DNA of 64,000 bases from positions 1,054,001 through 1,118,000 of the forward strand of contig NC_070561.1 in NCBI RefSeq assembly GCF_026914185.1, in the 5' to 3' direction. This document shows positions 1 to 64,000 of this stretch, piece by piece. Made by a program: the position numbers and the translations under genes. The stretch's first letter is position 1, and each line of letters starts with the position of its first letter. The notes under the pieces were generated by a model, which saw only the letters and a program-made list of their open reading frames with translations, was not told the origin of the DNA and did no database searches. This DNA is from Puccinia triticina. Its lineage: Eukaryota; Basidiomycota; Pucciniomycetes; Pucciniales; Pucciniaceae.

Positions 1-1650
1 ATAAATCTTATCTGAGTAATTCATTCTCACGAAAACAAACAAACGATCAACAGATTATCTTATCTACTTGACCAAAAACTATAAACCATAAAAATCCTAG
101 TTCTACTAGTCTAGCATCCGGCGAACTATCTTCTTAGATAGTTTCATAGGCTATGAAATCCCGTGGATTTGCTTGAGTATGGTTTTCATATTGATGCCAA
201 TTCCATCAGGTCAAGTGGTTAAGTTGGTGATCCACATGACAGACCGAGCTGGTTGTTGTTCCTCAGGCTCTAAGTTCTCCGATTCATCTACAGTTGCACC
301 CGAATCCATCGCCGAGGTTGAGAGTTCTTCAATGTTTTTGTCCTCAAGGCCAGTTCCTAGGACCTTTAATCCTGCCTGAGCTCCAAGATTAATGATGTGT
401 GCAATACATCCAAGGAGCTGATTCTTAGTGTTGAAGCCCGGAAATTGAAGCTCAAGGTCCTTCGCCATCTTGTTGTTTGTAGTCGCGTTATCGGCTGTGA
501 TTGTGTGTATCTTGTCGCTACACTCGTATTTTTCGACCGCTTCATAGAATAATTCAGCGAAAGTCTTTCCACTATGACTGCCTAGAATCAAAAAAAAGGA
601 TTATTAAACCATAAACAACAAGAAAAAATAACTTGAAAACACAACATGCCTTGCACATTGGGAATTGCAATTGTTAAATCTACCATTTCGAATTTCTCAT
701 CGATGAAGTGTGCCGTTATCGCCATGTACGCAGTGTAGTTTGGGGCTGTCCAAGCATCCTCGGTAAATGAGATATAATCCTGTTTTGATATGTATCGCAT
801 TTTGATATTCTCCTGTGATGCCATATGTATCCAAGAGAGATGGTTTGAAATCCCAGTTCGGCAGGTGTTGTCCATCAAGGGCATTGCCTCTTCATTCACG
901 AGTCACATAAGATTGGCGAAAGACTTCTTTTCAACAACAGAAAAAGAAAGATCACAATCTGCAATGAAATATACCAGGGCAGTTTTGAGCGTATCGTTGT
1001 TCAGCTGGACCTATTAAAAAATCAGCCACTCAGCATTCATGAAGCTGGCATTGACAAATTCCATGAGTATCTTACTTTTGGAACAAACTTTGAGTTCTTA
1101 ACCCACTTCTCCAAATCAATCTGTGCGTTCCCAGCTTTTTTCACAAGCTTCGGGTCTGCGAGGCAATGGATTTTCTTCAGATGCTCGTGGAAATTCTTGG
1201 TGCTGGCACTTTTATCCCTCTTCAACTTAGAACCACATATCTTGCCATTCTTGAGGATGACTTGACAGATAGCGGTGTCACCCTGGACTTTCAAATGATT
1301 CCAAACCCAGCTACGGCGTAGATTATCCGTTTTTGATATGTCACCGGTGTTGCCTGTGTCGCTGTTGTCCTCAACTTCAATGACAGACCGTAGTGTTGGA
1401 TCTGGCGTGATTGGGCTCTCCCCGCGGCTTCTGTTTGTGTTTCGCTTTCTCTTCATGCTTGCTATTTTTGGAGGGGTCGGAACATGAATGATGATGCCAC
1501 CGGGCGCCGGCTGGCTGCGACTGAAAAAAAAACCTAAACACCCGGGTGGTTCGGTGTCCACCCGGGTGAATTCGGATACGGGTGTCGGGATGGGTATGAC
1601 CACCCGTCCCGAACCCCGGGTTACACCTTTATTCATAGCCATATAGCGAA
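1..1650 (-). mobile_element. hAT element C, cut by the window start
   Basis: This is the 5' part of a class II element, reading on the minus strand and running off the left edge. It is recognised by transposase pieces (BED finger, then the RNase-H-like segment) and by a GC-rich end at about 1500-1630 made of CCCGGGTG and CCGAACCCCGGG blocks. Comparable CGGGT-rich ends bound the other two hAT elements in this window. The outer terminus lies near 1640-1650, but no target duplication can be checked because the other end is missing. Neither the terminal inverted repeat nor the boundary is exact. Confidence 0.7.
170..1456 (-). pseudogene. hAT transposase, broken
   Basis: The start chosen is the Met at 1456, because the longer reading to 1642 runs through the element's repeat-rich end. 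The first exon (about 1070-1456) encodes an acidic leader and a BED-type zinc finger (SWVWNHL, then ICGSK, FHEHLKKIHC). The next exon (about 650-1015) holds the transposase segment with TEDAWTAPNYTAYMAITAHF. It carries an in-frame TGA just before VNEEAMPLMD, where Arg would be expected. A third exon (about 205-583) has the RNase-H-like motif ITADNATTNN and the downstream GCIAHIINL block. The C-terminal dimerisation domain would lie beyond the left edge. The premature stop marks it as dead unless supplied in trans. Confidence 0.65.
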
Positions 1651-2125
1651 GAGATTAGTAGGCGGGCCTTCACACTACCCAACTGCAAGCTTTTCGAGAA
1701 TGGCTGTAGCCTCCCACCCAAGCTTATCAAAACCTCTTTCTGATGAGCAGAGTGACCACACCTATTACACGGCGGGCGCGATTTGCGAACTCACAATTGG
1801 GTCGACGAGCCGCCCTGGTCAGCAAAATCACTCTCTGACTGGAAACCACAGCAAACCAACACATCACACCCACTACCCCAGCCCCCCCTCGAGCGCTTAT
1901 GAAAGTCTCTTTGTGATGAATTAAACTTACATATTTATTTAGATTGAGGCCCAACAGCCGCTTCCAACGAAAACACCACACCTAGTTAACAGAATGGTTT
2001 TCCGATCGTATCCGTCATCCACTCTCAGACTTAATTAATCAGAACTAGCCAGGTGCATTCGGTTTGGCTTTTCTCATTCGCTATTACATATATTGTTGTG
2101 GCAACAAAAATATCAAATACATCAA
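1651..2125. other. intergenic, nothing recognised
   Basis: Short open frames on both strands here show no recognisable motif, and no RNA gene signature is seen. Confidence 0.5.
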
Positions 2126-2296
2126 TGGAGGACTTCCCGTCACTTTTGAACAGATCTGGAATTTCAGATTTCGCAGGGAAATCTGGAATCTGGAACTCTG
2201 GATCACTTCGGGGATCTTCGGGGACCCAGATTTCCCTGCGAAATTTGATATCTGGTGGCTCAGATCTGACTTTCCAGATCAACGGGAAGTCCTCCA
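2126..2296. repeat. 171-bp foldback (MITE-like)
   Basis: The ends are inverted copies of TGGAGGACTTCCCGT. Internally, the block TTTCGCAGGGAAATCTGG occurs in opposite orientation in each arm, so the sequence can fold into a long imperfect hairpin. No clear target-site duplication was found, so mobility is inferred only from the inverted ends and small size. Confidence 0.5.
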
Positions 2297-2581
2297 ATGC
2301 ACGGTAGTCAACTTGTGAAATCAGGAGAGCAGAACCTGAATAGGTAAGGACGAATGTGGTTTTTGAGCATTAGGGATTAGGATTTTTATTTGAAGGGGGA
2401 GAGGGGATAAAGAATTAGGGAGACGGATCTTTTGTCCAGAAATAATTTCTGAATGACGAGCAAGCCGTGTATTTTGAATTTTGGATAGCAAGAGTAAGAA
2501 AATTATGTCACAAAGAACGAGGTAAAACAGTCGAGAGGTGTCCGCAGGTGGCGAATCTGCGACCTGGGTTGGATTTTTTTT

Positions 2582-3014
2582 TTAGATTTTGGAGGTTGGT
2601 TCTTCCTTTTCTGCGATGGTCGATGCAGATGTGGAGTGGTTATTCATAATTGCTAGGAATAAATGAACACAGGGGAGATCAGCACACTCGGTTTTTTTTT
2701 TTCAAAATGGGGAGTAGTATAGACTGACCTGCTCGATCATAAGATCCTGAAGGCTTTTCTTCCTCGGAGGTTTCGCAAGACCTGGCGAGGTTCTTTTTCC
2801 TTTTGAGTTTACGGCGATAAAGATAATAGCCCAAGAGCAGTAGAAGAGCGATGAGGACGACGACGATCAGGTCTATTAAGATCACGGCGGTCCTTGCTGT
2901 GACGAGAGTAGCCGGTGGCTTGGCTGGCGAGGATTCATATAAGGCTTGGGGTCGTGCAACGGAGAGCTTGAAGTGCTCGAGGTTGATTAGGTGGTCGATG
3001 ATGATGGGTGACAT
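2582..3014 (-). CDS. small single-pass membrane protein, unrecognised
   Basis: Two exons are proposed: 3014-2729 and 2652-2582. They are joined across an intron with a GTCAGT donor and a TTCCTAG acceptor, giving 118 residues in frame. Residues about 43-66 form a strongly hydrophobic helix (AVILIDLIVVVLIALLLLLG) followed at once by a basic stop-transfer stretch (YRRKLKRKK). The C-terminal part is polar and ends in KEEPTSKI. The predicted topology is N terminus outside or lumenal and a short basic cytosolic tail. No family was recognised. The start is the first Met of the open frame; an upstream exon cannot be excluded. Absence of homology evidence keeps confidence modest. Confidence 0.4.
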
Positions 3015-4304
3015 GATGAGAGCGGGAGTTGCGGGGGTGGCGAGGAAGGTCTTGAGGAGCTACTATTGGGAGTGGGAGATGGATGATGGGGCAGGGCTGG
3101 AGAGCGGACTGTTCATAACCACACACCAGCTTGGCTGCCCGTCGGATCGAGAATAACCAGCCGTCTATGCTGAAGAAAAAAGATGGCTCATGAGTCCAAC
3201 GGCGCTATTTCCTGATATTTAGGTACCGGACTCACGTCGGGCCAGATCGGCAGATCGCGTGAAGGGATGCAAGGTGTGTCAACCACCGCCGTTGATGGGT
3301 ATCCTCAGCCCAAATAACGTCTCCGCTGCACGGAGGAACCCCCACCAACGGACACCAACGGATGGGGGAGTGGCCCAAGTCGTGTTTGTCCCTCCTTTGT
3401 GGAGATGATGATGCCTTTGTTCTGTTAACTCAATCCAGCAAAGACGCTAAGATCTGCACAAGCGTTCGGCTTCCACAGGTTTTCATAAGCCCCTTTGTTT
3501 TAGCGCACATCGGTGGGGGACTGTGCGGCAGAGCTCTGGTGAAGGTAATTGGGCAGATATCTTAATAATGCACTCGCTTGACAAAGGGTTGACACTCATC
3601 ATCCACATCTGCATCCAGTACTGCTTCGAGCGCCCATCGGCCATAAGCTTCTCCACCTCGTGTTCGGAATTTGGCCACCGCTTTAAGCGACCGGGTCCCG
3701 CAAACCCAGTGCACGTTTCTTGACATACTTCATGCAGAAATAAGATATACTAATTGCAGAAATGGTGATATGTGGGGATCGAGCAAATCACCAAAACCAT
3801 TGGTGACCAGATCTTATGGGGAGAGGCAAAGAATACGTGCTAAGAGTAGGAGAGAAGCAACATAATCTGCGAATTTATCTGGCCTGGCCAAATCAAGGGA
3901 AAAATGATATGGCAAACATTGCTCGTTGCCAGAAATGTTGGAAGTGTATTGATATCGAAGACAAAATATTGATCTGGACACCTGGGAAGTACTAAGCTGC
4001 AAAGGATGGAACACTGCCCTCCAGCCTCAGGTTGTGAAGAAATTGCACAGTCGTTCTATACCCAGCGCAGAATCTTAAGACAACAACCAGACGGTTTTTC
4101 ACACGTGGCAAATTAATAAAAATCAGATTGCTATGTTCATTTACGCAAGATTTTGATCAGAAAGATGTGTGTGTAACACACCAGAATGGCGAAGCAAGAC
4201 AGTCTCCGGACGTTGAATTTCTCGAGCAGTGGTGGATTCAGGCCAACTGGTGAGCCGGCTAGCTCGATGAATTTCCGAGTGGTCTGTTCCTGAAAGTTTA
4301 AATC
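3015..4304. other. intergenic between two minus-strand genes
   Basis: About 1.3 kb without a gene I can support. It contains unconvincing open frames (for example 3814-4014 minus) that have neither a family signature nor consistent splice sites. The part next to 4305 is probably the 3' UTR of the interrupted gene. Confidence 0.4.
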
Positions 4305-7300
4305 TTACAACGCTTGATTGGTTTCGTTGACGAAGGTTGAGAGTAAACTGATGACAGAAAGGTGTTAGTGGTGTTTGAGAACAATGATAAACTTGATTAT
4401 GTAAAATTTGGGACAACTAAGATAATGTGATTTCATGTCAGATGAATGAGCTGAGGCTATGTACAACGGAAAGTTCATCCTTTCATGATCTGATAGAGAT
4501 GGAGTGAAGAGATTATTCACCTAAGAGCAGGCCGGTTTGCCGTGCTTCTGAGTTTATATGAGAAATAGAAGAAAGGAGAGAACACAAGGTCTTGGGGAGA
4601 AACGAGAAAGGAAGGGATCAGCTTTGGACAAAGAGAATGATCTGTTGTCTCTTATGGTCTGCACGCTTGTGGTGACGATTTATGATCGCGACGAGTCGTT
4701 CCGGTTAAGGCTGTGGCTAAAGGTCCATCTTGGTCAGTCTCAATCATATGATGGCCTGACTAGGACTTAAAGGTGGACTCACTCGTCGGTCAATAGACTT
4801 ATACGAGCGGTGAGGCTGGCTGGGCGGTTGGTTATTCTGTGGCTTAAAGAACTGTGTAGACGATGAAGCTATTAGTCTGGTGTCTGTTCTTTCCGCCGGG
4901 GCTCAGGCCCTTTAAGTACTCATGAGAGCGAAGATCTTGGAATCAAGACTGACCTGGAGTTGTCGTGTCCTCCGGCTGTGGCTTGTACCCTCAGGGTGTC
5001 GTTGCCTGCATCACCTGCTGTAGCTGTTGCGAAACAAACTCGGAGTTAGCTACCGAGCTTGTGGCTTGTTTTGGTGTGACTGTTTGGAGGGATGAAACAC
5101 TGTTGCTTACGTTTCTTAGCATCAGGCTCTGTTTCTCCTCTGCGCCTCTTGGCGGGTTGCTTTACCAAATCAGTATTCTGACAGGCTGGGTTGCATCGAG
5201 CCGCTAGGCTTGAGGCAGAAGGAGGATTGGTCACTCCAATCGCAGTTAGCGATCTTCTAATGGTACATCGACCGGTGGGCTTGGTGAGGAAGTCGGTGTT
5301 GTTGTTGATGGTTCTAATGTAATGTAGAACAATGAGTTTTGATGTGACAAGTTCCCGCACGAAGTGGAGTCGAATGTCCATGTGCTTGGTGCGAAACCCA
5401 TTCTGCGACGTTTCACTCTTGGCTAAGTCGATTGCGCCTTGATTGTCGACACCTACAAACAGCTTTTCTGGTTTGTAGTTGAGGTTGATTTCAGATATGA
5501 GACTGACTAGCCACGCTATTTCTCTTCCTAGGTCTGACAGAGCTTTGTATTCGGCCTCGGTCGACGAGAGAGAGACAGTTGCTTGTCTGCAGGCTTTCCA
5601 TGAGATGAGTTGCGATTTTGTCATCACTGCATAGCCTGTTGCTGATCTTCTTGTGTCCGGGCAATTGCCCCAGTCAGAGTCGACATGAGCGCGGATTTCA
5701 AGGCTGGGTGCTTTTCTGAACACAAGGCCCACTTGTTTCGTACCGAGGAGGTACTGAAACACTTGCTGTGCCGCATGGAGATGCTGTACACCTGGTTTCT
5801 CGAGGTGCTGGGATAGGACGCTTACGGCGTAGGAAATGTCGGGGCGTGTGAGCACGCTGAGGTAGTTGAGGGAACCGATGAGAGCGCAAAAGTTGATGTT
5901 CATGCTGGCAAACTCAGCAGCTTCCTTCTCTGTTGCAGCCTTTAGGTGAACCTTGGGGTTCATGGGGCAGGACGCTGGTCGTGCATTTTCAAGACCGAAT
6001 TCGTTCAACTTGCGTTCAATGTACTGGGTTTGATGTACATGTAGGAAGTCGTCGGATCTGTCAATGTTCATGCCTAGTAGGAATGAGGCACGCCCTAGAT
6101 ATTTGATGTCGAACTCTTCTTCCATCTGAGACTTGAATACGAGTGGATCACTGCTGATTATCACAATGTCGTCGACATGACAGTAGAGCCATGTTGCTGG
6201 TGCTGATGCTCGGTGAAAGACGCACAGGTCCGAGACCAACACGGCAAAACCGATCTTGATGAGGTAGCCGCTGAGACGCTTGTACCAGGCCAACGATGCC
6301 TGTTTTAAACCGTAGATGGCCTTCCGGAGTTCGAAGATGGTGCCTGTGGGGCAGTCATACCCTTGCGGCGGAAGAAGAGTCACAGTGTCCTCCAGTGGAC
6401 AAGTCAGGAAGGCGCTGCGGACGTCGAGTTGGTGTATTTTGAGATCACAGTTAACGGCGAAGGATAGTAACAGCCTTAGGGATGCGGCTTTGCCGGTGGG
6501 AGCGTATTTCAGTTTGAAGTTGACTCCAAAGGTTTGACGAAAACCCTGCGCACATATTCTTGCTTTGTATTTGACGATCTGATTATCTGGTCTGAGCTTT
6601 TTTCTGTAGGCCCAGGTTGAGGCTATTGGCGAGTCTGATGACCTTCTTTGCCTCTCGATCCAGACTTGATGTTTCTTCATGTTGTTCACTTCTTTCAGCT
6701 CGGCTTCAATCCAGTGCAACCTTTCTTGACTTTTCATCGCTTGATTATGCGATTTCGGATCAGCTGAGATGGTTATGTAGCATATTTGCTTTTGCTGACG
6801 CTTTCCTTCAATAATGTTGGATTCATTGATATTGCTTGTTATCTTCTTGGCTGGGGTGAAGTTGTTGACGTATACCCATCGTTTTCCTGGTTCCGGGCTA
6901 GTTGGGTGATCCTCAACTGGCGACTTGTCAAAGTCATCCTGCTCTTCATCCTGGTCTTCTTGTGCTGCCTCGGGATGATCGCTTTCTTCTTTGAATGGGA
7001 GAATTGGATCGGATTTGAAGATTGGGACCGCTTCCTCTGCTTCAGAAGATGTATCAAGACTTCTATTTACAGCTGCGCAGTGCGGGAATACGTTCTCATC
7101 GAATTGAACATGTCTTGAGATTACGATAGCACGATCTTCATGTCGCAGGACTCGGTATGCCAAGTAGTCATTGGCGTATCCTAAGAGGGTGCCTTCCCAG
7201 GCAATAGGATCAAACTTGCGATCCCTCTTCACCTTGTCCTTGAGGATCCATGCTCGGCAACCAAATGGCTTGAAGAAGGTCATGCTAGGTCTGATTTTTA

Positions 7301-10300
7301 GAAGCAAGGTGATCGGGGGCGTTCTGCTTTTTGCTAAGGATGGTAGGGAGTTGGTGATTGAAACAGCGGTTAAGGCGGCCTCACCCCACCATTCTGCTGC
7401 CATGTTTGCATGCAGAAGGATACATTGAGTCATTTCGATGACGGTGCAATTAGCTCTCTCGGCAATTCCGTTGTGTTGCGGAGTGTAGGGTGGTGAGATG
7501 TTGTGCTGTATCCCTTCTTGCTGAAGAACTTCCCCCAGTGCGTTGCTGCAGAACTCGCCTCCTCCATCGGTGACGATTTTCTTGACGTCGTTGCCCGTCT
7601 GTTTTTCGAACTTGCTTTTGAAATCAAGAATCGCGTTGGCTGCTTTGGATTTTTCTTTCAGGAGGCTAAGGTGGATGTACCCGGTGTGTTGGTCGACTAT
7701 GGTTAGGAAGTAACGGCAGCCGCTGTTTGTTGCTGGTCGAATCGGTCCAACTATGTCACCGTGTATGACTTCTAGCGAGGCTTCGGTTGGAGAGAATCTC
7801 CCTTTGAACGGCAACTTGATCATTTTTCCTTGCATGCAGGCTGAGCATGAGGTCTTCTCTCTAGGCAGATCGATCGGTCCAAGCATCGTCCTGATCCTGG
7901 CTGCGCTTGCATGGCCCAGTCGTTGGTGCCAGGTCATAAAGGTGTTGATTGGGGCTAGGACTGTTGTTGATAAGGCGACCGTGCTGGGCTTCTTCACGCC
8001 TTCGACCTTGAAGAGATTCTGAGTCATGTTGATTATCATGGAGTGCTTCCCGTTAAGCCTTACTGTCATTTGACCGTCTTGGCTGAAGATTTCCGCCTTT
8101 TCCTTGATGAGTTGCGCGAAAGAAATCAGGTTCGTAGACAGGTTGGGAACATAAAGAGCATTACGAAGTATGATCGAAGTGTTGTCTTCAAACTCAAGCT
8201 TGACCGTGCCTCGCTTTCTTGCCACCATCTCGGGATTTTCGGCACCCGTTCCCGTCACGACAAACACGTTAGTGGGAGCCGAGTCGGTGAAATATGCCAA
8301 AGAGTTGAACATATGCTGACTCGCACCAGAGTCAAGAATAATTGAGTCCTTCTCAACATGTCCGGACGTGATGTGGTATGCATAGCTTTGCTCGCCATCA
8401 TCCTGCTGGTTGCTTCTGACTGTTGTGTTAAGATTGGTGGCTCTTTTCTTTGATTGAGTCGAGGCTGTTCGCAGTTCAGGGTGCAGAGTCCAACACTGGT
8501 GCTCCTCATGCAACGCTTCAGGGTTGTGTCTCCCGTTCTTGCATGCTATGAAAGGCCTTTTTCTGGAGGTTGTGGCGAGAGCTGTTCCGGAAGGAGGTCC
8601 TGATGGTGGATTTGGTCCGTTAGTGATCGTTTTCATTCTCGTCACTTGCTCATGGTTGGCGATTAATCTGAGCTTGTCGAGCAGGAGAAATGGGTTGGAC
8701 AGTGTTTCCATGTCGCCCAAGATCCTTTCCATGATTATAGGTCTCTTCTCAGTGATCGTTTCAATGATGCTCACGCTTATGAGCTCGTTCATGACGCTGA
8801 GCCCAATGGTGCTGATCTCAGCCAGGGACGCCTCCACTTTGATGATGTACTTGAGGAGATCATCGTTGTAAGAGATTCGGACATATTGCGACCAGACGCG
8901 GTACATACCGTAGATCGTGGCTGTGGCGTAGTTAGTTTTCAACCGGTTCCATATCTTGTGGGGATCGCGTCCACAGGTGCTGGATAAGCTAGTGAGGATT
9001 TCGGGAACGATCTTCAAATTGAGAATGAGCCATGCCTCAAGTTTCTGTTCCTTGATCTTGTCATCATTCGATTCGGCTGTGTCCTTTTCCACGACAGGCC
9101 ATAACTTCTTGAACTCCAAATACGCACTCATGGCATTCTGCCAATTGGCATAGTTGCTGCCGTTGAAGGTTGGAATCACAATAATTTCCTTTTCTTCCTT
9201 CTTGTTGGTGACAGCTGTTCCAGGAGTTGTAATGCTGATTGGAGGAAGAGATCCTTGTCGGGTGGCGGTCGGCATTTTCGATCCTGCTCCTAGTTGCTGC
9301 GGGTGATGAATGAGGTTGCTTGAGCAGTCGAGACTGTAAATCTGTAAAATTTGGGACAACTAAGATAATGTGATTTCATGTCAGATGAATGAGCTGAGGC
9401 TATGTACAACGGAAAGTTCATCCTTTCATGATCTGATAGAGATGGAGTGAAGAGATTATTCACCTAAGAGCAGGCCGGTTTGCCGTGCTTCTGAGTTTAT
9501 ATGAGAAATAGAAGAAAGGAGAGAACACGAGGTCTTGGGGAGAAACGAGAAAGGAAGGGATCGGCTTTGGACAAAGAGAATGATCTGTTGTCTCTTATGG
9601 TCTGCACGCTTGTGGTGACGATTTATGATTGCAACAAGTCGTTCCGGTTAAGGCTGTGGCTAAAGGTCCATCTTGGTCAGTCTCAATCATATGATGGCCT
9701 GACTAGGACTTAAAGGTGGACTCACTCGTCGGTCGATAGACTTATACGAGCGGTGAGGCTGGCTGGGCGGTTGGTTATTCTGTGGCTTAAAGAACTGTGT
9801 AGACGATGAAGCTATTAGTCTGGTGTCTGTTCTTTCCGCCGGGGCTCAGGCCCTTTAAGTACTCATGAGAGCGAAGATCTTGGAATCAAGACTGACCTGG
9901 AGTTGTCGTGTCCTCCGGCTGTGGCTTGTACCCTCAGGGTGTCGTTGCCTGCATCACCTGCTGTAGCTGTTGCGAAACAAACTCGGAGTTAGCTACCGAG
10001 CTTGTGGCTTGTTTTGGTGTGACTGTTTGGAGGGATGAAACACTGTTGCTTACGTTTCTTAGCATCAGGCTCTGTTTCTCCTCTGCGCCTCTTGGCGGGT
10101 TGCTTTACCAAATCAGTATTCTGACAGATTATTTGCAAGTCTCTGAGGATGGTTGAGATGTTGATATCGGGTGGCTCCCATATGGCCTTGTCGTGTATCG
10201 CGTCACTCTTGATTTCATCACGCTTGGACTCGTTTTCGTCATCTTCTTGTGGTTTGTTGGCATAGTGCCTTCTATCAATTGATTCGTTAAGTTCTATCAC

Positions 10301-10820
10301 ACTAATTCTCAAATTCTCAAGATATTTTAAGGCAAATTGAGTCCTAAAAGAAAATGTGGATTGTCCTTGGACATGAGATAATTCACGTGATTTTTCGTGA
10401 TCGAGTTTGTCAGCCTAGTTGATAGACCAATTATTGAATCGAAGCCTATTCGGTTGGAGGATGTCTGGTTTAGTTTTCTTGACTGCTGGTGAATGGTGGT
10501 GAGCGGGTATCTCGAATAAGGTTTTCAAGCAGTCTTCATTTTTCTTTTCGGTGTTCTGTGAACTTGAGAATCGTGTCAGGAAGGTGAACCGCGAGCGCGA
10601 AAGCCCCAAGCCCATGAGGCATCGTTAAGTATGGGAAGTGAGATGAAAGGATGACGAACCAATCGAACCACTCGATCTCCACTTTATCAGAACTAGGCAA
10701 CGAAGAGGAGCCAGGACGCCGACGCTGATGAGATGATACTTCCTGTTCGTCCGATCGAATCGAATGGTTGGGAAGCAGCTTGCGCGCCAGCTTTTCCTGT
10801 TTAGCCTGATGTGAGACCAT
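4305..10820 (-). CDS. unrecognised 185-aa protein, split by Copia
   Basis: The exons are 10820-10660, 10562-10428, 10343 down to 10127 continuing at 4394-4393, and 4347-4305. With the Copia element and one GATTA duplication removed, the frame stays open for 185 residues. The last intron has a GTTTATC donor, a CTAAC branch-like site and an ATCAG acceptor. The protein is basic at the N terminus (KQEKLARKLL), has an amphipathic middle (QFALKYLENL, ISVIELNESIDRR) and an acidic patch (QEDDENESKRDE). I do not recognise the family. The element lies in the same orientation about 17 codons from the end, so the disrupted allele would read ILRDLQII and then 44 LTR-encoded residues, stopping at 9989. The exon 1/2 junction is the least certain. 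The start lies 271 bp from the divergent HET-C start. Confidence 0.6.
4400..5183 (-). repeat. 3' LTR of Copia C1
   Basis: A 784-bp direct repeat of 9343-10126. It encodes the last 46 codons of the element's polyprotein, up to the stop at 5046. Compared with the partner LTR it has lost two CpG sites through G-to-A changes and gained none at the other differing positions. Confidence 0.95.
5046..9275 (-). CDS. Copia Gag-Pol polyprotein
   Basis: The frame is open for 1437 codons from 9359. The Met at 9275 (residue 29) is preferred because the earlier one lies inside the LTR. Counted from 9359, the parts are: Gag (about 60-300) with a C-x-NG-x-HNP-type Cys/His cluster; aspartic protease DSGA at 343-346; pre-integrase zinc region HQRLGH with CSAC; integrase acids in GDIVGP, VTDGGGEF and GIAERAN; RT at about 850-1100 with CHVDDIVI (usual YVDD with His for Tyr); and RNase H with VDSDW, STEAEY and VDNQGAIDLA. 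The C terminus lies in the 3' LTR and carries KRRR and KKRK clusters ten residues apart, a bipartite nuclear-signal pattern. No frameshift or stop is present, so it is potentially functional. Confidence 0.95.
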   Translation of the reverse strand: MPTATRQGSLPPISITTPGTAVTNKKEEKEIIVIPTFNGSNYANWQNAMSAYLEFKKLWPVVEKDTAESNDDKIKEQKLEAWLILNLKIVPEILTSLSSTCGRDPHKIWNRLKTNYATATIYGMYRVWSQYVRISYNDDLLKYIIKVEASLAEISTIGLSVMNELISVSIIETITEKRPIIMERILGDMETLSNPFLLLDKLRLIANHEQVTRMKTITNGPNPPSGPPSGTALATTSRKRPFIACKNGRHNPEALHEEHQCWTLHPELRTASTQSKKRATNLNTTVRSNQQDDGEQSYAYHITSGHVEKDSIILDSGASQHMFNSLAYFTDSAPTNVFVVTGTGAENPEMVARKRGTVKLEFEDNTSIILRNALYVPNLSTNLISFAQLIKEKAEIFSQDGQMTVRLNGKHSMIINMTQNLFKVEGVKKPSTVALSTTVLAPINTFMTWHQRLGHASAARIRTMLGPIDLPREKTSCSACMQGKMIKLPFKGRFSPTEASLEVIHGDIVGPIRPATNSGCRYFLTIVDQHTGYIHLSLLKEKSKAANAILDFKSKFEKQTGNDVKKIVTDGGGEFCSNALGEVLQQEGIQHNISPPYTPQHNGIAERANCTVIEMTQCILLHANMAAEWWGEAALTAVSITNSLPSLAKSRTPPITLLLKIRPSMTFFKPFGCRAWILKDKVKRDRKFDPIAWEGTLLGYANDYLAYRVLRHEDRAIVISRHVQFDENVFPHCAAVNRSLDTSSEAEEAVPIFKSDPILPFKEESDHPEAAQEDQDEEQDDFDKSPVEDHPTSPEPGKRWVYVNNFTPAKKITSNINESNIIEGKRQQKQICYITISADPKSHNQAMKSQERLHWIEAELKEVNNMKKHQVWIERQRRSSDSPIASTWAYRKKLRPDNQIVKYKARICAQGFRQTFGVNFKLKYAPTGKAASLRLLLSFAVNCDLKIHQLDVRSAFLTCPLEDTVTLLPPQGYDCPTGTIFELRKAIYGLKQASLAWYKRLSGYLIKIGFAVLVSDLCVFHRASAPATWLYCHVDDIVIISSDPLVFKSQMEEEFDIKYLGRASFLLGMNIDRSDDFLHVHQTQYIERKLNEFGLENARPASCPMNPKVHLKAATEKEAAEFASMNINFCALIGSLNYLSVLTRPDISYAVSVLSQHLEKPGVQHLHAAQQVFQYLLGTKQVGLVFRKAPSLEIRAHVDSDWGNCPDTRRSATGYAVMTKSQLISWKACRQATVSLSSTEAEYKALSDLGREIAWLVSLISEINLNYKPEKLFVGVDNQGAIDLAKSETSQNGFRTKHMDIRLHFVRELVTSKLIVLHYIRTINNNTDFLTKPTGRCTIRRSLTAIGVTNPPSASSLAARCNPACQNTDLVKQPAKRRRGETEPDAKKRKQQCFIPPNSHTKTSHKLGS
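9331..9342 (-). other. primer-binding site, tRNA-Tyr anticodon arm type
   Basis: Directly adjoining the 5' LTR, the minus strand reads GATTTACAGTCTCGAC. Its complement, GAGACTGTAAATC, matches the anticodon loop and flanking stem of mature tRNA-Tyr (loop CUGUAAA, anticodon GUA). The zero spacing from the LTR is what a primer site should show. The tRNA identity rests on knowledge of fungal tRNA-Tyr and needs checking against the same genome. Confidence 0.65.
9343..10126 (-). repeat. 5' LTR of Copia C1
   Basis: A 784-bp partner of 4400-5183. Read from the host side on the minus strand, its first 138 bases are an open frame in phase with the interrupted host gene, ending at the stop at 9989. Six sites differ from the other LTR, all transitions at CpG. 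Confidence 0.95.
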
Positions 10821-11091
10821 CTTGTCTTGTTGCCACTCTCGCCGTACTTATGGTCATCGATGGCCTCCCTGGAATGACGTCATGGTGGCAGAAACCTTAA
10901 GATTAAACTCGAATTTATCGCCAAGCCCATGCTGACATCAGGCAAAAGGAGATATAAATACATAGATGAAGTCGGCTACTCGCAGCCGGTCACAGTAAAC
11001 CATCTCTACGCAACCTCACACCCATCATCAACTCACGAAAGAATTTAAGAATTCGTACAGCTTGTTTACGTACCCAGAACGACCCGTGATC
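10821..11091. promoter_or_regulatory. shared divergent promoter region
   Basis: A 271-bp gap separates the start codons of the Copia-interrupted gene (minus) and HET-C (plus). A TATA-like GATATAAATA lies at 10951-10960, about 130 bp upstream of the HET-C start and suitably placed for it. Nothing comparable is obvious for the minus gene. Confidence 0.5.
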
Positions 11092-14000
11092 ATGGCCAGT
11101 TGTACATCCTGCAAGTCAAAGATTTCAGGCATGACAACCAACCTGTTCTATGCGATCGTCGTGATTGGCTTGGTCTCCTGTTTACCTTCAGTTTCCGCTT
11201 TTGGTTCAGTGAGTGGATTTTCGGTTTGAATTGACTGCAGTTTTCACCAGGAACCTCCCCGTGCTTCCTGGTTCTGCATACTAGGTCCATCTGCTCACCC
11301 TTGATCATTCTTAACTTATTTGTCTAGGGTAACATCCCCGACGCGGCTTATCTCAAGGGAAAGGTAGCTTGGTCTCTAATCTATAATTGACGAAACAGAT
11401 TGATCAATCTTCTGACTCTGTTTTGTCCTGATTCTTTTGATTTTCATTTTTAAAAAAAAGGCCTGGAGACATGGAGACATTGAAGGTGACTCAAAAACCA
11501 GCATTCCTAATGATCGAAACTGGAGTCTGACATGTATATCTTCTCTTCCTAATCACAGACTCCTTGGAAGGTCTTGTCAAAGTCGCGGGCCAGGGCGGGG
11601 GTGCAATTGTCGGTGCGATTGCTAGTGCTCTCTTGGGAGCAGCTTCAGGCAAGATCGGGGGTGGATCTAAAGGAGGGAAAAAGTTTACGGGCTTAGATGT
11701 CAAGAGAGTTTATTTTGGAAGTGAGCAAGCTGTTGTAAATCTCCTCTCTCCAACGGTTTATCTGATCCCTCGTATCAGACTGGCTGCGTGATCTCTCGCA
11801 AGTTTGCGATATAGCTGGATTCAAAGCGATGACTCCGGAATCGCTGGTCATATGCATTATGACGATGGGCTTCTTAAGCTTTGGTAAGTCTGTTCAAAAC
11901 GAGTCGTCGGCTAAAGGTTAATTGATCTGATCTTTTTGATTAGGTTACGCAACCCGTGAATTCCAGGTGACACGAGAGCGACTTTCAGTTTATTTACTCA
12001 CAGAACATATTGATGTGAGTTGTTCTTTCGACAGCGTGTCTTGTCTCTCACTCAACTCGCATTCACGTTTCGTCGTATTTAGAACCCAAAAGGATACGCT
12101 GAAGGAGAAGATCCACGAAAATACGATCCCCGCCTTCGACCTCCAGTCGATGAAGCGCGTGAACTCCGAGTCGACGAAAGAAATGGCATGAAGGTGAGGC
12201 TTTCATCATTGGCAAGTCATTCCGGTGGCTCATCCATCTTTCACCTCAGATGTACATCGCATCGGAAGACCAAGGATTCGACACGTCCACAGCTTGTATT
12301 CGCAGAGTGTTCCGACAATGTATTGAGCTTGGACGCCAAGCCCGACGAGAAGGAAATGAAGAGAAGGAATTTGAAAGTTTCCGCTTGCTTGGTACCGGTC
12401 TTCATACATTGGAAGACTTTTCTGCTCATAGTAAGTCTTTGACGATTGCATAACATCTTGGCACGAGCTTTCATGAGTCTTACCTATCCTTCTTGTCTTC
12501 TAGGTAATTGGTGCGAGCTAGCCTTGCAAAAGCTTGGTCACAAGCAGGTGTTTGCCCACGTCGGAGAGAATGGTATGCTTCTTCCACGTCCATACAATTT
12601 CCATGAGCTTACACCTGCATTATCTATTATAGTAAAAGTCAACAGTCCCGATGGTCTAGTACCCCCCTTGGTGACTGGAACATTCGCTGGAGCTGATTTT
12701 TGCTTTTCGATGCTTGGCGAGGCTAGCGACAAACTTTCGTCTGCTTCCATTGCCGATTTGACTGCGCAATTAGATGGTGCCCAAGATGCAAATAAGAAGC
12801 CTGGGGGTATCAATCTGAACGTTATCAAGTCTTTGCTGAGCAAGCTTCCGTTAGGCGGGGGAAACTCAGACGTCCAGAACGATTTGGACAAAATGGATGA
12901 GAAAAAGAATGCATTCGATCTTGATGTACGTACAGGGCTTAATGGGAAGACGATGCGTATATTGAGTGATTTCTTGGGATCTTTGACGCAACAGGGCCGC
13001 ATTGATCAACTAGCACCAGAGGAGCTTCAAGCAAAAATCTGGGAGCTCTTCAAAGTCCGTGATAATTTGATGCGTCGTAAGTGCTGATGTATGTATCAAC
13101 TGGGCCTGAAACCAGCTTAACATTATCCGCAACTTCAATCATAGGGATTGAGGAGCTCATCCAAGGAATTCCCGGCCTGAGCTCGATGTTAGACAATCTG
13201 GCTTTGTCCCTCGCGCAGTGGATCATGGTCACAATTGATCCCTTCGTGAGACCGATCCTTCTACAAGCAAGTGCTGCTATTGGACAAGGGAGTGAGGCCG
13301 TCATCTCAGGCAACGATCAATGGGTTTGTTCAAAACATTTGATCCCTGCCAATTCCTGTCGAAACTGACATGAATTTATTATTTGATGCAGACTGTTTTC
13401 AACGATCCCAATGTTAGTATGGTTCCCCAATAGTGATTAGGCTTTCACATCCCCCACCACTCCCAAGCGGTATTTATTGAAGCACATTCTTGAATTTCAC
13501 AGGCTTCGGATCCCACTCACAGTGTTTTGGCGAAGGACCATTTCTCGAATATTCTCAATGATCCTGCCGGAAACGTTTCGGTTATCATTGTCAAATACAC
13601 TGTTGGTCTGATGGTCGAGGCTTGGAGCAATGATGAAAACCCCGACAGGGTCATCGATAGCGTAAGGCTGCTGAACTATCAGAAATCAAAAACATAATAT
13701 ATTGTTTAATTAGTAACCAATCTGGTATTCTCCTCGACAGATTCTGGAAGCCATCCATCACCCCAATTTCGCTAATCGAAATTCCAAGATTCAGAGGGAA
13801 ATGATAGAGTATATGCAAAAATGGTTGCACGAGATGGACCGAGATGAGAGAGAATTGACTATCAATAGCCTGACAAAGGTTAGTTTTTTTCCTTTGGCTC
13901 GACACCGTTGTGCCACATGCTTTCTGAAGAGCTACGCTTCAACGCCTTCGATCTGTAGGACAGTGTTCGGAACCATCGGAATCAGCGCAAAACTACGAAA

Positions 14001-15607
14001 GGCGGTGTTGATCCGCGTATCGAAGGTGGGGCCCCTTCCCATGGGCATTCACATCCTGCCTATCAGCAAGCTTCTCAGCTCGGAGGTGCCAATCCGCAAA
14101 GTCAATATGGGGCCGTTGGCTCTCAGTCTCAAGCTCAACATAACGCGAGCTATAAATCAAGTGGAATTAGTTCTCAGTCTCAAGGGAATTACGGTAGCTC
14201 CAATTCCCCAGGTCATAACAGTTCGCAATCCAAAGTTTCGTATGGTCAGTCCCAGGGCCAATTTGGTAGCGCCCAATCTGGCTACGGACACCAAAGTTCT
14301 GTAAACCAAAGTGCTTATGGGATTTCTAAGCAACACGAGAGCGCGTCTGGACGCAACGAAGAAAACTATGGTCGGTCGGGTCACCACCAGAACCCACAAT
14401 CGAGTGGCCACTCCGGAGACAGGACTGAGGTTTATCCATCTCGTGGCGAGCGAAACGATCGAGACAATTACTCTCCTGGTCGCCTGCACGAGCAGAGTTC
14501 TCATTCGCAATCCCGTGTCTCGTCGGCCCACGCAGAGCACGGACGCGACAACTACTCCCGAGATACTGGAAGTTTCGGCGTGTCGCACCAAACCACCCAG
14601 GAAAATAATTCCGGCAGCTACCAGATGCCTTCTGCTCGACATGAAAACGTCAAGCCTAGCTCTGGCCACACTTACCAACGACAAGATGACTACGCGGTAG
14701 GATCTGGGCAAAGGCAAGATTATTCTGGCCAAGTAAGTTTACGCGCACTGTTCACTCATGACTTGGAGCCGACGTTTTTGACCACATTTATCTAGGTAAC
14801 TTCCCAAGCCGAGTATGGCGGCTCACGAACCGCATTCCCCAAACCTCACCAGGAAACATCCTACGGCGACCATAATGATCTCGGTAGCGGTAGAATCGGT
14901 TCAGGTTATGGCTCTGCGCAGAACCGTCGGCATGGCGAGGATTCTGATTCCTATTCCAACCCTGCCTTTCCGCAAGCCCATAACAGCGGCAGTCAATCGA
15001 CCTACGGGTACAGCGATGAGCATACCGGTGGCTCCTATAACAGTGGTACTGGGTCTGGGCGCCGCAATGATTATGATGCCAACCCTTCATTTCCTCAAGC
15101 CCAACACAGCGGTTACGAGTCGTCCTACCAAAGCACTGGTGGTCACGCCAATCAATCGACATACGGCACTTATTCGGGTGGCACTGAACCTGCTCACCAC
15201 TCTTCATCCAATTATGGAAATCCCGTTCGCGACGAAGGTAGACGTCATGAAGACTCGGGTTACAGCCACAGAGGCTCGGATAAGCATGCGAATCGACATC
15301 ACCGCAGCGCCAGTAAAGACAGCAAGAGTTCTAACGATAGTCACGGCAGCAAAAAGAACAAGCATAAACATGATAAGCATAAAGGAAACAGGTCTCCTGA
15401 GCAAAATCGAGGCTATCAATCAGCCTATCAAGGTGGTCAAGAAGATCGTTCATACGATGTAAGTTCAATCAGACTCTCTGCAAGGTTTTTGCTGAAAAAA
15501 AAGAAAATTTCTAACTGAGCAATGGATCCGTTCCTCAGAGAAACAATCAAGCGGATGACTATGGCGTAGGCCGACTGAACATGCAAGATAACTACTCAAG
15601 AAGATAA
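11092..15607 (+). CDS. het-C: HET-C heterokaryon incompatibility protein homologue
   Basis: Seventeen exons give 1107 residues: 11092-11208, 11328-11363, 11461-11485, 11559-11720, 11779-11883, 11944-12014, 12083-12193, 12250-12430, 12504-12572, 12633-13076, 13145-13323, 13392-13412, 13503-13661, 13741-13878, 13959-14732, 14796-15458, 15539-15607. The N terminus has a hydrophobic signal-like segment (LFYAIVVIGLVSCLPSVSA). Family blocks are KAWRHGDIE, KRVYFGNWLRD, TREFQVTRERL, EHIDNPKGYAEGEDPRKYD, RLLGTGLHTLEDFSAHSNW, PLVTGTFAGADF and DPTHSVLAKDHFSNIL. HET-C proteins act in nonself recognition in Neurospora; the role in rusts is not established. From about residue 620 the protein becomes a low-complexity Ser/Gly/Gln/Asn/Tyr/His tail of over 450 residues, ending in a basic HKHDKHK stretch. 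All splice sites are GT-AG. Confidence 0.93.
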
Positions 15608-15755
15608 AAATCATCTTCCTAAAGCCCCTATTAGTATTAGAATATATGTCAGTGACGGACGATAAGCCGTAGGCCGACTCAATATGCACGATGACTACTC
15701 AAGACTTGTTCCTAAAACGCTTAACAGAATATATGACTGTGACAGAGAAAAATTA
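15545..15755 (+). repeat. imperfect tandem duplication of the het-C 3' end
   Basis: The last exon and following UTR (about 15545-15655) are followed by a degenerate second copy (about 15661-15755). Shared blocks include GTAGGCCGACT, ACTACTCAAGA and AGAATATATG. The second copy lies after the stop codon. Confidence 0.6.
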
Positions 15756-16864
15756 TCTGCCTCACACGAGATTAATCATCTCAAGGATTCTTTTCTTTTG
15801 TTTTATGCGCACTGTTTATCAATCTGACTGGAGATTAAATGTGCGTTATTTTGAAGTTGATTGTACCTCCTGAATACACGTATGCAATTGAAGCCAATCA
15901 GATGGCCAACATGTTATTACCAGTGATTTTACATGATGCTCGATGAGATTGAGCTGCAATTCACAATGTTTGTCTGAGGGAGAGCACCTAAAAGACTTCA
16001 TTGGACGAATCCCATCGAGGGTGGTAGTCATAAATGCCTTTTCTAATTGGGATTTATTCGAGTTGAGCGTTTATGACGGAGGCTCGCTCGGCAAGTTTAG
16101 CCCGAAGTCTTGAGGGACTTCGTAAAGTTTGCGTTGCGAATCATGAATATGTATCTGGATGTACAACAGTTCAAGAGACACCCTTCCGGGAGGCTGGGCT
16201 CGTGGGATGGTGTCTGAGTTTGGTTCTTGCCGCCGCGGGTCCACCAGTGCACTTCTTCCTGGTCTTCGTTGTGAAAACCCGTGATGGAATCGAGCAGCTC
16301 GTGCCAGGGTCAGCTGGGGCTTGGCTGGATGGCCTTGCACTGGCCCGAGTCAGGTGACAAGATTGCAGGGATCTGGCTCACGGGAGCGGGGGACGGCCGA
16401 GTGCGGGTCTCGAGCGGCGTTCGGCCGCCTCTTCTGTTCTCTTTTGGGAGTCGGAACTCCCCCAGGATGTGTCTCGACACTCCCTGAAGAGATCACCCAG
16501 TGATGTTGGCTGGACATCTACATTGATGCCGGGGTGGTTATGTGTTCTCTGGATGGTTGAGGTGATGATGGGAAGTGGATAGCCATGTCGAGCTCGATGG
16601 CTGCTGAGCCAGTGTATCCGACCCAAGAAGTCCCGCTTCCGCTTCCAGGCGGGCTGGCGTCTGAGCCCACCCCCTCTGGCACTCTGCAGACTCTCCTGCG
16701 CTTTCCAACAGAGCCAGTCCATCCCAACCAGCCAGGCTGAATGGCCAGCTTCATGAGCATTTCACCAAGCACCTTCCGCTTCGGCTCAGCCCAGTCTCGC
16801 ACACAGTATTCAAATATTATTCCGGAGTGGAGTTCAGTACATAGAAGATACTGCAGGGTATGAC
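15756..16864. other. intergenic, no supported gene
   Basis: The sequence turns GC-rich after 16070, but the overlapping open frames on both strands (16071-17039) have no family motif. They look like chance frames in GC-rich DNA. Confidence 0.5.
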
Positions 16865-16874
16865 TATAAATATA
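16865..16874 (+). promoter_or_regulatory. TATA-like box upstream of KHA1
   Basis: TATAAATATA lies about 195 bp before the antiporter start codon, on the same strand. This is positional evidence only. Confidence 0.4.
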
Positions 16875-17066
16875 TCCAACTCTCCCGATCCAGAAACTGC
16901 ATAGATACTTATAGATACTGCCAGCCAACTCTTCCCCAGCACAACCAGGACGACCAGCGCTGCTCCAGCTTCTACGCCAGCAGAGCACAGAACAGTACTT
17001 AACTGGCTTGGCTCGTCGACTGAATCTCCTCCAACCCACACCACCACTTCCGCCAGGGTAAATCCA

Positions 17067-20000
17067 ATGGCCTCCAACGGCTCCGCAAGCGAAGGCTCCA
17101 CCTCCAAAGTCGCCAGCCAGAGCCTACTCGACCCCCACCACAAGGACCCATTCGCGTTTGATCCTACCGAGTCAGTGCCCGCAGTCCATCCCGACAAGCA
17201 TGTTTATCCCGCACATCCGTGTTTAATTAGCCTCATCTGTGGCGTTCATGTTGACCGGTGTCTTCTTTCCACACCCCATCCTTCGATCAACTCGCCGCTG
17301 CATCCCGATCTACAATCACCATCATCAATCCGAACGCGTTTGGCCACACTCGCAGACCACTCGTGCTGTTTATCGTGTATGTCCGCTCTCTGCCCCCATC
17401 GATCATTCTCCTGCTATCCATCTCCACCCAGTCCAGTGCGCGCATTCATGCAGCTGCGCGTCTTCAACCAGCCAACGTGACATAAATACATAATTATGAA
17501 ATGTCCCCGTGTCGCCCTCCAAAATCATCCCGCTGCAGCGCGTCTCCCAACTCCCGGCGCGCCGATGCTGACCACTTTGTTTCCCAATCGTCCCCAGTCA
17601 AGCCGTTATCATCATCTCATTCTGTAACATCATCGGGTTTTTCTTCAAGCGGATCCGCCAGCCCAAAGTCATCTCAGAGGTCATTGGGGGGATCATCCTG
17701 TACGTCGCCACCCAAACGGCCATAATTTCCAAAAAACACCGGCTCATACTAATAACTTAATTTATGGTGCAACAGGGGCCCAACGGCCATGGGAAGGATC
17801 CCCAACTTCTCCCACACCATCTTCCCGACCTCCTCGATCCCGTTCCTCTCCCTAGTAGCCAACATCGGCCTGGTACTCTTCCTATTCATCATTGGACTGG
17901 AGGTGGACTTCAAGCTGTTCAAGCAGAACTGGCGCTCGGCCGCCGGGATCGGCTTCTTTGGCCTCGCCATCCCCTTCGGCATCGGCGCCGCCGTCGCCGC
18001 CGGGATCTACAACCGCTTCGTCGACGCCTCCACCGTCGAGTTCGGCCACTTCTTGCTCTTTATCTGTGTCGCTTTCGCTATCACCGCCTTCCCCGTCCTC
18101 TGTCGAATCCTCACCGAACTCAAGCTACTCCAAAACCCCGTCGGAATCGCCACCCTCGCAGCCGGTAAACATCATCTTCTATCCCATCGATCGAAATATC
18201 TAGGCTTTGTTTTTGTTTTTTTTCCTGACCTGGTTGTCCGTTCCTTCTCCAGGAGTCGCAAACGATGTTATCGGCTGGATCCTTTTGGCCCTCGCTGTCA
18301 CCCTCGTCAACTCTGGCGCCGGCCTCACCGCACTCTACGTCATGCTCACCGTTGCCGCGTGGATCGTCTTCTTGGCCTTCGTCGTCCGTCCGGTCTTCAT
18401 CTTCCTCGCCAGACGGTCCGGCAGCTTCGAGAAAGGCCCCACACCCGGAATCACCTGTCTTGTTCTCCTCATGACCTTCACCTCAGCATGGTACGCGCTT
18501 CTCTTCGACCGTTCAATTTATATCCCTCCCTTGCCTGACAACCCACCTATCATTTGTTCAGGTTCACCCAGGTCATCGGTGTCCATTCCATTTTCGGTTC
18601 GGCCCCCCTCGCTCCTTCTCCTCTCACCCAAGTTATCCATGCTCATACCCTTGCTCTCTCTACCTCCCACAGGCGGCTTTCTCATCGGAGTGATCATGCC
18701 CCATGACGGTGGATTTGCTAACAAGCTGGTCGCAAAGATCGAAGACCTCGTCACCGTATTCTTCTTGCCTCTCTACTTCACCCTCTCTGGCCTCTCCACT
18801 GATCTCACGCAGCTTAACGATGGTGCCCTTTGGGTATGTCACTTCGCACCCATTTCCATTGATCTCGCTTACTCATATCAACCTCTGCTTCCACACATCT
18901 AGGGCTGGACAGTCTGCGTACTCATCGTCAGTTCATCATGTTCTTCACCTCGAATGCCCTGTCCCAGGTTTCAAATTTATATTTGTTCCATCTCATTATC
19001 ATCCAGAGCGCCGAAGTATCGAAGTTTGTGCCCTGTTTTCTAATGGCACGATGGGGTGGCATGGACTGGAGAGAGAGTGGCGCCGTTGGAAGTCTGATGG
19101 CTTGCAAAGGCTTGGTGGAGGTATGTTTTGTGTGATCAATTTCTCCCGAGCTTGTCCAAGTGCTCACTAGCTCTCCTTTATCTTTTCTAGCTTATTGTTT
19201 TGAACATAGGGCTCAAGGCTGGAGTTCTAAACACCAAGGTTTTCGCTATGTTCGTACTGATGGCGGTAGTGGTGCGTATAGCTCAAACCTCTCCTCTCTA
19301 CCTTGCATCTTTTCTGTCGCTAACCAATGTCGTCTTACCCTCACAGACCACCTTCGTAACTACCCCACTCACCCTACTCTTCTATCCAGAATCTTACCAC
19401 CATCGCAAGCGCATTGAAATCGCTCAGCAGAACGGTAGCAAGATTTTCGCCTCTCAGCTTTCTGCCCACGCTTCAGAAAAGTCCAGCTTCCTAGTCGTAC
19501 TCAGTCAACTTGAGCATCTGCCTAGTGTTATGGTTTGTTCTTCCTCCCTCTCGCGCACATTCTAAATCATAGACTAAACCAAAAAAACGTTCACTCCATC
19601 GTAGTCTTTCATCAAGTTGCTACAGCAACCTGTCAAGAGCACGCCCGCAGCCATCGACGCACCAGGTCCGTCTGCTATCGATTCCGAAAAGCAAGACAGC
19701 TCGATTGAAGCCACTCCAGCCAAAACCCCAGGATTTTTACCACAAGTCTCCGCACTTCGTCTACTGGAGCTCAGTCAGCGTACTTCCGATGTAATGAAAG
19801 CAAGTGATGTTGTTGAGACAAAAAAGTACGACCCAATCCTCAAGATCTTCAACACCTTTGCTCTCTTGAACGGGATAGCGGTACCCAACACAAACATGTC
19901 AATCGTACTGGAAGAAGAGTTCGTGGGCGAAATCGTTGCCGAAACTTTCCGGATTTCTCCCCAGCTGGTCATCCTTCCCTGGTACATCAGCTCGGATCGG

Positions 20001-20906
20001 ATTCCTCACATGGCTGCGACCAGTGTCAACCCGATTGAAAAGATGCTGTCCAGCAGGATGCAATCTAGTCCTCAGTACGCCAACCTAGTTCGAGCAATCT
20101 TCCAAAGAGTCGAGTGTGATGTGGCCGTGCTCGTCGACTCTGGTTTCCGACTGGCTTCGCATGAGGAGAACGCCGGACCTGCGACGCTGATTAGCGACCG
20201 GAAGCAGCATCTTCTCTGTGTGTTTGTTGGTGGCCCAGATGACCGGGCAGCTCTATCACTGGTCATGCAACTCTCGCACCATTCCAACGTGTTTGCGAGT
20301 GTCCTGCGGGTAGTCCGCACAGCCGATCCAACGAGCGAAGATGACCGACAGCTAGTCGAACAGCTGAAGTCGACGACCGGGCAGAATCCGGAGACGTTAC
20401 TGAACCAGATGACGATCAACAACCCGCTACGGCCTGGGGACACGCTTTACGGGCCGACGACGCCCGCGGGGAACCTGCAGTCGGAGACGGCCGACAACCT
20501 GCTCTGGGCGACGGCGGAGGAGATGGCTGGACGGAGCGGCAAGCTGGCCGTCGAGACCGTCGAGACCTCGCTTCCCCTCCAGACCATCATCGCCCGGGCC
20601 AACGCTACCGCCCATGGCCCCGAACTGATGGTCGTCACCGGTCGGTCCCGACAGGGCGGCGAGAGCCATGCCTCCGAGCTCAGCCAGTATCTCAAGGAGC
20701 GCGCCGGCGACAAGCTCGGCGAGCCCTCCGATCTCGCTCACCGGCTCGGCATCGTCGCTTCCTCCGACGTCCGCAAGAGTCTTGGCGACGTCTCATCTGC
20801 CCTCGTCGCCTCCCAAATGGAAGGCAGGATCCTCGTCATCCAGGCCCGCTCCGTCACCTTTGATCACAACAAGCAACGAATCGAAGACCTTGAGAAGTCC
20901 GACTAA
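17067..20906 (+). CDS. KHA1: K+/H+ antiporter, Kha1 type (CPA2)
   Basis: Twelve exons give 918 residues: 17067-17170, 17356-17376, 17598-17699, 17776-18164, 18253-18490, 18562-18596, 18673-18833, 18903-18926, 19007-19120, 19191-19271, 19347-19532, 19605-20906. The first half is the multispanning exchanger domain. It starts at PLVLFIVQAVIII and includes KRIRQPKVISEVIGGIIL, GRIPNFSHTIFPTSSIP, GLEVDF, TAFPVLCRIL, the Asn-Asp pair in GVANDVIGW, GVHSIFGGFLIGV and LMACKGLVELIVLNIGLKAG. The second half, mostly the last exon, is a long cytosolic domain. The yeast homologue works in endomembranes exchanging K+ for H+; the same location is inferred here. The first two junctions are the least certain (GTCAGT donor, 21-nt second exon), but they give the family-typical DPTE-PLVLF join. 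Length is close to yeast Kha1. Confidence 0.93.
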
Positions 20907-22191
20907 TCACTTTTTTTGACTCTCACTCACCCACCATTCGACCTAATTCTCTCCTCCCTTCTTGGTCTCCTTTCCGTCCTTACTCCTTCCCTCTTTCTCT
21001 CATACTCGTGTCATGTGTGTTGGATCATTAATTCATCCGACTCCTTCCACCCTCCCCCCCCCCCCCCCAAAAAAAAAAATGTTGTGTCTTTCTTGCACAT
21101 TTCTTTCTCCTTCTCCGCTAATCCACTTCTTTATTAGGTACATTAAGCTATCATCAGTTATCTTTTTTTTTATCAGTTAAAGACATTGTCCAGTTGTTTC
21201 CTATGTCTGCCATCTCCTGCCCCCAATACTCATGTTCATATCTTTTCAAGTATCGTTGTTTCGAGAAACGTTTTTGGTTTTTGTGTTGTTTTGAGTCGCA
21301 GTTCGTTCGCCCATTGGCGTTCATTCGTCAATTAAATATGTGTTATCCCGGGGACCTTTGATGTGCCATATGATGATGCCAGGGTCATCCGTTTGGTGAT
21401 CGGGGCAAAGTCGTTGACCTGGACGGCTATCCGGCTTAAAGCCTTCTCCCCGCTCTCTTTGCCGTCCGAATGTTTCTCCTTCATGCTGCCTGCAGCTCCC
21501 CGGAGCTCCTACTGCTTGATTGTCGCTTCCAGGTAGCCGTTAAACCCGATTGAGAGCGGGGAGCCAGGAGATGAGATGATCCGATTGATCGAGGGTATTG
21601 CAAGCCAGTCTTGGTGAGATAGCCTGAGGGGAGTGGTGAGCACGACCACCTTGGGATTCAGTGATTGGATCTGCAGTCCATCCTGCACACCCTTCCTTGC
21701 TCACTGGAGACGATCATCACCCTGCAAGGGACTAGCCCAGCTTCTGACTGAAGTGGGCATACAGGTGCTCGTTGGCTCTCCCTGATGTATGCAAGATTGG
21801 TTGGCCGTTGTATCGGATGCTTCTACCGATGTAGCATCACATGCTATCGTCCGGACCCGGTGTAAGCGCGGATAGCACTATCTAGTCGTGCAGCTCAGCT
21901 TGGAGAAGACGGATAGCTTACGCGAAGACAGTTGTAATTTGATTGAATTCATCAGATTGGTGGATGGCAAGAGAGAGGGTTTGTGGCAGTATGTACAGCA
22001 GATCCTGTGTATCAAGTGCGGATGCGGGCACATAAGGCTGGACAGACTCCAATTAAAGTGCATGCCGCTGGAAGAGCGGTCCATGGCCGGGATCAAGGTG
22101 ACCACAGAAGAAGTAGAGGTGAAAAAAAAGGATGGGGGTGATACGAAAAGAAGAGGTCAAAGGGATTACAGATCTGATGGCTATGAACAGG
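20907..22191. other. 3' UTR and intergenic
   Basis: A poly-C then poly-A run lies at about 21055-21079. The rest shows no gene with a recognisable product; the frames at 21878-22199 on both strands are unsupported. Confidence 0.4.
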
Positions 22192-23100
22192 CTACATAGG
22201 CTGAACTCCCTGCCTTCCTCGTTGGGGGGGAGCTGGGATGACAAATCGATCTGCCATTTGTCGCGCATGGCTGACCTGGGCTTTGGTGATGTCTTCAATT
22301 CGAGTCAAGCGGGTTTCTATGTTGCCGAGTCGGGTCTCCATAGTGTCGAGTCGGGTCTCGATAGTGTCGAGTCGGGTATCGACAGTGCCGAGTCGGGTCA
22401 TAACTACTCGGTTGTTAGCACGACATTCATCCCGAAGTGCCAGGATGACATTGTTGTTGGCACGACATTCGTTCTGCAGTGCAAGGGCATCGTGGGTTTG
22501 CGCGCGCGTTGCTTGAATGAGCTCTCTTATCTCGGGGATGAGAACAGCAGCCAAAGGTTCTGATGTGCATGTACAAGTGGGGCTGCATCAGAATTGAGGA
22601 AAAAAGTGCAAGGAAATTCAGATAGCCATCAATATCGAAGGACTTACCGGTCTGTGATGGACAAGAGGCTTGTTTTGACCATTGAATTGGTGGCCTCAGC
22701 GAGTGGAGTTGAATCAACAGGCATCATCGATGGACCTGTTAAATCAAAAGAATTTTAAGCAAGCACATTTGGGTGTTTGATGGGATGTGAGAGCAGGCCT
22801 ACAATAAAAATTGGTGGTTTTGATAAAGCGGTCAGTCGTAGTAGCCACATCGAGCAATGTAGGCGGGTTGCCTATTGCGGGTGGTACATAGGGCGGGTAA
22901 GACCAGATGGGAGGGTATCGGAAGGAAAAGCACCATCTGGATTATGTTGGATGAAACTGGAAGAATTGAGGATTTGGATGGATGAGAAGGAGCAGAAAAT
23001 ATGTATGGTGATATTGTGAGGAGGAAAGAGAATAGGGATTTGAAGCAGATGGGATGAAAGAAATAATTGCAAAGAACACATGTGCTGAGCAGGATTCTGA
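22192..23100 (-). CDS. possible coiled-coil protein, split and uncertain
   Basis: The clearest coding-like piece is 22554-22192, about 120 residues. It consists of heptads of the form TRLDTIE and TRLDTME between a helical leader (PEIRELIQATRAQTHDALALQNECRANN) and a tail ending RQGVQPM. Upstream minus-strand segments look exonic: one with NPDGAFPSDTLPSGLTRP (about 22960) and one with MPVDSTPLAEATNSMVKTSLL (22717-22640). The phase between the second and third pieces does not close with the splice sites I see. Either a junction is missed or the locus is decayed. Proteins with such heptads are common in rust predictions; no function is assigned. Confidence 0.35.
22326..22400. repeat. 21-bp tandem repeat encoding heptads
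   Basis: About four copies of a 21-bp unit beginning GAGTCGGGTCTC lie in tandem. Read on the minus strand, each unit gives one seven-residue coiled-coil heptad. Confidence 0.8.
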
Positions 23101-24001
23101 AATCAACCAGGTCATCTCTGCTGACCGTCCACTAGAACTAGGCCAAAGGCACACGGATTGTGACTTTGGGCAGGCTGACTCTTTGCTTCCTTGTCCCAGT
23201 AACTCGTCTGGATACTCCTCAGACTGTGCCTTCTTCAATCTTTTGGCCGCTAGTAAGCGGGCATATGTATGTGCACTAGTGTCCGCTCAACTACAGTTGA
23301 ACTCGTCCATGATCACTGCTCTATTGCTGACTTGCCCAGAATTTGCAGCCTCAGTGCCGCGTTTCATGCCGGAGGAAACACGTTTGCGGCTCCGTGTTGG
23401 CTCTCTGCGCTGTCTGAAGTGGCTGAGGGCTGACAGTACCACACCCGGCACCGCCTGGCAGTTACCATCGCTGTTTTCAGATAGAACAGGGGTCTCGTCG
23501 CCCGGAAGGGATCGACAAGGTTATAAATCCCTGTATAGCCTTGTCCTCCCGAAACAATCCTTTCCGGACGAGAAGGTTGTGTAATCCGGAAGAAATGCCT
23601 GCCGGGAAACGAGGCTGCACAATAATCACCTCGCTGTCCGGAAGGAATACCTTCCGAACAAGAAGGTAGCCGAGCGGTAGCCTTAAGGGGCCAGTAGATA
23701 TAAATAAAAAATGGGACCCTGGCTAGCTGATAGATGAATGGAATTTGCCAGTATCCTACAGAAGGGAAAGTGAAAATCACACTTCACCTATGAAAAGTAA
23801 AATCAACATGGAAATTATAGGACAGATATGTAGATGAAGGACAATAAAATGTCAAGAGATGGATGACAGGATAATGATGATTGTATCTAAGGATTACAGG
23901 AACGGAGCGCAACAAGACACTGTTGGTATTTTTGGGAGGAGTATCTCAATCAGTACGAACAATCTAAGAAGAAAAAGGGGGTAAAGACAAGAAAAACGGG
24001 A
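23101..24001. other. intergenic with CCGGAAGG motifs
   Basis: No supported gene. Between 23490 and 23680 the motif CCGGAAG and its complement CTTCCGG recur several times in both orientations, suggesting a decayed repeat. Its class is not identified. Confidence 0.4.
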
Positions 24002-25569
24002 TTAAGGTTGTTGTTTATTCTGTTGAATAGCGTTGATTTGGTTAAGTTGAGAGGCTCTTTGGAGGACGAGTTCAGATTCATCAGCCCAGAGCTGGCGTTG
24101 GAATTGGTCATACAATTCTGGATAATCGATCCACCGTTCTTGGATCTCACTGAGCAGGCCAGAAGACGAGCCAAGCTCGCCATCTATGGACATTGCATCC
24201 CGCTCTCCCGTTCCTTTCTCCCCGCCAGGCGGTGCACACTCCGGATTCAGCGGACGACTCCTGTCGTTCGTCAGGCTTGGTCGATGACTCGGATAGTATC
24301 CTAGCGCTTTATCGATCGTCAGAATTAGTCTTGTCATTGATGATTTATCCTGTATGCTCAAAACATCGTCCCTCTTTAGTAAATATTCCTCGGATTTTTC
24401 AGCTAACGAAAGAGAAAAAAAAAAAAAACTTCCTGCTTACTTCTACACATAAACTTTCAAACCCAACCAGATTAAAATCTTCAATCAATTCAATGATCGC
24501 CTTGTTAAGGTTAGTGAATTTAGGCGAGATTTGGTTCTCGAGCATCGGTAAGAGATACGAAAGATCTTGCACGTCGGTGTAAAATTCTAACTTGAGTTCT
24601 AGGGCAAAAAATCATTTCACGTTTGGTTTTTATATAATTTGCCAGCAATAAAAAGTGGCCGGAAATGTATAGATAAGGAACACGTATTCCGAATAAGATG
24701 AACTGACTGAAATCTTCGTTAAAGTGTTTCAACAAATCGATTTTAGTCAGGACGTTGACTTGAGGAAGGCCGAGATGCAACATCGTCTTAAGGTTCAAGA
24801 GTACGATAGAGATGTATTTGATGGGATCTACAATATGAGTCGAATCGGTTAATTGGACGACGGCTAACTAAAAAAGGGACTCGTCAATCATTTATCCCGA
24901 CCCAATCGTGTCATCATCACGGGCAGTGGAAAGATCTAATCGCGGGGCAATCAATCATGGTACATTGAAGAAGAGAGTGCGTTTGGGGGGACTTACTCTC
25001 CAATCTAGCTTCTCTAGTTTATGGAGCACGTTTTTTAAGCTCTCGTGGTCTGTTGAAATCTCGACCTGACCGGGTAAGTCGAGAACGATGTAATCGATTT
25101 CCTCTGCAGGAGTGGCTGATGGTGATGATGGACCTGGAGCAGCAGATGAGTATGAGGTTGATGAGGGCGAGGTGAGTGCGGCAAGTTTTTCTGAGAACCA
25201 ATCGAAGTTCTTCTCCAGGAATTCGAGACAGAAGAGGATCGAGCCGTTCGGGCCCAGCCGGTGGAACTCCATCACTTCTTCCAGTCGGATCAGTTCCCGG
25301 ATGTCGATTGCTGCCTCATACGATAGCTGGTCGGCTGCCGGGTCAAGATTGACCACCAGGATCGGCCGAGAAATCGCCTTAAAATACTTTAAAAAACACA
25401 AACACCCACAAATCTGCGGTTAGTATCCAAAGTTTTGGTTGCATGGTCGTGGTTGGTGGATAGGAGGGGAGAGGGCCTGAACAATTGACATACACACCTG
25501 CTGCAATCCCCAACAATACGTCGTCTTGCCTGAGCCAGGTGGGCCAACAACAGCCTGACCAAAGCCCAT
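24002..25569 (-). CDS. GPN3: GPN-loop GTPase 3
   Basis: Five exons give 375 residues: 25569-25498, 25386-24997, 24867-24708, 24598-24441, 24349-24002. The P-loop is VVGPPGSGKTTYC near the N terminus. NLDPAADQLSYEAAIDIREL follows, then the defining Gly-Pro-Asn in RLGPNGSILFC, DLPGQVEI as the G3 motif, LPQVNVLTKIDLL as the G4 motif, and DFNLVGFESLCVEDKSSM. GPN3 pairs with GPN2/GPN1-type GTPases in cytosolic assembly and nuclear import of RNA polymerase II. It is longer than the roughly 280 residues usual for the family. The extra length comes from a Ser/Pro/Ala-rich insert before the G3 motif and a C-terminal tail rich in Gln. The first exon carries only the P-loop. The third intron uses a GTCAGT donor. 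Confidence 0.95.
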
Positions 25570-26057
25570 GATTCCGAGACTCGAGAATCGACCTTTGTTT
25601 TATCGAAATGCCCTAGCTTCAACCCTTAAAGCAGATGTCCCTAAGGCTGTAACCCGAGCCCATGCCCCGAGGCTATGCCCCGGGGTCCAAGGCTCGGTAT
25701 GGCGCTCTGACATGCCCCGAACCCCGGGGCATGGCATTTTGATGGGTAGCTCAGGACAGGTATTTGTGCAATTTTTTGACTTCAAGTGTTCATGCAGGAA
25801 TGACCATGTGTCATTCGCATGTTGTGTTGGTAACTTAGCAGGGATAAAATCAAGGTTGGTTGCCTAAAAATCAGTGGAGAAGGCGAAAAACACACTTGTC
25901 CATCCAAGATGGCCGGTGAACTTGCCTAAACAAGGAAGGGGGAGGCTTTGCCGGCCTTCAGATTCTTTTTTTGGGTGGTTGGAGGGTTCCTCCAAGGGCT
26001 CTGGATTGCCGGGCCAGGCCAGGCCCAACCCGTCATGGAGAAAAAGTCATGCCCTGG
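25570..26057. other. intergenic with GC-rich palindromic block
   Basis: At about 25660-25740 the motif ATGCCCCGGGGT and its inverse ACCCCGGGGCAT occur with further CCCCGA blocks between them. This resembles the GC-rich ends of the hAT elements in this window, so it may be a decayed hAT end. No gene is supported. Confidence 0.35.
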
Positions 26058-26499
26058 CACTATGAAAAAAACTCAAGAAACTGCTGCCAGTTGACATGCG
26101 GCATACTTGAGTCAATACTCAATTAGAACCAGGTTCATACAAATGAATCCCAGGCTAGAACAGCCTGGAATATTTGGGATTTGCTGAACATCATTCTAGT
26201 GCAGTGGCGCACTAGACAAGACTGAGCTCTGAGGCAATTGCTCAGCTGGGATCCATGGTCTCTGAGGCAAATGCTCAGGAGATCCATGATATGGTTTGCC
26301 AAACTGGGCTTGTCAGGCAGTATCAGCCCCTCCTGCCTGGTCAACAAGACCACACCCTTGTTGACCGGGTGGAATGCCTCCCGTCACCAATGGGAAACCA
26401 TGTAGACAACAACATACAACAGATGGCTGGGGGCAGTACCTCCAGGCCAACATTGAACAACATCCACCTGTCAACCAGGAGGAATCCTTCCTGGTTGAC

Positions 26500-27690
26500 A
26501 TCACCATCCAGCCATCAAGTGGTTACGTACACAACCCTCTCAATACCCGGCACACACAGTCCGGTCACCCAGTGGATCTCAATCCACTGGATGACCGGAC
26601 TGTGTGTGCCGGTCATCAAGTGGGTTGTGCACCTCTCAATGACTGGCTTGTGCCAGTCATCAAGTGGGTCTCAGTCCACTTGATGACTGGCACAAGCCAG
26701 TCATCAAGTGGGTCTCAGTCCACTTGATGACCGGCACAAGCCAGTCATTGAGAGGTACACAACCCACTTGATGACTGGCACACACAGTCCAGTCATCCAG
26801 TGGGTACACACCCCTCTTGATTCCGGCACACACCAGTCATCCAGAGGGTAAACAACCCACTCAATGACCGGCACATGCCAGTCATTGAGTGGACTGAGAC
26901 CCAATGACTGGCACAAGCCAGTCATTGAGTGGGTCTCAATCCACTCAATGACCGGCACACAACACACCAGTCATCAAGTGGACTGAGACCCGATGACTGG
27001 CACAAGACAGTCATTGAGTGGGTCTCAATCCACTCAATAACCAGCACACACCGTTTATCGAGTGGGTACACAACCCTCTCAATGCCGGCACACACCGGCC
27101 ATTGAGAGGGTAAACAACCCACTCAATGACCGGCACACGCCAGTCATTGAGTGGACTGAGACCCACTCGATGACTGGCACAGTCCGGTCATCAAGAGGGT
27201 ACACAACCCCTTGCTGACCGGCAGAATCATTGAGTGGGCTGTGTACCCTCTTGATGACTGGTGTGCGCCGGCTTTGAGTGGGTTGTGTACCTCTCAATGA
27301 ATGGTGTGAGCCGGTCATCAAAGGGTTGTGTACCCTCTTGATGACCGGACTGTGCCAGTCATTGAGTGGGTCTCAGTCCACTCGATGACTGGCATGTGCC
27401 GGTCATTGAGTGAGTTGTTTACCCTCTCAATGGCCGGTGTGTGCCGGCATCAAGAGGGTTGTGTACCCACTCGATAACCGGTGTGTGCGGGTCATTGAGT
27501 GGGTTGTGTACCCACTCAATGACCGGACTGTGCTGGTCGTCTAGTGGATTGAGACCCACTCAATGACTGGCATGCGCCGGTCATCAAGGGCTTGTGTACC
27601 CTCTTGATAACCGGTGTGTGCTGGTCATTGAGTGGGTTGTGTACCCTCTCAATGACCAGCACTGTGACCCATTCGATGACAGGACTTGAC
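26500..27690. repeat. alternately inverted satellite array
   Basis: About 1.2 kb is built from a roughly 27-bp arm resembling CACTCAATGACCGGCACA, repeated dozens of times in alternating orientation. Two types of symmetry centre result: one at GGC-ACA-GCC and one at GTGGGT-ACACA-ACCCAC or a CTCAGT variant. Adjacent arms can pair almost perfectly, so the array is a string of potential hairpins. Long open frames across it (for example 26704-26967 minus) are repeat by-products. Confidence 0.9.
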
Positions 27691-27705
27691 TGGGGGGGTT
27701 GCTCT

Positions 27706-27920
27706 TGTTTAGTTGTCTGTTAGTCTGCTACCATGATGTATCACCACAGTATGGAGGGCTGTCGGATCAACCCATGAGCACTACCAACCAACCACCCAGC
27801 TGGCAGCCACAAGCGTCTGTAGCCTAGCTGGTAAAGGCAGCACTCTAGTATGTGTCTCAGCATAGCTGAGGTTGTGAGTTTGACTCTCACCAGACACATC
27901 TTCATTTTACAGTCTCTACA
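27706..27920 (+). repeat. 5' LTR of the TRIM
   Basis: 215 bp, starting TGTTTAG and ending CTCTACA. It contains the tRNA-like block at 27813-27898 followed by a TTTT run. Confidence 0.88.
27813..27898 (+). other. tRNA-like sequence in TRIM LTR
   Basis: A-box TAGCCTAGCTGG at 27820-27831 and B-box region AGTTTGACTCT at 27877-27887. A perfect 5-bp T-stem (GTGAG/CTCAC), a 3-bp D-stem (GCC/GGC), a near-complete acceptor stem (GCGTCTG/CAGACAC) and a stem-loop CTCAGC-ATA-GCTGAG resemble a class II long variable arm. The anticodon arm is poorly paired, so this is probably not a working tRNA. TTTT about nine bases later could end a Pol III transcript. Confidence 0.7.
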
Positions 27921-27932
27921 GGTTATGAGCCC
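27921..27932 (+). other. primer-binding site, initiator tRNA-Met anticodon arm type
   Basis: GGTTATGAGCCC begins immediately after the 5' LTR. Its complement GGGCTCATAACC is the anticodon loop and stem of initiator tRNA-Met (anticodon CAU), the site used by half-tRNA-primed Copia elements such as Drosophila copia and yeast Ty5. Confidence 0.75.
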
Positions 27933-28131
27933 AGAGCTACCTGAGCGCTACTTGCTTAAAATAGAGACTTGATGAATTTGTGAATGCTTACTTGTAAGAC
28001 CACAAAAACCCCTAAAAGCCTACATCTAGATCACAGGTTCAATCCCTACGCTGATCATATCTCCTGGGTCTCATTCCCACTCTCTTTTGGGGTCAATCCC
28101 CACTTCCCATCATGTAGCAAGGGGGGGGGGG

Positions 28132-28346
28132 TGTTGAGTTGTCTGTTAGTCTGCTACCATAATGTATCACCACAGTATGGAGGGCTGTTGGATCAACCCA
28201 TGAGCACTACCAACCAACCACCGAGCTGGCAGCCACAAGCGTCTGTAGCCTAGTTGGTAAAGGCAGCACTCTAGTATGTGTCTCAGCATAGCTGAGGTCG
28301 TGAGTTCAACTCTCACCAGACACATCTTCACTTTACAGTCTCTACA
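28132..28346 (+). repeat. 3' LTR of the TRIM
   Basis: 215 bp, starting TGTTGAG. It is about 96 per cent identical to 27706-27920. Its B-box region (GTTCAACTC) fits the consensus better than the 5' copy, but the T run after the tRNA-like block is interrupted (CTTTA). Confidence 0.88.
28239..28324 (+). other. tRNA-like sequence in second TRIM LTR
   Basis: Same layout as 27813-27898. The B-box is GTTCAACTC and the A-box TAGCCTAGTTGG, both fitting Pol III consensus. The long variable-arm hairpin is unchanged. Confidence 0.7.
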
Positions 28347-28654
28347 GCTCCCGGTCAACGCGCTTCACACTTTTACCCAAGTGGATGGCCTCTCTGCTGG
28401 GAGGGAGGCATCCATGAGGTCGCACCATGGACTTGTGCAGTCCATTGTCAAGGCTGAGTGTCTGAGGACACCTGGAGGCACAGTGCTCAAAATTGAGCAC
28501 TGAGCAGCTGTTTCTTGTGGCTTGGCACCTGGCCATGCTGAGCTAGGCTGGAAGCAAGCTGGAAGTACCCTGGAAGAACCCAGGTACTGATCAAAGTACT
28601 AGCATGGTAACTGCATGTCAACTGACAACAGTTTCTCAAGTTTTTTTCATAGTG

Positions 28655-28889
28655 TGGGGATTGGTGCATACCTTGGAGCATACGGGGTTCAGGGTGCAGG
28701 CTGAGCACTCATGCAACCCAAACCCTGGGTCACAGCCTTAGATGTCCCCTGTAGGGTATCCGGGAAGCGAGGTAGGATGCCTGGTAAAAGCCCGCGGATC
28801 AAGCCATATATTGTTGATCCAAGAGTCCCAGAGATGCGGATATGAACAGATATCTGCATGTTTGCGGAGATTGCTGGTTTCCCATTTGT
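28655..28889. other. spacer between CACTA and MITE
   Basis: No gene or repeat recognised. Confidence 0.4.
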
Positions 28890-28897
28890 GGTAGGAG

Positions 28898-29305
28898 CAA
28901 CACTGGGTTGATACAATTTGATACAATATTGGGCCAAATTTTGTATTGAATTGATCCCTGTTACCTAATTGGACCGTTACCGTTAGCAGTAACAAGTTTT
29001 TTTGCGCACTGCACGTATCGAAATGTTATCTGTGTTACCATACCGTTACTGTTATGGTAACACAGATAAAGTGGTAACGGCAGTATTAGAGCAAAGAAAC
29101 GGCTAAAAGAGCCAAAAAATCTTGATACCGCGGCAATATTGACTTCATATCAGTGGCAATATTGTGACGGCTTGAAAAAAAAATCCAAAATTCAAACTGA
29201 ATATTGGTAATGGGCTGCCGTTACTGGTAACGGTAACAATAACGCACCAAAAATTGATACAATATCAATACATTACCGTTACTGGTATCTTATTGAACCG
29301 GTGTT
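28898..29305. repeat. hAT-type MITE with internal palindrome
   Basis: The 408-bp element starts CAACACTGGG and ends ACCGGTGTT. It is flanked by a perfect 8-bp duplication GGTAGGAG (28890-28897 and 29306-29313), the length typical of hAT. It is non-coding, AT-rich, and full of GTTACC/GGTAAC motifs in both orientations. A perfect 17-bp-arm hairpin, TTATCTGTGTTACCATA with its inverse, lies at 29026-29069. Confidence 0.75.
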
Positions 29306-29313
29306 GGTAGGAG

Positions 29314-30702
29314 GATTGGTACCAAGTAAGTCTGTCCTGTGTCCACAACAGATAGTGATTACTCCCTGTTTCCATTGTATTTGGTTATTGCTGATGCATC
29401 CATTAAGAAGGGTTTTCCTACAATTAGCTGAACTCTCCCTTTGGCAACCCAGAATAGAGATGGCCATTGTGGTGGACAGATTGGTACACGCGTGGGGATC
29501 AAGAGTTTTTTGCGCGTTGCGCGCGCCAGAGGACATCAAGATTCAAGACATCAATACTCAAGACTTCAGCCCTCAAGGCTCTCTCAAGTTTCAATGGCGC
29601 GGCGTGGCGCGCATCCTCAAGACGTTTCAGGCCTTCTCCCTTCCCACTTTTTTTTTCCCTTCTTTCTCCTTGTTTCTTTTGTTGATGGTTTTGTTTTCCT
29701 GTTAATTTTCTTTTCATTCAACTTTTGTTATTTTTCTTTTTTTTTTAGTTTGCGCGCGTTGTGGAACTCCGTCCGTGCCAGGCGGCGGCAGTTGTTGGAG
29801 GGGAAAAGGTTTGGGGAAATGCCCTCCGGGAATGGTCGCAGAAAGAGAGGGGGATCTGAGAGCGATGAGGTATGGGGTGTTTGATTTACGACGGCGTTGA
29901 GCGCGCGTCGGCGGGGTAGTTTGTTGAAAGAAAGGGAAGAGGACTGGGATGGACGAGGAAGATCGTCGAGGAGCGCCGGAAGGCGGGATCAGAGAGGGGA
30001 GGGATTGTCAAAGCTACGCCACGTGCGTGATAAGAGTCCCGCAAGTCGGCGGGATGGATAAAGCTCAGAGAATCCTCAAGATCGCAATGAATAGCCAAGA
30101 TCAATAAAATTCCAATGGAAAATATGGTTCAGAGTGTCTCCCTTGCCGTCCCATCGTCCAAGTTCGAACAGAACTTAGACTCCGGGCGCAGCACACAGCG
30201 GGACCTTCATCATACACCCACGCGCGCAACAAACTCAACAGAAAGAAGGAACAAACAAAAAAAAGAACAAAACCAAAACAAAACCAAAAAACTCAGACAA
30301 AACCAACCCACCACACAACCAAACCTTCCAAACACGCGCAGATAAGAAACAAAATCAACAGACAAATGTAGAAAGAAAAGCAACAAGGAAGAGACAGGGA
30401 AGAGACCAAAGAAAAACTGCCGCACTACATAGAGGAAAAGAACCTCTGCGCGCCAAGCCGCGCGCCATCGCCAATTTGATCCTGACACCGCGTGTACCAG
30501 ATAGCGCACCACATCTCCTCCCCAAATGCAGTCTGTCCCTAGACTGCTCCGCGCCTGCCGTCGAAATTGAGAGAAAAACCCGCGCCTAAAGATCCAGAAG
30601 AAAGCCAGGAAAGAGGAAAGACCAAGGACCACCGCGGTGCTCACAAATGTGGCATAGAGTAGGGTTTGAAAAGCAGTAGTAGCTACCCGGAGATGCATAC
30701 AT
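29314..30702 (-). repeat. likely gypsy LTR region (G1 mosaic)
   Basis: This lies directly downstream of the integrase fragment on the minus strand. The probable LTR start is TGTATGCATCTCC at about 30702, and the same motif recurs at about 36285 and 36625. A block around 30145-30185 (CCGTCCCATC, CCAAGTTCGAAC) recurs inverted at about 32280-32330. The left end could not be placed. No gene is supported; the frames at 29301-29884 and 30115-30698 are by-products of simple sequence. Confidence 0.45.
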
Positions 30703-30711
30703 TGGGAGGAC

Positions 30712-31890
30712 TTACTTCTGGTCTCCTATGCCTCCGCGGGAGTAATACCTCTTGACCTGGTCCGCTGAAAAGCGCCGCGCCAACTGTGTTCCGTCGAGCT
30801 CCTCCAGAATGTAAGACCCGCCGCGCACCTGCCGAACCACGCGAAAGGGGCCGCTCCAACGATTTGCGAATAACTTGCCCCACTGAACCTCAAGAGCGCA
30901 GTTGTAGGCGAGCACCATGTCGCCGGGCTTCAACGGCCTCCTGAGGCGACTTGCAGACTTCTCTTCCCAAAACCTGATGGATTCTTCACGAGCCTTCATC
31001 ATCTTCTGGTGCGCTAGCTCGCGCACCTCCTCGCTACGCTCCAATTGTCGAGAGCGTGCCGCTAAAAGATCCGCTGTACCTTGAACTTCATCCCAATCGA
31101 TCCCAAGGTATGACTCCATCTCAAGGTCAATGGGCAAGACAGCCCTTTGGCCGAAGACGATCTCGTACGGGGAGTAACCAGTCTAGCGCTTAGTTGAAAT
31201 CCTATCGGCAAACAAGACTAGGGGAAGGTACTTTCTGCAATTCTTTCCGCTTTCGCCGGCTAGCTTGACAAGGGCGGCCTTGAGGGGACCGTGGCCGTGC
31301 TCGACCATTCCTTGACCTTCAGGATAATAGGGAGTTGAGACGCGGTGCTGGCCTGGGAGTTCTTGCAGCATCTCCGCAAGCTTCCCGCCGAACTCAGAGC
31401 CGCCGTCGGTCGAGTAAGAGCGCGCCAAACCGTAGTGCATAGTCCAATTTTTGTGGAGAAACGTGGCTACGGACTCAGAGCTGAGGGTGTTCAAAAATTT
31501 AGCCTCCACCCAACCCAAAAAATCGTCGCGCGCCACAATAAGATACTGCGCGCCAGCTGCCTTGATATGGATGACATCCATGGAGACGCGCCCAAACACG
31601 GAATTCTCGCCAGTAGGTCCACGAAGCTCCATCGGCCGACGGAGGTCGCGCTTCTGACATGCTTCACAGCTCTTGCACCAGCGCACCACACTCTTCTTCA
31701 AAGACGGCCACCAAAATCTCTCCGAGACTAGTCGATACGTCTCCACCTCGCCACGATGGCCCAAACCCTCGTGCAAACTCTTGAGTACTTCGTCTTGCTT
31801 TGAAGGAATGGTGATCACAATCCGCGGGCACGGGGAGGCCCGCTTCATGAGACAGCCCGCCTGAACAAAGAAATTGACAGACTTGCGCTG
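30712..31890 (-). pseudogene. Ty3/gypsy integrase fragment (G1)
   Basis: Two abutting frames carry an integrase. The upper one (31848-31183, with related coding up to about 31890) has the zinc region GHRGEVETYRLV with CKSCEACQ and catalytic acids in VSMDVIHIKA, STDGGSEF and GMVEHGHGP. The lower one (31137-30712) has the C-terminal DNA-binding part PLKPGDMVLAYN, WSGPFRV and DQVKRYY. They are separated by an in-frame TAG at 31183-31185 just before TGYSPYEIVFGQ. Upstream the frame is interrupted by a solo-LTR-like insertion. It is therefore inactive. Confidence 0.8.
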
Positions 31891-32454
31891 TGGTGTTCAA
31901 ACCAGTACAGGCCCTCAAGATCATCAAAATCCTGAATCCATCAAGATCAGAAATCCCAACAGCAAAACTCTTCAGCCTCAAGATTCTCATCAAGCCCCTC
32001 ATTCTCAATATCCTTCAAGATTCATCCTCAAGATCTCTTTCCCCTTATTTTTCTTTATGCTCTTTTTCATGTTTCTTGGTCCTAACACATGAGTCATGTG
32101 GGTTTTGTTTTGGTTGTTTGTGTTGTTTGTTTTTCTCCTTTGCTCTTTCTGTTCCTTTCCTTGGTTTCTTCCTTTCTTATTATGGTTTGTTTCTTGTTTG
32201 AGTGTTGTGGTGTTTCTTCCTTTTCCTCTTTTCTTGTTTGATGTTTGTAGTTAGGGATGTGATGACATGTCCTGTGACATGTCACTCCCCAGAGTCCAAG
32301 TTCGAGTTCGAACTTGGAGGATGGGACGGCATGGGACTTGCTCTGATCCAAGAGAAATTCCATCACCCTTTTCTGATCCGCTGGCAGTATCCCCAGCACT
32401 ATTCTTGATCCTTTATCTCTGATCCTGATCCCTTATCATCGTCTGATCCTTAAC
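31889..32454 (-). repeat. solo-LTR-like insertion in G1
   Basis: 566 bp of non-coding sequence separates the RNase H and integrase parts of G1. On the minus strand it would begin TGTTAAGGATC and end CACCACA. A segment at 32280-32330 matches the G1 LTR region at about 30150 in opposite orientation. No target duplication is found, so the boundaries are approximate. Confidence 0.45.
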
Positions 32455-33512
32455 AAACCAACCACCGCCAACGGTATTCCATCCCCGTCGTCTCTCAAAA
32501 ATCCCCCCCCCAACGCTATCACTTTCTGATCCTCATTGCTCTTCATCCGGACCACCACGAGGGCAGCCTCAACAGCACCTTTCCCCTCGACGCTCTGCCT
32601 ACCGCCTGGCACGGTAGGAGTTCCACAGCGCTTCAGTGCCCGAAAGTCATCGATGTGCATGCCATCCGGTACCTCGAGATCCAAGAGATATTGCTCGAGT
32701 TGTCTCCAAAATCCCTGCTGATAGCCTGAATACTCGCCATTAGCAGCAGTTAGACAGAAGGCTAAAGGTCGAATGTGCGGCTCGTCTTCATCGAAATCAG
32801 ACTCTGGAATGGACTCATCTTCATCCATGGGCCTCCTCGAAAGGCCGTCAGGCATCGTGAATGACTTGCCCGGGCGGTGGACGATATCAAAGGAAAACAA
32901 CTGAATAAATGCAACCCAGCGCGTCATCGGCGCGTTGGGTAGACTCGGGGCGTTAATCATCTGGATGAGGGATTGTGCATCAACTTGAAGCTCGAAGTGT
33001 TGTCCCCAAAGGACCGTCTGAAGTTTCTTGAGGACCCGTGCTACGCCGCACAACTCCAGCTTGGGCTGCGAGTACCGAGACTCCACGTCGGAAAACAGCA
33101 AGGACTCATAAAGAGCGGGGCGATCCAGGCCGTTGGAATCCTCCTGAGTGAGCACGGCTCCGGCGGCGTGGAAACTGGAGTCCACCGCTAGTTTGATCTT
33201 GCCCGCGTCGGGTCCGTAGGCAATCTTGACTAAGACGATATCCTGACCCACGATGGTCTTGAGTTTCTGGAAAGCCTCTTCGCACTCCGCCGCCCAGATC
33301 CATTCTGCATCCTTGCGCGTCAGGCGCCGGAGAGGGAGGCAGATCTCGGATAAGGAAGGGATGAATATCCGGACATAGACTACCACGCCAAGAAAGCCGC
33401 AAACCTCTGATGCATTGATGGGAGTCGGCCAGGAGAGAACTTTATTCACCTTGCTCTTCGACATCCTGCGACCCTCTTTACACACAACGTTGTAGGGACT
33501 CTTGTGGGACAC
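32436..33512 (-). pseudogene. Ty3/gypsy RNase H fragment (G1)
   Basis: Continues the RT domain found upstream at 35014. It starts in the conserved SHKSPYNVVCKEGRR block, then PTPINASEVCGFLG, the RNase H core KLAVDSSFHAAGAVLTQ, VESRYSQPKLELCGV and HRPGKSFTMPDGLSR. The frame runs to 32436, but the last residues read into the inserted LTR-like sequence. It is separated from the RT part by a 1.5-kb insertion. Confidence 0.8.
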
Positions 33513-33513
33513 T

Positions 33514-35056
33514 AAATGTTTATTGGTGAAAATATCCTCTGAGGGGGAAATAAATTGCTAATAGGTTGAAAGGCTATTACAACTTATGGGTGGTTTGAAA
33601 GACCTGCCCCTCTAATGGTACTATGCAAATAACTAAGAGTCTTGTAATCAATATTTATAAAGATGTGGCTGATTCCAAGATAGATCTTACTTTTGTATAG
33701 TAATCTCTATCAGACCTAGATTCCTCAAATCACTATTCTTGCAGATCTGTTACAACTTCTGATGCTGGAGGGATAATGTAATCCAGTGGGATCAATTATG
33801 TAAAATACAATTGTTGTTGATGTTGGGTTGTTGATGAGAAGGTTGGTAATGATCTCTTCCTTAAGCAATCTCTTGATAAGGCACTTTAATCAATACTAGA
33901 GCTCCTGGTTGCTACTACACTACTACTACTTGTTATAATTGTTGTTGATGAAGTTGGTAATAATCTCTTCCTTAACAATCTCTTGATAAGGCACTTTAAT
34001 TACTACTAGAGCTCCTGACTACTACTACTACTACTGACTCAAACTTAACACTACCACTACCACTATCACTACCACTAAAATACCACTAAACTACCACTGT
34101 AACTAAACTAACCACTGTGACCAAACCTCTGTAGGCTGATGGGGAAAAGATCTGATGAGGGGGGGAAAGAGGCCTCCTTATATATTGAAGGGTGAGGGAA
34201 TTTAGCTCCAGGGGAAGTCCTTGTGAGGGCTATTTTCTGCAGGGGATATCAGTTGCACAGCAAGATATGCATGTGTTGCACTGCCTGCCAAACAATTAGG
34301 TAATGGATTCTGCAGGAGGGGATATCAGTTGCACAGCAATATATGCATGTGTTGCACTGCCTGCCAAAGAATGATGTAATTGATTCTGCAGGCAGGCTCC
34401 TTGAACACCTTATCTGCCTGCATATGCTGCACTGCATGATATCATGTGTTGTTAGGTGACCCAAACAACCTTCCGTAACCTACCATATGCCTGCATGTCC
34501 AGCTGTTGCCTTCTTCCATCCAGAATATTGGGGGTCAAAGCCTCTCCTCCCACCTTGCTCCATCCTTCCTTCTTCCTCCTCCCTAATTAATACTTACATC
34601 CATATCCCATCATACTGAATCCTAGACCCTTATAAAGTAATATACCACCCTTATAAAGATAATATACCCTTACACAAGTAATATACCCTTATAACACTGC
34701 CTTACTTGATACACCACACCATCCTCCCTTCCATTCCTGGTTGAGCCATGTGCTCCCAATACCTTCCACCTCTTCTATTGATAACATCCTTCCACCTCCC
34801 TGCCATCCTACCTAGTCATGGTCCTCCATTCCATCCCTGATCACGCCGTCCATCCTACATGATCCTAGTCTGCCGTTCCGTCCGTGCTAACACTATCCCT
34901 CATCCATCTGTCTGTATCTGTAATGAATCCATTCCTCCCATCAACACATACACTGCTTGTATTATATATAACTTCCTCCTCTTATAATGAATGATAGCTG
35001 TATCTATGCTGTCTCAATACCTCTGCAATGTGCTTTTGGCATTGTCACGCCAATGG
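33514..35056. mobile_element. 1.5-kb non-coding insertion in G1 pol
   Basis: It splits the codons for GHVV and SHKSPYN. It has no coding capacity and is AT-rich. It contains a roughly 100-bp tandem repeat (about 33836-33900 and 33945-34010), CTA-type microsatellites (34020-34110), an 80-bp duplication (about 34245-34395) and TTATAAAG repeats (34630-34690). No convincing terminal repeat or duplication beyond 3 bp (CAC) was found, so its class is unknown. Confidence 0.5.
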
Positions 35057-36702
35057 AGCACCACAACGTGTCCTACAATCTCCAGTGCAGGCACGCAGGC
35101 CGCCAGCTTGGATGCGGAGACCGTCAGCCCTGATTCTTTGATTCGAAAAAGAATGCGCTCCAAAGTGGTGGCGTATTCCCAGATGAAGCGGCGTATGCCG
35201 GAATGCCACGAAAGAACCTCGCCACCATAATCAGACACGGGGCCCTTAATGCCGCCGTCATTGATGAAGATTCCCGCGTGATCCGGAATCTCGTCCTGGA
35301 GAATCCAAACCATCTGCGCTTGGTAGACCGCAACCGAGTTCGTTGCTCCCTGGGGCAACCGCGTGAGCTGAAACCTACCAAGAGGGGTGTCGAAAGTGGT
35401 GAGAGGTCGAGAGATTGGATGTAACGCGCGCTCATCGTAGCCACCCATAATGTCACCTAGCCCGTAGCAGGCACGGCCTGCGAATGACTCCACAAACTCC
35501 TCAGTGGCCGGTGGAACGCCGGCGTCTTTGATTGTGACCTTGTTCAGTGGCTGAAGATCGTGTACAACGCGTATTTTGCCGTTGCTCTTGAGGACGCAAA
35601 AGACCGGGGAGGAGTAACTTGACGTCGACTGCTCATAGAGGCCCGTGGCGACACGCTTGCGGATGACTTTGATGAATTCATCCAACTTAGCTGCGGGAAT
35701 AGGAATTTTGCGCTTCTGCCACGGCTCGTGCTCCACGACGGGGATGATGTATGGTAACCCGTAGGAGTCCTTGAGCAAACCTCTCTCTTCCGACGTAAAC
35801 GCTATCGAAAGATTCCGTTCCGCCAAAACATTCTTGAGCAAATCCAACTCAGCTGGCCACAGCCAGCCTTCGGGGCCGAAGTTGACAACAGCAAGCCGTT
35901 CTTCCGTGACGCGCCCCTTTGGAACAAAAGGACAGGCTAGCGAACGGGGAAGGCCGCGATACGGGTCGCGCGAAAGAGGCGGGCGTTGTAGAGGAGGGTT
36001 CAGATTTTGAGGCATAGCTTGGTTGACCGGCTTGATCTTGCGCGCCACCGGCTTGTACTTCGCGGCGAAGGAAAGGAACTCCCCACGCGTCCATGCATCC
36101 ACCAGTGCCGCCTGCTCGTGATAACGCAGCCCGTGCTCCATCAAACACCACGTGCGATGCTCCGCGCGATCTCGAAAAGCCGCCTTATCTGAAAACGTAA
36201 AACCAAACGGAAGGGCTTCGCTCACGAGTGTGGCCGGATGTAGAGTTTCAAAAAATTGCGCAGCATCACGCCTCGGAGGTGCACATTGGGAGGAACTTAC
36301 TTCTATTCCCAATTGCCTCCACGGGACACCGAATTCCACCACGCCCTCCTCACAATCCAAAGAAAACCTTAGTTTCACCTCATTTCGGAGGATCTTTAGT
36401 TTTTCCTCGTTGCGGAGGCTCGGGAGTTTAGGCTCATTGCGGAGTCTAGCTAGATTACCCTCATTGCGGAGGACGCCATAGGACGTATCTAGTTTATTCT
36501 CTTCACGGAGACGCGGTCGAGAGGTTGAAAATCCATCTGGAACAAAAAATCGGGGCAAATAACCAGTGGGGCTCACAGATGTGGCATGTAGTGCTAACAA
36601 CGATGCAGTAGAGCCCTGGGAGGTGCATAACTGGGAGGAACTTACTTCCTGTCTCCCAAACCTCCATAGATTCCCTATATCCTCCATTCCACCCTGCGCC
36701 AT
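35014..36702 (-). pseudogene. Ty3/gypsy reverse transcriptase fragment (G1)
   Basis: A 562-codon open frame. The RT domain occupies roughly the second half: PWQKRKIPIPAAKLDEF, SSPVFCVLKSNGKIRVVHDL, FDTPLGRFQLTRLPQGATNS, and the catalytic region reading GIFINDGG. A gypsy RT should have Asp-Asp here; the first Asp is Asn, which would abolish activity. The N-terminal part contains two related blocks (RQEVSSSQLC and GIEVSSSQCA) matching the LTR-start motif, so the frame crosses rearranged LTR-derived DNA. The last residues before 35056 are inside the 1.5-kb insertion. Confidence 0.75.
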
Positions 36703-37072
36703 TAAACCGTTGCCAAAAGAAACGCGCCAAGAGCCGCGCCGGAGAACAGGAAGGAACCTTGAGAAAGCGCGCCAAGAAAGGCGGGAACAAGAAGTGAACT
36801 GAAATCTGATGATGTGTATTTGAGGGTTTTTGTATTTTCTTCATGTTTTTCAGATTTGATATTCTGATTATTGAGTGAGAAAGGAAAGCAAGACTGGTGA
36901 ATCTCTTGGTGATGAGTTGACCCAGCGGCGCGTGGGCGAGATCCCAGATTAACACGGCCACTCGACGGGTCAACTTTACTCATAAAAAATGACGCCCCTC
37001 GACCGGGTCGTCGCGCGCCGTGTTTGAGCGCGTCAGAATAGCCTTCTTTCCCTTTCCAGGGAAGTCGCGCTC

Positions 37073-37557
37073 TCATCGTCCCGAATCTGTCGCACAGAGG
37101 GAGACCTCTATCCTTCTCCCGTTCGCATCCGGGAGCAAGATCCTCTCGCCAACCTCTCCCGAAAAGCTGAGCGTGGCGTCGAAATCCATGAGAAAAGGCC
37201 TCCCCAAGATCATGGGTCCAACCATTCGAGTGATCCAGAAATGGCACGTGCCCACAATGGATTTCCCGATGCGAAGCGGGACGTTCTCAGCGACACCGAC
37301 CAATTCACATGGTTGGTTGCCGATCCCATAGACTGCTGAACTAAAATTGACACGCGGGCTAATATTAAACTTGTTAGCCATCGCGTCCGAGATAAGATTC
37401 AGCTGGGATCCAGAGTCCACCAAAGGAGATGCACTACTCTCCTCGTCTCCCACCAGGCACGGCAAGTGACCCAACGGGCACGAGTAAAGACGAGGCTCGA
37501 ACCCGCCCGCCTTGAAATCCACGCCCTCAGCCAAAGTACCTGACGAAACCTTCAGCT
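37073..37557 (-). pseudogene. Ty3/gypsy protease fragment (G1), 3' of G2 insertion
   Basis: Contains the aspartic protease signature VDSGSQLNLISD followed by ISPRVNFSSAVYGIGNQP and GPMILGRPFLMDF. Its true upstream coding sequence is at 43774-44578. Removing the G2 element and one AGCT restores one frame through GVGSEEL-KVSSGTLAEG. It ends at a stop at 37073. Confidence 0.8.
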
Positions 37558-37957
37558 TGAAGCGGGGCTCTTCAGGCTGGTAGAGGCTCAGACGAAAAGA
37601 GGCGCGAAGGAAAGGAAAACGAACTGATCTCTGAATTTTCAAGAGACAGGGCGAACTGGGGAGAACCCCTACAAAAGAGGCCACCTTAAATGGTGGCCAT
37701 GAAACTGAACTAGACAAAACAACTAGACAAGGGGCGCCAAGCCCCTGCGGCTAAAACATGACGAGAGAATGGGATACAGATCGTAACTCCGGGCCGAACC
37801 CGGTAGTGCGTCATGGGGAGCCGGCGAGGCCGAACCCGGTAGTGCGTCATGGGGAGCCGGCGAACCTCCTGCGTCCGGCAGGAGTCCACGTGGTCTCCTC
37901 GTGGTCGTGAGCGTACAGGGGGACTATGTCTCCCTGTATAACTGTAGCCCTGCTACA
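37558..37957 (-). repeat. 3' LTR of G2
   Basis: 400-bp direct repeat of 43370-43769. Internal 36-bp tandem units lie at about 37793-37828 and 37829-37864. Confidence 0.95.
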
Positions 37958-37969
37958 ACATCCCCCCCT

Positions 37970-40900
37970 CTAAACGGGGGCCGTCCCGGACCCTGATGGT
38001 GGTGGGCCCAACCGGAGCTTGAGTCTCCGAGCCGGCGGGTTAGCCGGGGGTGTTGGGGTAGCTGAACTCGTCACCTCGGCAGAAGCCGACGTGTTTCTCT
38101 TGGTCTTTGCTAAGACTTTTGTTTTCTTCAATAAGTCCCGAGCCACTTTGGCATCGGCACGCTTTTCCCGCTGAGCTATAGCGGGTGGCGCGGCCCACAT
38201 GTCATTGACAATGAGCGACCGGAGTGCTACCGGTCGTAGACTGTTGCCGTTAACCGGTCTTGGGTACTCGACTGCGTCGTGATCAGCAATGATGTAAACA
38301 TTATTGTCTAATACTTTAGTGATGGTGAATGGTCCGAACCACCTCGGGCTTCCCTTGGTATGCTTCTCATTTCGGAGCTTCACGGCTTGGCCCTCGACAA
38401 GACTGTCCAAGTCTCGTGCAAAATGGGTTTTCTCATCGAAGGCTGTCTTGTTCCTCGAGGCGCGCACGGCAGTGTTGCCGGCTGCCTCCGTTCTGGTCTT
38501 GTTGAGCTGCTCAATACGGTTTCTGAGCTCGCTCTGGCCTGGGATGGCTGGCTCTGCAGCGATCATACGCCTGCGATCTTGGGGCAGTCGCGGCTTTACT
38601 CCGTAGAGTAACTCGAACGGGGAAAACCCGCTGCTATCGCTAATGTGAATTCTAGTGGAAAACAGGGCGGCCGGGAGGACGTCTTCCCACTTGGAAGGGT
38701 CCCCGGATTTGTTCAAGCGAAAGATAGCGGCTTCTAATATGCCATTAAACCGTTTGCTCTTACCATTTGTCTGTGGATGGTACCCTGACGTTCGGACTGG
38801 TTTCATTCCGGCTGCTGCCAGGAATTTCTGGAATCCTGCCGAGAGGTAGTTAGACCCTCGGTCTGTGAGGAACTCTTTAGGTACCCCAAAAGGGGTAACA
38901 ATCTGATCAAAAATTGCTTGAGCGATCTCAGCCGCTGAGGCTTCCTTCAGAGGGACCGCTACCGGCCATGAAGTGCAATGATCGATTGCAGTAAGAATCC
39001 ACTTAAAGTGGCTCTTATAACTCTCCGTCATCTGGATTAGGTCTGACGACCATCTTTCGAACGGAAGGACTGCCGGCAGAGGCTTCTGCAGGGCAGTTTC
39101 TTGGTTTGGGTGTGGCCTTTCATGAATTTGGCAGGACTCACACGTACGGATGTAACTCTGAACATCATCGTACCTCTTCGGCCACCAACCCCGACCCCGC
39201 AGGATCTGCAAGGTGCAATCCCGGCTCCTGTGGCCAAGATCGTCGTGGACAGACCGAAGAAGATCAAATCGATACGCGAACGCCACGAAGGGCGATCTTT
39301 CTGGCAACCCCGGCCGGCCCAGATACATCAAGGTCTCAGCTGCGGGATCGTACTCGAAGAACTTCAAATTCTGTTCTGCTCGGGTCACCAATCGCTCTGG
39401 GATCCCTTCTGGTAAGTCCCTGTTTTCTAACAGGTACGGGATGATGAGGGGCCAGTCGGATTCGTGCAGCTTATCCGTGACCTCCTCCATCAGCGCCAGG
39501 TCACTCCTTCGTGAGAGCGCATCAGGGACGATGTTATCAGCTCCCTTCTTGTAGCGAATTTCTATGTCCATCTCGGCGAATTCCTCGATCCAGCGAAGGA
39601 GGCGTTTCGTCGGCAGGAGCTGCGTGGAGAGATAGGCTAACGAAGCATGGTCAGTATAAACAACCGTCGTTTCTACGGCTCCGTCCAGGTATACGTGCCA
39701 CTTCCTCCAGGCATGGATAATCGCTAATAATTCTCTTTCTTGCGCCGGATAGTTCACCTGCGCCTTGTTTAGCTTACAAGACTCGAACGCTACCGGGTGG
39801 AGGACAAGGTCCTCTCCGTCTTGCAACAGAACTGCTCCCACGGCGAAATCCGAGGCGTCGGTCTCCATTATGAAGCGCTTGAGAACGTCCGGCATTAGGA
39901 GTACCGGTGCGCTCGTGAGTGCTTCTTTCAACTGCTTGAAAGCCACTTCTTGGACCGGGAACCACTGAACTGGTTGCTTCTTTGTTACGCCGCCTGCTGT
40001 TAGGTCGTGTAACGGGGCCGCTATCTTAGCGAAATTCTTCACGTATCTGCGGTAGAACCCACAGAGGCCCAAAAACGAGCGCACGTCGAAGACCGTCTGA
40101 GGTCTGGGCCACTCGCGTACGCAAATTAACTTCTCGTCCATCGGCCGAATCGAATTGTATCCGATAACATGGCCGACGTATTGGATCTCTCTCAACCCAA
40201 AGGAGCATTTCGCTCCACTACATTTCAATTCCTCACGCCGGAGGACCTCTAGAACTCGCTCGACGTGCTTGATGTGCTCAGCTCCCGACTTCGAGTAAAT
40301 CAAGATGTCGTCGAGGTATACCTGAACGAACTCGTCGATAAACTCTCGGAGCAGCTGCGTCATCATTCTCTGGAATGTACTAGGGGCGTTAACAAGCCCA
40401 AACGGCATCACCAACCATTCGAAATGGCCGTACTTGGTTCCGAAAGCGGTTTTAGGTACGTCAGATTCAGCTATTTTCATTTGATGAAAACCCTGCTGTA
40501 GGTCTATCTTCGAAAAGAACCTGGCGCCCCTGAGCGCATCAAAGCACTCCTGGATTATCGGCAACGGGTGCCGATCTTTCTTGGTAAGGGAATTAACCTT
40601 TCTGTAATCCACACACAGCCGCACCTTCCCTGACGTTGGGTGCTTGACCATTACTATAGGCGACGACCATGGAGAGGTCGATGGGCGGATAAAACCAGCC
40701 TCCTGGAGGCCGGCCAGCCGCTCTTTCAGCGTACCCAATAACGCCGGGGACAATTGTCTCACCGGCTGGTGGACGGGCTGGGCTTCGCCGGTATGGACGA
40801 GGTGCTCGATTGTCCTCGGCTTATCCGAGACTTTCGATATTGGTCCGAAGACTTCTGCAAAGCGAGTCACTATCAACTGCAAAGATTCTGATAACTGGGC

Positions 40901-41757
40901 GTCGGTTCCGAACGCCGTAGGTAAGCCTACTGGCTGTTCATCCCTTGGGCCTTCTACTCCTTCTGACTCTATGAGACAGACGAACGACTCCCTAGCGCCC
41001 TCGTAGAACTCGTGGCGGCGGATCGATCGCGGGAGGAGCACCTCATCGTCGTCACTCATCACGGCAAGTTCGTGAGTCAACGTGCTACATAATGACGAAG
41101 AGGCTAAGCTAAATTCTACTACGTTACCTGTCAGGCTTTGTAGGTTCCAAGTATTGGTACGCCAGTCTGTTGAGACGACATTGCTCGCGATCCAATCTCG
41201 GCCTAAAATAATGTCGTAGCTGGACAACGGTGCCAGTCGACAAACTACCGCGAAGCTGATCTCCGCTAAAACGAAACGGACAGTAGCTAATCTGTCATCA
41301 AGAATCCGATCCCCGAAGGCTCCGGTAACCCTAAAGGACTCGGGAGAACGACTGATCAGTAAACCGAGGTCCGTGACGAAAGAAGCAGATACATAGGACG
41401 ATCCAGCGCCCGTATCCAAGAGGACCCTGGCCAAACGGCCCTCAATTCTATGATGGAACTCAGCGCGGACCCCTTGGGCTTCAACGCTGCTCAACTCCAT
41501 TGCGTGGTCTCCATCAAGACACAGGCAATCACTTACAACATCGGTGGCGACGCCCGGCGGCTCCCCGGCAGGCTCCAACTCATCCGAAGCGGCTGTCCCC
41601 ATGCCTGGGCGATCAGCAATCTCAGCTGTTTCTAACTCACGGTGGCTCTGCTCACAATGAGGCTCAGGTAGGTCTCTCTCTAACTTAATGGTGTTTAAAT
41701 TGCAAGAAAGAGAAGGAACTACGGCTAAAGTCGGTGGGAGAGACGATTCACCACCGA
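37970..41757 (-). CDS. Ty3/gypsy Pol (protease, RT, RNase H, integrase)
   Basis: The first Met of the frame is at 41602, but the frame is open up to the gag stop, so it is probably made as a Gag-Pol fusion. In order: protease (LLDTGAGSSYVSASF), RT (RLCVDYRKVNSLTKKD, FSKIDLQQGFHQMKI, YLDDILIYSK), RNase H (METDASDFAVGAVLLQ), integrase zinc region (HDDLGHRSRDCT with CESCQIH), catalytic core (WSSDLIQM, LTDRGSNYLS, and a Lys-Ser-Lys variant in HPQTNGKSKRFN), and a C-terminal chromodomain-like or GPF-type segment (GSPRWFGPFTITKVL). The stop at 37970 lies 13 bp before the 3' LTR. No disabling lesion was seen. Confidence 0.95.
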
Positions 41758-42954
41758 CTACTCTTTTTTTAATTTAGGCTTTATGTTCTTAGCCTCCCAA
41801 GCCAACTGGGCTTCGGTCTTGGGCTTTGGGCACTTCTGGACCCGGTGGCCGAGTTCCTTGCAGTTATGACAAGGGAACTCGCCTTTCTTCTTGTTGGACG
41901 AGTTTCCGTCTCCCTCGGCTCGGCGCTTACCCGATCCCGAACCGCCGGCTACTGGCGCCGCTTGCGACTCGCGGTATCGCTGATCGTGAGTGACCGCGTG
42001 CATGAACACAGTGTCCATGTTGATCAGGGTGCCGAGGATCAACTGATTGCTGACGAATTCTGAGACCTTTCGACTTAGGCCGGTGTTCAAACGTTGGATG
42101 AAGGCCGTCTGCTCGTCGTATGCGAAGCCGATAGCGTTCGCCTTGGTCTGCCACTCGCAGAACCTCTCGTAGAACAACTGGACGGCCTCGTTCGGTTGTT
42201 GCTTCAACCTATTCAACTCGGCCGCGATCATCGCCGGGGTAACGCCTATTGCGTTGAGGCGAAGCAGCCAGACTTTGAACTCCGCCCAGGATTTAGGACG
42301 GGTCCCGGCTGACGCTGCAGCCCGCCAATCTCGAAAAGCCTTGCCACTGAGGCGAAGGCCGGCGACTCGATGCCAGATAGCGGGGTGAATGCAGCGGTCT
42401 TCGAGCAGCATCGCGACGGTTTCTAACCAGTCAGGGCCACTCTCACCCGGGCCACCCGTGAACACGGGGTTATCTTTCTCGGGCCATCCTTTGAGGGCCT
42501 TGATCGGGTCCTTCTCGAGGACCAATTCTTCTCCGAGGTCGTTGAAGTACTCGTCGCCCTCTTCAAGGGATTCTTGGTGGTTGCCTGCCGACTGGTGGGC
42601 GGGCTGAGCCTGGGACCCGACTCGAGCGTCGGGCGGCGCGGATTCTTGAGGTGGGTCGACCTTCATCTGTTTAAAGGCGGTCGTCAGGGCTGCCTCCAAC
42701 TTCCCAACGGTCTCTGAGGAGGAACCTACTGAATTCCCCTCGCCATTTTGTAACAGGTTCAACGCTGACTGGTCGCACAAGGAGTTATGGTCGACGAGCC
42801 ACTGACGTTGTTGGTCCGACATCTCCTTCACGTCCGCGCCAGTGTAAAAACTGCCGTTAAAAGGAGGGTTCGGGCGGTTAGCCTCGACTTCGGCCTTCGG
42901 TTCCGCCGTTCCTTTGCCCTTCGGGCTATGTGCGACCTTTCCTAGGTTCGACAT
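41758..42954 (-). CDS. Ty3/gypsy Gag
   Basis: 398 residues. The central capsid-like part has VFTGGPGESGPDWLETVAMLLEDR-type sequence, FRDWRAAA and LKQQPNEAVQLFYERF. A basic region precedes one CCHC zinc knuckle, CHNCKELGHRVQKC, near the C terminus. It ends PKLKKE and a TAG. The last sense codons contain a run of seven A in the phase needed for -1 slippage into the pol frame. Confidence 0.93.
   Translation of the reverse strand: MSNLGKVAHSPKGKGTAEPKAEVEANRPNPPFNGSFYTGADVKEMSDQQRQWLVDHNSLCDQSALNLLQNGEGNSVGSSSETVGKLEAALTTAFKQMKVDPPQESAPPDARVGSQAQPAHQSAGNHQESLEEGDEYFNDLGEELVLEKDPIKALKGWPEKDNPVFTGGPGESGPDWLETVAMLLEDRCIHPAIWHRVAGLRLSGKAFRDWRAAASAGTRPKSWAEFKVWLLRLNAIGVTPAMIAAELNRLKQQPNEAVQLFYERFCEWQTKANAIGFAYDEQTAFIQRLNTGLSRKVSEFVSNQLILGTLINMDTVFMHAVTHDQRYRESQAAPVAGGSGSGKRRAEGDGNSSNKKKGEFPCHNCKELGHRVQKCPKPKTEAQLAWEAKNIKPKLKKE
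41762..41768 (-). promoter_or_regulatory. -1 frameshift slippery heptamer A AAA AAA
   Basis: On the minus strand the gag codons TTA AAA AAA GAG TAG contain A AAA AAA in the X XXY YYZ register. A -1 slip gives AAA AGA GTA GTC and continues without a stop into Pol. The stop follows one codon later. A downstream pseudoknot was not evaluated. Confidence 0.7.
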
Positions 42955-42959
42955 CTACT

Positions 42960-43369
42960 TCGCAAAAAAAACCACGAACAAAAGTAAGCCAATGTTCTGT
43001 TTTTATATGTTCTCTTAGAGCACTATGCTTGATTCTAAGCCTCAACCCCAGAGGTGTCAACCACTAACTGGTCGACTACTCCAAACAGGTAGAACTTCTC
43101 TGATACAACGGGACGCTGCCGCTTTGGCCACGGAGGACACGAACTAATAAAGTGGGATAAGGAAAGCTCGACTAACCGAGGGTAAGGCGGTGGGGTCGAA
43201 TTATTAAACCGCGATAAGAGTACGCAGCCGGGGACGAGAAAGTGTTCCGAGAAAGAAATGATCGGAAAGCGAACTGCGACGGGTGTGGAATGTAAAAGAG
43301 TAAAAAAAATTTCTATTGTTTATAAGAGTAGGGTTTTTGTTGGATCGTAATATTAGCTCTCGCTACCAC
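42960..43369 (-). other. G2 leader between 5' LTR and gag
   Basis: About 410 bp of untranslated leader, beginning with the primer site at about 43356-43368 (plus strand GCTCTCGCTACCA). Confidence 0.8.
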
Positions 43370-43769
43370 TGAAGCGGGGCTCTTCAGGCTGGTAGAGGCT
43401 CAGACGAAAAGAGGCGCGAAGGAAAGGAAAACGAACTGATCTCTGAATTTTCAAGAGACAGGGCGAACTGGGGAGAACCCCTACAAAAGAGGCCACCTTA
43501 AATGGTGGCCATGAAACTGAACTAGACAAAACAACTAGACAAGGGGCGCCAAGCCCCTGCGGCTAAAACATGACGAGAGAATGGGATACAGATCGTAACT
43601 CCGGGCCGAACCCGGTAGTGCGTCATGGGGAGCCGGCGAGGCCGAACCCGGTAGTGCGTCATGGGGAGCCGGCGAACCTCCTGCGACCGGCAGGAGTCCA
43701 CGTGGTCTCCTCGTGGTCGTGAGCGTACAGGGGGACTATGTCTCCCTGTATAACTGTAGCCCTGCTACA
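43370..43769 (-). repeat. 5' LTR of G2
   Basis: 400-bp partner LTR carrying the promoter end for the minus-strand transcript. It has the same 36-bp duplication as the other copy. Confidence 0.95.
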
Positions 43770-43773
43770 AGCT

Positions 43774-44578
43774 CTTCCGAACCAACCCCGACTCGCTTGC
43801 GCGATACCCATCGCTTCATGCCCTCCGCCACAGCCGGGGACACCGCTAAGAGCTCCGAGACTGACAATTCAGGAACCTTGAGCCCAGAGATCTTCTTGAG
43901 CACGCCCTCGACGGCGTTCGGATGTTCCTTGGAGATACCGCGCTCGAAACGCACCTTAGGCGCAGCGCTAGCAGGCTTGACTGGCTGCTCAGAAGAAGAC
44001 AGCTCGGGAGGTGAAGGATCCACAATCGGAGAGGCGGGAACCCTCTCAAAGAGTTCAGCTTCCATATCTGAGTCCTCTTCGTTAGGATTAGGAGCGCGCG
44101 CCGTAGACCTTCTATCCGGCTTCCGGGTAGCAGAAAGAGGAACCGCAGGGGCCTTGTAAGGCTTCGGCACCTCATGCTTCTTTCGCGCCGGGTCCGCCTC
44201 GTAGGATCCAGAAAAAGATTGAGACGTGACAACTGGAGGGTACCAGGGCTCGAGAGAACCACACGTAGCGCGAAATTCCGGAGTGACTACACTTGCGGTC
44301 GGAGGGGGTTGAAAGGAGGCGACCACGTGACCTATGGGCCGCGAGGAATCGAAAGGGATGAGTGCCCCGTTAGGCAAGAAGAAGTTGTTGCCCTTCTGCT
44401 CGACCAGATTGGCTTCCTTGTCCTTCTTGAGCTCGAAACAGCGCCCAGTCCCGTGGCCTTCGCGATGGCAATAGTAACAAACCAACGGGCCGCGCTCGGA
44501 TGGAGGTACCTTGCCCGACGGCTGAGGCGCATGGCTGGTGAACTTCTTCTCCAGACGTTGCTCGAAAGACTGCAACAT
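43774..44578 (-). pseudogene. Ty3/gypsy Gag fragment (G1), 5' of G2 insertion
   Basis: Starts at a Met (MLQSFEQRLEKKF) and has a CCHC knuckle CYYCHREGHGTGRCF followed by acidic and Pro/Ser-rich sequence. It reads in frame into the protease fragment at 37557 once G2 is removed. The region before the Met ends after 17 bp at the hAT A terminus, so the rest of Gag is missing. Confidence 0.8.
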
Positions 44579-44595
44579 CCTCTGTCAGGTTGTGG

Positions 44596-47500
44596 TAGGG
44601 ATGAAACCGGGTCGGGTTCGGGTCGGAAAACAGTGCCCGGACCCGACCCGCAAATAATTGCGGGTCGGGGCGGGTCGGGTCACATTTTGGTTAACACTGC
44701 CCAAACCCGACCCTGCTTTTGATCAATTCGGGTTCGGGTCGGGCCGGGTCGGGTCTCGGGTCAGATAACGGGTCAATGCATAATATGCATTTCTGTAAAA
44801 TCTTATCTACTCAATAGCTTCTTGTATGTTTTTTTAATGGAAAATAAAGCGACTATTCATAAAAAAAGAAAGGAAACATCATTCGGAGTCAAACTCAGAA
44901 TCATCAGATTGCTCTTGGTCACACAGGCCTTCGTCGGATGCAATCCAGTCTTGCCCACAGACAAGGGCTTCGAGCGTTTCGGGGTTCAGTCGGTTTCTAG
45001 AAGGGCTGAGCACTCTACCCCCAGTTGAAAAAGCTGACTTGGATGCAATCGAAGTCATCGGGGCTACTAAGAAGTACTTGGCCAGTTTTGAAAGTGTTGG
45101 GAATCGGACTGAGTTGAACTTCCACCAATCAAGGATATCGAACGATGGAGTATCAACTGGGAGATTTTCTTCTTGCAAGTAGAGATCAAGTTCTGCTGTC
45201 GCTGTTACTGATTGAACAGTCTTTGACATTTTACCGGCGAGGTACTCCTTGAATCGGCTTTTCTCTAGATCATCAAAGGTTTTCTTTTGAGAATCCAACC
45301 TTGTACGGTCATCGGTGCTCGATAAGACATCTTGAGACGCTGGAGATGCTGCTAAAGCTTTAGATGCTTGTTTCAAGCTGGAAGCTAGCTCGTTGAACAA
45401 GTCGTACAGGTTTTTTGATATGTGATTGATTTTTATTTGAACTTCTGTTTTGTCAAGGTCAGATTTGCATTGTTCGAGGAGAAGGAACTCAATGAGAGAT
45501 AGTTTATAGCGTGGGTCAAAGACAAGAAAAACTGCAGCCGACTCTTCAGGGTTGTTCCAGTATTTATTGTACTTCGCTTGCATTGGTTTAACTAGATCGG
45601 ACATTTGTTTTGGACCAGAACTGAGACTTTCGTTGAGCTTCCTGTTGATTCTAACTATGTTAACATAGAGGATGTGGGCTGTTGGATAACGAGTCTTGCA
45701 TAGCTTCAATGTGGCTGAAGCAGAATAGTTGAGACCGAAGGATTCAACATCAGTAAGAATGAAATGCATAGGGATGACGAAAAAGAATGGATCTACCAGT
45801 GTCGAATATAGAAAGAAAATCTTTCATCATTGAGATCTCCTCCCACTCGCTGCGATCAGGACAGTTGTTATAATTTGCATCTTGCAACGCCAGATTTTCA
45901 AACGCCTCTCGGTACGGTATGGACGAGTTGAGCATGTGAAAGGTTGAGTTCCAGCGTGTGGGAACGTCAAGTATTGGTTGCGCTAGTTTTCCAATGTTGG
46001 TCAACTCAAGAGCTTCTTGGAATTGTCGCTTTCGTGAAGGGGTGCTTCTGATATATCGGACGCTGTCTTGGATCTTGGTGATGGCCGTCGAAAGTTTTTG
46101 CAAACCATCTTTCACAATCAGGTTGATTATGTGTGCGGCACATCGCACATGGAAGAACTTTCCTTCCATCAGTGGCGGGGATCGGCTTTTGTCTTGAAGT
46201 AATTGGTTGACTCGAGCAACAGCAACATCATTGGCAGCGGCGTTATCGACAGTAACAAAAGAGACTTTATCGATAGCCTTCCATTCAACGATGGCCGAGA
46301 AGAGCTGCTCCGCAATGACTAATCCCGTGTGGGGTGGTGGAAGCTCCTTGAAAGAGATGGTTTGTTTTTTAAGAGTCCAGTCGGACAAGAGGAAGTGGGC
46401 CGAGATCACCATGAACGGGATTTGGTTTGAAGTCGTCCAGAGGTCTGTTGTTAAAGCAATTTGATTGGCTTCGGCAATCTCAAGGGCAATATGTGCTTTC
46501 GTTGAGTGATACATCTCGATGATGTCTTTCTTGACAGTTATGCGACTATACAGCTTGAATTGAGGTTGTAACGAAGCAACGAATTGCTTGAACAGCTTAC
46601 TTTCAACCGACTTGAATGACCGTTCGTCCGTAATAACCATCTTTACAAGGAGTTCACACGACTTCTGTTGAGAAAAAACCCAGTTGGTTGGAGTGGAAAG
46701 CTTTGAAACTTTCAGCAAAGTCTGCTTGCTTCGGGAATGATAACCGCTGCATCGTTCGAGGTGTCTCCACAAGTGTTTTGTTCCGTACGAGCTTTTTGCG
46801 GACAGCGTAGTTTGGCAATATTGACAATGCGCTTTTTTGTCTTCGACTGTGTCAACGTTCAAACAAAAGAAACAACATAAATATATAATATATCAGATGA
46901 ATGAGAAAGTAACGACAAACCTTCGCCACTAGGCTTAAAGTGATTCCAAATCTCGCTGGTCGTTTTTTGCTTTTTTTGGCCTTGAGTCGAAGTGGTTTCC
47001 CCGGCCGACGTGGTTTGGGTGGAATCGATTCTGGAGGCTGTAGGCTTCTCTTGAGTTGCATATCTACGGTTTTCTTTTTCATTCGGTTGACTGGTCACCT
47101 GGATATCGTCTTGGTCGTCGGTTTTGGATCCAGAATCATCCGACTCGTCCTCTCCTTCTTGTCCTTGATTGATTGGCGGATCATTGGACTTGGAATCATC
47201 GTCAGAGATAGCTTCAACCTGCTTCTTGCGCTTGAGGGGCCTTTCCGGTGCTTTTTGCAATTGGGCGCGCGTCCTGGGCATGTTGAGTTGTCCGGTACCG
47301 GTAAGACACTGCCTTTGCTGAGTGAATTCAGTGCTGATGCCCCCGTGGACTAGAGTGTTGGCCTCCCGCGGGGGTTAATCAAATTCGCAGCACCGCAGTA
47401 TTTTTGTCGCGCCCGCGGCCTGCACCCGCCGGCGGGCACCTGCCAAATGTCGCGGGTCTGTAATCGGGTCGGCGGGTTGACCCGACAGCCAAAAGGGCTG

Positions 47501-47644
47501 CCCGAACCCGACCCAAAAATCTAGCGGGTCTGTGGCGGGTCGGGTCGAAAACTGGTTTTTGAGGCAAAAGCCGACCCGAACCCGTGCCCAGACCCGACAC
47601 GGGTCGGGTACCCGCCGGGTCGACCCGACCCACTTTCATCCCTA
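44596..47644 (-). mobile_element. apparently intact hAT element A
   Basis: The 3.05-kb element has inverted ends TAGGGATGAAA followed by CGGGTCGGGT-type repeats: 44596-44780 on one side and about 47395-47644 on the other. It contains one transposase gene with all three exons open. The 8-bp flanks (GGTTGTGG and GGAGGATG) do not match, and only one flank is gypsy Gag sequence. One side has therefore probably been rearranged since insertion. Confidence 0.85.
44879..47281 (-). CDS. hAT transposase, three exons, 748 aa
   Basis: Exons 47281-46921, 46846-45797 and 45714-44879 join in frame. Exon 1 is a charged leader ending SEIWNHFKPSGE. A BED zinc finger spans the first intron (KAHCQYCQTTL then HLWRHLERC). 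The catalytic region follows: LTTDLWTTSNQIPFMVISAHF, VTVDNAAANDVAVARV, CAAHIINLIVKDGL and ILDVPTRWNST. Exon 3 completes it with FDTATLKLCKTRYPTAH and ends with the hAT dimerisation domain (FDILDWWKFNSVRFPTLSKLA, SAFSTGGRVLSPSRNRLNPET). The second intron is inferred because it repairs an otherwise apparent frameshift. No stop or missing block is seen. Confidence 0.88.
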
Positions 47645-47809
47645 GGAGGATGGAAGGTGTGGAGAGGTTTGAATTGAGCAATTGTGAGATGAAAAACAAT
47701 AACGAAGATGATAAGGAACAACAGAGAGAAACTAAGTTGATATATATAGTCTACGTTAGGGTTTGTGGGTCTCATCATTGAGATTCAAACCTAAGTCATC
47801 AACGGTCCG
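47645..47809. other. short spacer between hAT A and gag relic
   Basis: Nothing recognised; a minus-strand frame with a hydrophobic stretch (FSLLFLIIFVIVFHL) is too short to support. Confidence 0.3.
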
Positions 47810-47900
47810 CAGTACAGTGCATGAGAGGCCGTCCGGCTTACTTAAGCCTCAATGCCATTTTGAAGAGTTTCCTCCTTTCCATGACTGATGCTCAATGGAC
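47810..47900 (-). pseudogene. gag relic, downstream part
   Basis: Minus-strand sequence MERRKLFKMALRLK continues the relic at 54037-54480 once hAT B and one target copy are removed. A TGA replaces an expected sense codon at the join. Confidence 0.5.
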
Positions 47901-48394
47901 TAGAGATGGACATCGGGTACCCACGGCGGGTACCTGGTACCCGTCAGGCGGGTACCCTCCATACCCGCCAGGCACCCGCCAGGCGGTGTCAAGTACGGGT
48001 CCGGGTGCCTGATTTTCCAGACAAAGGTGGTCAGACCCGGGTGCCCGCCTTGCACACCCGCCTCAAGCCCCCTGGGGGCCCTTGCCCCCCCGGAGTACAT
48101 ACATATATCCGTCCGAGCCAGGCGTCACATCTCATATCCAACATTCCACTCACCTCACGATGGCCCCAACCCGCAAGCAAAAAAAACATAACAGCTCAGT
48201 TTTATCATCCGTCCCATCCTCTCCAACTCGATCCCATCCACAAACATCCACTCAGGAAAAGACCTCCCCCGCTGACAACTGTGAAACTCCCACACCAACC
48301 CCGCGGCCTACCAGTGACATCGAGGAGCTAAGTCAGTAATTTGCTGTTATTGATCAATTGACTGGTTCCTTCCCATCTCTGACTGTTACTTCTT

Positions 48395-49231
48395 TGAAGG
48401 GATTTCACGAGAAGACCGCAGCACAAATAGGGCACTGTAAGCCCCCATCCCTGGAGTCTTACAAGAACCTTTCACAAGAGTTGTCACAGTATTACATAAG
48501 CTAAACAAGTACTTAGTCTCCTCCTACTCTTTCCCTAGTCCGGCAGAGAGCTTCACTCTCTCCCGGCTAGGTAAGCTACTTTCCATTCTTCTCATTCTCT
48601 TAGGTGTTCTAGTGATACTTACCATAGAGAGAGCTTCACTCTCTCCCGGCTAGATACCTGCAATACAGCCCCTACGTTGGTACTAGACGGTTTCTTAGGC
48701 TTTTGCCTTGTCTTTCGTGCCCCTCGACGACGACCAGTGAAGGACTCAAACGGAGTCCTTACAGGCACAGAGATGAGCCTTTGGGCTCGAGAGAGTACAG
48801 TGAGGGGGAGTGTGCTCACCGGATCAGCTTGGATAGTGGGCGCGGAAAAAACAGAGGAAGAACCGATGAGGTTGATTGCGCTGAACTAGACTATGGCAGA
48901 TATAGGCTAAATACACAGGGCAGACTTGTGGTTCGGAACACAATGAATATGCAAGGAAAACAATGGAAGGTGATGGAAAGTGATGGAACTCGGGTAAGGG
49001 AAACAGGTGACATTCTCACTATCACAGACAGAGCGCGCACGCACATAACAGACACAGTAGATCAGGAAAGCTATACAACACATCAGAACAGGGATCGAGG
49101 TCACAAGCTGAGGTAGGAGGGAGGCATGACTTGAGCTAAAAGGAGAGGATGTGGTTGACTTGAAGTGTGGATAGGAGTGACAGCTGGTTTGAGGATCATG
49201 AGGTAGAAGGAAGTGAGATAGAAATCCAACA
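48395..49231 (-). repeat. 3' LTR of C2, containing a solo LTR
   Basis: 504 bp after removing 48436-48763 and one GGCAC. Differs from 50386-50889 at about five places, mostly CpG transitions. Confidence 0.9.
48436..48763 (+). repeat. solo LTR inside C2 LTR
   Basis: 328 bp from TGTAAGCCCC to GGAGTCCTTACA with perfect GGCAC duplications (48431-48435, 48764-48768). It is related to the LTR family at 55318: it shares the same ends and two hairpins of the CCGGCAGAGAG / CTCTCTCCCGG type. Confidence 0.92.
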
Positions 49232-49479
49232 CCCCCCGTTCCTGATGCCGAATGAACCTGGGACCGGAATAGTCGAAGTTGCAGAGAGATCGAACTTAGG
49301 ATTGAGGAGATGATTGACTTCAAGAGTTGAGGGATTGAAGAGGAGATGTAGAGAAAGAAGAGGGTGAAGGAATGAAGGCAAGATTGATCGGAGAGCATCG
49401 AGTCGACAGTTGAAGAAGAAAAGAAAAAGGGAGAGAAGGCCGATTCGAGATTGAGAGAATGCGATCAGAAATAGCTGAC

Positions 49480-50336
49480 GTTCTCAAAATTCACGTTCAA
49501 CGTTGTTGATGTTGTAGCGTCCGCCATTGGGGGTACAGAACCAGGTGAAGTTGCCTTTTGGTTTGGCCTCTTGAGGTTGGTCGACAGTCAAGTGGGCTGA
49601 CTCGGTCTTTGGGCCGGGCGCCTTCTCGGGAAACTTGACCCAAAAGTTGGTGGGTCGGTGGCCGGATTTCTTGCAGTGCGGACAGATCGGACCGGTTGCG
49701 TTAGTGTGAAGAGCGGTCTGAGCGATCGATCCAGGTGAAGTCTTGGTATTGAGTTGATTTTGGGCGGCAAAATCTTCAAGCTTCTTGAGGACTTGATCGA
49801 ATGGTCTTGAAATTCATCGAGATGTTGGTCTTGAAGGAATGAAACTCTTGAGGGAGTTTGTCGAGCATGAGGATGGTTCGGACTTGATCATCAAGGACAA
49901 GTCGTGAGAGATTGATCTTTTGATTGGCGGATCGAATCGAGGGCATGAACAAGAGAAAATTGTTGTAATCAACTGCAAGGAACTGTTTGAGAGCAGTGGT
50001 CTTGGCAGTGAGGTCGTCGCCAGCATACTTGGACTTGAGGAGTGACCATAACTTTTGGCCGTTGAACTTGTCGGTGTCGGGTAAAGAAGAACTGACATAG
50101 GCTAGAACTTCCTGACTGAGTAGCTGGATGATCTCGGCGTAGGCGTCCTCGTTGTATTTGACATACAGCTTAAAGTTGTCCTTGTCTTTTTCGGGGTCAG
50201 GAATGGCGACGGTATTGTAGACAACATCCAGATATTTGAGTTTGTGAAGCTTCGCCTCGATCGGAAGAAGCCAAAGCGCATAGTTCTTGTTGGTGAGGAG
50301 GATCTTTGTTTCGCGGACGACCAATTCTGATGACAT
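49480..50336 (-). pseudogene. Copia Gag of C2, frameshifted
   Basis: The first part (50336-49776) reads from MSSELVVRETKILLTNKNYALWLLPIEAKL through QLLSQEVLAYVSSSL and LDDQVRTILMLDKLPQEFHSFK, a typical UBN2/Copia Gag. After NFKT the frame shifts by one to FDQVLKKLEDFAAQNQ and runs to a TGA near 49487. The zinc knuckle reads CPHCKKSGHRPTNF, with Phe in place of the last Cys. No pol sequence follows. Confidence 0.75.
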
Positions 50337-50372
50337 GGTGGGAAGAGGTTGAAGAAAAGTCGGAGCGGAGTT

Positions 50373-50385
50373 CGACTGTTAATCG
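50373..50385 (-). other. primer-binding site, tRNA-Asn anticodon arm type
   Basis: Immediately next to the 5' LTR the minus strand reads CGATTAACAGTCG. Its complement CGACTGTTAATCG is the anticodon stem-loop of fungal tRNA-Asn (loop CUGUUAA, anticodon GUU), a 13-nt match. Confidence 0.75.
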
Positions 50386-50889
50386 TGAAGGGATTTCACG
50401 AGAAGACCGCAGTACGAATAGGGCACAGAGATGAGCCTTTGGGCTCGAGAGAGTACAGTGAGGGGGAGTGTGCTCACCGGATCGGCTCGGATAGTGGGCG
50501 CGGAAAAAACAGAGGAAGAACCAATGAGGTTGATTGCGCTGAACTAGACTATGGCAGATATAGGCTAAATACACAGGGCAGACTTGTGGTTCGGAACACA
50601 ATGAATATGCAAGGAAAACAATGGAAGGTGATGGAAAGTGATGGAACTCGGGTAAGGGAAACAGGTGACATTCTCACTATCACAGACAGAGCGCGCACGC
50701 ACATAACAGACACAGTAGATCAGGAAAGCTATACAACACATCAGAACAGGGATCGAGGTCACAAGCTGAGGTAGGAGGGAGGCATGACTTGAGCTAAAAG
50801 GAGAGGATGTGGTTGACTTGAAGTGTGGATAGGAGTGACAGCTGGTTTGAGGATCATGAGGTAGAAGGAAGTGAGATAGAAATCCAACA
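50386..50889 (-). repeat. 5' LTR of C2
   Basis: 504-bp LTR without insertion. It shows the empty site AATAGGGCACAGAG, where the other copy has the solo LTR. Confidence 0.9.
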
Positions 50890-53800
50890 TTCTTTTTTTT
50901 ATATATTCAGGAAAGGCAATCACCGTTGCTGAAAAAGCAATTAGCTTGAGCTATAAAACGTATATGAAACCGGAGCTATCCCAGCAACTGGACAAGCATG
51001 GCCGCCGGATGATTGCTTATCCATGCAAAGCGTAAGCCTTTCTCTATGTTTGTTTGTGACTGACTAGCTGATATCCGGCCGATTGATCAGATGTGGAATC
51101 AGAATCAATCGCTCAACGTCCGACTTGTCTTGTAGTAACTCGATCAAAAATGCTGCCAATTGTCTTCACAAAAAAAACAAAAAAAACAAAAATCATACAC
51201 TCTCAAGTCTTGGATTCAAGGGAACTGGCCATATTGAACCCAAAGAGGTAAGTAGTTTATGTTTTAGTAACTATAAAATGAAGATAACTGACTATATTTT
51301 CTTTTTATAGGTTCCACAGCTCTGTGCTGTGTGGTGTGCCTAGGCTGCCAGACCCTTTTCAGCTCTAGTCAATGACAGCCATTGGGCTATCCTCCATCCA
51401 GTCGTTGTCAAGAATTTACCGTCAAGCCGCACAGTTTCGAGGGATATTCATGTGCTATACACTGCTGTTCAACAGAATTACAAGTCTGTTCTTACCATCA
51501 GTATTTCTTTTTCTTAAATACATAATTTTCTTATACTTGACACAAGAATTACCTTGCATTTTTATATCTTAGTTGCACACTGGGGCATTATACTTGGGAG
51601 TGGACGCGTGGCAGTCACCAAATGGTTTCAACATCCTTGGTGTTGTCTTGTACCGATTGGACGATCTCAGCTTGGTTGATATAAAGCTAGAGGCTATGCC
51701 TCTTGACTTTGTTCGGCTCTCCCATCAGCACACCGGTGAGTACTTAGCAGAGACTGTCCGCCTGGTAGTGGACAAGTTTGGTATTCAGGATAAGGTAATT
51801 GCTTTTCTGTTATTTTTTCTTCTTTTTTGTTCAATCGCAAGCTGATCAACAACCAATTTTGACCTCAGATATGCGGCATAGTCAGCAACAATGCAGCGAA
51901 CAATTGAGTGATGGTGAAGGAGCTTAAAAAGCAAAAGTGGCCTTGCTTTAACGGGGAACCGCAGTGGGTACGTTGTTTTGCCCATGTGCTGAACTTAATT
52001 GCCGGAGGGATACTCCGACCGTTTGGAACTCAGAAGGGAGCAAAGAAATCAAATAGCCAAGGACCATCGGCTCCGACTCGGGATGATTCAACCGACTTGG
52101 AATGATCAGGTACTGATGACGCAGTGGAGCAAATAAGACCGTAAGTCCAACCTGCAGTCTTATGGTTATTGTTTCAAGACACTTATATGAGCTTTTATCT
52201 CATATATCTCATACTAGTTTCACCATCGAGAGAGATGCAGTCTCGGACGATGAAGAATCAAACTCAAGCGAGGACGAGCATCAGAGTGATTCTGAAAGTG
52301 AATCACTCGATCTGGCGAATATCAAACAGGCTAGCGACGAAGAAACCTCCGACCGCTACACAACTGATTGTTGCAAAGAAAGCTTGGCAAAAGTGAGAGG
52401 CATAGCTTTCAATTGCATCATTGGAGTCTAGCTGATTGTTTTGGCTTTCAATTTTTCTAGTTTCGTGCGATTGCAAAAAAGCTTAGGTATTCCCCCAACT
52501 CAAAGGCGCTTTTCATTGAGATATGTGGCGAAAAGGACTGCGCCACCCCTCATACCATCAAAAGGGATGTTTGTACCCGATGGAATTCAACCTACACCCA
52601 ACTCGCCAGCATCATCAGATGCAAAGATGCAATGTAAGTCTTTCACAATCTCCTGTTCACAATATTTATGGTCAGACTGATTTCTCTCCTCTCCCCTCAA
52701 GTATTGAGTGGCAGCGTCATAAGCAACATGGAGTCGAGCGTAGGTACTACTTGGATCAGTGTGATTTTGAATTGGCACAAGACATGGCCGATGTTCTGAA
52801 AATATTCTATGAGATAACACTTCAATTATCGGTCACTGGCTCAGCTTGATTAGCAAATATTGTGGTCTTTATTGATCAAATCACCGAGCACTTGTCATCG
52901 GCAATTACTAGTTTGACTTATCCGCCTGCCTTACGCAATGCCTGTAGACTTGGACTTAAAATTACGAACAAGTATTACAGCTTAACAGATGCCTCACCGC
53001 TTTATAGGATTGCTATTAGTAGGTTTTATTATTCCTTCAGTATGTGTCCATTGAATTTCCCTTGAACTAAACCGTTCAATTCAGTCCTTCACCCATTGTT
53101 CAGGGATGAATATTTCAAGCTTGCTAACTGGGAACCGGTGTGGATAGACAAAGCGATTTGACTGACCAGGGAGATGTGGGTATCATTTTACAAGCCTTTA
53201 CCGATTTCTACAACACCGTCATTGTCATTTTCAAACAACAAGGTTTATAATTTCTTTAATCAAGCCGACAGTTTCCCATTTTTCTTCTTACTAACATCCA
53301 TGATTGATCTGAAATATCATCAGCCCAAGATGACTATGCTAGCTGGCCGCAGCTCATCGGACACATTGGATGTCTGGCTTGCGGGGGGGCTAGTCTTGGA
53401 AGGCGACGGACCAGTAAATCCACTTAAATGGTGGATCGACCAAAAGCGATCTGGAAATACTCACGGGGGCCTGGTGCAAATGGCACTGGATGTGCTAAGC
53501 TGTCCAGGTACGTTCGACATTTCAAGGTATCTATTGCTACCAGCACTGACCAATCCGAGTTTACAGCCACATCAGTTGACTTCGAGAGGGCCTTCTCCCT
53601 TGGACGTGATTATGTGTCGGCAAAGAGACACCGACTGTCAGCTCGATCATTAAGCAGGGGGATGGCTGTCGCGTTCTATTCCAAGAACGGATTGATCAAG
53701 GAAGGGCTCTTGGCTGATTGGAAGAGCGGGATTCAGATGGAGAAAAAGTTAAGTTCAAAGGAGAAGGGCAAATCAAAGCCTAAAGGCCAGAAAAAAGGTG

Positions 53801-54036
53801 ATTCATCTAGATGATGAATAGGTAATTTTTATTATATATATATATTTATGCTAGCAATCAACTCTAAAGCAGCTATGAGTAAATATGGAGGGCAAGTACC
53901 CGCGGGTACACCGCCTGGAGACCGCCGGTACCCGCCAAGGCGGGTACAGGTACGGGTCCGGGTGTCTGATTTAGGCAAAGTTGTCACCCGGTACCCGTAC
54001 CCTTCACGGGTACCCGGGTCCCGATGTCAATCTTTA

Positions 54037-54480
54037 CATTCGACTTCTCTGACTATGAAGGAGCAGATGGTTGATGTTGGGGGTAGAATCATTCCTCCAT
54101 CCTCTGAGGCCAGCTTTTCATTGCACTTGATGAGTTCCTTGGTGACAGCTGATTCCAGTTCTGGGCTAAGGGCATCAAATAGAAATTCTCTGAACTCCTC
54201 CAGGTGGGAGCACTGCTTCATCCTCAAAAGGTAATTAGTGATGACTGAATATTTATTTTTGAATAGCCTGAATTCCTCTGAAGTTATGATTCCTCCAGCC
54301 TGGATTGAGCTGTTGACCAATTGGGTGAGGTCCCTCCTAGTATATCTGACCAAAGGAAGTGGGGATCCATATCTGTCCAGTAGTTGCTTCTTGAGGTCCT
54401 CCTAGTTCTGAATCCTGTAAGCTTCCATTTGTTCCACTTCTTCCTTGATGGCCTCCCCTCTGAGAAAAGAAACAAACTGT
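54037..54480 (-). pseudogene. retrotransposon gag relic, upstream part
   Basis: Minus-strand reading EAIKEEVEQMEAYRIQN, TAG, EDLKKQLLDRYGSPLPLVRY, TRRDLTQLVNSSIQAGG and LEEFREFLFDALSPELES resembles Ty3/gypsy-type Gag of rust repeats. It is cut at 54037 by hAT B and continues at 47892. A TAG inside makes it non-functional. Confidence 0.6.
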
Positions 54481-54990
54481 CTGACAACGGTGAAACAATA
54501 AAATATGGGACCAATATTGGCCAGTACGTTGTGGAACTACTCAAAGGGGGGAATAGAGCTTGGAAGGGAGATGTATAGCAACACCATACTAATGTAAGCT
54601 ATGCAAGGGTGTTGATGAGGCTGCCTTCCTGACTAATGCTGAGGGGATGAGATTAAAACTAAGAAAAAGAAGAAAAGGTGTGGCTGATTTCTACTTGATC
54701 TTAGGAACTAGTAATATGAGCTTAACTACTGACTACTGAGGGTGAGAGGGTTGGAGCAGTGATTGAGAGGAGAAAGCAATGGCAATGATTTGATAGCAAT
54801 GGGTGTTTCAGAGGTTCAATGGGTAATGTTTAATAGCAATGGGTTCAAGGGAAACAGCAATGATATCAATGAGCAATAGGTGATGAGTAATTTCTACTAT
54901 AATTTCTGCATAATGTACAAGTGAGGGGGGAAGGATAGTTCTTATGTTAATCTGAAAGATGAGCTGTCAAGAGGAATTCTGGCTATGGGA
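54481..54990. other. diverged retroelement flank
   Basis: Non-coding. The stretch at about 54600-54700 (GATGAGGCTGCC, GACTAATGCTGA, AAAGGTGTGGC) recurs in diverged form at about 60120-60230, so both are parts of one old repeat family. Confidence 0.45.
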
Positions 54991-55317
54991 ATAAATGTAA
55001 GGACTCCAATTAGGGGAGTCCTTCACTTTTCGTCGAGTGGGGGACACAGAGGAGAACCTCGAGGCGAGATTCTAGTTCACAGGTCTGTATTGCTGATAGG
55101 AGGGGACAAATCTAGCCGGGAGAGATATGGTCGCGGTGATCTCTCCGTAAGTACATGAACAAAAATGGGAAGAGACAGAAAACAAGTAAAGAGGAAGGGA
55201 AAAGGAAAGAAACGGCTTACCTAGCCGGGAGAGATATGGTTGCGGTGATCTCTGCCGGCTAGGAGGGGGAAATGAGAGCTACAAGATATACGTGGCCGGA
55301 TGGGGTTCCTGTGATAC

Positions 55318-55659
55318 TGTGAAGCCCCCCTCATCAATGGGGCTCCACACGAAGGGTCACGGGATTACGTGACCCCCGCGCATCGAATTACTTAGTCCGA
55401 GCTGCTCGCTTCCCTAGTCCGGCAGAGAGTTCCTCCTCTCTCCCGGCTAGGTAAGCTCGACCCCGTTTCTTCTCTCCTCGATTTCCTTCTTCATGATTTG
55501 CCTGTATTTAGACTAACGCAGAGAGTTCCTCCTCTCTCCCGGCTAGCCTGAAATCCAGTCCCCCACAGTTTGGACCTAGAAACCTCCCAGACGGCTTCTA
55601 GCCCGCTCCCCGCGCCCTTTCTACCCATCTCATCAGTGAGGGTCTACTGGACCCTTACA
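55318..55659 (+). repeat. 5' LTR of G3
   Basis: 342 bp, TGTGAAGCCC ... CCCTTACA, with two hairpins of the CCGGCAGAGAG-TTCCTC-CTCTCTCCCGG type at about 55420-55455 and 55520-55550. Confidence 0.93.
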
Positions 55660-56005
55660 CTTTTTTTTTCTTGTTCCAAACAAACCAACCATCGTGGTCC
55701 TATCACCGACTTCGCACAGACTCGTCGACCTCGCCAGTTTTGATCCATCACCCAGCTCCAGCACCCTCTGACCTCGCCTTCGCCCTCGCTCTTTGGAGCC
55801 TCGATCTCTGCCTTCGACCTCGCCATCCTTTAGTACCTTTGTACTCGATCGTGCGACCTGACGCCTTCGATCTTATCTGATTCTCGTCGTCGTCGTCTTC
55901 GCCCTCTGCCCTCGGACCCATACGCCCCACCCCTTGATCCTGCGCCAACACCCTTAGCCCCTCTCCTCCCCGACGACCGATCGTCTGCGCACTCGTGCTT
56001 GGTTA

Positions 56006-57650
56006 ATGACCACGAGGAGAGCTAACGAGCCCCTCCTTCCACCAACAGATCCAGAAGAGATCCTTCGAGCGGCCCGTCGACGCGCTCGACTTGAAGCTCT
56101 CCACACCAGTCCAAACCCTATCTCAGTCCCTCTTCCACCATCGCCCACACGTGGCACTAGCCCTCAGACCGCTCCACGAGCACCCTCTCCTCCGTCTCTG
56201 TTTCTTCAGCGAACTACAATGGCCGAGCCAAACCCTCCACCCCAAGAGAGGGACAATATCTCGATTGCTGATTGCCTTAAGACCATGATGGCGATCCAGA
56301 AGACGACAGCCCTACAGCTGCAGATGGCACAACAGCAAGCCGAGCAGGCCCAGATTAGAGCAGAGGAGCAGCGCCGTTCGGATCGCGAACGAATCAAGGC
56401 TTTGGAGAAGGTTGCGTTGTCATCTTCAATCAAGAAAGAGACACCGTCGGCCACATCAAACCCTGCTGACAATCGCATTGACCTCGCTAAGTTCCGAACA
56501 TCCGACGGCCCACGTTTTAAAGGTCCGATACAAGATGCAGAACTCTCTCAACCTGGATGCGCAGCGTGAAGATATTCTTCTCAACAAAAGGAGTCAAACA
56601 CTCCGACGATAAAATTCTCGTTCTTGGCTCTCTCATCGACGACACCAATTTACTGGCGTTCTATGAAAATGAATCCCATAAGTTCCTCGGCAAGACCTGG
56701 AACGACTTTAAGAACCGACTTTTTGGGTTCTGTCTACCCGAGGACTGGCGCGCTGATATACGACAATCAATCGTCCGCCTCGAAATGACAGCGAATGAAA
56801 GCTTTCAAGACTTCAGTAATCGAGCCCAAACGCTTCAAAACCTGATCATCTTCGACGACTACTCTTTAGCCGAATTCGTCGTCCTTGGCCTGCCACAGGC
56901 ACTCCGTGTGAAGGTCAAAGACTTTCAACTTCTTCAACAAAAACCTTTCGTTTATGGCGACTTCGAACAAAGAACAAACGGATTCTACGCTGAGCTCCCC
57001 AGACCCCGCGCGACCTCTTCTCGCCCTCCTGGTCCTGGTTCCCAACCAGGCCAGAACCGTTTAGACCCCGACCTGTATTTATGGCGGATGCACGCTTATC
57101 TCGACTCGGTAGGGAAGTGCCATTTTTGCAAGAAGCACTGCGGCAACCCCGCGGGGGCTTGTCCTGGCCCCCCCGATCGATCTAGAGTTTACATTCCGCC
57201 GGCGTTTCAAGTCCCACCGAAGCCGCCGAACTATGTGGCCCCACGGGCCTGGTCAAGCGCACACCAAAAGCAGCCCGGCCCCGCAGCTGCGGGCAGACCC
57301 ACTGGCAAACCGGCAGGGGTAGCGGGCATGGATGAAGCCCCCCCATTTAAACAGTCCCAAGTGTCCCTGATCTCGGCGATCGACGGCCAACTCGAAGCAA
57401 CAACACTGTCGTATGGTGATGATCCGCTCAGTGAAATCAAACAAGAAGAGCAAGTAGCCCCAAAATCTGACGACGACTCGCATCTACTCCCGGAAGAACC
57501 CACCGACACGTCCGATCTCATGGACGTACACGCAGTCGACAACCAAGTGGAATCAATCCTCGACAAGTGGTTCCCGGTTGACAACCACGGGACCACGGAG
57601 TACGTGAACCCTTCCACTGCTCCTTCCCCTGCTCCCGCTTCTCGAGGCCT
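56006..57650 (+). pseudogene. Gag of G3, frameshifted
   Basis: The first frame (56006-56569) starts MTTRRANEPLLPP and has an Arg/Ala-rich leader, a Gln/Glu-rich coiled coil (LQMAQQQAEQAQIRAEEQRR) and the capsid start DLAKFRTSDGPRFKGP. The reading then shifts by one near 56540 into the second frame: WMRSVKIFFSTKGV, WNDFKNRLFGFCLPEDW, MTANESFQDFSNRAQTLQN, VVLGLPQALRVKV. A Cys-rich motif CHFCKKHCGNPAGAC follows at about 57118. It has acidic C-terminal sequence to about 57650. The LTRs are identical, so the shift is recent, a sequencing error, or functional frameshifting; no slippery site was evident. Confidence 0.7.
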
Positions 57651-58142
57651 TCATGAGTTTCATGCTGGGCAACGCTTACGCGTCCTCACCCCCACAGGCC
57701 TTCGGACACCGCCACAGATTTTTCGATTGACTCGACCGATACCTCCTCCACGACCCAAGACCCCTGATCTCTTATTCATTCCCCTCCACTCATCAGTTCC
57801 CACCTTTCTAATTTGTCCTACTACCATCGACCCCGTTCCCCGTTCAACAAGAGTCCCCGACAAATGCCAGACCAACATCGCATCTGATACACGACACATT
57901 CAAGATCGACCGCGCAAACTGACAACAATGGTGGCAACGTCGCGCCGCCACGGTCCCAATGCCACAAACCCCCAATCATTTTGTCACCGTCGCCTATACT
58001 CCTTGTTTCCTTCTATCAAAACGGCCCTTCCTGATTTTCACGGTTATCAATTTCCTCCCACTATTCACTCGCCCCGACTCAGTCCCCGCCAATGTTCTTC
58101 CCACTCTGCCTCCTATTTTCATCTTCATATAGGAGGGGAGAC

Positions 58143-58484
58143 TGTGAAGCCCCCCTCATCAATGGGGCTCCACACGAAGGGTCACGGGATTACGTGACCC
58201 CCGCGCATCGAATTACTTAGTCCGAGCTGCTCGCTTCCCTAGTCCGGCAGAGAGTTCCTCCTCTCTCCCGGCTAGGTAAGCTCGACCCCGTTTCTTCTCT
58301 CCTCGATTTCCTTCTTCATGATTTGCCTGTATTTAGACTAACGCAGAGAGTTCCTCCTCTCTCCCGGCTAGCCTGAAATCCAGTCCCCCACAGTTTGGAC
58401 CTAGAAACCTCCCAGACGGCTTCTAGCCCGCTCCCCGCGCCCTTTCTACCCATCTCATCAGTGAGGGTCTACTGGACCCTTACA
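58143..58484 (+). repeat. 3' LTR of G3
   Basis: 342 bp, no difference seen from the 5' LTR, indicating very recent insertion. Confidence 0.93.
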
Positions 58485-58530
58485 GATACCTCTTGTGAAA
58501 CCTAGCGGCGCGCGGGGGCTTCACAATAAA

Positions 58531-59008
58531 GACTGTAAAAATGGAGAAGGGTTCTGGCTATGGGAAGAAAAGACTGTACAAATAGGGAAGGTGATGTGAA
58601 CATAGTAACAACTCGTAATGATGAGAACTACTGAAAGAGGTAAGCACAGATCCAATGATGTAATGTGTACAATAGGGATAGTGCATAATGAGCAATGTAT
58701 GTAAAGGGTTTAATATGTGAGAAAATATCTGTAAGAGGAATGTACTGTAATGATTTAAGTAAGTTACTAATAAAATGAGTGTTGTAACTAATGAAGACTT
58801 TAGGTTTTCTGTAAATCTTATATTCTCTATAACTATTGAAACAGTAAAGATAAAGGGGTACTATGTGTGAGTGACTATAGGTGAAATGAGGCATAGAATC
58901 TGAATATGCAATGATAATGAAGTATTTGTGAAGTTTTATGGGGTGATAGGCAATGTAATGATGAATATATGTAAAAGAAGATAATAAAATACTACTTGTG
59001 GCTTGGGA
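58531..59008. other. AT-rich retroelement remnant
   Basis: Non-coding AT-rich sequence. The stretch AGAATCTGAATATG at about 58895 recurs at about 61055, so both flank parts of an old repeat. Confidence 0.4.
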
Positions 59009-59015
59009 TGGAGCA

Positions 59016-59258
59016 CCACAACATATTGTATTGTTTTTTTGATACATCAGAATTCAATACCATGTATTGTATTGAAAAAAAGATACAATATGGTGGTATT
59101 GTATCTAAAGAAACAACACCTTTTCTGGGCAATTGACACTCAATCCAATGGCTCCTCCCAGCAATACAATTGTATTGAATTGTATCAGAATGTATTGGCA
59201 ATACAATACCATGTATTGGATTGGTTTGGTGACTTGATCCAATACCAATACAGTGTAT
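59016..59258. repeat. AT-rich MITE candidate
   Basis: About 243 bp crowded with GTATTG/CAATAC motifs in both orientations. Flanks ATGGAGCA and TTGGAGCA agree at seven of eight bases, as for a hAT-type duplication. Terminal inverted repeats are weak. Confidence 0.4.
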
Positions 59259-59609
59259 TGGAGCAGGTGAGATCCTTTTCTAGAGTCCTAGGGCATGAGA
59301 GCTTCCAGAAGATTCAGGTCTGTTGTCCCTATACTGATGGAAGGAATTGGTGGGTTGGAGCTGAGGATTCATGGTGCCAGTGCTGCCTCTGTACTGATTG
59401 AAGGTGTTGGTTGGTTGGAGCAAAGGGTTAACTGGGGATGGATCTTCAGGAAGGGGGTTGGCTGGTCCAATAGGGTACGTGTTGTTTTCTGGAGCATTTG
59501 GAAAGGGGTTGTTGCTGAATAGTTCTCCTGGCTTTTTACTGGCAGTCTCTCCTAGGTTGTTACTGATAGGATGAGCAGCATCTTGGGAGTGGAAAGACAT
59601 GTTGAAAGG

Positions 59610-59825
59610 TGTTGAGTTGTCTGTTAGTCTGCTACCATGATGTATCACCACAGTATGGAGGGCTGTTGGATTGACCCATGAGCACTACCAACCAACCACC
59701 CAGCTGGCAGCCATGAGCGTCTTTAGCCTAGTTGGTAAGAGGCAGCACTGTAGTATGTGTCTCAGCATAGCTGAGTTTGTGAGTTTGAATCTCACCAGAC
59801 ACATATTCATTTTACAGTCTCTACA
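59610..59825 (+). repeat. solo TRIM LTR
   Basis: 216 bp, TGTTGAGTTGTCTG ... CTCTACA, with perfect AAAGG duplications at 59605-59609 and 59826-59830. It is the third copy of the LTR found at 27706 and 28132 and shows that the family integrates as an LTR element. Confidence 0.92.
59717..59803 (+). other. tRNA-like sequence in solo TRIM LTR
   Basis: Same A-box, T-stem and long variable-arm hairpin as the two TRIM copies, with a one-base insertion in the D-arm and a TTTT run shortly after. Confidence 0.65.
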
Positions 59826-59830
59826 AAAGG

Positions 59831-61993
59831 TAATTAGCTTGGGAAGAAGAGTTCTGAAAAGGGGAAAAGGAAAAGGGAGAAAGAAAACTGAAGAAACTTG
59901 TTTTGATGGGGCTTTATAGTTTTGGGATGTGATGCACTGGAAGAGGAATGGAGTGGAAAGGATTTCTGTAGGTGATAGGAATATAAAGTGGTAGTGGAAA
60001 AGGTAACTAGTACTAAAATCTAAAGTTAATCAGGCCACTGTTGGGAAACCACTTGTGGAACTCCTAAAGATCAGGAAAGAGCTATGAGGGGAAATAGCCA
60101 ACTACACTACTGATAATGTAGAAGAGGCTACAGGTGCTGGTGAGGCTGCCCTCTTGACTAATGCTGATAGAGAGAGGGTTACACTAAGAAGAATAGAAAG
60201 GTGTGGCCTATGATATCTTTGACTTTACACTAAGAAAAATAAAAAGGTGTGGCCTATGATATCTTTGACTTAGATGGCTTTAACACTAATGGGTTTAGTT
60301 TTATATCAATTCTACTGAGGGAGAGTAGAGAAGTGAAAGATGAGGGGGAAAAGGCAGAAGCCCTTGAGACACTGTGAGATGGGTCAAGGCTCTGAGGTAA
60401 AAAGGTGAAGAGATATATACAGCAAGATATATTTCTAGGGTGATGAAAGTGTATCTAAATGGGGTGTGTAAAAGGGTAGCTACAGTGTGTATGTGGGGGA
60501 AGGTGCATACAGAGTGTAGTGGGTGAAAGTGCATATAAGTGTGATTTAAAAGGTGCTACAGAGGGGATGTAGGAGAAAGTGCATGATGGGGATACAACAT
60601 CTAGATGGGTGTTTATGTATGTGAGAAGTACTACAAGAGGGTAATACATGATGAGCACATAGTAAACAATATCTGAAGATGAGCAGTAATGATGAAGGTA
60701 CAATGATCAAGGAGTGAATATTAAATTTAAATATGTAGAAGATGAAATAATGATGAGCAGAAGTAACAGATATAAGTTCCAAGAAATGTAGATAAGGAAG
60801 ATGAGCATTTGGTAATAGCTACAAGAACAATGAAGGAATGTAATGCTGATATCATATGAAGGGAAGATGTGTATTGAATCTATGAAATAATCTGCAGTCC
60901 TATGTAGCTATGATACTAATGAATGATGTATGTAATAAAACTGAGGATATGTATGAAGAAAATACCTGCCAACGCTGTGAATGCCAATAACTGCTGATCC
61001 ATTTGGAAATCCTAGGTAGAATGAGTGGTGACTAGGGGTAAAATGGGGTTTAGAATCTGAATATGAAATAATAATTGTTTATTTTGGAAGGGTTTATGTG
61101 ATATGAAAGTGGTGGCATGAACAGGAACAGGGTTACCACACCGGAAAGATTCCTTTCAGTTGGAGAGGTTACAAAACCTCTTTGGCCAGAATGGTATCCT
61201 TCCAGTTGATTTTGAGGGGCAGGTACCCATCTGACCCACTCTGCAGGTGCAGGTTTCCCACTTGCCCAAAAAAAGCCGTGGGTACCCAGGTGTGGCGGGG
61301 CCATCTCTATCCAACTTGCAGCCATGATCAATGTAAGTACTAAATCCATGGCCCATGGCAAGGGGGTACTGCCAATTGAGGACCTCATTGGGAGCCTCCA
61401 GATTTGAGCCTTTGAGATTATGGGAGCAAGGGGTTTGGGATATCTTTGTCTTGCCGGTGTGGTGATCAATTCTGGAACACATTTCAAATTATCCACGGAG
61501 CAATCAGTACGGCGCACAGGCAGTGCGGAAACAGTGCAGAACGGAGCAGAGCAGAGCGCAACTGAAGGCAACGGAGCGCGGAGTCCAACGGCGGAACTGG
61601 ACTCAGACTAAGCAGGCCAGCGCGGACTGGATAGCGGAGGTGGTGATTGGGGGAAGCCGTGGCAGCCAGAACGGCGGCGTGTGGGATCCTGACATCATAG
61701 GCTAGACAGGGGCATGGAAGCTAGAGAGAGGAGTTTCACGGCGGAGACAACAGGAGTTGGTGTGAGAGTGGAGCTTGGCGGATTACTTGCAAGTGTGTGT
61801 AGCACTTGGCGGATGACAAGTATGCGTGTGTGAACGGAGTTAGCGGATGGCTTGCGTGGGAGGCGCCGAGGCGAGTGGAGGATATCTTTTAGTTCTCTTC
61901 CTTTTCTCTATGAAACCACAGTGGGGGAGGGAGGATTATGCATCATACTCCCCACAGACTCTCTTTTTTACGGTTTTACTTTACTTTGTGGAT
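59831..61993. other. decayed repeat DNA, no supported gene
   Basis: It contains a 46-bp tandem duplication (about 60183-60275, unit with AAAGGTGTGGCCTATGATAT) and sequence diverged from 54600. A minus frame at 61156-61482 (APNEVLNWQYPLAMGHGF...) has ordinary amino-acid use but no recognised domain. GCGGAG-rich sequence runs from about 61480 to 61880. Confidence 0.4.
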
Positions 61994-62178
61994 TTATGGT
62001 TGTCAAAGTTGAATTTCATGCATGTATAAATGCATAAATCATAAATTCATAAAACTTTGTTTGCAGGGGATCTCACCAATCTGCTTAAGTAATCTTTGGC
62101 TTTCCCAGCCAAAGAATTTTTATAAATTTATGATTTACGCATTTATGCATGCATGAATTCCAACTTTGACAAGCATAA
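61994..62178. repeat. 185-bp MITE with long inverted arms
   Basis: Arms of about 60 bp begin TTATGGTTGTCAAAGTTG on the left and TTATGCTTGTCAAAGTTG when the right end is inverted. Both continue through CATGCATG and AAATCATAAAT. The spacer is about 65 bp. No certain target duplication was found. Confidence 0.7.
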
Positions 62179-63399
62179 TTGTTGTGCTTCTTTTACTCTG
62201 CGTACTTTGCAGACTTGCTTTATTTGTTAGGGTTGGGCTTGCTTTACGGCTGTTTCCTTGCGGGTTTTGCGGAGTTATCTTCTTTATGCGGCGGAGCTTT
62301 ATTTTAGTGTTTACTTTTGCGGAGCTAGATTGTTTTACGTACTTTACTTTATTAGTCCCACTTAGAGCCCTACAACGCGGCGGAGCTGTGGAGCAGAGTT
62401 TCTCCAGATCACCCAACTTTACCTGGGAATCTTCTTGGAGCGGCAGGGTCCTGACATTTCTACGCAGGGACAACTTTTGTTCACCACACCGGTGTAGGTA
62501 TCAGCTGTTGTGGGGAGAGCAGATATAAAGGGGGGAGGGGCAAAGTTGTGGAAGGACAGGGTGGCGGGTTGGGATTGGGGAAGTTGGTGGATCCTGGGTT
62601 TCTCTTCTTACGGGTCATAGCACTGGATATGGGGGTATGTATTATTAAATTAAGCTTGTAGCCTATCTATTGGGTACGATGCAGGTGATTGATGTCATTA
62701 AGGTTCATGGTGTGGGAACACAAGCTTAAACATGTGTGAAATATGAGAAATTGGTGAAGAATTGCCGCAAACCTAGATGGCTGTGTCAGTGTCAGGCCAA
62801 GCGGATGATAGTTGGTTCTAGGATTTCTAGCCCTACTTGGGTCATTGAAGATATAAGCTTGCCAGAGGAATATAAGCTTTCTGGGGCTATGATTGATAGG
62901 CATTGTCAAGTAAGGTTTGGTAAATTTTATTTGTTGGTATGTTATGTACATATTTGCATACACTGTGATAGGCATTGTAACATGGCATACTGTAAAAATA
63001 CCAATTGCAGATGACCTGGGTCTGATTTACAAAATTTAATACACAAATTCTAGTTTAAATTGTGGTGTTGATACCACACAAATTGTAAATGTAATAAAAT
63101 TTCAGGTTGTATCCATTTTTACAATTCCCTGCTTTACAATGTGTTGAAATGTTGTAATCCCCAGTGGTCAGAATCAACACATCAGGCATAAACACCGCCA
63201 GCAAACGGCTGACGTAAGCCAGATTTTGTCGCGCTGACAAAATCCAAACTCGCACCCCGGGTGTGTCGTCACCTATTGTGAATTTTGTCACCTGCCATTC
63301 TCAGTGGCAGGTGCAAGAGAGCACCACTCTCTTGGTGGCCGGTGCTAACCGGTCATCAAGGGGACATACACACCTAGCTCCCTTGATGGCCCGTCTAAT
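62179..63399. other. no supported gene; satellite remnant at the right
   Basis: Frames such as 62736-63014 plus have no family signature. At about 63340-63385 the sequence CCGGTCATCAAGGGGACATACACACC resembles one arm of the satellite at 26500-27690. Confidence 0.4.
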
Positions 63400-63566
63400 G
63401 TCTGTGACATGCATGAAATGTCTTAGACATGCTGTGAAATGTCTTAGCCATGCTGTGAAACGTCTGTGACATGTTGTGAAATATTTGTGACATGTTGTGA
63501 AAAGTTTGTGACATGTTGTGACTTGTCTGTAACATGTTGTGACTTGTCTGTGACATGTTGTTGCCA
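63400..63566. repeat. 21-bp minisatellite
   Basis: About eight tandem units of the form GTCTGTGACATGTTGTGAAAT with a few changes each. The 21-bp period makes the minus strand an open seven-residue repeat, which is not evidence of a gene. Confidence 0.88.
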
Positions 63567-63585
63567 CAGACAAAGGAAAAAATAA

Positions 63586-63640
63586 TGATACCAAATATCC
63601 TGTGTTTTTACCAAATATCCTGGTGTTTTTACCAGATAAC
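63586..63640. repeat. short tandem repeat, 21-bp unit
   Basis: Two and a half copies of ACCAAATATCCTGGTGTTTTT. Confidence 0.75.
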
Positions 63641-64000
63641 CCGTATGGGATATGAGGTACAGGTCGTAGTGGATCATCTTCAGATATTTTCCCTGACTGT
63701 TTCCACCATTTTTTTCCCTTTGGTTAGCATTCCTTCATCACACTACAGGTACTGTTGTCTCAAATTGTGGAACAACATTGTGTTGATTGCTCTTATTAAA
63801 TGGTCCTTAAGTGGCACCAGCTTTTAGATAGGGATTTGAAAAATTGACTCCCAGAAAGCAATTTTCCACCTTGCGCTGTAGAAATTCAAAAGTCCACAAT
63901 GTTGCAAACATTGTAAATCAAGGAGATGCATTTAAGTTAAGAAACATTAGATAGGCAATTGATACATCTTGGGAGATCCCAGAAACAAAAACTAGATTAT
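63641..64000. other. window end, nothing recognised
   Basis: No gene, repeat or RNA signature supported. Confidence 0.4.

What the first reader, a model, noticed from the sequence alone, without database searches (positions are those of the whole stretch)
9327..50385. Three Copia-type elements primed by anticodon arms of three different tRNAs
Immediately next to the 5' LTR, element C1 has GATTTACAGTCT (9331-9342), C2 has CGATTAACAGTCG (50373-50385) and the TRIM has GGTTATGAGCCC (27921-27932). Their complements are the anticodon stem-loops of tRNA-Tyr (loop CUGUAAA), tRNA-Asn (CUGUUAA) and initiator tRNA-Met (CUCAUAA). Half-tRNA priming with initiator Met is established for Drosophila copia and yeast Ty5. 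What stands out is one genome using at least three primer identities while keeping the same anticodon-arm geometry. That suggests a lineage-wide priming mode in which elements switch tRNA. Seen: the sequences and their zero spacing. Known: fungal tRNA anticodon arms. Inferred: primer use and switching.
Basis: partly seen in the sequence, partly recalled or inferred. Interest (0 to 1): 0.9.

Follow-up and report, generated by a model that had tools for sequence, protein, structure and literature searches.

The report
Rust retrotransposons primed by tRNA halves
These rust-fungus jumping genes appear to start copying themselves from broken halves of three different tRNAs, which was already reported for rusts in 2024; a related group of elements carries an unusually long, 50-base match to a tRNA that seems worth following up.

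Summary
Directly after the 5' LTR, C1, C2 and the TRIM carry exact complements of the anticodon arms of this genome's tRNA-Tyr (14 nt), tRNA-Asn (15 nt) and initiator tRNA-Met (14 nt). The genes found for them (5, 6, 5) all have an intron inside the matched stretch, so the match is to spliced tRNA. Genome-wide the patterns occur 804, 36 and 425 times; reversed controls 14, 4 and 0. A reverse-transcriptase tree separates Copia primed from the iMet 3' end from a group holding both Tyr-half and iMet-half users.

It is not new: Kojima 2024 (PMC10886601) reports such PBSs for mature tRNA-Tyr, -Asn, -Ile and -iMet in rust Copia and 'Helenus' TRIMs, with primer switching. The window's TRIM fits Helenus.

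Two additions I did not find in print: complementarity to all three half-tRNAs ends at position 27, beside G26; and gag-bearing, probably gypsy-like elements carry a 50-nt complement of mature tRNA-Tyr (27-76, CCA included), 386 copies, none running 9 bases further in a separate search. A copying stop at modified G26 would explain both; it is untested.

The parts
4400..10126 (-). C1, full-length Copia element (LTRs 4400-5183 and 9343-10126; target-site duplication GATTA on +)
   Evidence: LTR alignment 99.2% identical; boundaries and duplication; gag, integrase, RVT_2 order
9329..9342 (-). C1 primer binding site GATTTACAGTCTCG = complement of spliced tRNA-Tyr positions 27-40
5046..9359 (-). 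C1 open frame, 1437 aa stop to stop: gag PF14223, gag_pre-integrs, rve, RVT_2
48395..50889 (-). C2, Copia-type element with a gag-like frame only, target-site duplication TTCTT; 3' LTR interrupted between about 48436 and 48763
50371..50385 (-). C2 primer binding site CGATTAACAGTCGAA = complement of spliced tRNA-Asn positions 27-41
49776..50378 (-). C2 gag-like open frame (PF14223, E 5e-10)
27706..28346 (+). TRIM (Helenus-type), LTRs 27706-27920 and 28132-28346, no coding capacity seen
27921..27934 (+). TRIM primer binding site GGTTATGAGCCCAG = complement of spliced initiator tRNA-Met positions 27-40
27813..27898 (+). tRNA-like sequence inside the TRIM 5' LTR (Rfam RF00005, 38.6 bits)
28239..28324 (+). 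tRNA-like sequence inside the TRIM 3' LTR (Rfam RF00005, 42.8 bits)
37558..43770 (-). Comparison element: Gypsy element whose PBS TGGTAGCGAGAG (1 nt from the LTR) matches the 3' end of iMet, i.e. ordinary full-tRNA priming

Best explanation
C1, C2 and the TRIM are retrotransposons of the copia/Ty5 priming type. Shown by sequence: the stretch after the 5' LTR is an exact 14-15 nt complement of the spliced anticodon arm of tRNA-Tyr, tRNA-Asn or tRNA-iMet. Inferred: the tRNA is cut in the 3' side of its anticodon stem, after position 40 (Tyr, iMet) or 41 (Asn); the 5' half anneals and its new 3' end primes minus-strand DNA. Within Copia the mode belongs to one reverse-transcriptase group, and tRNA identity changes inside it; the gag-only and TRIM elements presumably borrow the enzymes of autonomous Copia with the same PBS. 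Inferred addition: plus-strand strong-stop synthesis copies the attached tRNA half back to position 27 and halts at G26 (dimethylated in most eukaryotic tRNAs; recalled), renewing the PBS each round and fixing its far edge.
For: All three PBSs cross the intron site (37/38) of their tRNA genes: 5 Tyr, 6 Asn and 5 iMet genes; intronless forms gave 0 hits (for Tyr). Counts against reversed control: 804/14, 36/4, 425/0. Of 20 sampled Asn sites (of 35 outside the window) 19 sit at an LTR-like end. Of 35 RVT_2 hits on contigs C1-C3, 12 have an iMet-half PBS 2.58-3.02 kb upstream on the same strand, against 0 in three wrong placements. Of 40 Copia 5' regions read: 16 iMet 3' end, 9 iMet half, 6 Tyr half, 9 none; 3 of those 9 are iMet 3' end with one mismatch. 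Trees: 3'-end users (in one search with 5 unlabelled rows) split at 100/100 from the half-tRNA users. Far edge: after dereplication 26 of 28 match at position 27 but 8 of 28 at 26; G26 in all three tRNAs.
Against: No RNA data: neither cut tRNAs nor primed cDNA were seen. No Asn-type element with a reverse transcriptase was placed on the tree. 6 of 40 Copia 5' regions had no recognised PBS. In the smaller tree the five iMet-half users as one side of a branch have only 71/58 support, and the trees hold long branches. Only 1 of 16 testable RVT_2 hits had a Tyr PBS upstream. The iMet-half families ending in TA have no LTR end fixed by a second LTR. One Asn hit (L130) is not at an LTR; one Tyr row (L003) mismatches at 27 and one iMet row (L102) at 28 and 27. 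In the 50-nt type 8 of 12 copies also match at 26, so a stop exactly before G26 is not clean there. That G26 is dimethylated in this fungus and blocks these enzymes is recalled or inferred, not tested; the base of the anticodon stem is also at 27.
Confidence: 0.88

Rival explanations
1. The half-tRNA PBS is kept only by selection for pairing with the anticodon arm; its edge at 27 is simply the base of the anticodon stem, and no modification-dependent stop is involved.
For: Position 27 is both the last stem base and the neighbour of G26, so the half-tRNA data alone cannot separate the two. In the 50-nt type 8 of 12 copies match at 26 as well.
Against: In the elements with the 50-nt tRNA-Tyr complement the PBS begins at the tRNA 3' end, yet it ends at the same place: 386 copies match 76-27 with up to 3 mismatches and 0 match the stretch 43-18, nine bases further, with up to 2 mismatches.
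Confidence: 0.35
2. The strings are remnants of tRNA-derived sequence (SINE or tRNA retropseudogene) that happen to lie next to LTRs.
For: Rust genomes are rich in tRNA-like sequence inside LTRs (PMC10886601).
Against: They lie flush after many different LTR ends, the iMet type at a fixed distance upstream of reverse transcriptase; 0 copies run on into the 5' part of tRNA-Tyr.
Confidence: 0.02
3. The intact tRNA pairs through its anticodon arm as a docking site while another RNA end (self-priming or the tRNA 3' end) is the primer.
For: No RNA evidence here shows which 3' end is extended; self-priming exists in Tf1 (PMC7175516 passage).
Against: The complement starts at the first base after the LTR, as expected if the end at 40/41 is extended; copia and Ty5 are described as using an internally cut tRNA (PMC5371799 passages; exact copia positions recalled).
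Confidence: 0.06

Closest known systems
Rust Copia families and fungal Helenus TRIMs (Kojima 2024, PMC10886601)
   Same: Anticodon-loop PBS for tRNA-Tyr, -Asn (also printed as Asp), -iMet; intron-bearing genes, mature tRNA; iMet 3' end in another Copia family; primer change between lineages; TRIM LTRs with a tRNA-like unit and 5-bp duplications (abstract, sections 15, 16, 21 and passages read; figures not held).
   Different: It also reports tRNA-Ile, not sought here. In the parts I read there is no reverse-transcriptase tree, no genome-wide PBS count and no edge at G26, and Gypsy PBSs are named only for animals.
Drosophila copia and yeast Ty5 half-tRNA priming
   Same: Copia superfamily, an internally cut tRNA as primer, anticodon region (PMC5371799 passages).
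   Different: Both use iMet (for copia recalled); here Tyr and Asn as well, and the tRNA genes carry introns inside the PBS match.
Plant half-tRNA Copia lineages Osser, Bryco, Gymco-II (1/2 tRNA-Met) and Bianca (1/2 tRNA-Ile)
   Same: Half-tRNA priming, found only in certain Copia lineages (PMC6317226 passages).
   Different: Other tRNA identities apart from Met; plants.
Retroviral 18-nt PBS set by m1A58
   Same: PBS edge fixed by a reverse-transcription stop at a modified tRNA base (PMC13191261 passages).
   Different: Here the proposed stop is G26; the 50-nt PBS implies that position 58 does not stop synthesis.

Membership tests
Half-tRNA-primed Copia (copia/Ty5 type) | Copia domain order gag - integrase - RVT_2 | tested here: met
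   C1. C2 shows gag only and the TRIM no coding frame, so for these two it is not met by themselves
Half-tRNA-primed Copia (copia/Ty5 type) | PBS next to 5' LTR complementary to a host tRNA anticodon arm | tested here: met
Half-tRNA-primed Copia (copia/Ty5 type) | Cleaved 5' tRNA half used as primer | not testable with these tools
   needs RNA or cDNA ends
[quoted passage not shown]
   RF00005 at 38.6 and 42.8 bits, cut-off 29; ARAGORN
Helenus TRIM | Short interior with PBS and polypurine tract | tested here: met
   interior 27921-28131 begins with the iMet PBS and ends in a run of G before 28132
Helenus TRIM | 5-bp target-site duplication | tested here: inconclusive
   flanks GCTCT and GCTCC, 4 of 5 bases equal
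Helenus TRIM | Moved in trans by Copia | not testable with these tools
   only the shared PBS type supports it
Ty3/Gypsy (the 50-nt PBS elements) | gag with CCHC knuckle after the PBS | tested here: met
   open frame downstream in L007; several relatives are named CCHC-type, one named retrotransposon gag whose neighbouring locus tag is named aspartic peptidase. No Pfam family matched
Ty3/Gypsy (the 50-nt PBS elements) | RVT_1 reverse transcriptase before integrase | not tested
   only 1.5 kb downstream was held

The most novel reading that the evidence does not exclude
In this rust, PBS length is set by where the copying enzyme stops on the tRNA primer, and the stop is G26. Half-tRNA Copia get a 14-15 nt PBS, and a gag-bearing gypsy-like lineage primed from the 3' end of whole tRNA-Tyr gets a 50-nt PBS (positions 76-27) because position 58 does not stop it. 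That would be a far longer regenerated PBS than the usual 8-18 nt (recalled), with PBS edges serving as a genomic readout of tRNA modification.
Probability: 0.45. Interest if true: 0.7.

Novelty: already known. Interest (0 to 1): 0.42.

Why it matters
The reported pattern confirms on a whole genome what was published for rust Copia and Helenus in 2024, with counts, splice-site evidence and a reverse-transcriptase tree. The added part could matter more: if PBS edges mark where reverse transcription halts on a tRNA, old retrotransposons record which tRNA bases carry blocking modifications, and the 50-nt PBS would show an element that gets past position 58.

Tried and rejected
Chance or tRNA retropseudogenes: rejected by controls and by 0 hits for the extended tRNA-Tyr stretch. 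Intronless tRNA-Asn and tRNA-iMet gene patterns: 0 hits each, which led to the intron patterns; introns longer than the allowed gap would be missed. A motif scan for any anticodon-arm PBS (CA plus pairing rules) gave mostly noise and was dropped. Placing Asn users on the tree failed because no reverse transcriptase was held for them. The Rfam tRNA search scored only 63 of 6857 candidates, so no full tRNA set of this genome was made; tRNA-Ile and other identities were not sought. Pfam on the gag of the 50-nt type found nothing. Literature: ten searches; I saw no G26 edge and no 50-nt PBS in the listings or in the passages opened, but most subscription journals are not held. The Ty5 primer paper was not held.
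Full report
What was checked. The three strings are at the stated coordinates and directly follow the 5' LTRs. C1 is a full-length Copia (4400-10126, minus strand), LTR alignment 99.2% identical, with gag, integrase and RVT_2 in one 1437-aa open frame. C2 (48395-50889, minus) has TTCTT on both sides, a gag-like frame only and a 3' LTR split by about 328 bp. The TRIM (27706-28346, plus) has no coding capacity that I saw.

The tRNAs. In the genome holding the window (122.8 Mb, 18 contigs), patterns for intron-bearing genes found 5 tRNA-Tyr genes and 6 tRNA-Asn genes; a pattern with optional intron found 5 initiator tRNA-Met genes, all with an intron. Intronless forms gave 0 hits (Asn, iMet; for Tyr the stretch 43-18). 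The exons of 3 Tyr, 3 Asn and 2 iMet genes were read. The intron lies between positions 37 and 38 (numbering assigned by hand from the stems). C1 matches spliced tRNA-Tyr 27-40, C2 tRNA-Asn 27-41, the TRIM iMet 27-40. Because the match crosses the splice junction, the source must be spliced RNA.

Genome-wide counts. Tyr 12-mer 804 against 14 for the reversed control; iMet 14-mer 425 against 0; Asn 13-mer 36 against 4. Up to about half of the Tyr hits may belong to the 50-nt type below (386). Of 20 Asn sites sampled from the 35 outside the window, 19 sit after LTR-like ends of several kinds; L130 does not.

Coupling to Copia. The RVT_2 search scored 150 of 1760 candidates, so it is a sample of the best-scoring ones. 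Result: 16 with the iMet 3'-end PBS TGGTAGCGAGAG, 9 iMet half, 6 Tyr half, 9 none. Three of the 9 have the iMet 3'-end PBS with one mismatch, leaving 6 unassigned. By coordinates alone, 12 of the 35 RVT_2 hits on contigs C1-C3 have an iMet-half PBS 2.58-3.02 kb upstream on the same strand, against 0 in three wrong placements; for Tyr, 1 of 16 testable hits, control 0.

Trees. With 31 reverse-transcriptase pieces the 16 3'-end users (with 5 unlabelled) separate at 100/100 from a group of 4 Tyr-half, 2 iMet-half and 4 unlabelled rows. With 19 pieces the same split holds; the 5 Tyr users plus 4 unlabelled group at 96/96, four iMet-half users at 98/94, and all five iMet-half users as one side of a branch at only 71/58. 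The root is a midpoint and several branches are long, so deep placements are rough. This supports one group with the half-tRNA mode and at least one change of tRNA inside it. Asn users are not on the tree.

Edge at position 27. For Tyr and iMet, 27-28 lay outside the search strings; for the Asn sites, 27 and 41 did. Matches at 27 are 9 of 10 (Tyr), 20 of 21 (Asn, L130 included), 9 of 10 (iMet); at 26 they are 0 of 10, 8 of 21, 3 of 10. After dropping L130 and near-copies (41 rows to 40 to 28) the pooled values are 26 of 28 at 27, 8 of 28 at 26 and 10 of 28 at 25 (Fisher p 1e-6; rows are not fully independent). Position 26 is G in all three tRNAs. That G26 is dimethylated in most eukaryotic tRNAs and blocks reverse transcription is recalled.

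The 50-nt PBS. Four of the first eight Tyr loci were different: the string is the end of a complement that begins with TGG, the complement of the CCA that the three genes read do not encode, and runs from tRNA-Tyr 76 to 27. Allowing 3 mismatches there are 386 copies and 0 controls; the first 100 listed have no mismatch. In 12 read copies (9 of them exact over the 50 nt, 8 of these picked for that) the flanks are on average only 63% (upstream 30) and 49% (downstream 20) identical. After the block 8 of 12 match at position 26 and 1 of 12 at 25, so the edge here is 26 or 27, which is less clean than in the half-tRNA class. A search for the complement of 43-18, nine bases further, found 0 with up to 2 mismatches. 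A frame of over 350 aa starts 284-445 nt after the anticodon-arm string in L002, L007 and L008; in L004 none over 120 aa was listed. The L007 frame resembles Puccinia proteins, best 96% identical to P. triticina, several named CCHC-type. This fits a gypsy-like element primed from the 3' end of whole tRNA-Tyr. In HIV-1 the stop at m1A58 limits the copied tRNA stretch to 18 nt (PMC13191261 passages); here position 58 would have to be passed and G26 would be the stop. For the 3'-end iMet users the search string covers 76-65; the next base matches in 2 of 16 (counted by eye), which would fit the bulky modification of A64 in fungal iMet (recalled).

Prior work. Kojima 2024 (PMC10886601; abstract, sections 15, 16, 21 and passages read, figures not held; [quoted passage not shown] hordei show the same PBSs, that one uses the iMet 3' end, and that primer type changed several times. 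Plant Copia lineages with half tRNA-Met and tRNA-Ile are in PMC6317226 (passages); copia and Ty5 in PMC5371799 (passages). The finding as given is therefore already known. I did not see the G26 edge or the 50-nt PBS in print (searches), in a library that lacks most subscription journals.

Verdict. Observation confirmed, interpretation supported, not new. The part worth pursuing is the common edge next to G26 and the 50-nt PBS; the sequence facts are firm, the mechanism is a proposal.

Noticed in passing
Related loci L002, L004, L007, L008, L141-L148: A 50-nt complement of spliced, CCA-bearing tRNA-Tyr (27-76) close after an LTR-like end: 386 copies with up to 3 mismatches, control 0; 0 copies run nine bases further with up to 2 mismatches.
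   Followed up: partly
window 27813-27898 and 28239-28324; a further copy of the LTR at 59610-59825: tRNA-like unit inside the TRIM LTR, as in published Helenus TRIMs; by eye it has a long variable hairpin.
   Followed up: yes
window 37558-43770: Gypsy element with PBS TGGTAGCGAGAG one base after the LTR, matching the iMet 3' end for 12 nt.
   Followed up: partly
window 55318-58484: LTR element with duplication GATAC; after the 5' LTR comes a run of T with no tRNA match seen by eye, and the two frames tested hit no Pfam family.
   Followed up: no
window 48436-48763: About 328 bp inserted in the C2 3' LTR, with an inverted repeat GAAGGACTC...GAGTCCTT at one end.
   Followed up: no
window 26561-27666: About 1.1 kb of nested direct and inverted repeats, spacing often 44 nt, just upstream of the TRIM.
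   Followed up: no
window 63393-63561 and 34241-34392: A 21-bp tandem array and a 76-bp tandem duplication.
   Followed up: no
window 44879-46892 and 35014-36840: hAT transposase pieces with a BED finger, and a frame with an RVT_1 reverse-transcriptase match.
   Followed up: no
L072, L095, L097: iMet 3'-end PBS with a single change, CG to CA, as expected from decay of methylated CpG (interpretation inferred).
   Followed up: no
L141, L142, L145, L147 and others: Sequence after the 50-nt block could pair back with its end (such as CCTCAA...TTGAGG), a possible hairpin around the PBS; seen by eye, not folded.
   Followed up: no
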